The notes beneath the pieces are model-generated. The model had not been told where the DNA came from and made no database searches. It worked only from the letters and a program-made list of their open reading frames with translations. From Thermoprotei archaeon (GTDB lineage Archaea; Thermoproteota; Thermoprotei; Thermofilales; B15-G2): a stretch of DNA of 50,907 nucleotides. Position numbers and translations under genes: made by a program. Positions 1 to 50,907 of the stretch are shown here, piece after piece; position 1 is the first letter of the stretch, and every line of letters begins with the position of its first letter. The stretch is from assembly GCA_003649445.1 (NCBI GenBank), contig QMRV01000013.1:1-50907 (forward strand). The letters run 5' to 3'.

Positions 1-69
1 ACACACTAAGCCAGCTACTAGGAGCAGCATCACTACTGGTGTCAATATCTTTTTTAAGCTTAGCCTCAT
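1..69 (-). CDS. N-terminal fragment of a secreted or membrane-anchored protein
   Basis: Only the first 23 codons lie inside the window; the gene runs off the left edge. Reading leftwards from the ATG at 69-67 gives a short basic start (MRLSLKK) followed by a hydrophobic stretch (VVMLLLVAGLVC), which is a typical secretory signal or N-terminal anchor. The last visible residue is Cys, so a lipid-modified N-terminus such as that of an ABC substrate-binding protein is possible but unproven. A TATA-like element lies about 30 nt upstream, which supports this start. Confidence 0.55.
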   Translation of the reverse strand, partial: MRLSLKKILTPVVMLLLVAGLVC

Positions 70-96
70 ATTTCTCTTAAAGCAAAAAATCTAGAA

Positions 97-105
97 ATTT
101 ATAAA
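97..105 (-). promoter_or_regulatory. TATA box for the gene at 1-69
   Basis: On the minus strand this reads TTTATAAAT and lies about 28-36 nt upstream of the ATG at 69. That is the archaeal spacing for a leaderless or near-leaderless transcript. Confidence 0.45.
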
Positions 106-548
106 TTTTTCTATTCTACCATATATTATATTATTCTTAATTACTATTTAATAATATTCTTTTCTTTTATAATCATTTTTAAAAATAAACATTATATGTA
201 AATATACCTCTTAATATTATTATCTATGCTAGCTAATTATGTCACAAATAAATCTATTACATTATCGGACAAACACATAGATATTAAAACAATCCAATGA
301 AATAATCAGTTGTATAGTAAGTACTAAGAGAAATCTTAATTTAAAAATAAAATGTTTAATACTTATTAGATAATTTTTTATATGTTTTTATCTTAAATTA
401 ATTCTATTCTAGTTTAAGGTGTTTTCTGCTATTAGCAGCTTCTTTCTTTACTACATTATTTATACTGATTTACTCTTATGTTTTCTCTAATTCTATCTAC
501 TTAAGAGAATATCTTTATGTGAATTCATTAAAGAAGTTTTGGTCTAGT
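106..548. other. AT-rich intergenic region, no gene seen
   Basis: About 440 nt of very AT-rich sequence between the left-edge gene and the MNT gene. I see no open frame of useful length on either strand, no tRNA-like or C/D-box-like structure and no clear repeat. Confidence 0.5.
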
Positions 549-896
549 TTAGATTTCTACTAGAATTTTCTTTTTAATATGTTTCATGTACCACTCGGCT
601 TCTTTTCTGTTAACCAAGTGTATTTCATAGGGATGGTAAAGAGGTAATCCTGCTTTCTCTTCTAATTCGGCTTTTAGTTTCCATTTTTCTTTAGCCTTTG
701 AAGGTACTTTATTTGATATAATGAGTATGTCTACGTCGCTTCCTCCGACAGCTTCGCCTTCTACTATGCTACCAAATACGTAGACTTCGCAGTCTTCGAG
801 CAGTTCTTTAGCTGCTTCAGCTATTTTTTTCGACCAGTATTTCCACTGGGCAGCTAGCTTGATTAGTTCGAGCCTAGACTTCAATATTTTTAGCAA
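549..896 (-). CDS. MNT-type minimal nucleotidyltransferase (antitoxin of a HEPN/MNT pair)
   Basis: A 115-aa protein with the minimal nucleotidyltransferase signature. Residues 42-43 are G-S, followed by ten residues and then D54-V-D56, the GSx10DxD motif that binds metal and nucleotide in the pol-beta superfamily. In the known family, MNT proteins pair with HEPN proteins and neutralise them, in characterised cases by adenylylating the toxin. The gene lies directly downstream of the HEPN gene and overlaps it by 23 nt, so the two should be co-transcribed and translationally coupled. A third catalytic acidic residue is likely further on, but I did not assign it. Length is normal for the family. 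Confidence 0.85.
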   Translation of the reverse strand: MLKILKSRLELIKLAAQWKYWSKKIAEAAKELLEDCEVYVFGSIVEGEAVGGSDVDILIISNKVPSKAKEKWKLKAELEEKAGLPLYHPYEIHLVNRKEAEWYMKHIKKKILVEI

Positions 897-1269
897 TTTT
901 TATCACCTTTTCAGCGAATTTTACTAGCTCCTCTGCTTCTTCTTTTTCGTATACTCTGTAGAAGTATCTTGTGGCTAAGTAGGCTTCTTCGAGTCCTATA
1001 AGAAGTCTCCTGTTTTTACGTATAAACTCGTCTATTTGTTCTTTATTTTTAGCTAGTTCTCTTAGTGCGTGAAACAGCTGTCTTATTACATGAGTTCTCG
1101 GCATTTCACCTGTAGTTTTTAGGAGTACTGACTTTAAGTAAAGCTGAGCTGCTTGTTCTGCTAGAAATGAGGCAAGATCATAGTCTCCCGTGGATAAACA
1201 TTTTTTCGCGTATTCTAGCATTCTTAGACTTCTTCTTTTTATTAGCTCTACTTCTTCTTTATGTGACAC
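874..1269 (-). CDS. HEPN-domain protein (toxin partner of MNT)
   Basis: A 131-aa all-helical protein with the HEPN pattern: an N-terminal helix with YDLASFLAEQAAQLYLKSVL, then PRTHVIRQLFHAL, then a C-terminal helix with AYLATRYFYR. The strict RX4-6H ribonuclease motif is not obvious here (R58, H60, R63 and H67 are the candidates), so this may belong to the less RNase-like HEPN subgroup. It starts with GTG at 1269 and is the first gene of a two-gene operon with the MNT gene. The proposed role is a toxin held in check by MNT. The family call is firm; the activity is inferred. Confidence 0.8.
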   Translation of the reverse strand: MSHKEEVELIKRRSLRMLEYAKKCLSTGDYDLASFLAEQAAQLYLKSVLLKTTGEMPRTHVIRQLFHALRELAKNKEQIDEFIRKNRRLLIGLEEAYLATRYFYRVYEKEEAEELVKFAEKVIKIAKNIEV

Positions 1270-1350
1270 AATTCTACACCAGTATTTGTTTAGTATTTAG
1301 TGGACTGCTTTAAAAATATTTCATGGTATTAAGATTGTTAGCTGGAGATT

Positions 1351-2157
1351 TTATCTTACTTGATTAGCTTTCTTTACTAGTTTTTTGACTTTATTTAAGT
1401 CTACTGGATTTTCTGTTTTATTGTCTATTTTGAGGCTTGTACCTACGATTACTCCGTCGCACACCTGTAGGTACTGTATAATATTGTTTTCATTTACTCC
1501 GCTCCCAACAAGGACGGGTACTTGTGGTACAGCCTTTTTTACTTTCTCTGCTTTTATTGGTGATGGTGGTGAACCTGTTTTTCGTCCTGTTACTATTAGT
1601 GCGTCTGCTAGTCCTCTGTAGACAGTGTCTTTCGCCGACTCTGTTATCGGCCTTTTCATGAATGGGTACGCGTGTTTGACGTGTACGTCTGCGAATATTT
1701 TTACCTGATCGGCTCCCAGCAGTTTTCGGTAGCGCTGAAGGAGGTGAGCTTTCCCCTGTATTATTCCCTGGTCTGCTGCTACGGGTTCTGTGAGAACGTT
1801 TACTCTTATGAAGCGGCCTCCTGTTACGTAGGCTATTGCTAGTGCTGCTTCGGCGTCGTTTCTGAGAACGTTTATTCCGAAAGGTATCTCTATTTTCTCG
1901 GCGATAAGTGTGGCTACGCGGGTTATTGCTGCTACTGTAGCTGGATCTACTTTATCTGGGTAGTAGGGTGCGTCTCCGTAGTTCTCTATGATTATTCCAT
2001 CGAATCCTCCTTTCTCGTAGGCTTCGGCGTCTTGGAGTGCTCTCTCAAGTACTTTTTCCATACTGTAGTTCCAGCGAGGAGAACCGGGTAGAGGCAGTAA
2101 GTGTACTACTCCTATTAGAGGTTTTTCTACACCGAATATTTCTTTGAGTAAGCTCAC
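1351..2157 (-). CDS. BtpA/SgcQ-family TIM-barrel protein
   Basis: A full-length 268-aa protein matching the BtpA family: KPLIGVVHLLPLPGSP at the N-terminus, GGFDGIIIENYGDAPY, then FADVHVKHA and a C-terminal phosphate-binding-like loop with VLVGSGVN and GVIVGTSLK. The fold is a phosphate-binding TIM barrel. The cyanobacterial BtpA name refers to photosystem I biogenesis, which cannot apply here. In archaea and in sgc-type sugar loci the function is unproven, and a sugar-phosphate or nucleoside-related enzyme is plausible. It starts with GTG at 2157, divergent from the GH2 gene across a 73-nt promoter region. Confidence 0.85.
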   Translation of the reverse strand: MSLLKEIFGVEKPLIGVVHLLPLPGSPRWNYSMEKVLERALQDAEAYEKGGFDGIIIENYGDAPYYPDKVDPATVAAITRVATLIAEKIEIPFGINVLRNDAEAALAIAYVTGGRFIRVNVLTEPVAADQGIIQGKAHLLQRYRKLLGADQVKIFADVHVKHAYPFMKRPITESAKDTVYRGLADALIVTGRKTGSPPSPIKAEKVKKAVPQVPVLVGSGVNENNIIQYLQVCDGVIVGTSLKIDNKTENPVDLNKVKKLVKKANQVR

Positions 2158-2230
2158 GATAATAACTAGCTTCCGTGGAATAAGTGTTTAGTGACAGTAG
2201 TATTTTATGTTTTCTTCAGCATAGTTTTCT
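2158..2230. promoter_or_regulatory. Divergent promoter region between btpA-like and GH2 genes
   Basis: These 73 nt separate two divergent GTG starts. TATTTTATG at 2200-2208 lies about 23-31 nt before the GH2 start, and its complement (CATAAAATA) lies about 43-51 nt before the BtpA start. Shared control of the two genes is plausible. Confidence 0.35.
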
Positions 2231-3970
2231 GTGAGTATTCCTAGGCCCGAGTTTCCTCGCCCCGATTTCGAGAGGAAGAACTGGATTAACTTGAATGGTG
2301 TGTGGGAATTCGAGTTCGACGACTATGATTTAGGAGAGTCAGAGAAATGGTTTCTTGGAAAAGACTTCAGTAGGAAAATTGTTGTCCCTTATCCTTACCA
2401 GAGTAAGCTCAGCGGAATAAATGACCCTATGCCCCATGACATAGTGTGGTATAAGAGGAAGTTCTGTGTTCCCGAGGAATACTTGTCTAAGAGAGTTTTA
2501 CTTAAGTTTGGAGCTGTAGACTATGAGGCTAAAGTATGGGTTAACGGTAAGTATGTTGGTTTCCATAGAGGAGGCTACAGTCCCTTCTACTTCGATGTAA
2601 CTGACGTTATTCGGGAAGAAAATACTCTTGTTGTAAGAGTAGTTGATAGACATGGTGATCAGCCTAGAGGGAAGCAGGATGCAAGGCTTCATCCTCGAGG
2701 CTGCCTCTACATGAAAGTTACTGGTATTTGGCAGACTGTTTGGCTCGAGTTTGTAGGAGACTGCTTTATCGAGTACTATAGAGTTTTCCCTGATGTAGAG
2801 AAATCTGAAGCAAGAATCGAGGTTTACGTCAATAATCCTCTGCCCGGCGCTGTGCTTGAAGCAAAAGTTCTTTTTGCTGGAGCTGTAGTCGCCGAGACTT
2901 CTAGCAAGGTATCCGGAAAGAAAATAGTGCTCAGTGTCCATATACCTTATGCTAAGCTATGGTATCCTGAGTCACCTGACTTGTATCGCCTTGTTTTGAG
3001 AATCATGAGGAACTGCGAGGTTTTAGACGAAGTTAAAGGGTACTTTGGTTTAAGAGAAATTAAGGTTAAGAATCAAAAGATTCTAATTAACAGCAAGGAG
3101 TACTTCTTGAAATTTGCTTTAGATCAAGGCTATTTTCCTGACGGAATCTATACTGCTCCATCCGACGCTGATTTGAGGAAAGATGTTGAAGCAGTTCTTA
3201 AGCTGGGCTTAAATGGCGTTAGGAAACACCAGAAGCCAGAGGATCCTAGGTACTTCTATTGGTGCGATAAATTAGGTGTGCTAGTGTGGGAAGAAATGCC
3301 TGATACAGGAATGAGTCTTATCGAAAAGAATCTCGAGCCTTTCTGGCAAGAAGTAAAAGATATTGTTTTGAGGGACTTTAATCACCCCTCTATTATAGCC
3401 TGGGTGCCTTTCAATGAAAGATACACTATTTACGATAATCCCGGCGAGCAGCAGTTTATTGTAACTATAGTGAAGAGGCTGAAAGAACTTGATCCCACTA
3501 GGCTTGTTGTAGATAATAGTGGGTACTGTCACACTAAGGTAACCGATGTTGTTGATATTCATGACTACTCTATGGCCAATATGACTGGCGAAGAGTGGCG
3601 CAGAAAGTGGGAAAAATACTTTAGCGAAAAGAAAGAACCTTACTCTCCGCACCATCCTCTTATGGCTAGAGGCCATGAATACAGAGGACAGCCTATAGTA
3701 ATAAGTGAGTGGGGTGGATGGGGTATTAAAGGCTACAAGCCTCTAGTAAGCCGCCCTCTCTTCCACTATGGTCCGCTGCTTGAAGACGAGTTCGAGTTTC
3801 TCAGCAAGTATAGGGATATCGTAGAGGCTATGAGTAAAATAAAGGTGCTAGCCGGCTTCTGCTATACTCAGCTCTACGATATTGAAGGCGAGTTAAACGG
3901 CTACATGACGTATGACAGAAAATGGAAAGTATCTCCAGAGAAAATAGCGGAAATACACAGACTCATTTAG
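2231..3970 (+). CDS. Glycoside hydrolase family 2 (beta-galactosidase/beta-glucuronidase-like)
   Basis: A 579-aa GH2 enzyme with the usual order. The N-terminal jelly-roll sugar-binding domain covers residues 15-175 (NLNGVWEFEFDDYD; WVNGKYVGFHRGGYSPFYFDVTD). An immunoglobulin-like beta domain covers about 180-275, and the catalytic TIM barrel about 280-579. The acid/base should be E396 in NHPSIIAWVPFNE and the nucleophile E493 in VISEWGGWG. It retains beta-glycosidase hallmarks, but the substrate cannot be read from sequence. At 579 aa it is the short form, lacking C-terminal LacZ domains. There is no signal peptide, so it acts in the cytoplasm on imported saccharides. It starts with GTG at 2231 and converges on the decayed gene at 4050. 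Confidence 0.88.
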   Translation: MSIPRPEFPRPDFERKNWINLNGVWEFEFDDYDLGESEKWFLGKDFSRKIVVPYPYQSKLSGINDPMPHDIVWYKRKFCVPEEYLSKRVLLKFGAVDYEAKVWVNGKYVGFHRGGYSPFYFDVTDVIREENTLVVRVVDRHGDQPRGKQDARLHPRGCLYMKVTGIWQTVWLEFVGDCFIEYYRVFPDVEKSEARIEVYVNNPLPGAVLEAKVLFAGAVVAETSSKVSGKKIVLSVHIPYAKLWYPESPDLYRLVLRIMRNCEVLDEVKGYFGLREIKVKNQKILINSKEYFLKFALDQGYFPDGIYTAPSDADLRKDVEAVLKLGLNGVRKHQKPEDPRYFYWCDKLGVLVWEEMPDTGMSLIEKNLEPFWQEVKDIVLRDFNHPSIIAWVPFNERYTIYDNPGEQQFIVTIVKRLKELDPTRLVVDNSGYCHTKVTDVVDIHDYSMANMTGEEWRRKWEKYFSEKKEPYSPHHPLMARGHEYRGQPIVISEWGGWGIKGYKPLVSRPLFHYGPLLEDEFEFLSKYRDIVEAMSKIKVLAGFCYTQLYDIEGELNGYMTYDRKWKVSPEKIAEIHRLI

Positions 3971-4049
3971 AAAAAGTACGTTGGTCTCCGCTGAGAGACC
4001 TGGCCACTACTATTGTTCGAAGAATATTTTATAATTCTTTAGCCCTATA

Positions 4050-5523
4050 CTATAGTTTCCAGTCGCATATATCGTGGGCGCATATTATTCCCGCTATTGT
4101 GACTGCTTCTATTCCTCCTCCAGGAAATGTTGATGCACTAGCTAAGTACAGTCCCTTTACTGGAGTCTTGAAATATGGTCTTCTAGTTTTTATTGACTGG
4201 TCGAAAGAGTATATTGCTCCTTCAGGCATCAGAGTATAGCGCTCAAATGTTTTTGGTGTCGCGGCGTCTAGTACTAGTATGTGTTTGCTTAACCCCGGTA
4301 TTAGTTTCTCTGCTTTCTTTACGAGAAGCTGCGCTGTCTTCATCTTTTTCTCCATATACTCTGGTGTTCCTCTTACTGGAAAATCATAGTAGTTTGCACC
4401 AGTTATTATTGTTAAGCTCGCCTTACCTAGAGGAGCTAGACTGGGGTCTGCATTAGAGTTGATTACTATTTCGTAGCCTTCATCAAGGTTTTTTCAGTAG
4501 AGTAGGGTAGTGCGACAAATCCATGTCTACGCCTAGGAACACCATAGAGCATGATGGAGACATTTTAAGGCTTTTAATGTACTCTACGTACTTTCTGCCT
4601 AAGTGTTTTTCTTCAACTAGCTCTAGGAAAACGGTCTTGGCGTTTGCGTTGGCTACTACAATAGGAGCTTTGAAGACTCTATTGCGTGAAACTACTCCCT
4701 TTACTTCTCTGTTCTCTACTATAATTCTATCTACTTTGTGTTTTATTAAAACAGTGCCTCCATACTCTTCGATAACCTTTTTCAGTGTATTAGCGTAGTT
4801 TTGTGCACCGCCTTTAGGAAAGTATCCGCCGTGAAGATAGTATGATACAGCTGCCGTCAGTGCTGACGACGCAGGGGTTTCTTCTGGCTTGGTTCCAATA
4901 TAGCCTAGTAGTCCGCAGAGAACTGTCTTCAAGTTCGGGTCGGTGAAGAACTCGTCTAGCTTCTCTTTATACGTTTTATTCATCCAGTCGTAGAAATGTG
5001 GGTGTTCTTTAGGATAGTCTAGTAGCTTCTTTTCTCCAAAAACCTTGACTATGAGCCATGCTGGGAGAGGTACTCCATATACATCTACTTCCTTGTAGCA
5101 CTCTATGTATGCTTCTTTTGCTTCACTGAAGAATCTACGAATATTGTCTTCCTCGCTCGGAAACATTTGCAAAAGCCTTTCAATAAACTCTCTTAAATTC
5201 GAAGCCTCTATTCTTTCATTCCTATAAATATAGCTCACAGTATTTCTAACGAATAAGTCTTCTTTGTGCAGTCCAAGCTGTTGAAGCAAATAATTTACTG
5301 GATCCTTATCCCAGAGTCCGCTTACATCTTCTACTCCAGTATTAAAGATGAAGCCTTTTCTGCTGAAAGAAGAGCAGTAGCCTCCTACTTGATAGTGGTA
5401 TTCTAGTACGAGGACCTTGAATCCCTTTTTAGCTAATAGTGCTCCGCAGGTCAATCCTCCTATTCCTGAGCCTACAACTATGACATCGTAGTTTTGTTCG
5501 CCTCTACGTCTGCCTTTCTTCGT
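4050..5523 (-). pseudogene. Phytoene desaturase-like FAD oxidoreductase, frameshifted and without a start codon
   Basis: The pieces form one CrtI/retinol-reductase-like flavoprotein of about 490 aa: a dinucleotide-binding YDVIVVGSGIGGLTCGALL, then VGGYCSSFSRKGFIFNTG, and the C-terminal GLYLASASTFPGGGIEAVT. Two lesions are visible. First, a one-base change in the run of six T at 4489-4494 breaks the frame: it reads LLKKP-stop, whereas removing one base gives LLKNLDEGYEIVINSNADP, which continues into the C-terminal part. Second, the frame upstream of the Rossmann motif runs to a stop with no ATG/GTG/TTG before the GxGxxG loop. An ACG immediately follows that stop where a start would be expected, so an ATG-to-ACG change is plausible. 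A TTG start at 5454 would remove half the FAD loop. It follows the membrane-protein gene with no gap. Confidence 0.72.
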
Positions 5524-6104
5524 TTATACTTTCCAGTCGTATTTCTTGAATTCTCTTGAGGCAAGATAAGCGGAAGCTTTAAGTGGGAAAACTATTGAGA
5601 AAACTGTTCCCGCGACTACTAGAATATTAGATAATATGACTGAGAAAGGCTCAGCGACAATTAAGTACACTACTGTATTCGCTAAAAATACTGCTGCCCA
5701 AACGCCAGTAATCAGAGAATTGACCTGTAGGAAGGGCTTGCTTCCACAGTATATTTCAGGGTAGTCTCTCTTAGAGGCTTGGAGGGTGAAAGGTTTTCCT
5801 ATAATTATGGAAAAACGGCCATAAGGAACAGAGTAAAGTATCCTAGTGCGCCGCTTTTCTCAACAAAAATACTCGAGCCCCAAGCAAACGTAGCTACTGC
5901 CGCTATACTAAAGTAGAGTAGAGAAACTATGTCCATTAAATAGAATTCTCTTTTATAAGCCTGAAGTATTATGAGAAATAATGAAAACATCAGGGAAAGT
6001 AGGATGCCTAGTTTGTAGCCCATGCCGCAGAGAATCCAGTATATAATCCACGGTACAAAGGATACTAGAATGTAGAGCATTCCCGGATTTTTCTTTAAAC
6101 CCAT
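5524..6104 (-). pseudogene. Frameshifted polytopic membrane protein upstream of the CrtI-like gene
   Basis: The start at 6104 opens a 99-codon frame with about four membrane helices (LYILVSFVPWIIYWILCG; LGILLSLMFSLFLIIL) that stops at 5805 after LFLMAVFP. The next frame continues at once with FSIIIGKPFTLQASKRDYP, further helices (LITGVWAAVFLANTVVYLIV) and a stop at 5524-5526. Adding one base to the five-A run at 5811-5815 joins the two into a protein of about 193 aa with six or so helices. This arrangement is the same kind of lesion as in the next gene. It is either a real frameshift or a homopolymer sequencing error. Function is unknown; the tight pairing with a desaturase-like flavoprotein suggests a lipid or isoprenoid role. 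Confidence 0.62.
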
Positions 6105-6172
6105 ATCCTCTGAGGAAAACCTACTTCTAATTAAACCTATTCACTAAAGAAAACCTCTCTACTGGAGGTAGG

Positions 6173-7411
6173 TTATTTTTGACGAGTCTCTATAATACTC
6201 TTTACTTGAGTAGCTAAGTCTTCTGCGTCTATTATTTTAATTGTTTTGTAAAGGCTTTCTTCTTTTTTTCTTGTTATAAATATTTTTTCGCCTGGAATTG
6301 TTTCAGTTTTTTTGTAAAACTTTTCTAGGTCTTTTTTAGAGTAATTACCCCACTTTACTTCTACTACTGCTTTTATTTTCCTTCTAACAGTTATTATTGA
6401 GTCGATTTCCGGCATTACTGAGTACTCTCTTCTGCCTTCATAAATTTGCGCTGTTAGGTCTGCTAAATAGTCTTCTACTTGAAGTCTAATTGAATACTCA
6501 AGTGCTGGCTTTACTTCACTTAAGCTTACTTGTCTTTCAGATACATCGTATTTGTTTTCTAGGAAGTAGTAGGTTTCCATTATTGGCGACTTTAATTTAT
6601 AGTATTTTCTTCTAGATTCATATAGTTTAATAGCTTCTACTAAATCCATTTCAATTAAATTCTTCATAAAGCCGCTTACATGGCTGCTACTAGGTTCTGA
6701 TATAACGCCTTTAGTGTAGAGAGTATTCGCTATTTCTTTGATTTTCCATATTCTAGAACCTAACAGCGATATTATTGCTTCGTAGATTTTAGTTAATGTC
6801 CTTTCTTCTTCGGCGAATACTTCTCCGAGAAGAGCTTTGACTACTTGCCAGTACTTGCACGTATATTTATATATGAATGTAGTTATGTCTTCGTCTCCGT
6901 AAAGAGGTATTAGCCAGGGATCTCTTAGGTAGCTCGCTAATTCAACTGCTTTTATTGGACTGTATTTCTGTAGTAAAGCAGATAAAATATCTAATGGCTG
7001 TATTAGTGAGAGTTTATATGGTGTAAAAAAGCCTAGTAGCGGGGACTTAGGCTCAAATATTTTTCTAACAGCTCCTAACGAAGAACCCGATAGTATTAGC
7101 CGACCTTTAGGATGATATTCTGTAAGATCCTCCAAAACGCTTTCAGGTAATCTTTGAAACTCGTCGATAACTACTATACGCTCCTCTTCTAGTAAGCTTC
7201 CTACTTTTTCTGGAATCTCTTTAATATTGTTAATTTTAATATTTTCCGCTCGCAAAGAAAGATCGCGTCTGACTACTATGTAAGCATCCCACTTCATAAA
7301 ATTCTTTAAGAGAAAAGTTTTGCCCACCTTTCTCCGACCGTAGAGAAGAATCCATCCCCTAATATTCTCTAATTCCTTAGCTTCGCTTCTAACTACAGTT
7401 ATATAATCCAC
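6173..7411 (-). CDS. Archaeal STAND-like ATPase with C-terminal nuclease-like domain
   Basis: A 412-aa protein of the archaeal ATPase family (PF01637 type). Walker A is GRRKVGKT at residues 25-32, Walker B is RIVVIDEFQRL with D83-E84, and a sensor motif LILSGSS follows near 108-114. A winged-helix region spans about 195-275, and the C-terminal domain carries EIDSII...AVVEVKWG, a PD-(D/E)XK-like pattern around residues 335-360. Such proteins are abundant in thermophilic archaea. Their role is uncertain (DNA repair, mobile elements or defence have been proposed). It is intact, unlike its relative at 12721-14118. Confidence 0.82.
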   Translation of the reverse strand: MDYITVVRSEAKELENIRGWILLYGRRKVGKTFLLKNFMKWDAYIVVRRDLSLRAENIKINNIKEIPEKVGSLLEEERIVVIDEFQRLPESVLEDLTEYHPKGRLILSGSSLGAVRKIFEPKSPLLGFFTPYKLSLIQPLDILSALLQKYSPIKAVELASYLRDPWLIPLYGDEDITTFIYKYTCKYWQVVKALLGEVFAEEERTLTKIYEAIISLLGSRIWKIKEIANTLYTKGVISEPSSSHVSGFMKNLIEMDLVEAIKLYESRRKYYKLKSPIMETYYFLENKYDVSERQVSLSEVKPALEYSIRLQVEDYLADLTAQIYEGRREYSVMPEIDSIITVRRKIKAVVEVKWGNYSKKDLEKFYKKTETIPGEKIFITRKKEESLYKTIKIIDAEDLATQVKSIIETRQK

Positions 7412-7757
7412 ATTAGTGAACCACAGTTATTAAATATATAAACATTACTCTCACTATGATAATAGTGTCAAGTTAAGATTTTGATTAAATAGTTTCTCCA
7501 TTAATGCTCTTTAAATTACTTTAAAAGCAAAAACATTTAAGCTCCTAATTTGGCAGAACTTCAAAACATGTGCTTTCAAGTTGTATTTTATGAAAATTTA
7601 TTTCCTAAAGGAATTCACTAGACATAGTGTTGTTTTAGAGAAGTATTCTGATGGTAAGTTGAGAAAACGATATTCTTAAATAGATTACTAAATAGTTACA
7701 TAGCTTTACTTAACTACTAGCAGATAGTTCTTTATATGTATTTAGTGAAAAACTTTC
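7412..7757. other. Intergenic region with divergent promoters
   Basis: About 346 nt of AT-rich DNA between divergent genes. CTTTATATGT at 7730-7739 is a good TATA box 19-28 nt ahead of the ATG at 7758. A 29-codon open frame (7590-7679) has no supporting features and I do not call it. Confidence 0.45.
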
Positions 7758-8945
7758 ATGGAGAAAAATAATGTATGGAGGTGGAAGAAAAGCCAGCTGG
7801 ACAGGCCTGTTGTTAAAGGCAGGAGCTCTGAGTTTATTTCAGAGCTAGCTGACCACGAGGTACACAGCGACGTTATAGTGGCGGGGCGAACTTACAATGA
7901 AGACGTGTTCTTTCCCTCAATGGTTAGGCTTCACACAGGTGAACTAATGGTAGTATATAGAGCTGCCCTCTCACATGCTCCTCATACACCTGGGAGAATA
8001 ATGTGTGTAAGGAGCTGGGACGACGGGAAATCATGGAGTAAGCCTGAAGTAATTATCGATACTCCTTACGATGACCGCGACCCGCATATAGCTCAGCTTT
8101 CAGACGGAACATTAGTACTTACATTCGACGTCGTTGAGCCTAAACATAAGCCTAATTGGTGCTACGTCTACATATCTTTCAGCTACGACAACGGGCGTAC
8201 TTGGACTAAGCCACGTAAAGTATTAGACAAGTATTACGCTACTTCAGAAAAAGTCTTAGAGCTTCCTGACGGCCGCCTGCTGCTCCCTGTCTATCGTCCA
8301 CGGGACCCGACTAGAAGACATAAAGGAGTCAATAAGTGGGATTATATGCGCTATCTCGCTGAAGTAGAAGCTGGTAGAGAAAAAAGGCCGCCAGACGAGA
8401 TATTTACTTTAGAAAACCCCTTTGTTTCAGTATTGCTTGTAAGCGAAGACAGAGGCAAGACTTGGAGAGAGCAGTGTATTATAGCTGAGGAAATAAACGG
8501 TAAAGCAATAGGCTTTAATGAAACTGCTTTAGCCTACTTGGGAGGAGACCATATTGTAGCAGTTATGAGGACTGATGCTCCTTGGGCTAACGCGTGTATA
8601 GCTCACTCTTTTGATGGCGGCGAGAGCTTCGAAGACCCGCGTATGCTTCCTGTAAACGCTCATGCTCCTCACATGCTAGTTTTAAATAAGACCAAGACCC
8701 TCCTGATTTACGGTAACTGTGACTACAGCGGAGGCTATGTGACTAGATACGTTGAAGTAATGGTGGGAGATCCTCGAAAAGACTTTAAAGACGCTGCTCC
8801 TAAAATAATATATACTGGGAGCGGCGGAGACACAAGTTACCCTGATGCAGTTCTCTTGAAAAAAGACATAATATTCGCGGTATATTACGATTCAGGCGTA
8901 GGGATTATAGGCGGGAGATTCCTTAAGCTATCAGATCTGCTTTAA
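7758..8945 (+). CDS. Sialidase-like (BNR/Asp-box) six-bladed propeller protein
   Basis: A 395-aa protein with four Asp-box motifs spaced as propeller blades: SWDDGKSW (86-93), SYDNGRTW (142-149), SEDRGKTW near 229 and SFDGGESF near 290. These are the hallmark of the sialidase superfamily, as is FFPSMVRLHTGELMVVYR near the start. I see no signal peptide, so it is probably cytoplasmic. Whether it is a true exo-sialidase or another glycosidase or binding propeller cannot be decided. Several bacterial and archaeal members with this architecture are unassigned. A TATA box is well placed at 7730-7739. It lies alone, with decayed genes downstream. Confidence 0.75.
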   Translation: MEKNNVWRWKKSQLDRPVVKGRSSEFISELADHEVHSDVIVAGRTYNEDVFFPSMVRLHTGELMVVYRAALSHAPHTPGRIMCVRSWDDGKSWSKPEVIIDTPYDDRDPHIAQLSDGTLVLTFDVVEPKHKPNWCYVYISFSYDNGRTWTKPRKVLDKYYATSEKVLELPDGRLLLPVYRPRDPTRRHKGVNKWDYMRYLAEVEAGREKRPPDEIFTLENPFVSVLLVSEDRGKTWREQCIIAEEINGKAIGFNETALAYLGGDHIVAVMRTDAPWANACIAHSFDGGESFEDPRMLPVNAHAPHMLVLNKTKTLLIYGNCDYSGGYVTRYVEVMVGDPRKDFKDAAPKIIYTGSGGDTSYPDAVLLKKDIIFAVYYDSGVGIIGGRFLKLSDLL

Positions 8946-9472
8946 CCTATTTAAACAAAATTATTTTCGCTTGACATCCCTCAAGTTCTAGCATGATTCT
9001 CTTTTCTTCGACCCTAGCTTCTTTCACAGCTTCTTTCACTTTAAATATATTAGAGCATAATCCCGGAAATCCTTACTATAGAAGCCGAGGCACATGAGTG
9101 AGACTTAATAGGTTTTCCTTCAGCGTCGACGTAGAGCGTATCTCTAATTTTTCAGTAAACCAGTAGAGGAGTACTTTCAGGGAAGAGCTATATAAGTATT
9201 AGGAAAACTTTTTCAGCAAGATCGATGAACTCGTCCTACTTAGAGTATCTTCACTCACCTAGCTTGAGTTTACTTGAGACTAAAATATCCATGCTCTAAC
9301 AGGCTTTTTAGGCCAAGTTTCTTGATTTTAGCTAAGTCTTCTTCACAACTCTCTTTTAGGGTGAGAAAGACGATAATACTGAGTCATTGTAAAAACTTTA
9401 TACATGAATTAGTAGCGGGGCCAAAACATAAAATACTACCATCAATCATTAGGCAAACTCTGGTAGCATTAC
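8946..9472 (-). pseudogene. Decayed, unidentified protein-coding remnant
   Basis: About 530 nt with no intact gene. The minus strand contains protein-like pieces in shifting frames: KVKEAVKEARVEEKRIMLE near 9035-8980 ending in ILFK-stop, DTLYVDAEGKPIKSHSCAS near 9160-9090, and CEEDLAKIKKLGLKSLLEHG near 9340-9290. Stops and frame changes separate them, consistent with an old pseudogene. I do not recognise the family. A 69-codon plus-strand ORF here (9274-9483) is probably a by-product. Confidence 0.35.
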
Positions 9473-10054
9473 TTAAGCCTTAATTGGTATACCTTTGCTT
9501 CTCGCTAAACACAGTAGAGGATCATTTATCCATTCTGAGAAACTAGTATCTTTTACTACAGCCTCAGCCATTCTGAAGCCCGAAACAATCCCATTGTACA
9601 GTCTAATTACCAGACTTCTTCTCAAACCTTTCTCGATTCCTTTAACAGTTTTAAACACTAAGTAAGACTCTATAATTTTCTTCAAGTATTTTGATACATC
9701 TACAAATATATTGGGTTTGAACTCAGGAAGCCAAGGCTGGTTTCCGCCACACCAGTAGTATAGTCCTTCGACTCCAGCTACTTCAGCAAGCTCTGCTCCC
9801 CTCCTATAGTACTTGTAGTTAGCGAGAACAGAGGCTCTTCTAGTAACTATTCCTACAGCTCTGTGGTCTGAGTGGCTTTCATGAATTTACCTGCTGAAAA
9901 CTATTTTCGGCTTAATTTCGCGAATTAATTCAACCATTTCTTTAACAGTTTTCTCAGAGTAGGTGTAGAAACCGTCCTCGTAGCCTAAATTAATGTATCT
10001 ATCTATACCGAGCACCTTACAGCACTCTTTCATTTCTTTCTCTAGTAGTAGTAT
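9473..10054 (-). pseudogene. N-terminally truncated PIG-L/LmbE-type deacetylase with an in-frame stop
   Basis: One continuous minus frame from 10054 to 9473 is interrupted only by a TAA at 9887-9889. Before it lies GYEDGFYTYSEKTVKEMVEL then REIKPKIVFSR; after it lies HESHSDHRAVGIVTRRASVL, the H-x-x-H zinc-binding segment of PIG-L family N-acetylglucosamine deacetylases. The family's N-terminal AHPDD metal-binding motif is missing because a stop at 10055-10057 precedes the frame. So two independent lesions are visible: loss of the N-terminus and a nonsense codon. The original function was probably deacetylation of an N-acetyl sugar conjugate. Confidence 0.7.
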
Positions 10055-10192
10055 TTAGACTACTATACGCGCTATGTAGGAAGTTTATTGAAGAGAAAGA
10101 GCTTAAAGCCAGATTTTTGTGAAAAGTACATAGAGTACGAGAAGAAAACACCTTTTCTTGTACCTCGTGTAAGAAAACCTGGTAAGCAGTAA
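10045..10192 (+). pseudogene. C-terminal scrap of an ICMT-like (isoprenylcysteine/phospholipid) methyltransferase
   Basis: The plus strand reads a hydrophobic stretch (VVVFRLLYALCR), then FIEEKELKARF, a frameshift in the five-T run near 10111-10115, and then CEKYIEYEKKTPFLVPR to a stop at 10190-10192. This is the C-terminal signature of the ICMT/NnrU-type membrane methyltransferases (EEKEL-x-x-x-[FW]-x-EKYI-x-Y-x-KKTP). It closely parallels the end of the broken gene at 49913-50404. Nothing of the N-terminal membrane part survives. Confidence 0.6.
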
Positions 10193-10273
10193 TTAAGTTT
10201 TTATTTTATGTGCAGAGCAGTATTTTAAATATTAACTTCATAGCCTTCTTTTATTCTAGTTAAACTGATAACC

Positions 10274-10513
10274 ATGGCGGTTATCTATAAGTGCTTCTGT
10301 GGAAAAATTTTCTATAGTAAAAAGATGGCTAGAGAGCATATCAAGAAAGAACACCCTGAGCTAATAGATAAAGTGCTTTCTCGTATGAGTAAGAGGAAAA
10401 TAGAGAACCTGAAGAGAAGAGGAGTAGATCCAGTTAACTGGGCTGCGGGGAGAATTGTTTCAGCAATGAGCCTTATGGGAAGCTTTTCAAATAAAAGTGT
10501 AGTCGAGTACTAG
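10274..10513 (+). CDS. Small C2H2-type zinc-finger protein
   Basis: A 79-aa basic protein. The N-terminus has a finger-like YKCFCGKIFYSKKMAREHIK with C-x-C and two histidines (H-x-x-x-x-x-H, ending EHP), consistent with one C2H2-type zinc finger. The rest is helical and basic (SRMSKRKIENLKRRG). Single-finger archaeal proteins of this size usually bind nucleic acid or proteins, but the target is unknown. It starts with ATG at 10274. Its stop overlaps the end of the convergent URO-D gene by 4 nt. Confidence 0.65.
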   Translation: MAVIYKCFCGKIFYSKKMAREHIKKEHPELIDKVLSRMSKRKIENLKRRGVDPVNWAAGRIVSAMSLMGSFSNKSVVEY

Positions 10514-11604
10514 CGAGGATACTTACCGTACTTTACTCCTAGCTCGAGCATAGCTAAGTAGTTCTCTACTCTACTGTAGTTTGTAATAGTGTTTCCTGAG
10601 CCAAGCGCGTATCCTCCTCCAGGACAACATTCTCTAATAATATTTTTAACGTATTCCACGAACTTATCTACAGGATATCTCGCTAGCTTGTCTACATCTA
10701 TTCCTCCTATTACAGCTATTTTATCTCCGTAGATTTTCTTAACTTCAGTTACAGGCATTATAGCGTCTTCGTAGGAGTGTTTACCGTCTACGCCTATCTC
10801 AATAATATCCTTCATTACTGCCTTTAGGTTGCCGCACGAGTGAAGAATATAGGGCTTGCCTTGCTTATGTGCCGTCTCAACTATTTCCCTGTACCACGGG
10901 AAAACATACTTCCTCATTAGCTGAGGCGAAATAAAGGTGCCGGTTCTCATTCCCCAGTCGTCTCCATTGCGCAGTACTACTACTTTATCGTACTCAGCAA
11001 TAATTTTCATTGCCTCTGTAATGAGTCTCCCTACTTTATCGAATACAAGCTCGACTAGCTTCCTGTTCCTGTAAAGAGCTTTAAAGAAGGGGACATAGCC
11101 TATAAGTTGCATAGTGTGCTCAAGTATTCCTCCACCAGTACCTCCAGCTACACCCATGTTCTCAGGCAATAGCTTAGAAAGTATTTCAAAAAGCTCGTAA
11201 TCAAGTAAATTCTCTACATCAGGCCACGGATAAGACTCATAGTCCTCAATACTCTCTATTACGCCCCTGTATTCATCAGTCCAAGTCCTAGTGCCCCTCG
11301 ACAACAAAGCAGTATCTTTGGTTGAAATAACATTATTTTTAGGTAAATTAAGGCCTACTTCAAAAGGTACACAGTCATAGCGCAGCCCTTTATAGAACTT
11401 AACAGTATACTTAAGGTACTTGACCTTATTTTCTCTTTTACTTAAATCCATTCCCCTAAGCTGTACTCCAAGAAAATACTCTATTACCTCTGCGTCTACA
11501 GAATGCTCGTAGAAAGGAACTCTATCAGGCTCTTCTCTCCACAGAACCGAAACAAGCCTCTCATAGTCTGGCTTTTCCTGTAGAATAATTTGAGGTACTT
11601 TCAT
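10510..11604 (-). CDS. URO-D/methyltransferase (MtaA-CmuA)-family protein
   Basis: A 364-aa protein of the uroporphyrinogen decarboxylase superfamily. A C-terminal half segment ILHSCGNLK gives H255 and C257, with a further Cys pair in ECCPGGGYALGSGN; this H-x-C...C arrangement is the zinc site of methyltransferase members such as MtaA rather than of haem-pathway HemE. The barrel also shows YGDKIAVIGGIDVDKLA. The likely role is transfer of a methyl group from a corrinoid or similar carrier, or an uncharacterised sugar- or aromatic-linked reaction. No corrinoid protein gene is next to it. Length is typical. Confidence 0.75.
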   Translation of the reverse strand: MKVPQIILQEKPDYERLVSVLWREEPDRVPFYEHSVDAEVIEYFLGVQLRGMDLSKRENKVKYLKYTVKFYKGLRYDCVPFEVGLNLPKNNVISTKDTALLSRGTRTWTDEYRGVIESIEDYESYPWPDVENLLDYELFEILSKLLPENMGVAGGTGGGILEHTMQLIGYVPFFKALYRNRKLVELVFDKVGRLITEAMKIIAEYDKVVVLRNGDDWGMRTGTFISPQLMRKYVFPWYREIVETAHKQGKPYILHSCGNLKAVMKDIIEIGVDGKHSYEDAIMPVTEVKKIYGDKIAVIGGIDVDKLARYPVDKFVEYVKNIIRECCPGGGYALGSGNTITNYSRVENYLAMLELGVKYGKYPR

Positions 11605-11874
11605 CCACTACTTAGGTTCTACCAAGCATATATCTGATTACTGTTTACATAAGCAAGTATACTCCCATCGACTTCCATGTCTAGCACTGATTTAAGCATA
11701 TACTCACCGAGGTATAATAAATTATAATAATCCGCGAAAACAAATAATATTCTGAGAAAATGCCAAAAGAAAGGAAGAAGAAAAAGAAGAGAAGCAAGAA
11801 AACACCAGTATAAAAAACAAGTAAAAAGACATACGAACCGAAACATGTAACTAACAAAGGTTGAATATTTTTAT

Positions 11875-12657
11875 TTAAGTATTCATCTCTTTAAGTACTT
11901 TTATATTATTAATACCATACTCGATCGCCTTCTTCTTCCACTCATCTGATAGCGAGATTACTACAAATATTCTCCAAATATCTGCCTTCAGATAATTTAG
12001 CAGATCTACTATAGCTTTTAAGAAGCCCAGTTTAGCAATATTTTTCACTAAAATCATTTTTATCGTCTTCTTCAATAACGCCTCTAGGAACATAAATATT
12101 AACTATTTTTTCCTCTCTCCAAGAGACATAGGATAAAAAAGAATATTTCTTAAGACAGTTTCGCTTCAGAGAAGCCTATACATACTTTGCATTTAAGCCA
12201 CTCTGATACAGCTAAAGCTAGAGGTGCATCTTCTTTAGGGTACATAAAAATAGTGTCTATAGAATTTGAGACCATGAATCTAGCTACTTCATATCCTATC
12301 CTACTATTCCCAGGAAATGAACATCATAGAGGTATCGCCGTGTTTCAACGTAGCCTCTAGAATTAATTGAAATCACTTTATTCACAATTTTCTCTACTAG
12401 ATTATTTTCAAGTATTTTTCAATAATTTTCTGCAAAGTCTTCTTTTCGGGAATATTTATTAAAGCTGTATATCGCCATAAAATATGTGAATTTATTTCCA
12501 GTATTTTCTCTAATTCTTTAAGCGTATAGAGTCCTTTAAGAGAATTTAGCAGTTTGACAGCCGTGTAGGGTGATTTTAACTTCTTGAGACTAGCCACTCT
12601 TATCGCTTCTCGGCTCTCTTCTGAAGTATTTAATACTACTACCTTGAAAATACTCAA
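11875..12657 (-). pseudogene. HTH-PRTase transcriptional regulator, multiply disrupted
   Basis: The first frame (12657-12397) gives an N-terminal region with a helix-turn-helix, LYTLKELEKILEINSHILWR. It ends in a stop, but other frames continue with EKIVNKVISINSRGYVETRR, then GYEVARFMVSNSIDTIFMYP, then EDAPLALAVSEWLKCKV, then a TAA, and finally LKAIVDLLNYLKADIWRIFV to the stop at 11875. Together these resemble the archaeal HTH plus phosphoribosyltransferase-like regulators (PyrE/GfcR-like, COG0856 type). At least three frameshifts or stops are needed to join them, so the gene is dead. It is divergent from the broken ATPase at 12721. Confidence 0.6.
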
Positions 12658-12720
12658 AGAATCTTCACTATATTCGAGAAGAACACTGTGTAGCTGCCGC
12701 AGAAAAACATTAATTTATTA

Positions 12721-14118
12721 ATGATTAATATGTTTGAACGTTTCCACAATAGAGAAGAGGAACTGAAATATTTGGAGGAAGAGTATAGGAAACAAAGTTT
12801 TTCTCTCATAATAGTTTACGGAAGAAGAAGAGTAGGTAAAACATTTTTAATTAAAAAGTTTTTAGAAAATAAAAGCTATGCTATTTACTTTTATGTTTCT
12901 GAAATGTCTTCTAAAGCTCTTAGAAGCGAATTAGCTAAAATAGTTTACGAAAAACTCAATATAAGGCTTTCTCTCGACCCTACTTGGGAAGAAATCTTTA
13001 GAACCTTATTTAAATACGCTAGAGAAAAACGAGTAGTAGTTGTACTCGACGAATTTCAGAGGCTACTGGAAGTAGACCGCTCAGCTATAACAGAGCTCCA
13101 GAAAATAGTAGACGAAGAGTCGGCCTCATCTAGAATAATGATAGTGTGCATAGGATCATCAGTAGGAGTCATGGAGTGAATATTTCATTACCGCCAACCT
13201 CTCTACGGCAGAGCGACAGGATTCCTTAAAATAAAACCATTCGACTTCGTTACAGCATACAGCTACCTCTCTAGCAGAGTTAAAGCTAGTCCAAAAGAAG
13301 CAGCCGAGCTCTACGGAGTCTTCGGCGGCACACCCTATTACCTGTCGCTAATCAAGTCGAACAGCTGGGCTGATGAAGCTACTAGACTAATATTCGATAA
13401 TAGGTCACCGCTCTACTGGGAACCTGAACTACTCCTCAAAACAGAATTAAGAGAACATGTAACATACTTTGAAATACTCAGACTACTAGCTTCAGGAAAA
13501 AATTCTTTTAGCGAAATAGCCGGAAGCCTCACGGCATCAAAGACTTCTTTAAGTTACTACTTAAACGTACTAATCAAAGACCTCGACATAGTTGAAAGAG
13601 AAGAGCCAGTAGGAGGAGGTAGAGCAGTATACAGAATAAAAGACAACTTCTTTAAATTCTGGTTTAAGTACGTCTTCCCGTATAAAAGTATACTAGAATT
13701 AGGAGAAGTAGAAGAAGTGATTAAAAACGTTAAAGAAGACTTCAATACCTACATGGGGCAGGTCTACGAAGAAATCGTTAAACAGTGTATTCGAAGACTA
13801 AAACTACCATTCAAGCCGCTAAAAGTCGGTGGATGGTGGAAAAAAGGAGTAGAAATAGATGTCGTAGCACTAGACAGAAAAGAGAAAAAGGCAGTACTAC
13901 TAGAAGTCAAGTGGAAAAACATCAATAGAAAAGAAGCCTATAAAATACTAGCAGAGCTTGAAGAAAAGGGAAAAGAACTACCTTACCCAACAAAGTACTA
14001 TGGCCTAGTAGGCCTAGATATAGATAGCCGTGAAGACCTAGAAAAAGACGGCTACTTAGTCTACGAGCTGAAAGACTTAGTAAAGCCGAACACCTATTCA
14101 GTTAACTTACCTAAATAG
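12721..14118 (+). pseudogene. Archaeal ATPase with nuclease-like domain, interrupted by one in-frame TGA
   Basis: One reading frame of 465 codons is open from the ATG at 12721 to 14118 except for a TGA at 13177-13179 (codon 153, after VGVME). It encodes Walker A GRRRVGKT (34-41), Walker B VVVVLDEFQRL near 105-115 and the sensor region MIVCIGSSVG. After the TGA come FHYRQPLYGRATGFLKIKPF, a winged helix with SFSEIAGSLTASKTSLSYY, and a C-terminal PD-(D/E)XK-like GVEIDVVAL...AVLLEVKWKN. Everything else is intact and family-like, so this looks like a recent nonsense mutation. Readthrough is possible but unsupported, since TGA is used as a normal stop elsewhere in the window. ATG at 12730 is an alternative start. 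Confidence 0.75.
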
Positions 14119-14177
14119 TCTTTATATAGAGAAAAAAATCAAGACCAAGAATATTATATCGCCTTAGCTAAAAATAC

Positions 14178-14188
14178 TTTTTAAAATA
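14178..14188 (+). promoter_or_regulatory. TATA box for the Cdc48-N-like gene
   Basis: TTTTTAAAATA lies 20-30 nt before the GTG at 14208, consistent with a leaderless archaeal transcript and supporting the GTG start. Confidence 0.45.
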
Positions 14189-14207
14189 TTTTAAGAAAGT
14201 GTAGTAC

Positions 14208-15017
14208 GTGGTCTCTAGAGAAATTTCACTTAAAGTAGCTGAAGCCCTTCAATCTGATAAGTGGAAAGGATTAGCTAGAGTAAGTTCCAAGACTCTAGCA
14301 GAACTCGAAGCATGTCCAGGAGAAGTTATTGAAATAGAAGGCAGCAGAAAAACAGTAGCCGTTGCACAGGAGACGCCCTATAATGAAAAAGACTTAATCA
14401 GAATAGATGAAACTACTAGAAACAACGCTGGCGTAAAACTAGGGGAACTAGTTAAAGTGAGAAAAATAGAAGTCAGCGAGGCTCAGAAAGTAGTACTCGT
14501 ACCCCCACTATCAGTCACTATAGACGAGTACTTCGCAAAATATGTTGCTAAAAAACTCGTAGGCAGAGCCGTAGTTAAGGGAGACAAAGTCAGTATACCT
14601 GTACTAGGCCACCCAATAGACTTCACAGTAGCATTAGTTTTACCAGACAAACCAGTAGTAGTCAAAAACCCCGAAGTAGTCTACATTGAGCAGAAAATAG
14701 CTGAACTAATTATACTAGACCTCTACCAAGACGAAGAATCTTCTAAAGTACTCCACGAACTATCTAAAGCAATCGAAGATTTCCCCGACACCGTCGATGA
14801 AATAAGGAGATACTTAGAGAAAATAGTTGTTGAGAATATTTCAGGCAAACTCCTCAATATAGGCGATATTATTTCAGTAAAAATTCTCGACCGCGAAATA
14901 AAGTTTAAAGTAAGACTAATACTTCCATCACCTTCCATAGCCTCACTGGACTCGAAAATAAGAATTAAAGTTCCTCTCCCCTCAGGAATATCGTCTTCTC
15001 CAATAACTGGTCGCTAA
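14208..15017 (+). CDS. Free-standing Cdc48/VAT N-domain protein with duplicated Nc subdomain, no AAA module
   Basis: A 269-aa protein. Residues 5-90 match the double-psi beta-barrel Nn subdomain of archaeal Cdc48/VAT: KVAEALQSDKWKGLARVS, ACPGEVIEIEG, DLIRIDETTRNNAGVKLGE and VKVRK. Residues 100-162 match the Nc subdomain (GRAVVKGDKVSIPVLGHPID then FTVALVLPDKPVVV). Residues 198-256 repeat that pattern (GKLLNIGDIISVKILDREIK then FKVRLILPSPSIA). There is no Walker A or any AAA domain. In VAT this N-domain binds substrates and adaptors. A lone copy could be a substrate adaptor, a chaperone-like binder or a competitor of full-length Cdc48. It starts with GTG at 14208 and ends 59 nt from the convergent FtsX gene. 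Confidence 0.72.
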   Translation: MVSREISLKVAEALQSDKWKGLARVSSKTLAELEACPGEVIEIEGSRKTVAVAQETPYNEKDLIRIDETTRNNAGVKLGELVKVRKIEVSEAQKVVLVPPLSVTIDEYFAKYVAKKLVGRAVVKGDKVSIPVLGHPIDFTVALVLPDKPVVVKNPEVVYIEQKIAELIILDLYQDEESSKVLHELSKAIEDFPDTVDEIRRYLEKIVVENISGKLLNIGDIISVKILDREIKFKVRLILPSPSIASLDSKIRIKVPLPSGISSSPITGR

Positions 15018-15076
15018 ATATTACTTAATAATAAATATTAGGATATAGTTAGTGAAATTGAATTAAAGAAAGAAAA

Positions 15077-18000
15077 CTAGCCTACGTGGAACTTTCTTTC
15101 CTTCAGCCAGCCCATTACTATATCCTTAATGACTGCCGCCGCCTGGTCTATGTAGACTATTGAGATTTCTTCTTCCTTCGGCTTAGCTACTAGCTCTACT
15201 GTATAGTAGTCTGTCTTAGGCATCTTCGTCATTATTAGCTCACAGTCGATGACAACTTTTCCTTTAGTTGTGTCTGAAACATACTTGAACTTAAATCTCT
15301 TTACACGCTTGCCGTCGGGGTGCTCTTCTTCCTCGAGCTCCTCTAAGTCTTCTATACGCTCAATAACTCCTCCCTCCAGATCCTTGAGCTTAGTGTAGAG
15401 ATATGAGTAGAAGACTACTGCTTCGTCCTCGTGTACGCGTATAGGCATGCCAATGGTCTTCGAAGTGTATGTGACTAAGTACTTTTCTTCACGCTCGATT
15501 TTCTCTTCCTCAGTGACTTTAGCTTTCTTAAATAATGTCGGAGAAACCTTGTAGGCTGCAGAGAGAGCTGGCCTGAATGAAGACAGCATCGATATTACTA
15601 TTGACAGCGTGACACCAATTATACTCCAGTACCACTCGAGCTTTTCTCTCACAATAAACTGGAATGGCTTAAACCACTCTGTTGTCATAAGCTTGTATGT
15701 AACTATACCAGAAATATAGCCTATTCCTCCCCCAATTAGTCCGTAGATAATAGACTCCATTAAGAACAAGGAAGCTATCTGCAGCGGATTGTAGCCTAGC
15801 GCGTTGAGTATGAATATTTCGCGGTGCCTCTCTCTAACAATACTGTACATTGTTACGGCTACGTTGCCGACTACTATTAGTATTGGGAACAGTAGCTCGT
15901 AGGAACCTACTATAACCATGCGCTCACCGAAGTGGTAAAAGCGAGCAGAACCATCCTTAACTACTGCGACATAGTAGCCTATACCCTTGCACTCTAGAAA
16001 ACTCCTTGTAGCCGCCTCTACGTTGACCCCGCTTCCAGGAACTAAAGCTATACTGTATACGCTCGATACGCGGGAAATACCTGTCTTCGTGTCGGGGAAC
16101 AGCCTGTACATCAAGTACTTCCAGCTGACAATAACTGTACTAGACGCATTACAGTAAACGATATTTTCTCCAGAGAGAATGAAGGGCAGTACCGGCTTCT
16201 TATCTATGTCCAAGTTCCCTACAGCAGCATCGTCGTATATGCCTACTACTGTCAAAGTATCTTTGTAAACACCGTAGATCCTGTTCTCTATGTAGAGCAC
16301 TACTTTATCGCCTACCTTTGCTCCAATCCTGTATGCAAGAGACTTTGGTAGCAGCACTCCCTCATCATCGAGTTTAGCTAAATCTCCTTCAACCACGTTT
16401 CCTTTAAGCCAGAACTCACGTTCCTCAGGCCCTATACCCATAATAGATACTATTCTCCTGCCGCCAACATAGATCTTAGATTCTCCGGCAAAAGTAGGCT
16501 TGAGGTAGGCTCTAACAGCGAGTACTTTCGGCTTAAAGAAGTGCTCGCAGAGACCAGTATCTTGTAGAGACAGCGACTCAGGCATATCCTTGTAGTATGC
16601 TCTAACAACAACTGCTGTACCCGAGTAGAGTACGTTGACTGGGGCTTCTGAAACAATAGTGTGTATTGTAGAGACAGATGTGAGTACTGTGAAAGCCCAT
16701 ATCAGTATCGCCAGCGAGAAAATAGTAATCGTTGTCCTCAGCTTCCTTACTCTAGCATATCTCTTAGCAATAGACGCTGTTATTGCCACAATACTTGAAA
16801 ACGACGCCTTACCCGGAACCTCGAGTTCCTTAAAGTAGCGCGGAAGCACGAAGAAAAGTGCTAGCGCCCCAGCCAGCGAGCCTATAGTGCTTACAGTGAA
16901 CTTAGTTGCATCTATTAGCTTAAAGCCTGGATAAGAATATATGAAGAGCACGAGGAACAACACATAGAAAGCTACCGTCGTAGCTATTTTTTTCTTCAAG
17001 TCTTCGTGAAAGAACATGCCCATAGCTATAGCGAATACAGCAAGTAACACTGGGAGTACTGCTGCACTTTCTTTAGCGACGAGCTTCATGAACATCAGCC
17101 TGTTGTAAAGTATACCTCTCTCACCTGGCCAGACAATAGCGTCAGCTTTCTCCAGCATAGTTAAGGCTTCTTCAACTCCAGTCTCTATAATGTAGCTTCT
17201 AGCTCTCTCTACAAGCCTCTTCGCTTCGTCAAGATACCTGTACCTCTCCTCAGCGACATAGAAGCCTATACTCTCGAACTCGTTTACCATAGACTCGAGC
17301 TTCCTTATATCCTCTTCAACTAGCTTAATACAGTAGCTGAGAGAGTCAGCTGTAATATCGTATACGAGGAAAGTTCCCTGAGAAAGCCCCTTCCTTAGAG
17401 TAGGATTATCTACGTAGAAGTGTACTTCATCGAAGTAGCCTGTCCTGTAGTTCTTAGCGGGCGCTGTAGCTAAAATAACTATAGGCGAGTCTGCGGGAAC
17501 TACAACAATACTTTCGTTGAGTGTTTTCGATATAGGACTGTTCTTCAGCACAAAGTACAGTACAGATCCGTACTCGTCTAGCAGACTTACTTTAACTCGA
17601 CCAGATTCACCAGTAATAGTCTTGACTACAGCTTCTCCACAGGAAAATACCTCAGAGTACCTCCGGTTCTCAACATTTAAGACAACGTAGCGCCTCCACC
17701 GCGAAACCTCTCCGCCAATATAGTATAGGTCTCCTTTAATGCATAGAACTGCACCAGGATAGAGCTTCACTTCACACTCTACTGACACCGCGTTTTTCTC
17801 TATAGTAAGGCATGCAGGAACATAGTCTATTAAACCTTTTTCATTGGCATGAATAAAGTGCAGAGTATAGCTCAACTGAGGAATAAGCCCTATAGAGAAA
17901 CGGCCTTCACTGTCGGTCTTAATGAGCACTGGAGAAGCTTTTGCCGCGCTCCTATTGTAGACTACGATAATTGTATCTCCCAGAGGCTTACCTGTTACAG

Positions 18001-18115
18001 CATCTCTTACGACACCCTTTACTTCAATATATATGCTAGGCTGACTATGGACTAGAGCTAGCTGAACTAGTATTACTGCTGCTAGCCCCATTAGCAAATA
18101 TTTTGAAGTCATCAT
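15077..18115 (-). CDS. FtsX/MacB-type permease with carboxypeptidase-regulatory-like ectodomain
   Basis: A 1012-aa membrane protein. A signal peptide (about 1-25, LLMGLAAVILVQLALVHS) precedes a carboxypeptidase-regulatory-like beta domain (27-115; VKGVVRDAVTGKPLGDTIIV and TDSEGRFSIGL). Further beta-rich sequence runs to about 255, followed by a helical stalk (262-330; LDEAKRLVERARSYIIETG). About three membrane helices follow (350-425) with YSYPG at 393-397, then RKLR at 457-460 opening the FtsX core. The core has a large external domain and the motif RERHREIFILNALGYNP before the last helices. A charged cytoplasmic domain ends the protein (about 880-1012). It follows the OPT gene on the same strand by 177 nt but has its own TATA box. 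No ATPase partner is nearby. Confidence 0.78.
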   Translation of the reverse strand: MMTSKYLLMGLAAVILVQLALVHSQPSIYIEVKGVVRDAVTGKPLGDTIIVVYNRSAAKASPVLIKTDSEGRFSIGLIPQLSYTLHFIHANEKGLIDYVPACLTIEKNAVSVECEVKLYPGAVLCIKGDLYYIGGEVSRWRRYVVLNVENRRYSEVFSCGEAVVKTITGESGRVKVSLLDEYGSVLYFVLKNSPISKTLNESIVVVPADSPIVILATAPAKNYRTGYFDEVHFYVDNPTLRKGLSQGTFLVYDITADSLSYCIKLVEEDIRKLESMVNEFESIGFYVAEERYRYLDEAKRLVERARSYIIETGVEEALTMLEKADAIVWPGERGILYNRLMFMKLVAKESAAVLPVLLAVFAIAMGMFFHEDLKKKIATTVAFYVLFLVLFIYSYPGFKLIDATKFTVSTIGSLAGALALFFVLPRYFKELEVPGKASFSSIVAITASIAKRYARVRKLRTTITIFSLAILIWAFTVLTSVSTIHTIVSEAPVNVLYSGTAVVVRAYYKDMPESLSLQDTGLCEHFFKPKVLAVRAYLKPTFAGESKIYVGGRRIVSIMGIGPEEREFWLKGNVVEGDLAKLDDEGVLLPKSLAYRIGAKVGDKVVLYIENRIYGVYKDTLTVVGIYDDAAVGNLDIDKKPVLPFILSGENIVYCNASSTVIVSWKYLMYRLFPDTKTGISRVSSVYSIALVPGSGVNVEAATRSFLECKGIGYYVAVVKDGSARFYHFGERMVIVGSYELLFPILIVVGNVAVTMYSIVRERHREIFILNALGYNPLQIASLFLMESIIYGLIGGGIGYISGIVTYKLMTTEWFKPFQFIVREKLEWYWSIIGVTLSIVISMLSSFRPALSAAYKVSPTLFKKAKVTEEEKIEREEKYLVTYTSKTIGMPIRVHEDEAVVFYSYLYTKLKDLEGGVIERIEDLEELEEEEHPDGKRVKRFKFKYVSDTTKGKVVIDCELIMTKMPKTDYYTVELVAKPKEEEISIVYIDQAAAVIKDIVMGWLKERKFHVG

Positions 18116-18142
18116 AGCTATTATTCTGAATTAACCTCCTCA

Positions 18143-18156
18143 ATAAATATTTTATC
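18143..18156 (-). promoter_or_regulatory. TATA box for the FtsX gene at 15077-18115
   Basis: On the minus strand this reads GATAAAATATTTAT and lies 28-41 nt upstream of the ATG at 18115. It suggests the permease can be transcribed independently of the OPT gene upstream. Confidence 0.45.
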
Positions 18157-18292
18157 ATCGATAGAAATTCTTGTTAGAATAATTAGAGTAAATTAGAGCT
18201 ATATCTTTCTACATTAAAAACAAGTAAACGCAATCTTATGTCAGAAAGTAGATTTGGAAAAAATAATGGTAAATAATTAAGATTTTATTACC

Positions 18293-20278
18293 CTATCCTC
18301 CGTATATTGCCTGGTAGTATGCAGCAATGCCTGCGAAGAAGGCTGCTAGCATTCCTCCGGCAGAGGCACCGGCGAAGAATGGTGCACCTACTTGCTCTAC
18401 TAGCTTAGTGCCACCTAGCTTGAGCATTAGCCACTTGATGACGAGGTATGGTATGAACGTGTAGCCGAAGCTCCATGGATCTAGGCCCATGCCGAAGGCT
18501 AGACCGATAGCGCTTATTGGTATAGCCCACCTGTATCTAGCGAACGTTAATGCGAAGCCTAGTATGAAACAGAAGGCATAGAAGGGTATAGCTGCGCCGC
18601 TTAGCGAGTACCAGGCCTCAATAACGTCTACTTGGTGAATAGCTCTATATGGATAGAAGAATATGTAGTATCCGTAGCCCCATGCACCAAAGTAGTCGTG
18701 CCTTATGCCGAACTGGAATGTTAACTGAGCTGAAATAATGGATTCAATGAAGTATGCAATAATGAAGCCTACTATGAGAGCTGCTGCAACTTTCTTGGGA
18801 CTGACTTTGGCTAAGAAAGCGAATCTGCTTGTCTCCATGTAGGCTACTCCAGCCATACTTGAAGTCTCTAATGCTAGCATCATTGGAGCGTATGTTCCTA
18901 CTAGCATAGGTGTTACTTCACCTACACCTCTCTGGACAACACCCATTACTTCACAAATCTGTAGTGCATCCATAAAGTAGACGGCCCAGACACTCCACAT
19001 TAAGTTACATTCTCCAATGCCGCGTATCCAGAACATGTTGGCGAGGAACAGTATGTCTAGTGCTATGAGGAATATTGCTGGGAGGAATCCTCCAAAAATT
19101 ACGCCTACTGCTAGGAACACAAGTATGCCTACAATAGCTAGTATGGCTGTTGTTCTGTAGCGGCCGAATGCGTCTTCAGGGTTCTCTTTCCATGTTTCTC
19201 TTAGTGACTTGAGACCTGTAATATAGTATGCGATCACTACAGCGTTGATCATAGCTACTGCTCCGAAGAAGAACTTGAAACCCTCAACTCTGAACGCATA
19301 GAACCATACGTCTTCTTTGCTCATGGACATGTCGAACGAAGGTATTAGTCCCATTCTAATTTCTAGTGGTAGCAGTATCATGTATGTTACGATAGCGCCT
19401 ATACTGATGCCTATCAGGCTCTCCATTGGGAAGAAGAATCCAAAGAAGCTCCATGGGAAGAAGCTGTTCCAATACATGTCTAGCATTAGGCCGGGCACGG
19501 CTTTCCATAGTTGTGGCGAGAGATCAGTGGTGCCTGGTATTACTGGTAGCCAGGGTGCTACTCTTGAGACTAAGTATCCTTCAGTGAAGGCTGTTAGGAG
19601 GAATCCTACTAAGAGTCCTACAATCATCCAGTTTCTCTTAGTGCCTAGTAGAGGGGCCTTGGCTTCTTCTCCCACCGCGTAAGCGCTTATTACTGAAGTG
19701 TATGTGGCTGTAGCTACCGGGAAGACTATTCTCTCTACTTCAATTACCTGCCTTCTGAAGGCAGCGGCGGCGAGCATGTAGGCTAGAGCGTAAGCTATTG
19801 TGACAACAAATCCTGTCAGTATCCATGGGGTTAGCTGTCCCCATGGTGGAGATACTCCTCCTTTAAGAGCTAAGTCGTATAGTTCCTTGGGTCCGAAGAC
19901 CCAAGAAGGCACTAGGCCTTGTGCCTTCATACTGTTGAGCCAGGAATATACATCTGTATGAATCCATATTGGTAGAGAGAAGAATAATGAACCATCGCTC
20001 ACAGCTGGAGCCGCGTAGATCATAGCGAAGATTACTACATAGTCTTCCATTGATAGCCTGAGCTTAGGAGGCAGGAATGATGTTATTAAGGCTATGAGGA
20101 TAATGAACATTAATGATGTTTCAGCTGTGGGTAGGAAGCCGCTGACAGGGCCGATTATTTTGATAATCCATACAGCGAGGAGCATTCCGATTATGCCTAG
20201 TATTAGACCCTTTATGGGCAGTCTGTAGGCAGCTAGTCCCTTCTCGGTCACTTCGGTCTTACCAGTTCCTTCAGACAT
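18293..20278 (-). CDS. OPT-superfamily (DUF6785/6784-like) transporter
   Basis: A polytopic protein of about 661 aa with roughly 14-16 membrane helices. Its organisation fits the OPT-like families: an N-terminal helix pair, then GVSPPWGQLTPWILTG, RRQVIEVERIVFPVATATY and LGTKRNWMIVGLLVGFLL, which parallels the FRRQ-x-x-E-x-E-R-x-x-FP segment of DUF6785/OPT-like proteins. I place the start at ATG 20278 rather than TTG 20305, because a TATA box at 20306-20314 would leave only a few nt of leader before that ATG. OPT proteins import oligopeptides or metal chelates; the substrate here is unknown. It is divergent from the M28-FtsX gene and upstream of an FtsX gene. Confidence 0.75.
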   Translation of the reverse strand: MSEGTGKTEVTEKGLAAYRLPIKGLILGIIGMLLAVWIIKIIGPVSGFLPTAETSLMFIILIALITSFLPPKLRLSMEDYVVIFAMIYAAPAVSDGSLFFSLPIWIHTDVYSWLNSMKAQGLVPSWVFGPKELYDLALKGGVSPPWGQLTPWILTGFVVTIAYALAYMLAAAAFRRQVIEVERIVFPVATATYTSVISAYAVGEEAKAPLLGTKRNWMIVGLLVGFLLTAFTEGYLVSRVAPWLPVIPGTTDLSPQLWKAVPGLMLDMYWNSFFPWSFFGFFFPMESLIGISIGAIVTYMILLPLEIRMGLIPSFDMSMSKEDVWFYAFRVEGFKFFFGAVAMINAVVIAYYITGLKSLRETWKENPEDAFGRYRTTAILAIVGILVFLAVGVIFGGFLPAIFLIALDILFLANMFWIRGIGECNLMWSVWAVYFMDALQICEVMGVVQRGVGEVTPMLVGTYAPMMLALETSSMAGVAYMETSRFAFLAKVSPKKVAAALIVGFIIAYFIESIISAQLTFQFGIRHDYFGAWGYGYYIFFYPYRAIHQVDVIEAWYSLSGAAIPFYAFCFILGFALTFARYRWAIPISAIGLAFGMGLDPWSFGYTFIPYLVIKWLMLKLGGTKLVEQVGAPFFAGASAGGMLAAFFAGIAAYYQAIYGG

Positions 20279-20305
20279 ACGGGTCGCAGAGTTATAACAA
20301 CTCAA

Positions 20306-20314
20306 CTATTTAAA
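20306..20314 (-). promoter_or_regulatory. TATA box deciding the OPT start
   Basis: TTTAAATAG on the minus strand, 28-36 nt upstream of ATG 20278. It favours that ATG over the upstream in-frame TTG at 20305, which would lie before the expected transcription start. Confidence 0.5.
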
Positions 20315-20558
20315 CCCTACAGTAAAGTATATATACTGAACAGACTGGTGGAGTCTGCTACAGTTACCACTTAATATATTGAATTTTACATAGTTAAATA
20401 AGTATTCAGTTGAAAGTGTTTTCAGTGTGTTTATCCGGCTGAGTACTCAGTAGAAGTAGAACTATACGTAGTCTAGGGCTTCTTCTTTAAGTTAAAGTTA
20501 GAAAGGAATTTATTTGTCGGCGAAAATTTAATTAGATTGTTTAAAAGAATAGGATTCG

Positions 20559-23500
20559 ATGCCGGTTGTAAGATCCGGTAACATAAAGACCATTGCATTA
20601 ATTCTAGTACTAACTATACTATGTATACCCCAAATGCAACTACCTCTTCTGTCCGCGGGAGACGCCTATGAAACTAAGCTAAATGAATTTTCCAAGTACT
20701 ATTCGACTGAAGTAAGGACACACTTAGAGTTCTTCGCCTCGAGAGGCTCTAGAGTTGTAGGCTATCCGGGCTACTACGAGTCAGTAAACTACATTGTCGA
20801 ATCTCTCAAAAGCTATGGGTATGATGTTTATGTAGAGAACTTTACTGTAACGGTTCCAATAGACTATGGCTCTTATGTTGAGATCCTGTCTCCTTATCAT
20901 AAGGTCATTAAAGCTTATGCTTTGGTCCCTAACCTTGTTGAAACATGCTATACTCCTAACGGTATTACAGCTGAGCTAGTTTACATTGGACACGGCAAAG
21001 AAGAAATGAACGGGAAGGATATTGACAACAAGATCGTGGTCATGGAGTTCGACAGCGGATATGAGTGGATGAGAGCTATTTCTCTAGGCGCTAAAGCAAT
21101 TATCTTTGTAGTTAATCCTCTTTCAGGAAGTGTAACTCAAATTGAGGCAGCAGACAAGTTTTCTGAGCTACCTATATACGCTCCTAGGCTCGCTGTAGAC
21201 TGGAACGACTTCAAGGATATCCTCTCAGAGCTCGATGCTGGAGAAAGAGTTAAGGCAAAAATAGTAGTGAATATGACTTTCGAGAATGTTGCAGCATATA
21301 ACATTATAGCGCTCAAGAAAGGCTCTAAATATTCTGATGAAGTTGTCGCATTGACAGCTTACTTTGATTCATGGTCTGTTGCTCCGGCCTGGTCTCCTGG
21401 TGCAGATGAAGCACTAGGCATATCCTCTCTACTGGCTATAGCTAAGCTATTTAAGGACGAAAAGCCTTTACGTACTGTAGCTTTTATTGCTTTCTCAGGA
21501 CATCACCAAGCTCTCGCGGGTGCGAGAGAATTTGCTTTCTCTCATGCTTTTGAAAAGCCTCTGGCTCCAATAAACTTAACAGACATTAAGCTAATGATTC
21601 ACTTAGACCCATCTGCATACTACGAGCCTAAAGGCGAAACACGTATAGCCTTACTCGACGCTGGAGCTTTCTATGGAGCAACTCCCGAAAGTAAGAGGCT
21701 CACCGAAGAAAGTTTCTTCAGCAACCCCGACTTTGGTATACTGGATCTAATAGAATTCCTATATAAAGAAAAATCTGTTCTCTTTAACCTTATTACACAA
21801 GAAGGAATAATAACAGCTTCACCCTACTATAACCCAGATAGTTACCAGCTCCTCTGGAGAAAATACTTTGAAATAGAGCCTCTTGTGCAGGCTGGAGGAT
21901 ACGGTATAGCTATAACCGCAGACACGTATTCTCCACTCAGAGGCACTCCAGCGGACACCTACATGAGCACGGCTTCACGGCTATCTAACTCTATTTACTA
22001 CGCGTTTATTGCCGTAGTATGGCTAGAGAAACTTGCTTCAGCTGACGCGCCCTTCCCACTAGAGTTCAGTAGAGTAGACCAGCGTAACATACCGAAAGCA
22101 ATAGTTTCTGTCGAAGAGTACTCAGAGGCAGAGCAGAGGTATCACCCGGTGCCCGAGGCATTAGTAGTGGCGCAGTTTAACTTTATTTCATCTAGTGTAA
22201 ACCACCAAATTATAGTTAAGACAGATGAACATGGTATTGCTGTGCTTAAGGCGCTTGCTCCACACAATAGAGGTCCTTACAGCTTCTATGCATACAAGTT
22301 TGACTACAAGACCGGAGATAGATACATGCCTAACATGGGTGATACAGCTCTCCCAAGCTTCCGCGTTAGAATAAATGCCCCTGAATATACAGTGAGAACC
22401 TCGCTCTTCAAGGCTGCTACAATAATACTCTCCGACCTCCTTGACCCAGAGTCTCTACAGCCACTGATACCGGTTATACTCGTAGTGAACCACAACACTA
22501 AGAGCAGCACAAGATACTTTGGCTTAAACTATGACCTCAAGTGGCACACAATGTCTAGAGAAACTCTGAGACCTTACGTTGCAATTTATGTCAGTGCAGA
22601 TCCCTCAATACCTCCTGGTCCTCCATGGGATGTTATAATATTCCCATCTTACTCAACATACCACCTAGTAGTACTCACTAATAGTGGATACGGTATAACA
22701 CCTACAGGCTGTGAGCAAGTATTAATCAAGTGCTCTCCACTAGTCTACGCCAAGGAGTTCCAGCTACTATGTAGCCAGTACATGCACAAAGCATTGGCTC
22801 ATCAGCTCTACTTGCCTACAATATTACATTACTTTGAGATAGCCAACGAGACTCTCAAGAAAGCAGAAGAAGCTATAGCCAAGAAGAAGTATGAGAAAGG
22901 CATAGCTCTAGCTATTGCTGCTTGGAGCTACTATAGAGCAGTATACGACGACCTCAGGAGAACAATGATAGATACAAGCTTCGCGGCAGCAATCTTCCTT
23001 CTACTAGCCTTACCATTCGCGTTTCTCGCCGAAAGACTGTTCTTTAACTTCGAGTCGCTGCGCAAGAGAGCTCTCGCAATAGCACTTCTCCTAGTCACTT
23101 CGACTTCTATAATGTACTTTGTGCACCCAGCCCTTGCGCTAGCATCAAATGCGCCCCTAGTTGTGATAGCTTTTGTTCTGATATTTGTTATAATGGCACC
23201 TCTCGGGCTAATACTGTCAAGGGTTATTGAAACGGCAAAGAAGTTCCGCCTGAAAACTACGGGAGTACACTTCTCTGACATAAGCAGAGCTAGCGCACTA
23301 ATAATGGCTGCTTCTCTAGGCGCGGGTAACCTCAGGAGACGTAAACTTAGAACAGGACTAACAATGGTCTCGCTAATGGTCGTAGTAGCTACTCTAGTCA
23401 GTACACTCTCGGTTACAACTACTAAAATCGTAACTCTTATAGAACACTACAAACTACCCGAACACGCCATAACCTACGACGGCCTACTGATAGTACGTGG

Positions 23501-25043
23501 AGAAATAGCTCCTGTTCCACTTGAGGCCATAACACAGTTTAAAGGAGAGCTCTCAGACATTATTAAAGCAATAGCTCCTAGAGCGTATCTTGAAAGGGGA
23601 CTAATACAGTTTATTAGGCCCGAAGTAATGAGAGGCGGTGAGAGAAAAGAAGGATACGAGCTAATCTATAAGGGAAGAATGATTTTTGTAAAGGGTATTT
23701 TAGGGCTCTCTCAAGGAGAGAGGTACACATATATTGAAGACGCTCTCAAGAAAGGCTATATTATAGGCCAGTACTTCTCTTCAGACGATGTAAAAGAGTG
23801 TTTAATACCTGACATACTGGCAACTCAGTATAATATAAGTATAGGAGACTACTTAACGTTCGAAGGAGAAGCACTCAAAGTAGTAGGAATATTCAATGCA
23901 GAGTGGCTTGAGTCGATTAGAGACCCGAATAACGACTTAGTGACACCTCTAGCTATAGAGGCTCCTGGAGGCGGCCGTGTACAGGCTTTAGAGGCGCGTA
24001 GACTTGAAGGCGAGGAAATAATCATAGTCCCCTACAAGGTTGTTTTAAGACACCACGGCGCGGTCTTCTCTGTAGCAGTAGTGCTCGAAGACCCAAGTAA
24101 AGTGTATGAAATTGCCCAGAGATTAACTTACAGAATTAAATACAAGATATGTGCTGCAAAAGACAAGGAAGTAAGAGTATATGCTAAAATACTCTCAGAA
24201 CAGGTTATCGGTAGAGAAGCACTAATTCCTGTGGGAATACTAGTGTTCATTATACTCAACACATGTCTGAGCGCAGTCTACGAGCGCAAAAGAGAAGTCT
24301 CTATACTGAGCTCTATAGGTCTGTCGCCGACACACGTGGCTGGACTGTTCCTACTAGAATTCATGATTATAGGTGTCGTCTCAGGAGTACTAGGCTACCT
24401 CTGCGGAATAGTACTGCCTAAGCTAATACCAGGCCTAGTGTTGAACACCTCATCTTCATGGGTAGCTGGTGCAGTAGGACTATCAATACTCATTACGCTT
24501 ACAGCCGCAATATACCCTGTATCAGTCGCATCTAAAGCAGTAACGCCGTCCTTCGAGCGCAGATGGCGTATAGAGACAGTAGGTATCAAAAGAGGAGACC
24601 GCTACATGATTAATATCCCAGTAGTGGTAAGCCCACTTGAGCTAGACGGTCTAATAAACTACCTCATAGAATACTTCAACCTGCACAGATCTGAGACAGC
24701 AGCAGACTTCATGATAGATAAAATCGAGTTATGCAAGAAAGTCTCGGCCGAAGGCGAGACAACTATACTGCACACTACCGTTAAAGTGAAGCCTTTCGAC
24801 AGCGGAGTAGTAATGACCAGCGATCTGCACTTCCACGTACCAGCTGGCTCACAAATAGTTAAAACAACACTTGACATAAATAGAGTAAGCGGAATAGACT
24901 ACGTCTACAGGAGAGGAGTAAGAAAGTTCGCCGACGCTGTAAGAAAGCAGCTATTGATGTGGAGAGCACTGACTCTAGCCGACCGCAAGCGCTACATCAA
25001 GACAGCTAAAGAAGAGCTGTCAAAGTATCTGAAAGAAGAGTAG
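20559..25043 (+). CDS. PA/M28-peptidase-like ectodomain fused to an FtsX-type permease
   Basis: A 1494-aa protein. A signal peptide (8-33) precedes an M28-like fold with a PA insert (about 135-245; ITAELVYIGHGKEEM, GAKAIIFVVN). The zinc-site segments are recognisable but altered: AYFDSW (267-272) where AHxDS is expected, GADEALG (281-287) where GADD is expected, and FSGHHQALAG (312-321) where FSGEE is expected. Catalysis by the normal M28 mechanism is therefore unlikely. A beta domain follows (about 515-600; VSVEEYSEAEQRYHPVPEAL), then a helical stalk (about 745-810). About three membrane helices with HPALAL (856-861) precede the FtsX core from RRRKLRTGLTMVSLM, with ERKREVSILSSIGLSP, and a soluble C-terminal domain (about 1360-1494). 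The OPT gene follows 57 nt downstream on the same strand. Confidence 0.8.
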   Translation: MPVVRSGNIKTIALILVLTILCIPQMQLPLLSAGDAYETKLNEFSKYYSTEVRTHLEFFASRGSRVVGYPGYYESVNYIVESLKSYGYDVYVENFTVTVPIDYGSYVEILSPYHKVIKAYALVPNLVETCYTPNGITAELVYIGHGKEEMNGKDIDNKIVVMEFDSGYEWMRAISLGAKAIIFVVNPLSGSVTQIEAADKFSELPIYAPRLAVDWNDFKDILSELDAGERVKAKIVVNMTFENVAAYNIIALKKGSKYSDEVVALTAYFDSWSVAPAWSPGADEALGISSLLAIAKLFKDEKPLRTVAFIAFSGHHQALAGAREFAFSHAFEKPLAPINLTDIKLMIHLDPSAYYEPKGETRIALLDAGAFYGATPESKRLTEESFFSNPDFGILDLIEFLYKEKSVLFNLITQEGIITASPYYNPDSYQLLWRKYFEIEPLVQAGGYGIAITADTYSPLRGTPADTYMSTASRLSNSIYYAFIAVVWLEKLASADAPFPLEFSRVDQRNIPKAIVSVEEYSEAEQRYHPVPEALVVAQFNFISSSVNHQIIVKTDEHGIAVLKALAPHNRGPYSFYAYKFDYKTGDRYMPNMGDTALPSFRVRINAPEYTVRTSLFKAATIILSDLLDPESLQPLIPVILVVNHNTKSSTRYFGLNYDLKWHTMSRETLRPYVAIYVSADPSIPPGPPWDVIIFPSYSTYHLVVLTNSGYGITPTGCEQVLIKCSPLVYAKEFQLLCSQYMHKALAHQLYLPTILHYFEIANETLKKAEEAIAKKKYEKGIALAIAAWSYYRAVYDDLRRTMIDTSFAAAIFLLLALPFAFLAERLFFNFESLRKRALAIALLLVTSTSIMYFVHPALALASNAPLVVIAFVLIFVIMAPLGLILSRVIETAKKFRLKTTGVHFSDISRASALIMAASLGAGNLRRRKLRTGLTMVSLMVVVATLVSTLSVTTTKIVTLIEHYKLPEHAITYDGLLIVRGEIAPVPLEAITQFKGELSDIIKAIAPRAYLERGLIQFIRPEVMRGGERKEGYELIYKGRMIFVKGILGLSQGERYTYIEDALKKGYIIGQYFSSDDVKECLIPDILATQYNISIGDYLTFEGEALKVVGIFNAEWLESIRDPNNDLVTPLAIEAPGGGRVQALEARRLEGEEIIIVPYKVVLRHHGAVFSVAVVLEDPSKVYEIAQRLTYRIKYKICAAKDKEVRVYAKILSEQVIGREALIPVGILVFIILNTCLSAVYERKREVSILSSIGLSPTHVAGLFLLEFMIIGVVSGVLGYLCGIVLPKLIPGLVLNTSSSWVAGAVGLSILITLTAAIYPVSVASKAVTPSFERRWRIETVGIKRGDRYMINIPVVVSPLELDGLINYLIEYFNLHRSETAADFMIDKIELCKKVSAEGETTILHTTVKVKPFDSGVVMTSDLHFHVPAGSQIVKTTLDINRVSGIDYVYRRGVRKFADAVRKQLLMWRALTLADRKRYIKTAKEELSKYLKEE

Positions 25044-25057
25044 CTCTTATAGGAAAA

Positions 25058-25097
25058 CTTAAATACTTTCAAAAGCACTCTTTTTCGGTCTGGTGAG
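25058..25097 (+). promoter_or_regulatory. TATA box and ribosome-binding site for the second OPT gene
   Basis: CTTAAATACTT at 25058-25068 is a TATA box, and GGTGAG at 25092-25097 is a Shine-Dalgarno-like site just ahead of the ATG at 25101. Although only 57 nt follow the upstream FtsX gene, this OPT gene can have its own promoter and a short leadered transcript. Confidence 0.45.
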
Positions 25098-25100
25098 ATA

Positions 25101-27023
25101 ATGTCAGGTAAGACTGAAGCCAGCGTAACTGGTCTCAGAGAAGGATTTACTGACAGAGTTATTCTCGCAATGATTTTCAGCAGCCTAATAATGACCCCAG
25201 CCTTCGGCTGGGTTCTTTTATCGACAGGAATAGGCGTAGGCCCTATTTACGCCGCCTACGTCACAATGGTTATTTTCGGAGAACTCGCCAGACTCATGAG
25301 AAGCCCCCTTAGCGAAAGCGAGCTAGCTACAATAAGGTGGGGCGCTAGCGCCGCAGTAGGCGCTGTAACAGGAATAGCGTACAACGTCTTCTTGAGAAAA
25401 TCTCCCATAACTAGGCAGGCAGGCATAGCAGACAAAATACCTATATACGTAGTACCTCCAGCGAACTCGCCCGCCTTAATACAGAGAACAATCTTCCACC
25501 CAGACTGGATTCTCCCAATTACACTAGGCTACATAGGCCTACCTTTCAGCATACTCGTCTTAGTAGGCTTATCCTTCCTAATGAGACAGATCTTCATTGA
25601 AATCGAGAAACTTCCATTCCCAACCGGTGCTCTAGCAGCCGAGCTAGCTAAAAGCCTGGCAGCCGAGGAAGGCGAGTCGAAGAGATATGAAATCTTCTGT
25701 CTCTCAGCATTCATAGCATTTCTCTACGGAACAGCCTACTATATTGCCCCAGCTCTGCTAATGGTTATTACAGGATCCCCTGTTCCAATACAGATTTTCC
25801 CGACACACATCGACTTAACAACAATGTTTGACTATACTCCTCTCTTCGGAGCAACACTGAGCTTTACTGCCGATATTCTGGCTATAAGCATTGGAATGAT
25901 TATACCTGACGCAGTAATCTACGGCGCTGTAGTAAGCTACGTAGCTACAATGATTTTTGGAAACAATATCCTAGTGAGACTAGGGCTCTACAAGTGGAAG
26001 CCAGGTACACCGATGATGGGGCCTGGTCTAACAGGCGTGTGGATGGAGACAATGCTCCACTTCTGGCTAAGCATTAGTATTGGAATAACTGTTGCTGCAG
26101 CAATAGTGCCCTTCGTCAAGAACATTAAGGGCGTTGTTAAAGGAATAATGAGTATTTTCTCGCTGAGCAAAGAGCAGGAAAGCGAGCTTGGAATATGGTC
26201 TGCTAAGAAGTGTATAATAGTGTGGCTTATAGGCTCGCTTGGACTCTGTATACTAAGCTACATAGTAGATATAACGTTCTACCCCGACGACAATCTCCCA
26301 GTATGGCTTATACCGACTATTACAATAGGTCTAGCACTAGTAAACTCGCTGAGCGCTGGGCGTTTCGCGGGCTTAATGGGTTCAGGTATAACAATTCCGT
26401 ATGCTCAGCAAGCCCTACTAATAGCCTTCTACAACGGTGTAGAAGGATGGTTCCTGCCGTTCCTAGGAGGTCCAGGTGTAACAGGCGACCCTGGATTAAT
26501 CTGCATAGGCTTCAAGGCAGCTGAGCTCACTAGAACAAAGCCTATGAGCATTATCAAGGCACACGTCATCGGAGGAATAATGGCTAGCATCAGCGGACTG
26601 TTCTTCGGCTACCTCTTCTGGCACCTCTACGACATCCCCTCACGTATACTTCCAGCACCAACATTCTACCCTGACGCCGCGATGCTAGTAATGTTCATTA
26701 CAAAGAAATTCACTTACATTAGGCCAGACTGGCTAATAGCAGGATTCATTTTCGGAGTAGTGTGGGAACTAGTGCCATTCCTTTCATCTGTACTGTCTAC
26801 TATAGGTTTAGCTTGGGGTATAGGCGCTCTACCGAGCTCAGTTACTTCGCCGTTTATAGGCTGGATAATTAAAGAAATAATCAGGAGGAAAAAAGGAGAC
26901 GAGTGGACCAGAAACTACCTATTGAGCATAGTTGCAGGAATCTGGGCTGGAGGAAGCCTAGCTCTAGCGCTGGGCACTGGTATCACCTTCGCATGGCAAG
27001 CGATCCAGCCCGGTCTCTACTGA
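25101..27023 (+). CDS. OPT-superfamily oligopeptide-type transporter
   Basis: A 640-aa polytopic protein with about 15 membrane helices and the OPT order: an N-terminal MSGKTEASVTG resembling the N-terminus of the other OPT protein, then EIEKLPFPTGALAAELAKSL, GPGLTGVWMETMLHFWLS, GRFAGLMGSGITIPYAQQA, and GDPGLICIGFKAAELTRTKP, which parallels the A-D-x-x-x-D-x-K-T-G-type segment of OPT transporters. Proton-driven import of peptides or chelated metals is the family role. It lies downstream of the M28-like FtsX gene, mirroring the OPT/FtsX pair on the other strand. Its last 60 nt overlap the 3' end of the convergent C25-like gene. Confidence 0.78.
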   Translation: MSGKTEASVTGLREGFTDRVILAMIFSSLIMTPAFGWVLLSTGIGVGPIYAAYVTMVIFGELARLMRSPLSESELATIRWGASAAVGAVTGIAYNVFLRKSPITRQAGIADKIPIYVVPPANSPALIQRTIFHPDWILPITLGYIGLPFSILVLVGLSFLMRQIFIEIEKLPFPTGALAAELAKSLAAEEGESKRYEIFCLSAFIAFLYGTAYYIAPALLMVITGSPVPIQIFPTHIDLTTMFDYTPLFGATLSFTADILAISIGMIIPDAVIYGAVVSYVATMIFGNNILVRLGLYKWKPGTPMMGPGLTGVWMETMLHFWLSISIGITVAAAIVPFVKNIKGVVKGIMSIFSLSKEQESELGIWSAKKCIIVWLIGSLGLCILSYIVDITFYPDDNLPVWLIPTITIGLALVNSLSAGRFAGLMGSGITIPYAQQALLIAFYNGVEGWFLPFLGGPGVTGDPGLICIGFKAAELTRTKPMSIIKAHVIGGIMASISGLFFGYLFWHLYDIPSRILPAPTFYPDAAMLVMFITKKFTYIRPDWLIAGFIFGVVWELVPFLSSVLSTIGLAWGIGALPSSVTSPFIGWIIKEIIRRKKGDEWTRNYLLSIVAGIWAGGSLALALGTGITFAWQAIQPGLY

Positions 27024-28877
27024 ACGCGTTCGAGTTTTCTTGGCTTTCATTCTTTCTTTTAGTATTATTGCAGCTATAAATAATGCTACTAGGAGAATTA
27101 TTAAGACTATCATGTACTGGGCCATAGGGTTCTTATAATATATCGTTATAATGAATTTCTCGCCAGCAACAATATTGCCCATTTCTGAGAAAGCTCTAGA
27201 CAAGAATACCAATATTCTTGTTTTACTACCTTTCTCTTCGTATACAATCCACCTGAGTACGCTCTGCCCCTGAATATCTATTTTCTTAATGTCTTCTTTC
27301 TTAGCGTTGACGACAATTTCGTCTATGAAGACTACTGTAGTCGATTTAGTTAGAACTATTTCGAATTTCCTGTTCTTTTCTAGTACTCTAAACTTGTAGA
27401 GGGAGAGATTTACGTTGGGGAATGGTTTTAGCTCGGGGTCTCCTATGAGTACTGCGTGTATTCTAGCTGCAATATCTTTTTCCTTCCTCTCTCCTATGTG
27501 GAGATTTAGCACGTATTTTACTGCTTCTCCTAGAGTTTTTCCCTTGAGAATACTTATGAGCAGTAGCTCTGGGTGAGCTGTACTTGTTTCTGCTCCTCCG
27601 AGCTCGACGTAAAGTGAGCCTATGTAGGCTAATGCCCCCATTCTAATGAAGCTAAAAGCTATGCTTTTTTCGGCACTGATCAGTTCTTGGAAGTCGCATG
27701 TGCTACACGATAGAGTGAAGACTACTGTCGGAGGAAGAAGCGGTAGTGTGCGAGGAGTTATGACTGAGGGACCTGCTGTCGTAGGAGCCATAGAGTAAGG
27801 GGATCCATGTAAGTTTATGTAAGTTAGTACTCCGCTTTCTCTAAGCACTTTGCTTACGTCTGCAGCAGTCAAGTTTGTTCCCTTAAAGTTTGATGACACC
27901 CACACTACGCTGTAATTGCACATTTTGAGAAGCCAGGCCATCTTTACTGCTATTGGCCACGAGTTATACATGTAGATTTGAGCTACTCTATGCTTCCAGT
28001 CTCCTTTAGCTAAGTTGTATAGTTTTGCTTTAGCAATAAGCATAGTGACATCGAATATGCTTATTCCTGAGAGAAGAGATACTGCTGGAATTAAGTAGTC
28101 TTTGTCGAATCCTTTGAGGCATGCTCCGTAGATGTCTTTGATAGTGCTATATTTTTCTCCCTTAAGGTACTTTAGGGAAGCAATGTATACTACGTACTCT
28201 GGTTCTACTCTCTTAATGAGCTCTACTAGCTTCTCGTCTTTAGTGACGTCGCTTGATACATAGAGTACTGCTTTTTTAATTGCAGCGTAGTACGGGGCTA
28301 CTACAGCGTACTCGTCTCCTAGATTAGTTACGACAATGAATTTTCTAGCGAGGTTTTCTTTTAGGACATAGTCTACTACGGCTTCGCTTTTCTTGAAGTA
28401 GACCGCTTCTACACTTGTTTTCCAAGAGAGCTCTACTAGGTATATTTTCTTGGGAGAGTACTGAGCTAAGTACTGGCTGAATACTCTGTATTCGCGGCAG
28501 AAAACTACAGGTTTTTTGAGTATTCCAGCTAAGTATGCTCCGTAGAGAACGCTTTTCAGAGAGCTGACGTTAGCGAAAATTATTGTACTTGTGCCTAATG
28601 TCGAGAAAGCTATTTTAAGGGGATTTTCTGGTGCTTCGACTACTTCAGCGCTGTAGTACTTCTTGAAGTTAGCTATGAGTACTGCTTCCTCAGAGCTGTT
28701 GGCGCTCAGAATTAAGAGCGTATCTGTAGCCGCTGAAACAGGTACTAGTGTTAAAAACGACGACTTGCTTCTGCAGAAAAATAGCTTTGGTATGGGCTGT
28801 GCAGCTAAGAAGGCGTTTAGAAATATACTCAATGCCAGTAAAGCTACTAGTGTATATAAATACTTGGTTTTATTCAT
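26964..28877 (-). CDS. Membrane-anchored gingipain/caspase-like (C25-like, clan CD) protein
   Basis: A 637-aa protein with a signal peptide (7-27) and a single C-terminal membrane helix (about 593-613, MIVLIILLVALFIAAIIL) before a basic tail, so most of it is outside the cell. The central region has the clan CD pattern: a beta strand leading to His-Gly (TYINLHGSP, H357-G358), then a strand ending in the catalytic-Cys position (VVFTLSCSTCDF, C391), followed by SIAFSFIRMGALAYIGS, as in C25 gingipains where SC is followed by a helix and GG-A-x-A-x-x-G. LIGDPEL closes the domain. It is probably a cell-surface cysteine peptidase or a relative. It lies 35 nt downstream of the PLB-FtsX gene and is likely co-transcribed with it. 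Confidence 0.65.
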   Translation of the reverse strand: MNKTKYLYTLVALLALSIFLNAFLAAQPIPKLFFCRSKSSFLTLVPVSAATDTLLILSANSSEEAVLIANFKKYYSAEVVEAPENPLKIAFSTLGTSTIIFANVSSLKSVLYGAYLAGILKKPVVFCREYRVFSQYLAQYSPKKIYLVELSWKTSVEAVYFKKSEAVVDYVLKENLARKFIVVTNLGDEYAVVAPYYAAIKKAVLYVSSDVTKDEKLVELIKRVEPEYVVYIASLKYLKGEKYSTIKDIYGACLKGFDKDYLIPAVSLLSGISIFDVTMLIAKAKLYNLAKGDWKHRVAQIYMYNSWPIAVKMAWLLKMCNYSVVWVSSNFKGTNLTAADVSKVLRESGVLTYINLHGSPYSMAPTTAGPSVITPRTLPLLPPTVVFTLSCSTCDFQELISAEKSIAFSFIRMGALAYIGSLYVELGGAETSTAHPELLLISILKGKTLGEAVKYVLNLHIGERKEKDIAARIHAVLIGDPELKPFPNVNLSLYKFRVLEKNRKFEIVLTKSTTVVFIDEIVVNAKKEDIKKIDIQGQSVLRWIVYEEKGSKTRILVFLSRAFSEMGNIVAGEKFIITIYYKNPMAQYMIVLIILLVALFIAAIILKERMKAKKTRTRSVETGLDRLPCEGDTSAQR

Positions 28878-28912
28878 CGAGTAATTAAAAACAGCTGTCT
28901 TAAATTAATCTT

Positions 28913-31900
28913 CTAGTCTCTGAAAAGCTTGTAGCCTTTAGAACTCAGTACTCTACTTTTAAGGAGCACTTCTCTTACCATTGAGAGCACTCTGTAGTTG
29001 AATTCGCGGTAGCCTGCTCCTGCGCCGAGCTGCTGAAGGTATATTGTCATTTTGTAGTATGGTCTGTCTTCCTCTAGTATTTTCTTGGCCACTACTTTGA
29101 TTTCTACTTCGAAGTCTCTTTCGCTCATTCTCATGTACCTGAATTTGAGCACTCTTTCGTCAGGCTTCTTTTCGTAGCTTATATTGTCTACTCTCTCGAA
29201 AACACCATATTCGCTAAAAGCTCTCTTGAAGTATGAGACGACATTTTTCAGAACCTCGTCTATTTCTTTTTCAGGGAACCTTATGGGGACATTTATTATG
29301 AAGAGCGGTAGGCCTCTGTAGCCTTTGACTTTCTTTGCTTCGAGCTTCCACTTCAGCTCAAGTGAAGGTGTGGCTGCTACAGAGGCTTTTCTGATAGCGG
29401 GATAGGATGCTAGAACACATATTACGAAGGAGAAGAAGAAGACCATTGCTGCCGACGTTGCGGAGAACTTGTAGGCTAATACTTCTACGCCCATGTAGGC
29501 TGCAGTAGTGCTGAGAAACATTCCTACTATGAAGGAGAAAGGTGTTGTGAGGAGGGCGTAGATAAAGTCTTCTGTGAGGCCTAGTACTTGGAGCTGTGTC
29601 GGAGATAGCCCTAGAACAGACATTGTTCTGAGCTCATCTAGCCTCTCGTACAGCGACGCAGACATTGTGGCGAACATCATTAAGCCCGCGAAGATTAGCA
29701 GTACTATTGCTTCTCCTCCTCTAAGCTTCATTACTTCCGCTTTAACGAAGCCTTTGACCCAGCCTCCGCCGACAACGTATACTGCGACGTCGGGTACAGA
29801 GTCTAGTATAATTTTCATTAGCCTGTAGCTGTCTTCCATAGAAGTCGTCGGTATGAGCACTGACAGTATTCTTAAATTGAATCTGCCGACGTCTTTGCTG
29901 GATACTATTATTAAGCGGTCTCCGTCGACTGGCCTAGTTCTGTAAATTGTTCCTCCTTCAGTATATATTGTTTCAATGTAGTAGGGTAGCGGCGACTTTA
30001 AGTCGACATCTTTTATTTCGTTTATCTTATTGCTGAAGAAGCCTACTATTGTGAGCTTATACCAGCCCGCGCCTCCAATGTATACTGTTATCTTAGAGCC
30101 TAGCTTTGCTCCATAGTTTTTAGTATATGAAGGTAGTGCTATTTCACCCGAGTTCTCCGGCAGTCTTCCCTCAACAATATATTTCTTCAGCATACTGGAA
30201 GTGTACTTGTCTTCAACAGCTAGTATTCCGTAGAACCATACTCTTCCTTTAGGCAAGTAGACTCTAGCTCTGTAGTACGAAGATATTCCGGTGCCGTACC
30301 TTATTTCCGTGTGCGGAAGGTCTTTAGTTAAGTCGAGTATACTTGAAGGTACTGGCCGGTAGCTTCTTCCCCTAACTACAATAAAGTTTTCACAAGTACC
30401 GCTCGGCATACTTTCTAGTAGCATTGGGCCCGGGCTTACTTCAGTTGAAGTAAAAGCCAGTATACCTGATAGAGCTAGAACTATTGTAGTGAGCGTTAAG
30501 AAGAAGCGGAGTTTGCGTTTTCTGAAGTTCCGGAAGCTCATATTTAGGTACGCGAAGAAAGCTGATAGTAGCTGGAATCCACTTGGATTGGGTTTTTCTG
30601 GAGCTTTAGATGGAAGTAGCTCTACTAGCGTGTAGAAGAATACTGCAGCGAAAATAAACCATAGCAGGGAGTCATAGAATACACTGTACTCTGTTTTCTT
30701 TAAGGCTAGCAGAGCTCCAGGATGTAGCAAAAATATTATTATTGTGAGAACTGCAGCTACTGCTATTCTTGTTTTTCTACTAGCTTTTTCTTCTACAAGT
30801 ACTTTCGGTAGGGAAACAATAGGTATTGCTGCTAGAAATGTGTACAGAGGCAAAGAAGATATTGCTTGCGTTTCCAGTACTTCACACATCTTAGTAATTG
30901 TTTTAGAGATAGCTATTACTCTAAGGGAAAGAACAACTGAAGAGTACATGTCGCCTATTTCGCTTAAATTCCGCGCTTCATCAAGTAAGCTGGCGGCGTA
31001 GCTAGCCTGGTCTTCGAGTCTCTTTAAGTAAATGCCTACTGATCTCAGTGTAGCTAGTTCACTTACTGCTTTTGACAAGTACTCTTTAGCTTTCTCTACT
31101 CCTATTTCGAGTTCAGCTAAATTGCCTACTTTAGGTGAAGGCTCGAGAAGAACCCACTCATTAGATGGGAAATCTACTAAGTAGTCTTTCTGCCAGCTCC
31201 ACTTGGGGTTCTTTTTGAGAAAATCTTCAGCATCGAAAGCCATTTTGTTCGGGTGACCCCAAATAGCTAGTGTTTGAAGCTTCTTAATTAAACTAGAGTC
31301 TGCTACTTTCGCGTCTACTGCTCCCCACGGAGTTCCAATTACTTCACCGCACATGCTTACTGTTCGATGAGTAGGAGTCTTTTTCTGAAGGTAGACGTCG
31401 TAGTCGTCTGAAATAAACTTCTTAGCTAGCTCAAGGTCTATTTTACCGTAGTATTCTTCAAAAAGCTGATTAAGGCGCACGTACCTGGCGTACCCGCTGC
31501 AGACGAGGCTTCTGCAGAGACTTCTTGTCTCCTGTGCTACTTTCGGGTTGACAGCCATGTTTGTTGAAACGAAGTACCCGTTTTTGGTTCTGTTGATTGC
31601 ATAAGTTGAGAGCCCTATTTCTACTACAGCTATTTCACCTGTTTTGATGTCTCCGAGGTACCATCTATTGGAGTATGCTCCGTTGTTTCCTGTGAGCATT
31701 ATGTTTACCCACTCGTCTATACTGGACGCGTACTGGGCGGCCATTCTCGCTCTAACGAATACAGGTATTCCTGACTCATTGAAAAGCGACATAGAGATAG
31801 TTGTCTCAGATATAACTAGCCCTGCACTAGTTATGTACCAGTCTGTGCCGCTCCACATGTAGCCGGGAAAGCTCTGCATGAAGATTTCGTAGCCTTTATC

Positions 31901-32512
31901 GGGCTTAATGTGTATGAATACATTGAAGTACCTGGCTACGAAGTACGCAAACCAAGTATTGTGGGCTACTACTATTCCTCCGTCTTTAGTAGCGCTTCCC
32001 GTGGCTATGAAGCCGGAGCACCTTGAGTGGAGCTCTAGGAACAAGTAGTGTGAAGTACTACTGAGGCGCCTTGAATTAAGGTAGCTTTCGAGGTCCATGA
32101 AAGCATTGCTTGTAAAAATATCTTTCCAAGTAATATCGTAGCCTCTTATTCTTACTCCATCTGCTATGCCGAAGATTTCGCTCTGAAGCTCTGCAGGGAC
32201 TTTAGACCACATTAAGCTAACCGAGAGATTTACTGCCTGTTTCCAGGAAATACCGTGGTAGTGTTGAAGGTATAGCTTGAGTGCGCCAATAGACTCTACT
32301 ATTTCGTCTGCCAGCCAGTAGCCGTGCTGGAAACCTCTTCTGTAGGGGTCTCCTTCTATGTGAACTATTATCCAGCCAGCTTTAGTTGCTCTCCAGGATC
32401 CAGCGAGGAGCTTAAGTATGTTGGGCTGAGAGAGAACAGCTTCAGCGTAATAGAAGCCGAATACAAGTAGAGTTGCTAGAAGTAAAGAAGTCGCTTTACT
32501 CTTGTTTAACAT
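28913..32512 (-). CDS. Phospholipase-B-like Ntn-amidase ectodomain fused to an FtsX-type permease
   Basis: About 1199 aa. After a signal peptide comes a phospholipase-B-like (PF04916-type) domain, about 45-480: GDPYRRGFQHGYWLADEIV, then HSRCSGFIATGSATKDGG and VVAHNTWFAYFVARYF, then FPGYMWSGTDWYITSAGLVI followed by SETTISM, and GAYSNRWYLGDIKTGEIAVV. The Cys in RCSGF (165 from this start) is where the autocatalytic N-terminal nucleophile lies in PLBD proteins, so the amidase may be active. A helical stalk (485-575), about three membrane helices with LLHPGALL, an FtsX core from KRKLRFFLTLTTIV with YERLDELRTMSVLGLSP, and a soluble C-terminal domain (about 1075-1199) follow. I use ATG 32512, preceded by GGTGAT, rather than TTG 32515. 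Confidence 0.78.
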   Translation of the reverse strand: MLNKSKATSLLLATLLVFGFYYAEAVLSQPNILKLLAGSWRATKAGWIIVHIEGDPYRRGFQHGYWLADEIVESIGALKLYLQHYHGISWKQAVNLSVSLMWSKVPAELQSEIFGIADGVRIRGYDITWKDIFTSNAFMDLESYLNSRRLSSTSHYLFLELHSRCSGFIATGSATKDGGIVVAHNTWFAYFVARYFNVFIHIKPDKGYEIFMQSFPGYMWSGTDWYITSAGLVISETTISMSLFNESGIPVFVRARMAAQYASSIDEWVNIMLTGNNGAYSNRWYLGDIKTGEIAVVEIGLSTYAINRTKNGYFVSTNMAVNPKVAQETRSLCRSLVCSGYARYVRLNQLFEEYYGKIDLELAKKFISDDYDVYLQKKTPTHRTVSMCGEVIGTPWGAVDAKVADSSLIKKLQTLAIWGHPNKMAFDAEDFLKKNPKWSWQKDYLVDFPSNEWVLLEPSPKVGNLAELEIGVEKAKEYLSKAVSELATLRSVGIYLKRLEDQASYAASLLDEARNLSEIGDMYSSVVLSLRVIAISKTITKMCEVLETQAISSLPLYTFLAAIPIVSLPKVLVEEKASRKTRIAVAAVLTIIIFLLHPGALLALKKTEYSVFYDSLLWFIFAAVFFYTLVELLPSKAPEKPNPSGFQLLSAFFAYLNMSFRNFRKRKLRFFLTLTTIVLALSGILAFTSTEVSPGPMLLESMPSGTCENFIVVRGRSYRPVPSSILDLTKDLPHTEIRYGTGISSYYRARVYLPKGRVWFYGILAVEDKYTSSMLKKYIVEGRLPENSGEIALPSYTKNYGAKLGSKITVYIGGAGWYKLTIVGFFSNKINEIKDVDLKSPLPYYIETIYTEGGTIYRTRPVDGDRLIIVSSKDVGRFNLRILSVLIPTTSMEDSYRLMKIILDSVPDVAVYVVGGGWVKGFVKAEVMKLRGGEAIVLLIFAGLMMFATMSASLYERLDELRTMSVLGLSPTQLQVLGLTEDFIYALLTTPFSFIVGMFLSTTAAYMGVEVLAYKFSATSAAMVFFFSFVICVLASYPAIRKASVAATPSLELKWKLEAKKVKGYRGLPLFIINVPIRFPEKEIDEVLKNVVSYFKRAFSEYGVFERVDNISYEKKPDERVLKFRYMRMSERDFEVEIKVVAKKILEEDRPYYKMTIYLQQLGAGAGYREFNYRVLSMVREVLLKSRVLSSKGYKLFRD

Positions 32513-32514
32513 CA

Positions 32515-32520
32515 ATCACC
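32515..32520 (-). promoter_or_regulatory. Shine-Dalgarno-like site deciding the PLB-FtsX start
   Basis: GGTGAT on the minus strand lies 2 nt from the ATG at 32512. It marks this ATG, not the overlapping TTG one codon earlier, as the better start. Confidence 0.4.
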
Positions 32521-32595
32521 CTACCGAAATTCATAAATATTAACTTTTCTATGTATCAAGTATTTCTAGGTATCAAAGAAATCTCTACTCCTGCG

Positions 32596-34647
32596 CTAGC
32601 TCTTAAAGTAAAGTACTGTTGTTCTCTCTGAATACTTCACTACTTCATTATAGTAAAAGAATACTTTCTTGAGCTTTGATCTGCTTTTAAGGAACATTTG
32701 GTCCATGTAGTGCTTTGATGAAGGATCCTCGCTTTCGCCATAGGGTATGAGCGTATATGCCGTAACATTATTTTTCTTCAATACTACTAGCATTGTAAAA
32801 GACGACCCGCTGTTACATACCATAATGTTGTTTTTCACGGGCCCCGTAGCCATCCATAGTGCCGGCAAGCCTTTTGTTCCACCTGATAAAGGCAGTCTCA
32901 CACCTCCTCTCTCTATTACGTGTACCTCACCCCACTTTACTTCAATTCGACCATAATTTCTTTTAATAAAGTCTACGGCTTTCACCAAGCTCTCCCAAAT
33001 GTCGCCGGTTTTAGTGTAGTACTTCCACCAGTAGTAGAAAATAGTTATGGCTGTTGAATTAGCGTCTGCTCTGTAGTCCCATTCTCCGAGAAGCTCTACT
33101 GCCTTCTTTAATTCTCCTGAAAGACTCTTGTTTTTAGCTGCTTCAAGTATTAGCGGTATGTATTTTTCTGCTCTAATTAGATAAGTGTCTGTCGCTAAAG
33201 CTAGCGCGTCTTCTACTGTGAAGTTGCGTGCTTCTTTGAGTACATTGAATGCTCTTATACCTCTATCATTAGTTCCTCTTCCTTCAACTAGGTAGACAGG
33301 GTAGTCTGCTGGATTTAGTCCGTGGTCTACTGTAGTATTCCACGGCGCGACGTTATTATTTTGAATAAAGCCTGACTTAGGGTTGAGTATTGAGGGTAGT
33401 TTCTCGAAGGGGTATGTTTCGCCCCACTGAGCATCCTCAAGCCACCCGGGTCTAGGTTTTTCTGGGTGGTATTTCTCTGATTTAACGTGTATTCTGGCGT
33501 TGTATAGGTAGAAGATGTTGCCTTCTACGTCGGCGTAGAGAATATTCCATAGAAGAACTCCTCTGAGCTTTAGAGCGCTGATGAATTCTTTTAGGTTTCT
33601 CGCAGTATTCATTCGGTAGAGCTGCTCTATGAAAGTTAGTACTTCTATTCCTTCTAGTGCTACGCTGTATGCTTTAAGTCTCTCTAAGTCTACGTGGACT
33701 ACTGGTCCGTGTATTGAGTAATAGACTTTCTGCTTATAGTACTCGTATCCGCTGCTAGTTTTTACTCTTATTTCAATAATTTTTTCTTTAAGTTCAAGCC
33801 ACTTATTTCCAATTAAGTATTTTCGGGGATCACTTGGATTGAGTTTTTCTATGAAAATGTCTGCGAGGTCTACACTGTTTCTTGTGAAAGTCCATGCTAT
33901 TTTATCGTTAAAACCTATTATTATGAAGGGTACTCCGTAGAAAGTTGCTCCATAGACATTGAGCTTGTCTCCAATGAGATGTGCTTCATACCACCTGTTC
34001 ATACCGTACCAAGGCAGATGAGGGTCTCCTAGCAGCATTGTTGCGTTAACTGCTGTTTTCCAGGGAGCTAAAGCACACTCATTAGAGTAGTCGGCGACTA
34101 ATGGAATCTTATAACCTATGCTTACATTAAGCTCTTTGAAAGCGTCTCCCAATGGCCTCGAAAGCTGGATATAGTAGCACCAAGCTACTACATCTTTTAC
34201 AGTAACTCTGTAGGACTGTAGTTCGGCTGGAAGCTCGTTTAAGTGCTCTTCAATATACTTGTTTACTCCGCAGTAAAATGCTTCAATTAGCTCTATTACT
34301 TCGCCTGAAAGCTGCTCACGGTACTTTGAAGCCGCCTCGGGGACACCAAATAAGTGTACAATGAAATCGCTTTTCAGATACTTCTTGCCGTAGAATTCGG
34401 AGAGTCTGCCTGTAGCAGTAAGGTAATTGAATATCATGTCCAGCAAGTGGTCTTCTGCTTGAGCGTAGCCGAATCCAAACATTACGTCGGCGTCTGTCTC
34501 GCCGTAGATGTGCGGTATACCGTAGATATCCCTGATTATAGTTACTTTATGCTCTTTCCTCGGGAGAAAATATTGTTGAGTAAAGTATATTGCACATAAA
34601 GCTAGTGCAATTAATGAGAATAAAACGATAGCCAGCTTTTTCTTCAC
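32596..34647 (-). CDS. Penicillin-acylase-family (S45) Ntn hydrolase, membrane-anchored or secreted
   Basis: A 683-aa protein with an N-terminal signal or anchor helix (4-24). Family features in order are IIRDIYGIPHIYGETDADVM, GFGYAQAEDHLLDM, then the autoprocessing site DYSNECALAPWKTA with S188 as predicted beta-chain N-terminal nucleophile, LLGDPHLPW, GVPFIIIGFNDKIAWTFTRN, and GFIQNNNVAPW later in the beta chain. These match the penicillin G/cephalosporin/AHL acylase family, which cleaves acyl-amide bonds after self-cleavage. The residue before S188 is Tyr rather than the frequent Gly. It is the first gene of a minus-strand run with PLB-FtsX (80 nt gap) and the C25-like gene. The actual substrate could be N-acyl amino acids, small peptides or lipid amides. 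Confidence 0.82.
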   Translation of the reverse strand: MKKKLAIVLFSLIALALCAIYFTQQYFLPRKEHKVTIIRDIYGIPHIYGETDADVMFGFGYAQAEDHLLDMIFNYLTATGRLSEFYGKKYLKSDFIVHLFGVPEAASKYREQLSGEVIELIEAFYCGVNKYIEEHLNELPAELQSYRVTVKDVVAWCYYIQLSRPLGDAFKELNVSIGYKIPLVADYSNECALAPWKTAVNATMLLGDPHLPWYGMNRWYEAHLIGDKLNVYGATFYGVPFIIIGFNDKIAWTFTRNSVDLADIFIEKLNPSDPRKYLIGNKWLELKEKIIEIRVKTSSGYEYYKQKVYYSIHGPVVHVDLERLKAYSVALEGIEVLTFIEQLYRMNTARNLKEFISALKLRGVLLWNILYADVEGNIFYLYNARIHVKSEKYHPEKPRPGWLEDAQWGETYPFEKLPSILNPKSGFIQNNNVAPWNTTVDHGLNPADYPVYLVEGRGTNDRGIRAFNVLKEARNFTVEDALALATDTYLIRAEKYIPLILEAAKNKSLSGELKKAVELLGEWDYRADANSTAITIFYYWWKYYTKTGDIWESLVKAVDFIKRNYGRIEVKWGEVHVIERGGVRLPLSGGTKGLPALWMATGPVKNNIMVCNSGSSFTMLVVLKKNNVTAYTLIPYGESEDPSSKHYMDQMFLKSRSKLKKVFFYYNEVVKYSERTTVLYFKS

Positions 34648-34946
34648 GAAGTATTCTTTGAGTTTGCTTTAAATAAAGTGAATGTATGTATCGTTTACTG
34701 GTATTTTCTTAGAATTAAGTGCATTTATTTAGAATTTAAGTTTAAGATTTGCTATACTAGCTACTTCTTGTAACTACTTTCTATTGCTTTAAATGTATTT
34801 ACTTAAACAAATTCTTTATTCCCATTAACTAGAAAATACTATGTTAGAGTACTAGAGAATATATTAGACAACATATACTTATCATAGATAAAAAATAAAT
34901 AAAAAATAAATAGTGATTGTTTCTAAGTAGTAGTGAAGGTGCTAGA
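34648..34946. other. Divergent intergenic region with promoters and an A/T tandem repeat
   Basis: A TATA-like CTTTATTTAAAG on the minus strand (34667-34678) sits about 20-31 nt ahead of the acylase start. At 34887-34911 the plus strand carries two near-identical ATAAAAAATAA units in tandem, which could include the TATA box for the gene at 34947. A TTG start at 34917 is possible, but GAAGGT at 34935-34940 points to ATG 34947. Confidence 0.4.
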
Positions 34947-35705
34947 ATGCCCTTCATATATACTGTTGAAGGATTAGCGCCTTACTTCGCCGAGTTCTCT
35001 GAAAGACTTGTTTCGGAGCTAGCTCTCAGAGGTACACAGATAACTGGTTTATCGCGCTCTGAAAGCAGAGTAGATATGAGTACTGAGCATACTGGTGAGA
35101 AAGGACACTTAACAATATTTATTGAAGGAAATAACATTAAGATAACCTATACTGTTGAGAGAGAAAGAAAGGAGATCAAGGAAGGTGTTGTTGGAGCTAT
35201 TACTGGAGGAGCTCTCGGAGGAATTATCAGCGGACTTCTGAATAGAGACGCTGAAGCCGTAGTAGATACTATTGCTGGAGCAGCTGCTGGAGGAGCTCTT
35301 GGAGCATATCACGGATACGAGCGTTCTATTGAAGAGCAAACAGAGTTTGCTAGACTTCTTGCCGAGACTATTAGAGATACTGAGAACTATATTAGGATGA
35401 AAATTGAGGAGCAGAAAAGAATTGAGCTAGAGCGTTTAGAGGAGCTTAAGCGGGAACTAGAGGATGTTGAATGGGAGTTAAGTAATATTGAAGCAGACTT
35501 GCTTGCTCTCAAAGAAGAAGCAGAAATACTAGCTAGCGAAGGCAAAAATGTTTCAACTGTTAAGAGAAGACTTGAAGTAGCAGAAAAACTGTGTAGCGAC
35601 GCGAAGAAGGCGATAGCCTCTAAGAATCCTAAAGAAGCTAAAGCAAAAGCACTGGCTGCCCGCAAAATGCTAGATAGAGCCAGAGATTTACTCTGGCAAC
35701 TTTAA
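34947..35705 (+). CDS. Glycine-zipper plus coiled-coil protein of unknown function
   Basis: 252 aa from the ATG at 34947, with GAAGGT just upstream. I do not recognise the N-terminal 85 residues (LAPYFAEFSERLVSELALRG; HLTIFIEGNNIKITYTVE), which look alpha/beta. The middle (about 88-135) is a glycine zipper, with VVGAITGGALGGIISGLL and TIAGAAAGGALGAYHGYE, like membrane-inserting or oligomerising helices. The C-terminal half (from about 140) is a long charged coiled coil (QKRIELERLEELKRELEDVE). The layout suggests a membrane-associated oligomer, but the function is unknown. It is divergent from the acylase gene and convergent with VapC. Confidence 0.6.
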   Translation: MPFIYTVEGLAPYFAEFSERLVSELALRGTQITGLSRSESRVDMSTEHTGEKGHLTIFIEGNNIKITYTVERERKEIKEGVVGAITGGALGGIISGLLNRDAEAVVDTIAGAAAGGALGAYHGYERSIEEQTEFARLLAETIRDTENYIRMKIEEQKRIELERLEELKRELEDVEWELSNIEADLLALKEEAEILASEGKNVSTVKRRLEVAEKLCSDAKKAIASKNPKEAKAKALAARKMLDRARDLLWQL

Positions 35706-35745
35706 GATAGTAGTTTATTTACTCGAATTATTTACTGGTCCTTAT

Positions 35746-36174
35746 CTATATTTCTAGATCCGCTATGTGCTTTACTAGATTCTCGTCACTTACTTTTCTT
35801 ATTAGCTTTTCATCTGCTGTATATAGTACTGTCTTTAGTTTATCTGCTAACGCTACATAAGCTGCATCATAAATAGTTAAGCCTTTTCTCATAGCTATCT
35901 CTACAGTTTTTGAGCCCAGATCTCCTTCGATAATATAGAGTGTTATCTGATAGTCTTCAAGAATGCTTGCTACTTCTTTAAGCTCATCTTCTCCAAAATG
36001 CCCTGAGTACTTTAATGCATTAAGAACCTCGTATGGCAGAAGAGCTGGCGCAGCTAGGTCTAATAGGCCACTGACATAAGCGTCTTTAAGCAAGTTTGCT
36101 TCCTCCGAGTATTTTTCTTCTACAAACCATTTAACAACAACACTTGCGTCTACAACTACAATTTTTCTCTCCAT
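35746..36174 (-). CDS. vapC: VapC-type PIN-domain toxin
   Basis: A 142-aa PIN-domain ribonuclease with D9 in VVVDASVVVKWF, a central Glu in LPYEVLNAL (E49), and the later acidic site in LTIYDAAYVALA, which together form the metal-binding active site. This is the standard archaeal VapC length. Members cleave tRNA or rRNA and are neutralised by the cognate VapB. Its start overlaps the end of the RHH antitoxin gene by 19 nt, indicating co-translation. The sequence appears fully intact. Confidence 0.9.
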   Translation of the reverse strand: MERKIVVVDASVVVKWFVEEKYSEEANLLKDAYVSGLLDLAAPALLPYEVLNALKYSGHFGEDELKEVASILEDYQITLYIIEGDLGSKTVEIAMRKGLTIYDAAYVALADKLKTVLYTADEKLIRKVSDENLVKHIADLEI

Positions 36175-36404
36175 CTTCTAATCTCCTCTACACTACTCCA
36201 TCCCTCAATTTTTCTAATGAGTTTTCTAGTTCTCAGAGCTGCTCTCTTAATTCTCTCGTAGTCTTTTCCTCTTCTTTTTGATTCTTCTTTTTCGATCACT
36301 TCAGCTATAGCTCTGCGGACAACTTCACTCCAATTAATGTAACTATACTCTTCCATTTTGCGCTTCAAATTCTTATCTATTCTAAAACTCACTACTACAC
36401 TCAT
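36156..36404 (-). CDS. vapB: VapB-type ribbon-helix-helix antitoxin
   Basis: An 82-aa protein beginning with a DNA-binding beta strand (SVVVSFRIDKNLKRKMEEY) and the following two helices of a ribbon-helix-helix fold (YINWSEVVRRAIAEVIEKEE). The C-terminal tail (RKLIRKIEGWSSVEEIRRWR) should wrap the toxin. It precedes VapC with a 19-nt overlap. Upstream, TAATA-N4-TATTA at 36430-36443 is a short inverted repeat that could be its operator. Confidence 0.85.
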   Translation of the reverse strand: MSVVVSFRIDKNLKRKMEEYSYINWSEVVRRAIAEVIEKEESKRRGKDYERIKRAALRTRKLIRKIEGWSSVEEIRRWREKL

Positions 36405-36485
36405 ATGCTCATACTGTATACTATTAGCGTAATATATGTATTACTATTTAGAAAGTAGATAACTGCTAAGCTTCGCTATGTTAAT

Positions 36486-37313
36486 TTACGAGTTTTCGAA
36501 CTGCTTTAACAGCGTTATGCTTTTTATTGTTTCTTCTAGTGCTGTCTGGGGACTACTTGGCTCGCTTTCGAGATTAAGTGTATATCTTTTATTTGCTTTC
36601 TTTAGAACTTTGATTATTGGCTTGAAGTCTATTTCTCCTCTGCCTATCATTAAATGATCTCTTTTCAGTGTGCTGTCGTGTACATGTATGTTGCATATTA
36701 TGTCTTTGTTGTTCTCTAGGTACTGAACTATTTTCTTATGGAATTCGCTTCTCAGTGTTAAGTAGGCGTGTCCTGTGTCTAATGTCATTTTAACTAGAGG
36801 ATTTTTCAGCTCATGTACTAGCTCAGGTATTTTAGTAAAATTGCCGAAAGTATTTTCCAAGGCTAGTACTATGTTATACTGTTTTACTACATCGAGGTAT
36901 TCCTCAACAGCTTTTTAGTTTTCTCTATTTTTCCTCTTCGTCATTTAGATTTTTTGAATCAAGGTGTATTGTAACGAAGTCTAGGTTATTTCAGCAGCAC
37001 ATTCTATGCCGAATTTTATTAGCTTGCGTGAAGCTTCCTCTAGTTTCTTATCAGATGCTGCTGAATATACCTCCATGGAGGCAAAAGGTAAGTGTGCTCC
37101 CTTTGCTTCGAAATTTTGCGCAAAATCTTTCACTAGCTTCTTTTTGCGCAAGTGGCTTAGCTCTGGTAAATATATTCTGGCTTTAAGTCCATCGAAGCAT
37201 AGTTCTGGATGAGAAAAGTCGAGCTCAATTGATTTTAGTTTAAGAATTTCTGCTAGCTTTAAGTAGTCTTTTACTTCTTCTTCAAAGCTTCTTCCTATGA
37301 GAACTACTCCCAT
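36486..37313 (-). pseudogene. Sugar phosphate isomerase/epimerase (AP-endonuclease-2 fold), disrupted
   Basis: The N-terminal part (37313-36981) opens with MGVVLIGRSFEEEVKDYLKL and ends at a stop after IECAAEIT. The next frame continues LDFVTIHLDSKNLNDEEEK and hits TAG, and a further shift gives AVEEYLDVVKQYNIVLALEN. That leads into the C-terminal part (36860-36486), with VKMTLDTGHAYLTLR, CNIHVHDSTLKRDHLMIGRG and EIDFKPIIKVLK. Together these form a xylose-isomerase-like TIM barrel of about 275 aa. Two frameshifts and one nonsense codon around 36900-36985 mean it is dead. An intact relative lies at 45332-46045. It sits next to the GH3 gene. Confidence 0.72.
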
Positions 37314-37440
37314 TTGTAGACCATAAAGTAATATGTTTCCTTCTTTAATGCACAGCTAGTATTAATTAAAGTATCTTCAGTGAAATGTTTCAGCGTGGAA
37401 AGTGTTAAAAATGACAAATTTGCGTAACTAATGTGAGCAA

Positions 37441-40302
37441 ATGACTTCAAGGAAATACTATCTTCCACCTAATGTCAAGAAGCCTGAAATATATCATGAA
37501 AACTGGATTGATTTCAATAAAAATGGTGTAATGGATCCCTACGAGAACCCCGAGCTACCTATCGAAGAGAGAGTCGAAGACTTATTGTCTCGAATGACTC
37601 TAGAGGAAAAAGTTGCTCAACTTCAGTCTGGAACCACTGTTCCTGAGCACGGTATGGGCAATCTCACTCTAGTTATTAGAAACCTGCCTCCTAAAGAAGG
37701 AGCAATCAAGTCTAATGACTATCAGATACAGGCTATCGAGAATACTCGGCTCGGAATACCTGTTATTATTCACGACGAATGTCTTCACGGCTGTATGGCT
37801 AAGTACTCTACTAGCTTTCCTCAAGCAATTGCACTAGCAGCTACATGGGATCCCGACTTAATGTACCGTGTGGCTAAAGCTATAGCTAAAGAAACTAGAG
37901 CAAGAGGAATACACCAGTGCTTATCACCTGTAGTCAATATAGTACGAGACGTTAGAGCCGGGAGAACCGAGGAAAGCTACGGCGAAGACCCATATCTAAC
38001 AGCCGTTATGGGGGCTGCTTTCTGCAGAGCTCTGAGAGAAGAAGGAGTAATAGCTACTCCAAAACACTACGTCGCCAACTTCGTAGGCGACGGCGGTAGA
38101 GACAGCAACGAAATACACTTCTCTGAGCGCATAATCCGCGAAATATACTTCCCTGGCTTCAAAGCATGCTTTAAAGCGGGAGCGCTGTCAGTAATGGCGG
38201 CCTACAATTCTCTTGACGGAACACCCTGCTCCTGCCACAAGTGGCTGCTAACTGAAGTGCTTAGAGACGAGTGGGGCTTCGAAGGCTTTGTTGTCTCAGA
38301 TTACCGCTCTGTAATAGGCATCTACGAAAAACATAAAGTAGCATCTTCCCTGGAGGAAACAGCTAAGCTGGCTTTAGAGGCCGGTTTGGACGTGGAATTA
38401 CCTAGAGTAGAAGTCTATGGAGAAGCTCTACTGAAAGCAGTTAAAGAAGGACTTATTTCAGAAGAAGTATTAAACGAAGCTGTAAGAAGAGTACTCAGAG
38501 TAAAGTTCCTCATAGGGCTTTTCGACAACCCCTTCACTGATCCAGATAGGGCGGAGAAAATATGCTGCTGTGAAGAACACAGAAAACTGGCTTTAGAGGC
38601 CGCGAGGAAAGCGATAGTTCTCCTTAAGAACGAGAACAAAGTGCTTCCATTAGATAAAAGCAAAGTGAAGAAAATAGCTGTACTAGGGCCTCTCTCAGAT
38701 GAATTGAGGCTAGGCGGCTACAGCGGTATACCCTGCAGAAAAATCTCTCCACTAGAAGCTATAAAAGAGAAAGCAGAGAAAGCGGGCATAGAAGTGCTCC
38801 ACGAGAAAGCCTGTATACCTGATGTAAGCGAGTTTATCCGTATTTCACGCGAATACCTGCTTCTCCCAGACTCAGATGAAAATGGAGTAAAAATAGAGTA
38901 CTTCGACAACCCTGATTTAGCTGGAGAGCCAGTAGTGATAGTTAGAGGCCGAGATATTAGATTCGACTGGGCCCACAACCCGCCGGACTCGCGCATACCT
39001 TTCGACAGGTTTTCAGCTAGAATTACTGCTAGACTAGTCGCACCCGAGACAGGTAGATTCGAGTTAATAGTGCTGGCAGACGGAGGCGGAGTTAGACTAT
39101 GGCTAGACGGCAAGCTCCTAATAGACTCATGGGACAAGCCTACTAGCTTCCCGCTGAGAGCAGTAGTAGATTTAGAGAAAGGCCGCAAATACGATTTGAG
39201 GCTAGAGTACAGGAGAATTGGAGCCGGCTACGCTTCCTTAAGGCTCTGCTGGGACTATGCTGATGAAGTGCCAGTTGGCGTAAAGAAAGCTGTTGAGCTA
39301 GCTAGGGAAGCCGACGTAGCGATAATTTTCGTAGGAATAGATGAAGGTGAGGGTAGAGACAGAGCTATACTGAGGCTTCCTAGAGTACAGGAGAAACTGA
39401 TTGAGGAAGTGTGGAAGACAGGAACACCTACAGTAGTAGTATTGATAACAGGTAGTGCTGTTGTAGGCGATTGGCTAGAAAAAGTGCCAGCTGTTGTTCA
39501 GGCATGGTATCCAGGACAGGAGGGAGGAACAGCTATAGCTGAAGTACTTTTCGGAGAATATAATCCAGGAGGAAGACTGCCTTTCACTTGGCCTCGATGC
39601 GAAGGCCAGCTACCGCTATACTACAACTACAAGCCTACTGGAAGATCATACGACTACGTAGACATGCCGGCTACACCTCTCTTCCCGTTCGGCTACGGCT
39701 TGAGCTACACTGAATTCAAGTACAGCAACTTATCTGTAGAAGTCGACGAAGAAAAGGGTCGTATCGTAGTCAGCGTCGACGTAGAAAACGTGGGCGACAG
39801 AGAAGGCGATGAAGTAGTCCAGCTGTATATACGGGACGTAGTGTCTAGAGTAGCTAGACCAGTAAAAGAGCTTAGAGGCTTCAAGAGAGTAACACTGAAG
39901 CCCGGCGAAAAGAAAACCGTGGTATTCAAGTTGACACTCGACGACTTAGCGTACTTCGGGCCAGATATGAGGAGAGTAGTTGAGCCAGGAGAATTCAAAA
40001 TAATGGTCGGCAGTTCTTCAGAGGACATAAGGCTAGTAAAGACAATTAATATAGCTAAAGAACATAGAGCGAAATTCGAATGCATTAAAATAGAAAAAGA
40101 GTACAAGGGAGACAAACTAGCAGTAACAGGTGTAGTAGAAAATATTGGCAAGATCTCTGATATCGCTCAAGTAAAGCTACTAGTCAACGGAAAAGAAGTC
40201 TCAGTTAAGCGTGTAGACTTAGAGCCAGGAGAGAGAAGAAAAGTCGTATTTAAAGTAGAGAAGCCTCCAGAGAAAGCTGAAATATCAATTAAAGTAGTTT
40301 AA
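37441..40302 (+). CDS. Glycoside hydrolase family 3 beta-glycosidase with PA14 insert
   Basis: 953 aa. The N-terminal TIM barrel carries LSRMTLEEKVAQLQ, GRTEESYGEDPYLTA, KHYVANFVGDGGRDSNE, and the nucleophile D287 in GFVVSDYRSV. The second alpha/beta domain is interrupted by a PA14-type beta sandwich (about 478-610; IEYFDNPDLAGEPVV, GGGVRLWLDGKLLIDSWD). A fibronectin-III-like domain follows (about 745-865; GDEVVQLYIRDVVSRVARPV), then an extra C-terminal beta domain (870-953). A dockerin-like calcium loop is hinted at by DFNKNGVMDPYENP near the start. There is no signal peptide, so action is intracellular on oligosaccharides. Substrate is unknown (beta-glucoside or xyloside are typical). It starts with ATG at 37441 and converges on the GH38 gene. 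Confidence 0.9.
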   Translation: MTSRKYYLPPNVKKPEIYHENWIDFNKNGVMDPYENPELPIEERVEDLLSRMTLEEKVAQLQSGTTVPEHGMGNLTLVIRNLPPKEGAIKSNDYQIQAIENTRLGIPVIIHDECLHGCMAKYSTSFPQAIALAATWDPDLMYRVAKAIAKETRARGIHQCLSPVVNIVRDVRAGRTEESYGEDPYLTAVMGAAFCRALREEGVIATPKHYVANFVGDGGRDSNEIHFSERIIREIYFPGFKACFKAGALSVMAAYNSLDGTPCSCHKWLLTEVLRDEWGFEGFVVSDYRSVIGIYEKHKVASSLEETAKLALEAGLDVELPRVEVYGEALLKAVKEGLISEEVLNEAVRRVLRVKFLIGLFDNPFTDPDRAEKICCCEEHRKLALEAARKAIVLLKNENKVLPLDKSKVKKIAVLGPLSDELRLGGYSGIPCRKISPLEAIKEKAEKAGIEVLHEKACIPDVSEFIRISREYLLLPDSDENGVKIEYFDNPDLAGEPVVIVRGRDIRFDWAHNPPDSRIPFDRFSARITARLVAPETGRFELIVLADGGGVRLWLDGKLLIDSWDKPTSFPLRAVVDLEKGRKYDLRLEYRRIGAGYASLRLCWDYADEVPVGVKKAVELAREADVAIIFVGIDEGEGRDRAILRLPRVQEKLIEEVWKTGTPTVVVLITGSAVVGDWLEKVPAVVQAWYPGQEGGTAIAEVLFGEYNPGGRLPFTWPRCEGQLPLYYNYKPTGRSYDYVDMPATPLFPFGYGLSYTEFKYSNLSVEVDEEKGRIVVSVDVENVGDREGDEVVQLYIRDVVSRVARPVKELRGFKRVTLKPGEKKTVVFKLTLDDLAYFGPDMRRVVEPGEFKIMVGSSSEDIRLVKTINIAKEHRAKFECIKIEKEYKGDKLAVTGVVENIGKISDIAQVKLLVNGKEVSVKRVDLEPGERRKVVFKVEKPPEKAEISIKVV

Positions 40303-40348
40303 TGTTTTTTACACCTAAATCTTCTAAAGAAAAGCTAAATATTTGCTA

Positions 40349-42820
40349 TTAAGTACGTCTAATTAGCAGTGTTTTTATCTCGTAAGGTTTCAAGACCCTA
40401 GGCACTTTACTTATGATTTTTCCGAGCATATCTGTTTCCAGTAATTCTACTCCTTTACCGTCTAGCTTTACGCTGTACTCTTTTTCTTCGCCGTCTACTT
40501 CATAGAGCCTCATTACTATTCCCTGAAGATCCTTGTAGAGTGCGCTCAATAGCACTGCATTTCCAGAGACCTCTATTATGCTTTTCTCTGGAGGCAGCAG
40601 GCCATCGTGTCTTGTTGCTTCAACTACGATTAACGGGTTTAGCCACTCTTCTACTGTGAGGTATGGTTTAGCATGCTTCCAGTCTTCGGTATGAGGCACT
40701 AGTATGTAGTTGAAAGTGTATTTGCCTGTTCCTATGAGATGTGGATAGGCAAATCTAGTTAGTACAGATGGGTCTCTTGTGGCTAGGAGAACTGTTGATA
40801 GAACGTTTTCTTCAATTTGGTATCCTATTCTAGCTCTATTGGCCAACGTTACTCCGTAGTTTTCTGAAGAATAGTCTGCCCAAGTACTGGCCCAGAAGAC
40901 TCCTGGTAGCTTACCGTTGCTTCTTTCCCAGCCCACGTAGGGCTCTTTTTCTGGCTCAAATTCTACTACGCCGAAAGGTATGCTTCTATAGACTTTGCCT
41001 TTGAAATTCAGTGGAAATACTGCTCTTATTCTGTGGTCGTAGTGGTGGTCCTCGATTGTAGTAAAGAACTCTACTACAGGCTTGTAGTTGTGTACAAGTA
41101 TTTTCTGCTTTACTTTTATTTTCTCAAAGCTTTTATCCGAGACATAAGTTGTGTAGAGTTCTCCTTTAATTAGTACTTCTTTTTCAGCGATATAGTCACT
41201 GCTTTTTGTCTCAGAGAGGACTTCGTCTATAGCTAGTCCATCTGGAGGCCTGAATTTGACTTTCTGCAAAACGAGATCGTTTCCGAGATACTTGCTTGTC
41301 TCGAGCACCTGTATTCCAGTCTGCTTGTCGTATAGGCTTGAAATACATCCTTTACTGAACTCTACTTTAAAGTACTTGTTTTCAACACTTTTCTCACCCG
41401 ATATCTCCTCGCTGTATTCTCCTTTCTCGAGTCTTAAGTCGTAGACTCGGTAGCCTAGTCCAGGGACTTCTGCTATGAACTCTACTTTGACTAACTTTTT
41501 GTCTCCAAGTTTTTTGAGGACTTTTACTTGGCATGGTACAGAGTTTCCTTCATAGTCATATATTCTTGGAACAAGGTTTTCTGGCAGCGTTATTTTCAGC
41601 GATGCTTTGTCTGTTCGTCTCCACGGCAGAGTATTGAAGACTACTAGTGGTGTTCCTTTGGCCCAGACTGTGTTTATTTTCAACGCAATGTAATTTATAG
41701 CGCGCTTTGTTTCGCTGAGAGCCCAGAATCGAATATTCTTGAGTATTTTGATCCATTTCTCGCAGTCTGTTTGAGAAACATAGCCGTGCGACATATCGTG
41801 GTGCCAGCTGATGGCTATATAGTACCACGCCTTCTTTATTTTCCTGTAAGGATATTTTCTTCCGTAGAGAGAAGCTATAGTACATGTTTTCTCGCAGTTG
41901 AGTAAAGCGCCTACTGCTTTAATTATGTTATAGCGTACTATGTCTCCCCCAACACCATATATAGCTGCCCAGCTGACAGGGTCGAGGTCTCCTTTAACTA
42001 CTTTAAGCTTCTTCTTGGGTAGGTGCTTGAAGTACTCGCTTGGAGTAGCTACGACTACCTTCCTTCCTTTGCTCCTCCAGTACCTTATTAGCTCGCATAT
42101 AGCTGGGTGAAATTCATGCCAGTCTCTGCCAATATATATTATGTAAGGAGACTCTACTCCCTCATAAATATCGGCTACCTTTTTCTCTAAGTGCTGTACT
42201 ATCTCCTCTGCTCCTTCACTCCAAGTCTTTATGCCCAAAGGCTCTTTAAGCTCAACGTAAGCCCACCCGTAACCAACCCTATTGCATAAAATACGGCTTC
42301 CATCGAGTCCTTCCCAAATAAATTCTATTGGTACTCCTTTCAGCTTATATGCTTTCATGTCTGGTCTTCCTGGAACATAGTATTCGAAGCCTAGCTTACG
42401 AAGTATCTGCGGCAACTGCGGATGATGACAAGTGACATCAAAAGCAATGAATACTGGTGAATGTTTTTTCACGCCAAGGTTCTTATAAAACTCCCTTCCA
42501 AGCAACACATTTCTTATGAGAGATTCGCCGTCAATATAGAGCGGCGAAATAGCGACAGCTGGTGGAGAAACTTCTATCCTGCCTTCCTTCAAAGCAGATA
42601 TGATAAAGTCTCGTAGAGCAGGAAAATCTCTCAAAAGTCTTTTAATAACATAGACGTTATCTATTGTCCACTTAAAGTCAAGGTCATTTTTAATTAAGTT
42701 CAGCGCACTGAAAGCAATAACATTATTTTGGCGCTCAATATACTCGAGCGACGGCCCCCAATAGTAACCCCAGCCGACGTCGATATGAGAGTAGAGCACT
42801 ACATAGACTTCGGTATCCAT
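40349..42820 (-). CDS. Glycoside hydrolase family 38 alpha-mannosidase
   Basis: An 823-aa intracellular enzyme. The N-terminal catalytic domain begins at once with YSHIDVGWGYYW (zinc ligands H12 and D14) and has the nucleophile D128 in FDVTCHHPQLPQILRKLG. A further zinc-ligand segment is HHDMSHGY. The C-terminal half is the beta-rich mannosidase domain (GLGYRVYDLRLEKGEYSEEI; TTIEDHHYDHRIRAVFPLNF). These fit the GH38 retaining zinc-dependent family, which trims alpha-mannosides from N-glycans or free oligosaccharides. Length is normal, and there is no signal peptide. The end is 46 nt from the convergent GH3 gene, and the start is divergent from a PH-like gene. Confidence 0.9.
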   Translation of the reverse strand: MDTEVYVVLYSHIDVGWGYYWGPSLEYIERQNNVIAFSALNLIKNDLDFKWTIDNVYVIKRLLRDFPALRDFIISALKEGRIEVSPPAVAISPLYIDGESLIRNVLLGREFYKNLGVKKHSPVFIAFDVTCHHPQLPQILRKLGFEYYVPGRPDMKAYKLKGVPIEFIWEGLDGSRILCNRVGYGWAYVELKEPLGIKTWSEGAEEIVQHLEKKVADIYEGVESPYIIYIGRDWHEFHPAICELIRYWRSKGRKVVVATPSEYFKHLPKKKLKVVKGDLDPVSWAAIYGVGGDIVRYNIIKAVGALLNCEKTCTIASLYGRKYPYRKIKKAWYYIAISWHHDMSHGYVSQTDCEKWIKILKNIRFWALSETKRAINYIALKINTVWAKGTPLVVFNTLPWRRTDKASLKITLPENLVPRIYDYEGNSVPCQVKVLKKLGDKKLVKVEFIAEVPGLGYRVYDLRLEKGEYSEEISGEKSVENKYFKVEFSKGCISSLYDKQTGIQVLETSKYLGNDLVLQKVKFRPPDGLAIDEVLSETKSSDYIAEKEVLIKGELYTTYVSDKSFEKIKVKQKILVHNYKPVVEFFTTIEDHHYDHRIRAVFPLNFKGKVYRSIPFGVVEFEPEKEPYVGWERSNGKLPGVFWASTWADYSSENYGVTLANRARIGYQIEENVLSTVLLATRDPSVLTRFAYPHLIGTGKYTFNYILVPHTEDWKHAKPYLTVEEWLNPLIVVEATRHDGLLPPEKSIIEVSGNAVLLSALYKDLQGIVMRLYEVDGEEKEYSVKLDGKGVELLETDMLGKIISKVPRVLKPYEIKTLLIRRT

Positions 42821-42938
42821 GACTAATTCTCACGCAAATAAAATAAAATACTTCTCATATACACTAAATTCTACTTCAATGAAAACTCTGCACTGACAGT
42901 TAATAAAATTTTTATAATCTTTATTCTAGTTTTTAATC

Positions 42939-43412
42939 GTGAAGGAATATATTATTAAACAAGAAGGAGATGTAGCTGCTTATGAAACTACTCTTCCCAC
43001 AGGTCATGCTCAACGTGTAGCTAAAGCCTATGTTAGAGGCTTCATGAGCGCATATAAGCCGGGATACCTCGTTCTGACAAACAAAAATCTGTATTACGTT
43101 GCGTTAAGCATAGGCGAAGGAGTAACGGTAGCAGCACTTGGCGCTAGGACACCATTCGGTATAGGTAGAAAAGTAGTTATGAGCAGGAAACTTAGCTTAG
43201 AAGACGTATATAGGGGTATTAAGACTCCCGGTAGCTTAATAATACCTCTTAAAGATATAAGGTTTGTAGAGTATCGTAAGTATTTCGGAGGCTCTACTTT
43301 AACAGTAGGCTTTATTCAAGGAAATACTCCAAGAGTCTATAGCTTTAATTTCCGAGGCTTTAAGAGCAGAGAAGACTTCTATGATGATTTAAAGAGATGG
43401 ATTCTTCAATAA
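42939..43412 (+). CDS. Hypothetical protein, possibly PH/GRAM-like
   Basis: A 157-aa soluble protein, GTG start. The pattern of short beta strands (PGYLVLTNKNLYYVALS; GSLIIPLKDIRFVEYRKYFG; STLTVGFIQGNTPRVYSFNF) followed by a C-terminal helix (SREDFYDDLKRWIL) resembles bacterial PH-like or GRAM domains, which typically bind lipids or proteins. This is a fold-level guess with no diagnostic motif. Its 3' end overlaps a truncated VapC remnant on the opposite strand, so its C-terminus seems to have replaced the rest of that toxin gene. Confidence 0.55.
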   Translation: MKEYIIKQEGDVAAYETTLPTGHAQRVAKAYVRGFMSAYKPGYLVLTNKNLYYVALSIGEGVTVAALGARTPFGIGRKVVMSRKLSLEDVYRGIKTPGSLIIPLKDIRFVEYRKYFGGSTLTVGFIQGNTPRVYSFNFRGFKSREDFYDDLKRWILQ

Positions 43413-43474
43413 TTTCTTTGACTTTTAGATTTCCTTTTAGAAATTCGATTATAGCTGACGAGTAGTATTCTCAT
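43401..43474 (-). pseudogene. Remnant of the 5' end of a VapC toxin
   Basis: An ATG at 43474-43472 overlaps the antitoxin stop (ATATGA), the classic antitoxin-toxin junction. It begins MRILL, and another frame continues SSAIIEFLKGNLKVKEIIEE, the familiar VapC start (usually M-x-x-LDSSAIIEFLKGN). A small indel lies exactly where the first catalytic Asp codon should be, and only about 25 codons remain before the convergent gene at 42939-43412. The toxin is therefore destroyed. Confidence 0.6.
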
Positions 43475-43698
43475 ATTCTAGTTTTGAATTCTTTTCTGCT
43501 TTTTTCTGTTATTTCTTCAAGTATTTTTGCTTCGTCTTCTTTTAAGGAACCAAAATATTTTTCTATTCTTCTCTTTCTTGCTTCAGCAGACTCTTTTATT
43601 AGTCTTAGAATTATGTCGCTGAAACTTTCGTTAGTGTTTTTTAGCTCAACGAGTAGTTTGTATACTTCGTCTCTAATCATAATGGTTTTAACCATCAT
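43471..43698 (-). CDS. VapB-type antitoxin (DUF217 family), orphaned
   Basis: A 75-aa protein starting MMVKTIMIRDEVYKLLVEL, then ESFSDIILRLIKESAEARKR, which is the DUF217/COG1753 VapB pattern: a short beta strand and two helices, then a charged helix. It is normally followed by a PIN toxin, and here the toxin is reduced to about 25 codons. The antitoxin ORF is intact. A perfect 10-bp palindrome, CTATATATAG, lies 10-19 nt upstream of the start and could be both TATA region and operator. Confidence 0.75.
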   Translation of the reverse strand: MMVKTIMIRDEVYKLLVELKNTNESFSDIILRLIKESAEARKRRIEKYFGSLKEDEAKILEEITEKSRKEFKTRI

Positions 43699-43707
43699 AT
43701 ATACAGT

Positions 43708-43717
43708 CTATATATAG
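43708..43717. promoter_or_regulatory. Palindromic TATA/operator candidate upstream of the DUF217 antitoxin
   Basis: CTATATATAG is self-complementary and lies between the divergent antitoxin (start 43698) and the decayed gene starting near 43758. It could act as TATA element and operator at once. Confidence 0.35.
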
Positions 43718-43757
43718 AAATTTTAATTTTCTGTCTACTGAAAGATAATAAAGTATT

Positions 43758-44152
43758 GTGTATAATTTACTTGAATATTGTTTGAGTGCCGCAGTTGCGG
43801 AGAAGCTAGCTAGATTGTTTCCTATTGAGTTACCACTTTTCTGTAATAGTCTCTGGGAACATTATTTTCCTGACAATACTAGCTGGAATTTTATTTGGGT
43901 ATATGTGTAGAGAATTTACTCTTAGCGGAGAATTTCAAGGAAATTTTCAATTTAACTGAAAAAGTATTTGCTTACCGGCCTTCTAAACACTGGGTAATTA
44001 CATCAAGAGGCACATGGTGGGATAACAAAGTTATATGCGTGTGAATAGGAGCGTTTATCAAATGGACTGGGGAAATAGTGTATAAAGGAAATGAAATGGA
44101 TGTAGACGCTATTGGAGTAGGTGAGTTTACTAGAGCTAAAAGATCCGGATAA
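43758..44152 (+). pseudogene. Unidentified disrupted gene
   Basis: From a GTG at 43758 the frame reads MYNLLEYCLSAAVAEKLARL, then EHYFPDNTSWNFIWVYV to a TAG at 43908. An adjacent frame continues without a gap (VENLLLAENFKEIFNLTEKV, then YRPSKHWVITSRGTWWDN), meets a TGA at 44042-44044, and resumes IGAFIKWTGEIVYKGNEMDV, then DAIGVGEF, ending at 44150-44152. One frameshift and one nonsense codon interrupt about 130 codons. The closing G-N-E-M-D-V-D-A-I faintly resembles the nuclease end of archaeal ATPases. I do not assign a function. Confidence 0.4.
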
Positions 44153-44201
44153 GAACACTGTAAATATTGTAGGATGCATGAATATTAAGAAATAAATACA
44201 C

Positions 44202-44225
44202 GTATGATTTTATCATACATGTATG
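44202..44225. promoter_or_regulatory. Overlapping inverted repeats at the RHH antitoxin start (operator)
   Basis: GTATGAT-TTT-ATCATAC (44202-44218) is a perfect 7-bp inverted repeat. It overlaps a second perfect palindrome, CATACATGTATG (44214-44225), which ends on the ATG of the antitoxin. This position and symmetry are what a ribbon-helix-helix autorepressor would bind. Confidence 0.6.
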
Positions 44226-44546
44226 AAGAAAACTATTCTTCTTCAAGTCAGAGTTTCTGAGGAAATTGTTAAGGAGCTCGATAGACTTATTGAACTAGGT
44301 ATATTTAGGTCTAGAAGCGAAGCCGTGGCTGAGTCACTAAGAAAGCTTTTGCTAGAGTACTCTAGACTTGCTACTGAAGAAGAATTTGTCATAACGCTAT
44401 ATTTGTTAGGTAAATTAAAGAAGGACCTAGGTCCGAGTGATGTTGTTGAAGTGAATGTAGATGAAGCAAGAAAAAATCTGCGCAAGTTTTTTGGCACAGA
44501 TGAAGTAGAGAAAGTATTAAGAAAAGTTAGAGGAGAATCTTTATGA
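44223..44546 (+). CDS. Ribbon-helix-helix (CopG-like) antitoxin
   Basis: A 107-aa protein with an RHH N-terminus: a beta strand (TILLQVRVSEEIVKELDRL), the turn GIFRSRSEAV, and a helix (AESLRKLLLEY). The C-terminal half (VITLYLLGKLKKDLGPSDVV; EARKNLRKFFGTDEVEKVLR) should contact the toxin. Its stop overlaps the toxin start as ATGA at 44543-44546, the usual coupling. Two overlapping palindromes at its start are the likely autoregulatory operator. It is intact. Confidence 0.8.
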   Translation: MKKTILLQVRVSEEIVKELDRLIELGIFRSRSEAVAESLRKLLLEYSRLATEEEFVITLYLLGKLKKDLGPSDVVEVNVDEARKNLRKFFGTDEVEKVLRKVRGESL

Positions 44547-44977
44547 TAGCTCTAGATACAGATGTCTTAGCCGTATATTTTATTTTCAAATGGGATAAAA
44601 GATACAAAACTGCTGCAAAACTAATTGAGTCTGACTTAGTGAAAGCTACCACTATTGTCAATGTACTCGAACTCACAGGATTAATGGCTATTGCTCAGGG
44701 TGCCACTAAGGCACGTCAACTTTTTACACTACTTCATAGAAGACGCGACTTCGAAATACTTTACTGGAAAGAATGGCCGTCTCTTTCCAACTACATAATG
44801 AAGTCTTTAAACTACATTTACAGGAAAATGAGTTTTGGCGATGCTCAAGTAGCGTGGATTTTAGAAGAACAGGGCGTAAATACTTTAGTTACATGGAATA
44901 AGAAGCATTTTATGAATAAAGGTTCTTTTGAAGTATTGACTCCAGAGGAATACCTTCTAGGCACTATATTTTCGTAA
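44543..44977 (+). CDS. PIN-domain VapC-like toxin
   Basis: A 144-aa PIN protein. Acidic residues D5 and D7 stand in MIALDTDVLAVYF, a Glu in VNVLELTGLM, and an Asp in MSFGDAQVAWILEEQG, followed by TLVTWNKKHF, the terminal PIN motif. It is the toxin of the pair and should act as an RNase. Its ATG overlaps the antitoxin stop by 4 nt. It is a different PIN lineage from the VapC at 35746. Confidence 0.8.
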   Translation: MIALDTDVLAVYFIFKWDKRYKTAAKLIESDLVKATTIVNVLELTGLMAIAQGATKARQLFTLLHRRRDFEILYWKEWPSLSNYIMKSLNYIYRKMSFGDAQVAWILEEQGVNTLVTWNKKHFMNKGSFEVLTPEEYLLGTIFS

Positions 44978-45331
44978 CACTATTTACAGTATGTGAAAAT
45001 ATTTTATAGATTTTCGTAAATTAGAATAATTCTTAAATTATTTAAAGGAGTCGGTATTATTTTAGTAGTGTTTAGAGTTTTGTCAAAGATCTGTTGAGCT
45101 CTCCCTCTTTATCATATAAGTCTTTTCTTAATTCTTTGGATTAGCATCGAAGAGCAAAGTATCCACTTTAGTCTCTGCTAGTTCTTCTGCTAGCAGTAAA
45201 TTAGCATTAATTAACGACACTTTTAGCCAGCTTAGTCTTAAACTGAGAAAAACAAGATAATAGTTTAAAAGTATTTTCTCTAACTCTTTTTGCTATCCTA
45301 TGTTTAACATTAATAGATCTTTCTATTGTTA
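44978..45331. other. AT-rich intergenic region with a possible coding scrap
   Basis: 354 nt between the PIN gene and the 3' end of the isomerase gene. A minus-strand stretch near 45225-45135 reads SLINANLLLAEELAETKVDT then LLFDANPKN-stop and looks protein-like, but has no upstream continuation. I see no other feature. Confidence 0.35.
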
Positions 45332-46045
45332 TTAGATTAGTGCTCGTATGTGGTTTAACGACTTACGTATTCCTGGTAGTGGGTTTTCTGGCTCTAGTTC
45401 GTATTCTATTACTATTACTGCTTTTGAATATACACCACTTTCCTTGATTACTTCGAAGAGTTTTTTGAAATCTACTATTCCTTCTCCGAGCACTACGTCT
45501 TTCTTTTCTTTATTAATATCTTTTAAGTGTATTCCGTGTAGTCTTTTGCCTAGTTTGCGCGCTGCTTCAGCTGGGTCTTGCCCTGCTCTAGCTAAATGCC
45601 CTGTGTCGAGGCACATTCCTATAAGTGGACTGCGATTTTCTACTGCTTTGAGCACATCTTCTACTGTAGCGTATCTGTGGCCTGGTCCGTGGTTGTGTAT
45701 TGCTACTGCTATACCGTATTCTTCAACTAGCTTGTCTAGCAGATCAAATGCATCTGGATCAGGGTCTGCTGTAAGAACTTCTATGCCTACTTTATGCGCG
45801 AACTCAAAGAGCTTCTTTAGTTTTTCTTCATCTCGAGGCATGTGGTTTACGCCGTGTGCAGCTATTTTGACGCCATACTTTTCTATGAGCTCTTTAGCTT
45901 TACTTACTTCATTTAGTTCGGGAGGCAAGTGTCCTGGATAAACTTCAGCATACTTTAGCTCTAAGCTAGCTATGTATTCGAGAGCTTTTTCTAGCGAAAA
46001 TTTTCTAAGAGAGTAGCTTTGAACACCTAACTTTACTTCGCTCAT
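45332..46045 (-). CDS. Sugar phosphate isomerase/epimerase (xylose-isomerase-like TIM barrel)
   Basis: 237 aa, an AP-endonuclease-2-fold sugar isomerase. KLGVQSYSLRKFSLEKALEY starts the barrel, followed by AAHGVNHMPRDEEKLKKLFE, AVAIHNHGPGHRYATVEDVL, GMCLDTGHLARAGQDPAEAA, LHGIHLKDINKEKKDVVLGE and GIVDFKKLFEVIKESG. The conserved His, Asp and Glu residues in these motifs form the metal site. The substrate (a ketose or inositol derivative) is unknown. It is divergent from the Gfo/Idh dehydrogenase across 103 nt, a common pairing in sugar or inositol catabolism. It is an intact relative of the dead gene at 36486-37313. Confidence 0.85.
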   Translation of the reverse strand: MSEVKLGVQSYSLRKFSLEKALEYIASLELKYAEVYPGHLPPELNEVSKAKELIEKYGVKIAAHGVNHMPRDEEKLKKLFEFAHKVGIEVLTADPDPDAFDLLDKLVEEYGIAVAIHNHGPGHRYATVEDVLKAVENRSPLIGMCLDTGHLARAGQDPAEAARKLGKRLHGIHLKDINKEKKDVVLGEGIVDFKKLFEVIKESGVYSKAVIVIEYELEPENPLPGIRKSLNHIRALI

Positions 46046-46148
46046 AGTCTCTTCAACGTTAAATGCCTATAAAACATTTTATACTTCGGTTTAGCTTTCG
46101 AGTAGTGTTAAATACTCTAATGAAGACTTTTGTCTACGGAGAGACTTG

Positions 46149-47093
46149 ATGAATATTAAGGTAGGTGTTGTCGGTTTAGGTGCTATTGGCAAGACTCACG
46201 CTAAAATACTCAAGAATCTGGGCGCCGAAGTAGCTGTATACGATATTCGATTAGATGCAGCTAAACATGCTTCAAGTGAACTTAGTTTAGAGTACTGTAG
46301 TAGCTTAGATGAACTTTTAAGTAAAGTCGACGCAGTTTATGTCTGTACTCCTCCTTTTACACATGAAGAAGTTATTAAAAGAGCATGTGAAGAAGAAAAA
46401 CACATATTCTGCGAAAAACCGCTGTGTGTTACAGTAGAAGAAGCTGAGAGAATAGTTGACTATGTGAAAAAATCAGGCATATTGTTTATGATGGGATTTG
46501 TTTTAAGATTTTTCCCAGTATACAATAAGGTTAAAGAGCTTTCTGAGAAAGTAGGCCGCATTGTTAATGCCTGGTTTTTTGATATTAGGCCTCCTTATAT
46601 TAAGGGGATTGGAGGCTGGAGAACTAAGAGAAAACTTAATGCTGGATTATTTGAGCAGACTGTACACGAGGTAGATATTATTAGATGGATTGTAGGAGAA
46701 CCTGTTAGCGTCTACTGTATGGGCGGACGCTACGTAATCGAGGAATTCGACTACGAGGATAACATGGTCTACGCTATGAAAACAAGCAAAGGTGCGCTAG
46801 TAACTCTTATTTCAAGTATTACTGCTAAAGCTTCATCAAGAGACCTAGGAATAGTAGGTACTGAAGGAACAATATTAGTTAGAGGCGGCGAAATATACTT
46901 CAATGAAAATAAAGTAGAGTGCAGGCAGTGGAGGCCCTACGAAAAGGAAGACAAGTACTTCTTGGAGTGTATTGAAAAAGGAGAAAAGCCGTTTGTTAAT
47001 GAAATAGACGGCTATAGAGCTCAAGTTATAAATGATGCTTCGCTTAAATCAATGATTGAGAGAAGAGAAATAGCGATAAAGTACAAGTACTAA
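46149..47093 (+). CDS. Gfo/Idh/MocA-family NAD(P)-dependent dehydrogenase
   Basis: 314 aa from ATG 46149 (the TTG one codon earlier is less likely). The Rossmann domain starts KVGVVGLGAIGKTHAKIL. The dinucleotide side ends in DAVYVCTPPFTHEEV and the signature CEKPLCVTVEEAE, whose Lys is the family's catalytic residue. The C-terminal alpha/beta domain includes AGLFEQTVHEVDIIRWIVG, with the conserved His-x-x-Asp. These enzymes oxidise sugars, inositols or their derivatives. The divergent isomerase gene suggests a joint catabolic step. It is intact and of usual length. Confidence 0.87.
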   Translation: MNIKVGVVGLGAIGKTHAKILKNLGAEVAVYDIRLDAAKHASSELSLEYCSSLDELLSKVDAVYVCTPPFTHEEVIKRACEEEKHIFCEKPLCVTVEEAERIVDYVKKSGILFMMGFVLRFFPVYNKVKELSEKVGRIVNAWFFDIRPPYIKGIGGWRTKRKLNAGLFEQTVHEVDIIRWIVGEPVSVYCMGGRYVIEEFDYEDNMVYAMKTSKGALVTLISSITAKASSRDLGIVGTEGTILVRGGEIYFNENKVECRQWRPYEKEDKYFLECIEKGEKPFVNEIDGYRAQVINDASLKSMIERREIAIKYKY

Positions 47094-47228
47094 CTCCATA
47101 GGATTCCGAACTTCTGCTTCAGCAGCAAAGTTAGCTAGTGCAAACAATGTATTTCACTGAAATCAAGTAAGGTGCTTAGCGGAGTCTGTTGTTAGATAGA
47201 AATATCACTTAGAGTACGTCATATTATT

Positions 47229-47465
47229 ATGGATTGGGAGACTATTAAAAGCAAATTAAAGAAGAAAATCGAGGAAAGCGTTCCTGGAGTAGAAGTATAT
47301 GAGTATTCTCGCTACCTCCATGTGAAGAAGGGAGATAAAGGAGCTAGAATTTTTCTGAGCTATGGTAACTTGAGAGTACTTGACGAGACTTCTCGGAAAT
47401 TCTTAGTATTTCCTCCAGACAAAATAGACGATATTGTAGATAAGGTGAAAGATATACTAAAGTAA
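47229..47465 (+). CDS. Small hypothetical protein
   Basis: 78 aa, soluble and charged. The order is a helix (MDWETIKSKLKKKIEESVPG), short strands (VEVYEYSRYLHVKKGDKG; ARIFLSYGNLRVLDE) and a C-terminal helix (IDDIVDKVKDILK). I do not recognise the family. The ORF has good coding character and lies 10 nt upstream of the DUF1152-like pseudogene on the same strand, so the two were probably an operon. Confidence 0.5.
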   Translation: MDWETIKSKLKKKIEESVPGVEVYEYSRYLHVKKGDKGARIFLSYGNLRVLDETSRKFLVFPPDKIDDIVDKVKDILK

Positions 47466-47475
47466 TTTAGACTAT

Positions 47476-48429
47476 ATGAAATCATATAAGATAGCTTTAG
47501 GAGGCTTAGGTGGAGAGGAGACTCTGGAGGAACTTTAGCCTTCGCTGTTCCTTTACGTCGCCTAGGAATAGACCCTGTGTTTATCTCTTTTGCTAAGTGC
47601 CATAGTGATACTATTCTTCGTGCAAAAAAGTACTCGAAGGCAGTAGTTGAAGTAACTTCTTTTTCGTGGAGCAACAGGAGGTTTTTCGAGTCTCATATCG
47701 CTTTACTGGGCTTTAAAACATACGTTATTTGTCTTAAAGAAAAAGGGAAAGACGTAGTCGATGGGTTAGAAAAACTGCTCTCAGAGCTAAATGTTAAGAT
47801 ATTTATATCAGTTGATCTTGGTGGAGACTCGCTTATTTTCGGCGATGAGCCTCTTTTAGGAAGCTTTGAAACAGATACTTTAGGTCTTGCGTCGCTGAGC
47901 ACTATTTCTAGAGATCTGGGAGTAAAGACATACTTAGCGGTAGGTGCTTTAGGCTTGGAGGGAGGAGGGAAAGGACATAGATCCCGAGTATTTGGCAGAT
48001 AATTTAATTGAATTAAATGAATCGGGCGCTTATCTCGGCTCATATAAACCTTCTCAAAAAACACTAAGTGAAGTTATTTCTGCGATAAACTACTTACTTA
48101 GTAGAGAGAAATCAGCTATGCTTACTCTTTACCGTGACGCTCTTTTAGGGAAGCTGGGTACAAGAAGGTATGATGTAGCGTATCTTCATGCTGAAGTCTG
48201 TATTAAAAACTATCACGGATACCTTTTTGTATTCAATGCTTCTAGAGTATGTGAATTAAGTAGACTTTGTCAAGCTGCTAAAGAAGGCTGGTCGCCTGCT
48301 CTGAAACGTGTAATAAGACATAGAAAAATAAGGAAACTAAAAGATAAGAGAAGCCTAGATAGAGTAGCTGAATACTTGTTGAAAAAGAAATTCGACTTAA
48401 GTAGAGTCACTAAGGATTTATACAGATAG
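47476..48429 (+). pseudogene. DUF1152-like protein gene with two frameshifts
   Basis: From ATG 47476 the frame reads MKSYKIALGGLGG, then shifts within GGAGAGGAG (about 47512-47520; an extra GA would explain it) into DSGGTLAFAVPLRRLGIDPV and KIFISVDLGGDSLIFGDEPL, then AVGALGLEGGGK. A one-base excess at the GG of 47973-47974 breaks it again. The original frame continues DIDPEYLADNLIELNESGAY and LGKLGTRRYDVAYLHAEVCI to 48429. The order matches DUF1152 archaeal proteins, which have unknown function. With two lesions about 450 nt apart it is probably a pseudogene. Its last 12 nt overlap the convergent phosphorylase gene. Confidence 0.6.
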
Positions 48430-49188
48430 TTTTGCTAAAGTCTCGTAGGAGGCCTTTAGAGCTAAGTCATATGCCTTAATCATTTTTTCTTCTAGCTGAG
48501 TTTCTTCGGCAGCCTTTCTTTTAACGACGTGGTCGCTTACGACAAGTACGTTTACTGCAGGTATTCCAGCTAAAGTTGCTAAGGTATATACTACTGAAGT
48601 CTCACAGTCTACTCCAAGAACTCTCCACGAAGCCCACTCATGTCCCCACTCAGGATTCTCTGTGAGAGTAGATGAAGTAGTTATTAGCAAGCCTTCGTGA
48701 ACCCTTATACCCGTATTCGCGGAAAGTTCTTTTAGAGTCTCGTATAGAGTATTTGCTAAAGTAAAGTCTGCTACAGCTGGATAAGAGTCACAAACATAGT
48801 GTTTTGTAGTGTCTTCGTCTCTAACTGCCGCTACTGGAATAACTATGTCTCCTACTTCAATGAAGTCTGCTAGTCCGCCGCACCAGCCTACGCCTACTAC
48901 CGCTTTAGCTTTCTTCTTGTATGCAAGACCTAGTATCCACTCAGCATATATTCCTCCACCTGCTATAGCTATGGCAGACAGCTTGACTCCCCTATAGGTT
49001 CCAGTAAAAGCTTTCGCTATACGCCCACTTCCAGTGACATCAACTGGACTCTCTAGGTACTTGTGTAGCGTAGTAAAGCCTCCCCCAAGCCCTATAATAA
49101 AGTAGTCTCCAAGCAATCTTAAATCGCCGTCTTTAATCATTATTTCGAAAATCATTTTAAACCAGTAGTCAGATGCCTTAAATACCAT
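48418..49188 (-). CDS. Nucleoside phosphorylase (PNP/UDP family)
   Basis: 256 aa of the purine/uridine phosphorylase family. LGDYFIIGLGGGFTTLHKYL and IAIAGGGIYAEWIL flank the phosphate-binding part, and VVGVGWCGGLADFIEVGDIV gives the family's beta-strand core. LGVDCETSVVYTLATLAG is the ribose-binding motif with its conserved Glu; Cys replaces the usual Met before it. The C-terminus VLVVSDHVVKR carries the base-binding Asp. It cleaves nucleosides with phosphate for salvage. The start is ATG 49188; later ATGs at 49155 and 49140 are possible because the first residues are weakly conserved. Confidence 0.85.
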   Translation of the reverse strand: MVFKASDYWFKMIFEIMIKDGDLRLLGDYFIIGLGGGFTTLHKYLESPVDVTGSGRIAKAFTGTYRGVKLSAIAIAGGGIYAEWILGLAYKKKAKAVVGVGWCGGLADFIEVGDIVIPVAAVRDEDTTKHYVCDSYPAVADFTLANTLYETLKELSANTGIRVHEGLLITTSSTLTENPEWGHEWASWRVLGVDCETSVVYTLATLAGIPAVNVLVVSDHVVKRKAAEETQLEEKMIKAYDLALKASYETLAKLSV

Positions 49189-49494
49189 TAAATCACCATA
49201 TCATTAAACGTAGCTACTTTTAAAGCTCTTTACGAAAATGTTTGCCGAAATCTACTGTACATCAGTTTGCATTTTCTTCTTTACTCTAGGTAAGCTCTCT
49301 TAGCGGGACTTAAGAAATACTTCAATTACTCTAGTTCTTTTATTCTATTCTACCCATATGGTTTTAGTAAATAATGGTATATTAATTGGAATATAGGCGC
49401 ACTGCTGAGATGAATTGTTCAAGGAGGTATTAAATAGAGTAACAATTTATCCACCTGATGGAGAGTTTCATGAATCTTCACGGCAGCTAGCTTA
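49189..49494. other. Intergenic region, no gene seen
   Basis: 306 nt, moderately AT-rich, upstream of the phosphorylase (minus) and of a membrane protein (plus). I see no ORF with coding character, no palindrome of note and no RNA-like structure. Confidence 0.4.
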
Positions 49495-49920
49495 ATGAAG
49501 ACTTATCATGTAGGCTTTACTAAATGTACTGCTTCTGTTGGACAACATAGTGTATTTTACTCAATAGTCTTGCTGTGGCTAAATAGTGTCACTTCGCTTT
49601 TCTTAAGTAGCTCGTTTACAATTTTGCATCCAGCAATAGGAGTGCTCTCAACTCTATTAATTGCAAAAACAGACTATGAAATATTGGTGCTATATTTTAG
49701 AAGTAATTATCCTTTAGTATACTTGATTTACAGTATTGTGAAATCACAAGCATATTTACTGTTATGGTTTTATGTATCAAGATTCTATAGTATTCAAAAA
49801 GAAAGCAAAGATCTCTATAGCTCATGGAAAAATACTGTAAACTACCCTAAACGGTTTTTCTCTATATCACTTCTAGTGTTTCTTATTCTAGCAGTCATTA
49901 GGGTGATGATTTATGGTTAA
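49495..49920 (+). CDS. Small polytopic membrane protein, unknown family
   Basis: 141 aa with about four hydrophobic helices: FYSIVLLWLNSVTSLFLSS, a middle helix (AIGVLSTLLIA), VYLIYSIVKSQAYLLLWFYV and ISLLVFLILAVIRVMIY. No motif identifies a family. The stop overlaps the ATG of the methyltransferase-like gene by 8 nt, implying an operon with it. The start at ATG 49495 is the first in frame. Confidence 0.5.
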   Translation: MKTYHVGFTKCTASVGQHSVFYSIVLLWLNSVTSLFLSSSFTILHPAIGVLSTLLIAKTDYEILVLYFRSNYPLVYLIYSIVKSQAYLLLWFYVSRFYSIQKESKDLYSSWKNTVNYPKRFFSISLLVFLILAVIRVMIYG

Positions 49921-50404
49921 GTCAGCTACTTTACGTAGAATAGTAATAAGCTCAGGCTTTATTCTACTGATAGCTATTTCCTGCACTACAGTAAATAGTC
50001 TTAAAGCACCAAATTTAGTGAAAGATTTTGCTCAAACTATAGCCTCTATACTCTTTTTTACTTCAGTCGCTCTTATGGCAGCAATACATAGAAAGTATCC
50101 AAGTAGACACGATAAGCCAGAAGACATAGGAGAACTTTTCTGTGAATGCCCGTACGCGCTCTGTAGACATCCACTTTACTTTCTACTTCTTCTTGCTTAA
50201 CTGTCGATACCATTATTTATGACAAGCTTGTGGGGCTTCATAGTCTGGGTACTATTCTTGCCAGCTTGGATACTGTTCATTAAAGTAAAGGAAAAAGAGC
50301 TAATAGAGTACTGGGGCGAAAAATACATCAACTACATGAAGAAAACACCTATGTTAATACCGTTTCCTCGTATATTCAAAAACAGTAGTTCTTCGAAATC
50401 TTAA
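49913..50404 (+). pseudogene. ICMT-like membrane methyltransferase with one in-frame TAA
   Basis: A single frame of about 163 codons from ATG 49913 to 50404, interrupted only by TAA at 50198-50200. The first part has two or three helices and ends CRHPLYFLLLLA, the family's R-H-P-x-Y methyl-donor-binding motif. After the stop come LSIPLFMTSLWGFIVWVLFL, then KEKELIEYWGEKYINYMKK, the C-terminal catalytic signature of isoprenylcysteine/phospholipid methyltransferase-like proteins. The protein would be normal apart from the stop, which falls between the two essential motifs, so both fragments should be inactive unless readthrough occurs. A scrap of the same family lies at 10045-10192. Confidence 0.7.
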
Positions 50405-50464
50405 CTGCTCTATCTGAATCAAAAGTTACTGGCACACAGTTTTACATTCTGGCATTAAGCTCTA

Positions 50465-50500
50465 AGTTAAACTTATAAGTTTAACTGAAGTGTTAAACTT
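50465..50500. promoter_or_regulatory. Perfect 22-bp palindrome plus third half-site upstream of the AbrB-type antitoxin
   Basis: AGTTAAACTTATAAGTTTAACT (50465-50486; two 9-bp arms, GTTAAACTT and its complement, around a short centre) is a perfect palindrome containing the TATA-like CTTATAAG. A third copy of GTTAAACTT ends at 50500, immediately before the GTG start at 50501. This is the expected operator layout for an autorepressing AbrB-type antitoxin. Confidence 0.7.
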
Positions 50501-50749
50501 GTGTCAGCTGTTGTAAAGGTTTATAAGAAAGGTATTATCGTGCTCCCAAAAAGTATTCGAGAGAAAGCTGGTATCAGAGAGGGAATGATGCTCGTTGCCC
50601 GAGTTAAAGACAGAGAAATTATTTTGTCTCCTTTAGACTTGTGGTGGAGAGTCTGGGGCTGCTGTAAAGGCAAAGGTAGTGCAGAAGATGTAGAGAGAGA
50701 ATTGGATAAAGAGGAGAAAATATGGGAGGAGAAAAGAATAGGAAAGTAG
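50501..50749 (+). CDS. AbrB/SpoVT-type antitoxin (VapB-like)
   Basis: 82 aa. The N-terminal swapped-hairpin AbrB domain reads VVKVYKKGIIVLPKSIREKA, then GIREGMMLVARVKDREIILS. The C-terminal tail (SAEDVERELDKEEKIWEEK) should bind a PIN toxin. The GTG start directly abuts the third half-site of the upstream palindrome. The gene overlaps the following PIN gene by 28 nt, as in other archaeal AbrB-type VapBC pairs. Confidence 0.8.
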   Translation: MSAVVKVYKKGIIVLPKSIREKAGIREGMMLVARVKDREIILSPLDLWWRVWGCCKGKGSAEDVERELDKEEKIWEEKRIGK

Positions 50750-50907
50750 TTGTAGATACTTATGCGCTCATGGCAATGGTTTTTGGAGAACTGTCTTCAA
50801 AAGCAGAGAATATTATGTGCTCAATATACAAAGGCGAAGTTACTGGAATAGTCCCAGAGACCGTTGCATACGAGTATACTATACAGTGGTATAAGGGGAG
50901 AATACCT
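50722..50907 (+). CDS. PIN-domain toxin, cut by the right window edge
   Basis: 62 visible codons from ATG 50722, preceded by GAGGAG at 50711-50716, a good Shine-Dalgarno site. The start MGGEKNRKVVVDTYALMAMV contains the first PIN catalytic Asp (VVVDTYALMA), and GIVPETVAYEYTIQ carries a Glu in the position of the second acidic residue. It is the toxin partner of the AbrB-type antitoxin. The remainder lies outside the window. Confidence 0.7.
   Translation, partial: MGGEKNRKVVVDTYALMAMVFGELSSKAENIMCSIYKGEVTGIVPETVAYEYTIQWYKGRIP

Follow-up and report, generated by a model that had tools for sequence, protein, structure and literature searches.

The largest of three giant FtsX-type proteins encoded in the window, i.e., the 50,907-nucleotide stretch of DNA from a Thermoprotei archaeon analysed here, belongs to a module of archaea and bacteria in which an M28-FtsX protein stands with two OPT-type genes, OPT-A (DUF6785/DUF6784) and OPT-B (Table 1). 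This combination of the largest FtsX protein (P2) with an OPT pair points to an undescribed nutrient-uptake machine, perhaps with one shared motor per cell. We propose that P2 works with its two OPT neighbours as one uptake module, in which P2 would act as a surface receptor and mechanotransmitter feeding the OPT carriers, powered by a shared mini-FtsX/ATPase hub; the probability of this reading is put at roughly 0.45. Literature searches found no published description of a giant FtsX/OPT module.

Table 1. Positions of the giant FtsX proteins, their parts and neighbouring genes in the window.
Feature	Position	Strand	Description	Basis
P1	15077-18115	-	1012 aa; signal peptide, carboxypeptidase-regulatory-like (CRL) domain, helical stalk, 3 extra membrane helices, FtsX core, C-terminal domain	PF02687, alignment with P2, hydropathy
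OPT-A	18293-20305	-	670 aa; divergent member of the DUF6785-DUF6784 (OPT-like) group	HMM, identity to OPT-A of locus L227
P2	20559-25043	+	1494 aa; M28-like pseudopeptidase, CRL domain, stalk and FtsX scaffold	PF04389 44.9 bits, PF02687 46.7 bits
M28-like domain of P2	20706-21998	+	about residues 50-480; catalytic residues replaced	
CRL domain of P2	22089-22412	+	about residues 511-618, between M28 and stalk	
Motif ERKREVSILSSIGLSP of P2	24282-24329	+		sequence
C-terminal domain of P2	24591-25040	+	Bet v 1/START-like fold in model	
OPT-B	25101-27023	+	640 aa; transporter of the OPT family, 57 bp downstream of P2	PF03169 60 bits (cut-off 25.8), E = 2.4e-16
C25-like surface protein	26964-28877	-	637 aa; C-terminal membrane anchor	PF01364 18.6 bits, under cut-off 23
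P3	28913-32515	-	1200 aa with TTG as start, 1199 with the ATG at 32512; C45/phospholipase-B-like Ntn hydrolase on FtsX scaffold	NF040521, PF04916, PF02687
Cys165 of P3 (1199 numbering)	32018-32020	-	predicted N-terminal nucleophile after self-cleavage	
S45 penicillin-amidase family protein	32596-34647	-	683 aa; neighbour	PF01804 457.5 bits

P1, P2 and P3 have a common homologous scaffold made of a stalk, three extra membrane helices, an FtsX core of the MacB/LolC type and a C-terminal domain. The FtsX domain PF02687 is matched above the Pfam cut-off of 25.5 bits by all three (53.4, 46.7 and 36.4 bits, respectively), and BLASTP relates the scaffolds with E values of 4e-22 (P1/P2), 7e-23 (P2/P3) and 2e-14 (P1/P3). 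Comparison of the C-terminal domains by hhalign gave 96.7% for P1/P2, 97.5% for P3/P2 and a weaker 65.5% for P1/P3. A single scaffold for the three permeases, as proposed in an earlier sequence-only reading, is thereby confirmed. The structure predictions called for in that reading were run on P2 (residues 490-1494, pLDDT 82.4) and on the membrane and C-terminal half of P3, and the order of elements is identical in the two models. In fold comparison the scaffold resembles MacB, LolC, FtsX, HrtB and YbbP, and it has both the MacB-type extracytoplasmic core and the four-helix membrane core of type VII ABC permeases. The predicted fold of the C-terminal domain resembles Bet v 1/START (helix-grip) proteins. 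The motif ERxxExxxLxx[LI]GxxP, presumably the FtsX coupling helix, had been described as common to all three; it is exact in P1 and P2, but P3 reads ERLDELRTMSVLGLSP, with Met replacing Leu.

The idea of a modular family, in which one mechanical FtsX scaffold carries exchangeable hydrolase-derived ectodomains, is supported and gains a further example in locus L119, where the same giant scaffold bears a GH2-like ectodomain. The ectodomains of the window do differ as had been stated, but not entirely: P2 also contains the CRL domain of P1, and therefore the P1 ectodomain is nested within that of P2. The CRL domain plus stalk of P1 aligns with P2 at 97.9% (hhalign), while the carboxypeptidase-regulatory match of P1 itself (PF13620, 24.9 bits) is under the Pfam cut-off of 32.3.

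Homology of the P2 ectodomain to M28 peptidases is seen with PF04389 (cut-off 21.3 bits) and with the sequence of PDB 2ek8 (E = 5.9e-18). The M28 aminopeptidases (PDB 2ek8, 6hc6) are homologous across the domain to the FtsX-fused family, in which, unlike in these enzymes, the catalytic and zinc-ligand residues are replaced. In P2, the positions of the general-base Glu, the ligand Glu and the first His of the di-zinc site are occupied by His, His and Tyr. In the alignment of the M28-FtsX family the general-base Glu is kept in 0/192 rows, the ligand Glu in 1/192 and the first His in 35/189, whereas the catalytic residues are intact in 5/5 standalone M28 controls. Judged from these residues, the M28 domain fused to FtsX is a pseudopeptidase family-wide; a working peptidase was rejected on the same grounds, and the suggestion of peptide processing by this domain does not stand.

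The ectodomain of P3 had been called a phospholipase-B-like amidase. A match to PF04916 (61.2 bits, cut-off 27) bears this out in part, but C45_proenzyme is the better name (NF040521, 143.7 bits, cut-off 85). The candidate nucleophile Cys165 is kept in P3 and the six relatives aligned, and, going by sequence, P3 is probably a live C45 amidohydrolase tethered to the FtsX scaffold. What sets P3 apart from the C45 acyltransferases and the phospholipase B-like proteins (PDB 2x1c, 4bwc) is that its domain is joined to a scaffold of type VII ABC systems. This C45-FtsX fusion was found solely in the window and in one 88% relative; the search over whole length at E ≤ 1e-30 gave none in 398 genomes.

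The link to OPT transporters, which the earlier reading had also drawn, proved deeply conserved for FtsX of the M28 type. Of the 68 M28-FtsX loci with room, 51 have an OPT-B on the same strand that begins no more than 600 bp downstream; in 38 of these the gap is at most 101 bp, including five overlaps. OPT-B is within 5 kb in 56/68 loci, and OPT-A lies in the locus in 5 of the other 12; in the remaining seven no OPT gene was present in the fetched locus. In nine archaeal genomes, M28-FtsX occupies up to 11 places per genome, and an OPT gene is within 3 kb at 52 of 59 such places; for OPT-B the figure is 44/59, against 1/50 for LolD-like ATPases taken as control. One relative, P0026, has M28-FtsX and DUF6785-DUF6784 fused in a single chain. 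OPT-B belongs to the OPT superfamily by its PF03169 match. OPT-A of the window has no match to PF20581/PF20580 (DUF6785/DUF6784) even at E ≤ 10; a DUF6785-type HMM built without it matches it alone among the 59 window ORFs (89 bits, E = 9e-28), and it is 35% identical to OPT-A of L227. Its counterparts in L001, L002 and L027 pass the Pfam cut-off for DUF6785/DUF6784, and those in L227 and L228 fail it.

As far as is known, OPT carriers act on their own as secondary transporters, whereas here both OPT kinds flank a type VII permease. The two could share a substrate and still act separately, the giant FtsX serving to export, to extract lipids or to remodel the envelope, and the OPT proteins being ordinary secondary importers tied to it by shared regulation only. 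We regard this as rather unlikely. The type VII ABC systems that PMC12646458 names extract, export or regulate and do not import, and the Bet v 1/START-like fold of the model hints at a hydrophobic ligand; both would suit separate action. On the other hand, the single-chain fusion in P0026, the short gaps and overlaps between M28-FtsX and OPT-B, and the persistence of the OPT linkage from archaea to bacteria and across several paralogues per genome argue for joint action, as in the uptake module proposed here.

P1 and P3 are scaffold cousins of P2 and not fixed members of this module. Of the three genes, which the sequence-only reading would have together or near OPT genes in other genomes, P2 alone comes through. 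Full-length orthologues of P1 from four archaeal genomes show no OPT gene within the fetched flanks in three; those of L111-L113 share a neighbour of ~195 aa instead. A conserved trio of FtsX genes was rejected, as P1 orthologues are mostly without OPT and C45-FtsX occurs in one relative. The S45 gene was likewise rejected as a module part, having no homologue in 80 loci. The C25-like protein of the window is 30% identical (E = 1e-42) to the product of L227 17429-19270, which itself matches PF01364 with 30.2 bits; it is kept beside the module in L227 only, with no homologue in the 80 loci. That the three FtsX proteins with C25 and S45 make up one peptide/amide processing-and-uptake system, as first suggested, is therefore unsupported and highly improbable. 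Its appeal is that a single stretch holds P1, P2 and P3 as well as C25, S45 and two OPT genes, and that L227, from another genome, retains OPT-A, M28-FtsX and OPT-B together with a C25-like protein and one more giant FtsX, whose ectodomain differs; it has to reckon with the P1 orthologues away from OPT, the single relative of P3, the missing S45 and an M28 domain devoid of catalytic residues.

Pfam scans of window genes showed no ABC ATPase, and no mini-FtsX, a protein having only the four-helix core, was found within the window; in relatives the ATPase stands beside mini-FtsX elsewhere in the genome. mini-FtsX occurs once per genome in 55/398 archaea and 16/16 module-bearing bacteria, directly before an ABC ATPase in 19/26 archaeal and 19/21 bacterial loci; in 4 of the 26 archaeal loci there is room, but the motif test saw no ATPase directly downstream. 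It co-occurs with M28-FtsX in 40/49 genomes against 6.8 expected, a comparison in which related genomes are not independent, and lies within 10 kb of M28-FtsX in 21/70 bacterial loci. One mini-FtsX is present in six of the nine archaeal genomes studied closely; the other three are among the nine of 49 M28-FtsX genomes in which it was not found. The likely energising part, this single-copy mini-FtsX with an ABC ATPase, is coded elsewhere in the archaeal genomes and was out of view of the sequence-only reading.

It is also conceivable, though unlikely, that giant FtsX homodimerises and takes any LolD-like ATPase of the cell and that mini-FtsX and its ATPase are an unrelated housekeeping transporter co-occurring through shared ancestry. 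In every one of the genomes G001-G008 at least one LolD-like ATPase (E < 1e-65) lies apart from mini-FtsX, several of these ATPases next to ordinary permeases some 400 aa long, and the hub neighbours scanned include three OB-fold proteins and one DNA polymerase DP2. Moreover, 15 genomes have mini-FtsX without M28-FtsX (E ≤ 1e-40), and G009 has the reverse, with 6 M28-FtsX places, no mini-FtsX and no LolD-like ATPase better than E = 2.5e-46. The excess of shared genomes, the proximity in bacterial loci and the presence, in four of the 15 exceptions, of a different giant FtsX built on this scaffold speak against this.

In the proposed mechanism, the M28-like domain, no longer cutting, would bind a ligand outside the cell (a peptide, glycopeptide or related compound), and the stalk and FtsX core would pass a motion powered by ATP through the membrane, in the manner of MacB and LolCDE. 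The captured ligand would be handed to OPT-A/OPT-B, or the motion would open them, and the carriers would move it inward. The motor, a LolD-like ABC ATPase with mini-FtsX, would be a partner for any giant FtsX in the cell, and therefore one motor would serve many modules. The data establish the common scaffold, the dead M28 site, the retained C45 nucleophile, the linkage of the genes, and the single copy and co-occurrence of mini-FtsX; ligand binding, the direction of transport, the pairing of hub and module and physical contact with OPT are what we infer here. P1, which has no enzyme domain, and P3 are sister proteins that may rely on that motor to handle different ligands. In the case of P3 the ligand would be cleaved, a role similar to that of TesA next to YbbAP. 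A hydrophobic ligand may sit in the C-terminal Bet v 1/START-like domain, or this domain may regulate the ATPase. More speculatively, the OPT carriers could be ATP-gated, which would amount to a new kind of membrane transport: a type VII mechanotransmission motor, with one mini-FtsX/ATPase hub per cell, would drive many surface receptors derived from enzymes, each attached to an OPT-A and an OPT-B of its own. Such a system would be old enough to occur in both archaea and bacteria, and its heads would alternate between dead hydrolases (M28, perhaps GH2-like) and live ones (C45); we hold this version as doubtful.

In group II ECF transporters many substrate modules depend on a common energising module. 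The copy numbers seen here, one mini-FtsX in six of nine archaeal genomes and up to 11 M28-FtsX places, would suit such sharing. The likeness would extend at most to the sharing of a motor, as the parts here are an FtsX-type permease and OPT, not EcfT/EcfS. Compared with the type VII systems MacAB-TolC and LolCDE (PDB 5gko, 5lj7, 3ftj, 7mdx), the giant FtsX adds three membrane helices, a stalk and exchangeable enzyme-derived ectodomains, has the predicted Bet v 1/START-like C-terminal domain and, in the M28 type, OPT partners; its archaeal loci are without a nearby ATPase gene. In YbbAP-TesA of E. coli (PMC12646458), a type VII permease is combined with a hydrolase outside the membrane, which makes it the nearest functional parallel for P3; there TesA is a protein in its own right, the membrane fold of YbbP has 10 helices, and the text consulted describes no OPT partner.

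The module is compact, three genes and a two-gene hub. If the reading is true, two transporter superfamilies not known to cooperate would be joined, DUF6785/DUF6784 would gain a role, and import would become a likely function of type VII ABC machines. The retention of a peptidase fold after the loss of its chemistry would be explained as well, and uncultured archaea and Armatimonadota would possess an amplified uptake system, ECF-like in logic.

A trans-domain module of OPT-A (DUF6785/DUF6784 group), M28-FtsX and OPT-B (PF03169), together with its probable single-copy hub, is a stronger finding than the occurrence of three giant FtsX proteins in the window. Protein search returned 90 relatives of P2, the M28-FtsX protein of the window, from sources including Bathyarchaeota, Latescibacterota and Desulfobacterales. 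In a search through species genomes, 223 stretches were confirmed, and the locus counts rest on the best 80 of the 223, of which record titles place 10 in archaea and 70 in bacteria (Armatimonadota, Poribacteria, Omnitrophota, Planctomycetota, Hydrogenedentota and others). Among the 68 of the best 80 loci with at least 500 bp downstream, OPT-B followed M28-FtsX in the same orientation, no more than 600 bp away, in 51 (38 of them within 101 bp) and lay within 5 kb in 56; the other 12 had OPT-A in 5 cases and neither kind in 7. Pfam assigned the OPT-A adjoining M28-FtsX in L001, L002 and L027 to DUF6785 plus DUF6784, and in one relative of P2 (P0026, 2130 aa) M28-FtsX and DUF6785-DUF6784 form a single chain. 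Nine archaeal genomes contained 59 M28-FtsX places (1 to 11 per genome), with an OPT gene within 3 kb of 52 and both kinds at 22; OPT-B was near 44 of the 59, as against 1/50 control ATPases. In the reverse direction, M28-FtsX was found near 44/54 OPT-B and 30/44 OPT-A matches. In the window the canonical set is present with OPT-A (-) divergent from P2 (+) and OPT-B (+). Full-text search of open-licence papers for FtsX with OPT and M28, or for DUF6785, gave nothing relevant.

The proposal that the three giants share one scaffold was borne out. P1, P2 and P3 each exceeded the Pfam cut-off for FtsX, pairwise BLASTP aligned the scaffold at E values of 2e-14 to 7e-23, profile comparison linked the C-terminal domains (96.7%, 97.5% and 65.5% for the three pairs), and hydropathy scans gave an identical helix order. 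The sequence-only reading of an FtsX-OPT system was partly right: the link stands for the M28 type but is not supported for P1, whose orthologues (28-39% identical) lie elsewhere in 3/4 genomes, with OPT absent from the fetched flanks. In the fourth genome (L112), OPT-B and M28-FtsX follow ~7 kb away. At a counterpart locus, L227, orthologues of OPT-A (35%), P2 (33%), OPT-B (41%) and the C25-like protein (30%) cluster together; an M1-like peptidase lies there too, as does a giant FtsX whose ectodomain is unrecognised. The M1-peptidase-like protein (6886-8709, 607 aa, predicted C-terminal membrane helix) also stands beside the module in L228 (219-2039, 606 aa).

Features of the window
Feature	Position	Strand	Remark
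HEPN domain gene	874-1269	-	
GH2 protein	2231-3970		upstream
BNR-repeat protein	7758-8945		upstream
Gap, ~1.3 kb	8946-10273		no ORF >70 aa
ATPase_2 (PF01637, archaeal)	12721-13179	+	start piece
DUF234	13717-14118	+	end piece
CDC48 N-terminal and domain-2 modules	14208-15017	+	269 aa; two domain-2 stretches, no AAA ATPase domain
P1	15077-18115	-	giant FtsX
P2	20559-25043	+	giant FtsX
P3	28913-32515	-	giant FtsX
PIN domain gene	35746-36174	-	
GH3 and GH38 genes	37441-42820		contain PA14; near module

The glycoside hydrolase and BNR-repeat genes give the module a glycan-degrading setting. The ATPase_2 and DUF234 pieces look like two parts of a single broken AAA gene (12721-14118), and the HEPN and PIN genes are possible toxin-antitoxin parts. 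Neither tRNA genes nor Rfam matches were found across the entire window.

Alignment of P2 with aminopeptidase 2ek8 revealed Tyr-x-Asp in place of His-x-Asp and His-His in place of Glu-Glu. Among 192 family rows with a residue at the site, the general-base Glu was kept in none (His in 175) and the ligand Glu in one. Because the catalytic Glu is lost family-wide while the site is complete in 5/5 standalone M28 proteins from these genomes, the FtsX-fused domain is, judged by its residues, a pseudopeptidase of long standing whose conserved site is of a different kind. Other giants in relatives have GH2-like or unrecognised ectodomains; one of 1792 aa (L119 5369-10747) matches GH2 sugar-binding and immunoglobulin-like domains without the catalytic barrel and is perhaps another pseudo-enzyme receptor. 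Two bacterial M28-FtsX proteins carry, in their N-terminal parts, a LysM domain (L035 8852-16306, 2484 aa) and a bacterial Ig-like domain (L045 4640-13750, 3036 aa), hinting at cell-wall or glycan contact.

The P3 ectodomain scored over the cut-off for C45_proenzyme, and the predicted nucleophile Cys165 is conserved in P3 and 6 aligned relatives. Protein search gave one relative of the fusion (88% identical); the enzyme domain also occurs free-standing in another archaeon (~455-aa proteins, 43% and 40%). The nearest parallel for P3 is YbbAP-TesA, a type VII permease presenting substrates to a hydrolase; an OPT partner features in none of the systems described in the excerpted text of PMC12646458.

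A mini-FtsX (208-316 aa) lay within 10 kb of M28-FtsX in 21/70 bacterial loci, directly followed by an ABC ATPase in 19 of them, and in 0/10 archaeal module loci. Elsewhere in the nine archaeal genomes, one strong match was found in 6, and none in G003, G008 and G009; the ATPase came directly after mini-FtsX in 19/26 archaeal loci. Mini-FtsX was single-copy wherever present, in 16/16 module-bearing bacteria (one to three M28-FtsX frames each) and in 55/398 sampled genomes of the phylum of G002. M28-FtsX occurred in 49 of the 398, together with mini-FtsX in 40 against 6.8 expected, or, once the nine query-source genomes are left out, in 34 of 40 against 5.0 expected, figures inflated by kinship among genomes. 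The single-copy hub of mini-FtsX and ATPase probably belongs with the module. G009 counts against it, with 6 M28-FtsX places, no mini-FtsX and no LolD-like ATPase match stronger than E=2.5e-46, in a genome that may be incomplete.

The four-helix core of such permeases requires a second core. Since mini-FtsX is present once and mostly adjoins an ATPase, it would be the natural partner of every giant FtsX in the cell; we infer this pairing as well as the direction of transport. By homology, the FtsX core would transfer a signal or ligand through the membrane at the expense of ATP, and binding appears, as far as its residues tell, the one function left to the M28-like domain. Two OPT-type carriers are the constant neighbours, and in P0026 one kind is fused to M28-FtsX. 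Read most simply, the M28-like receptor captures a ligand outside and an ATP-driven stroke would then feed OPT uptake.
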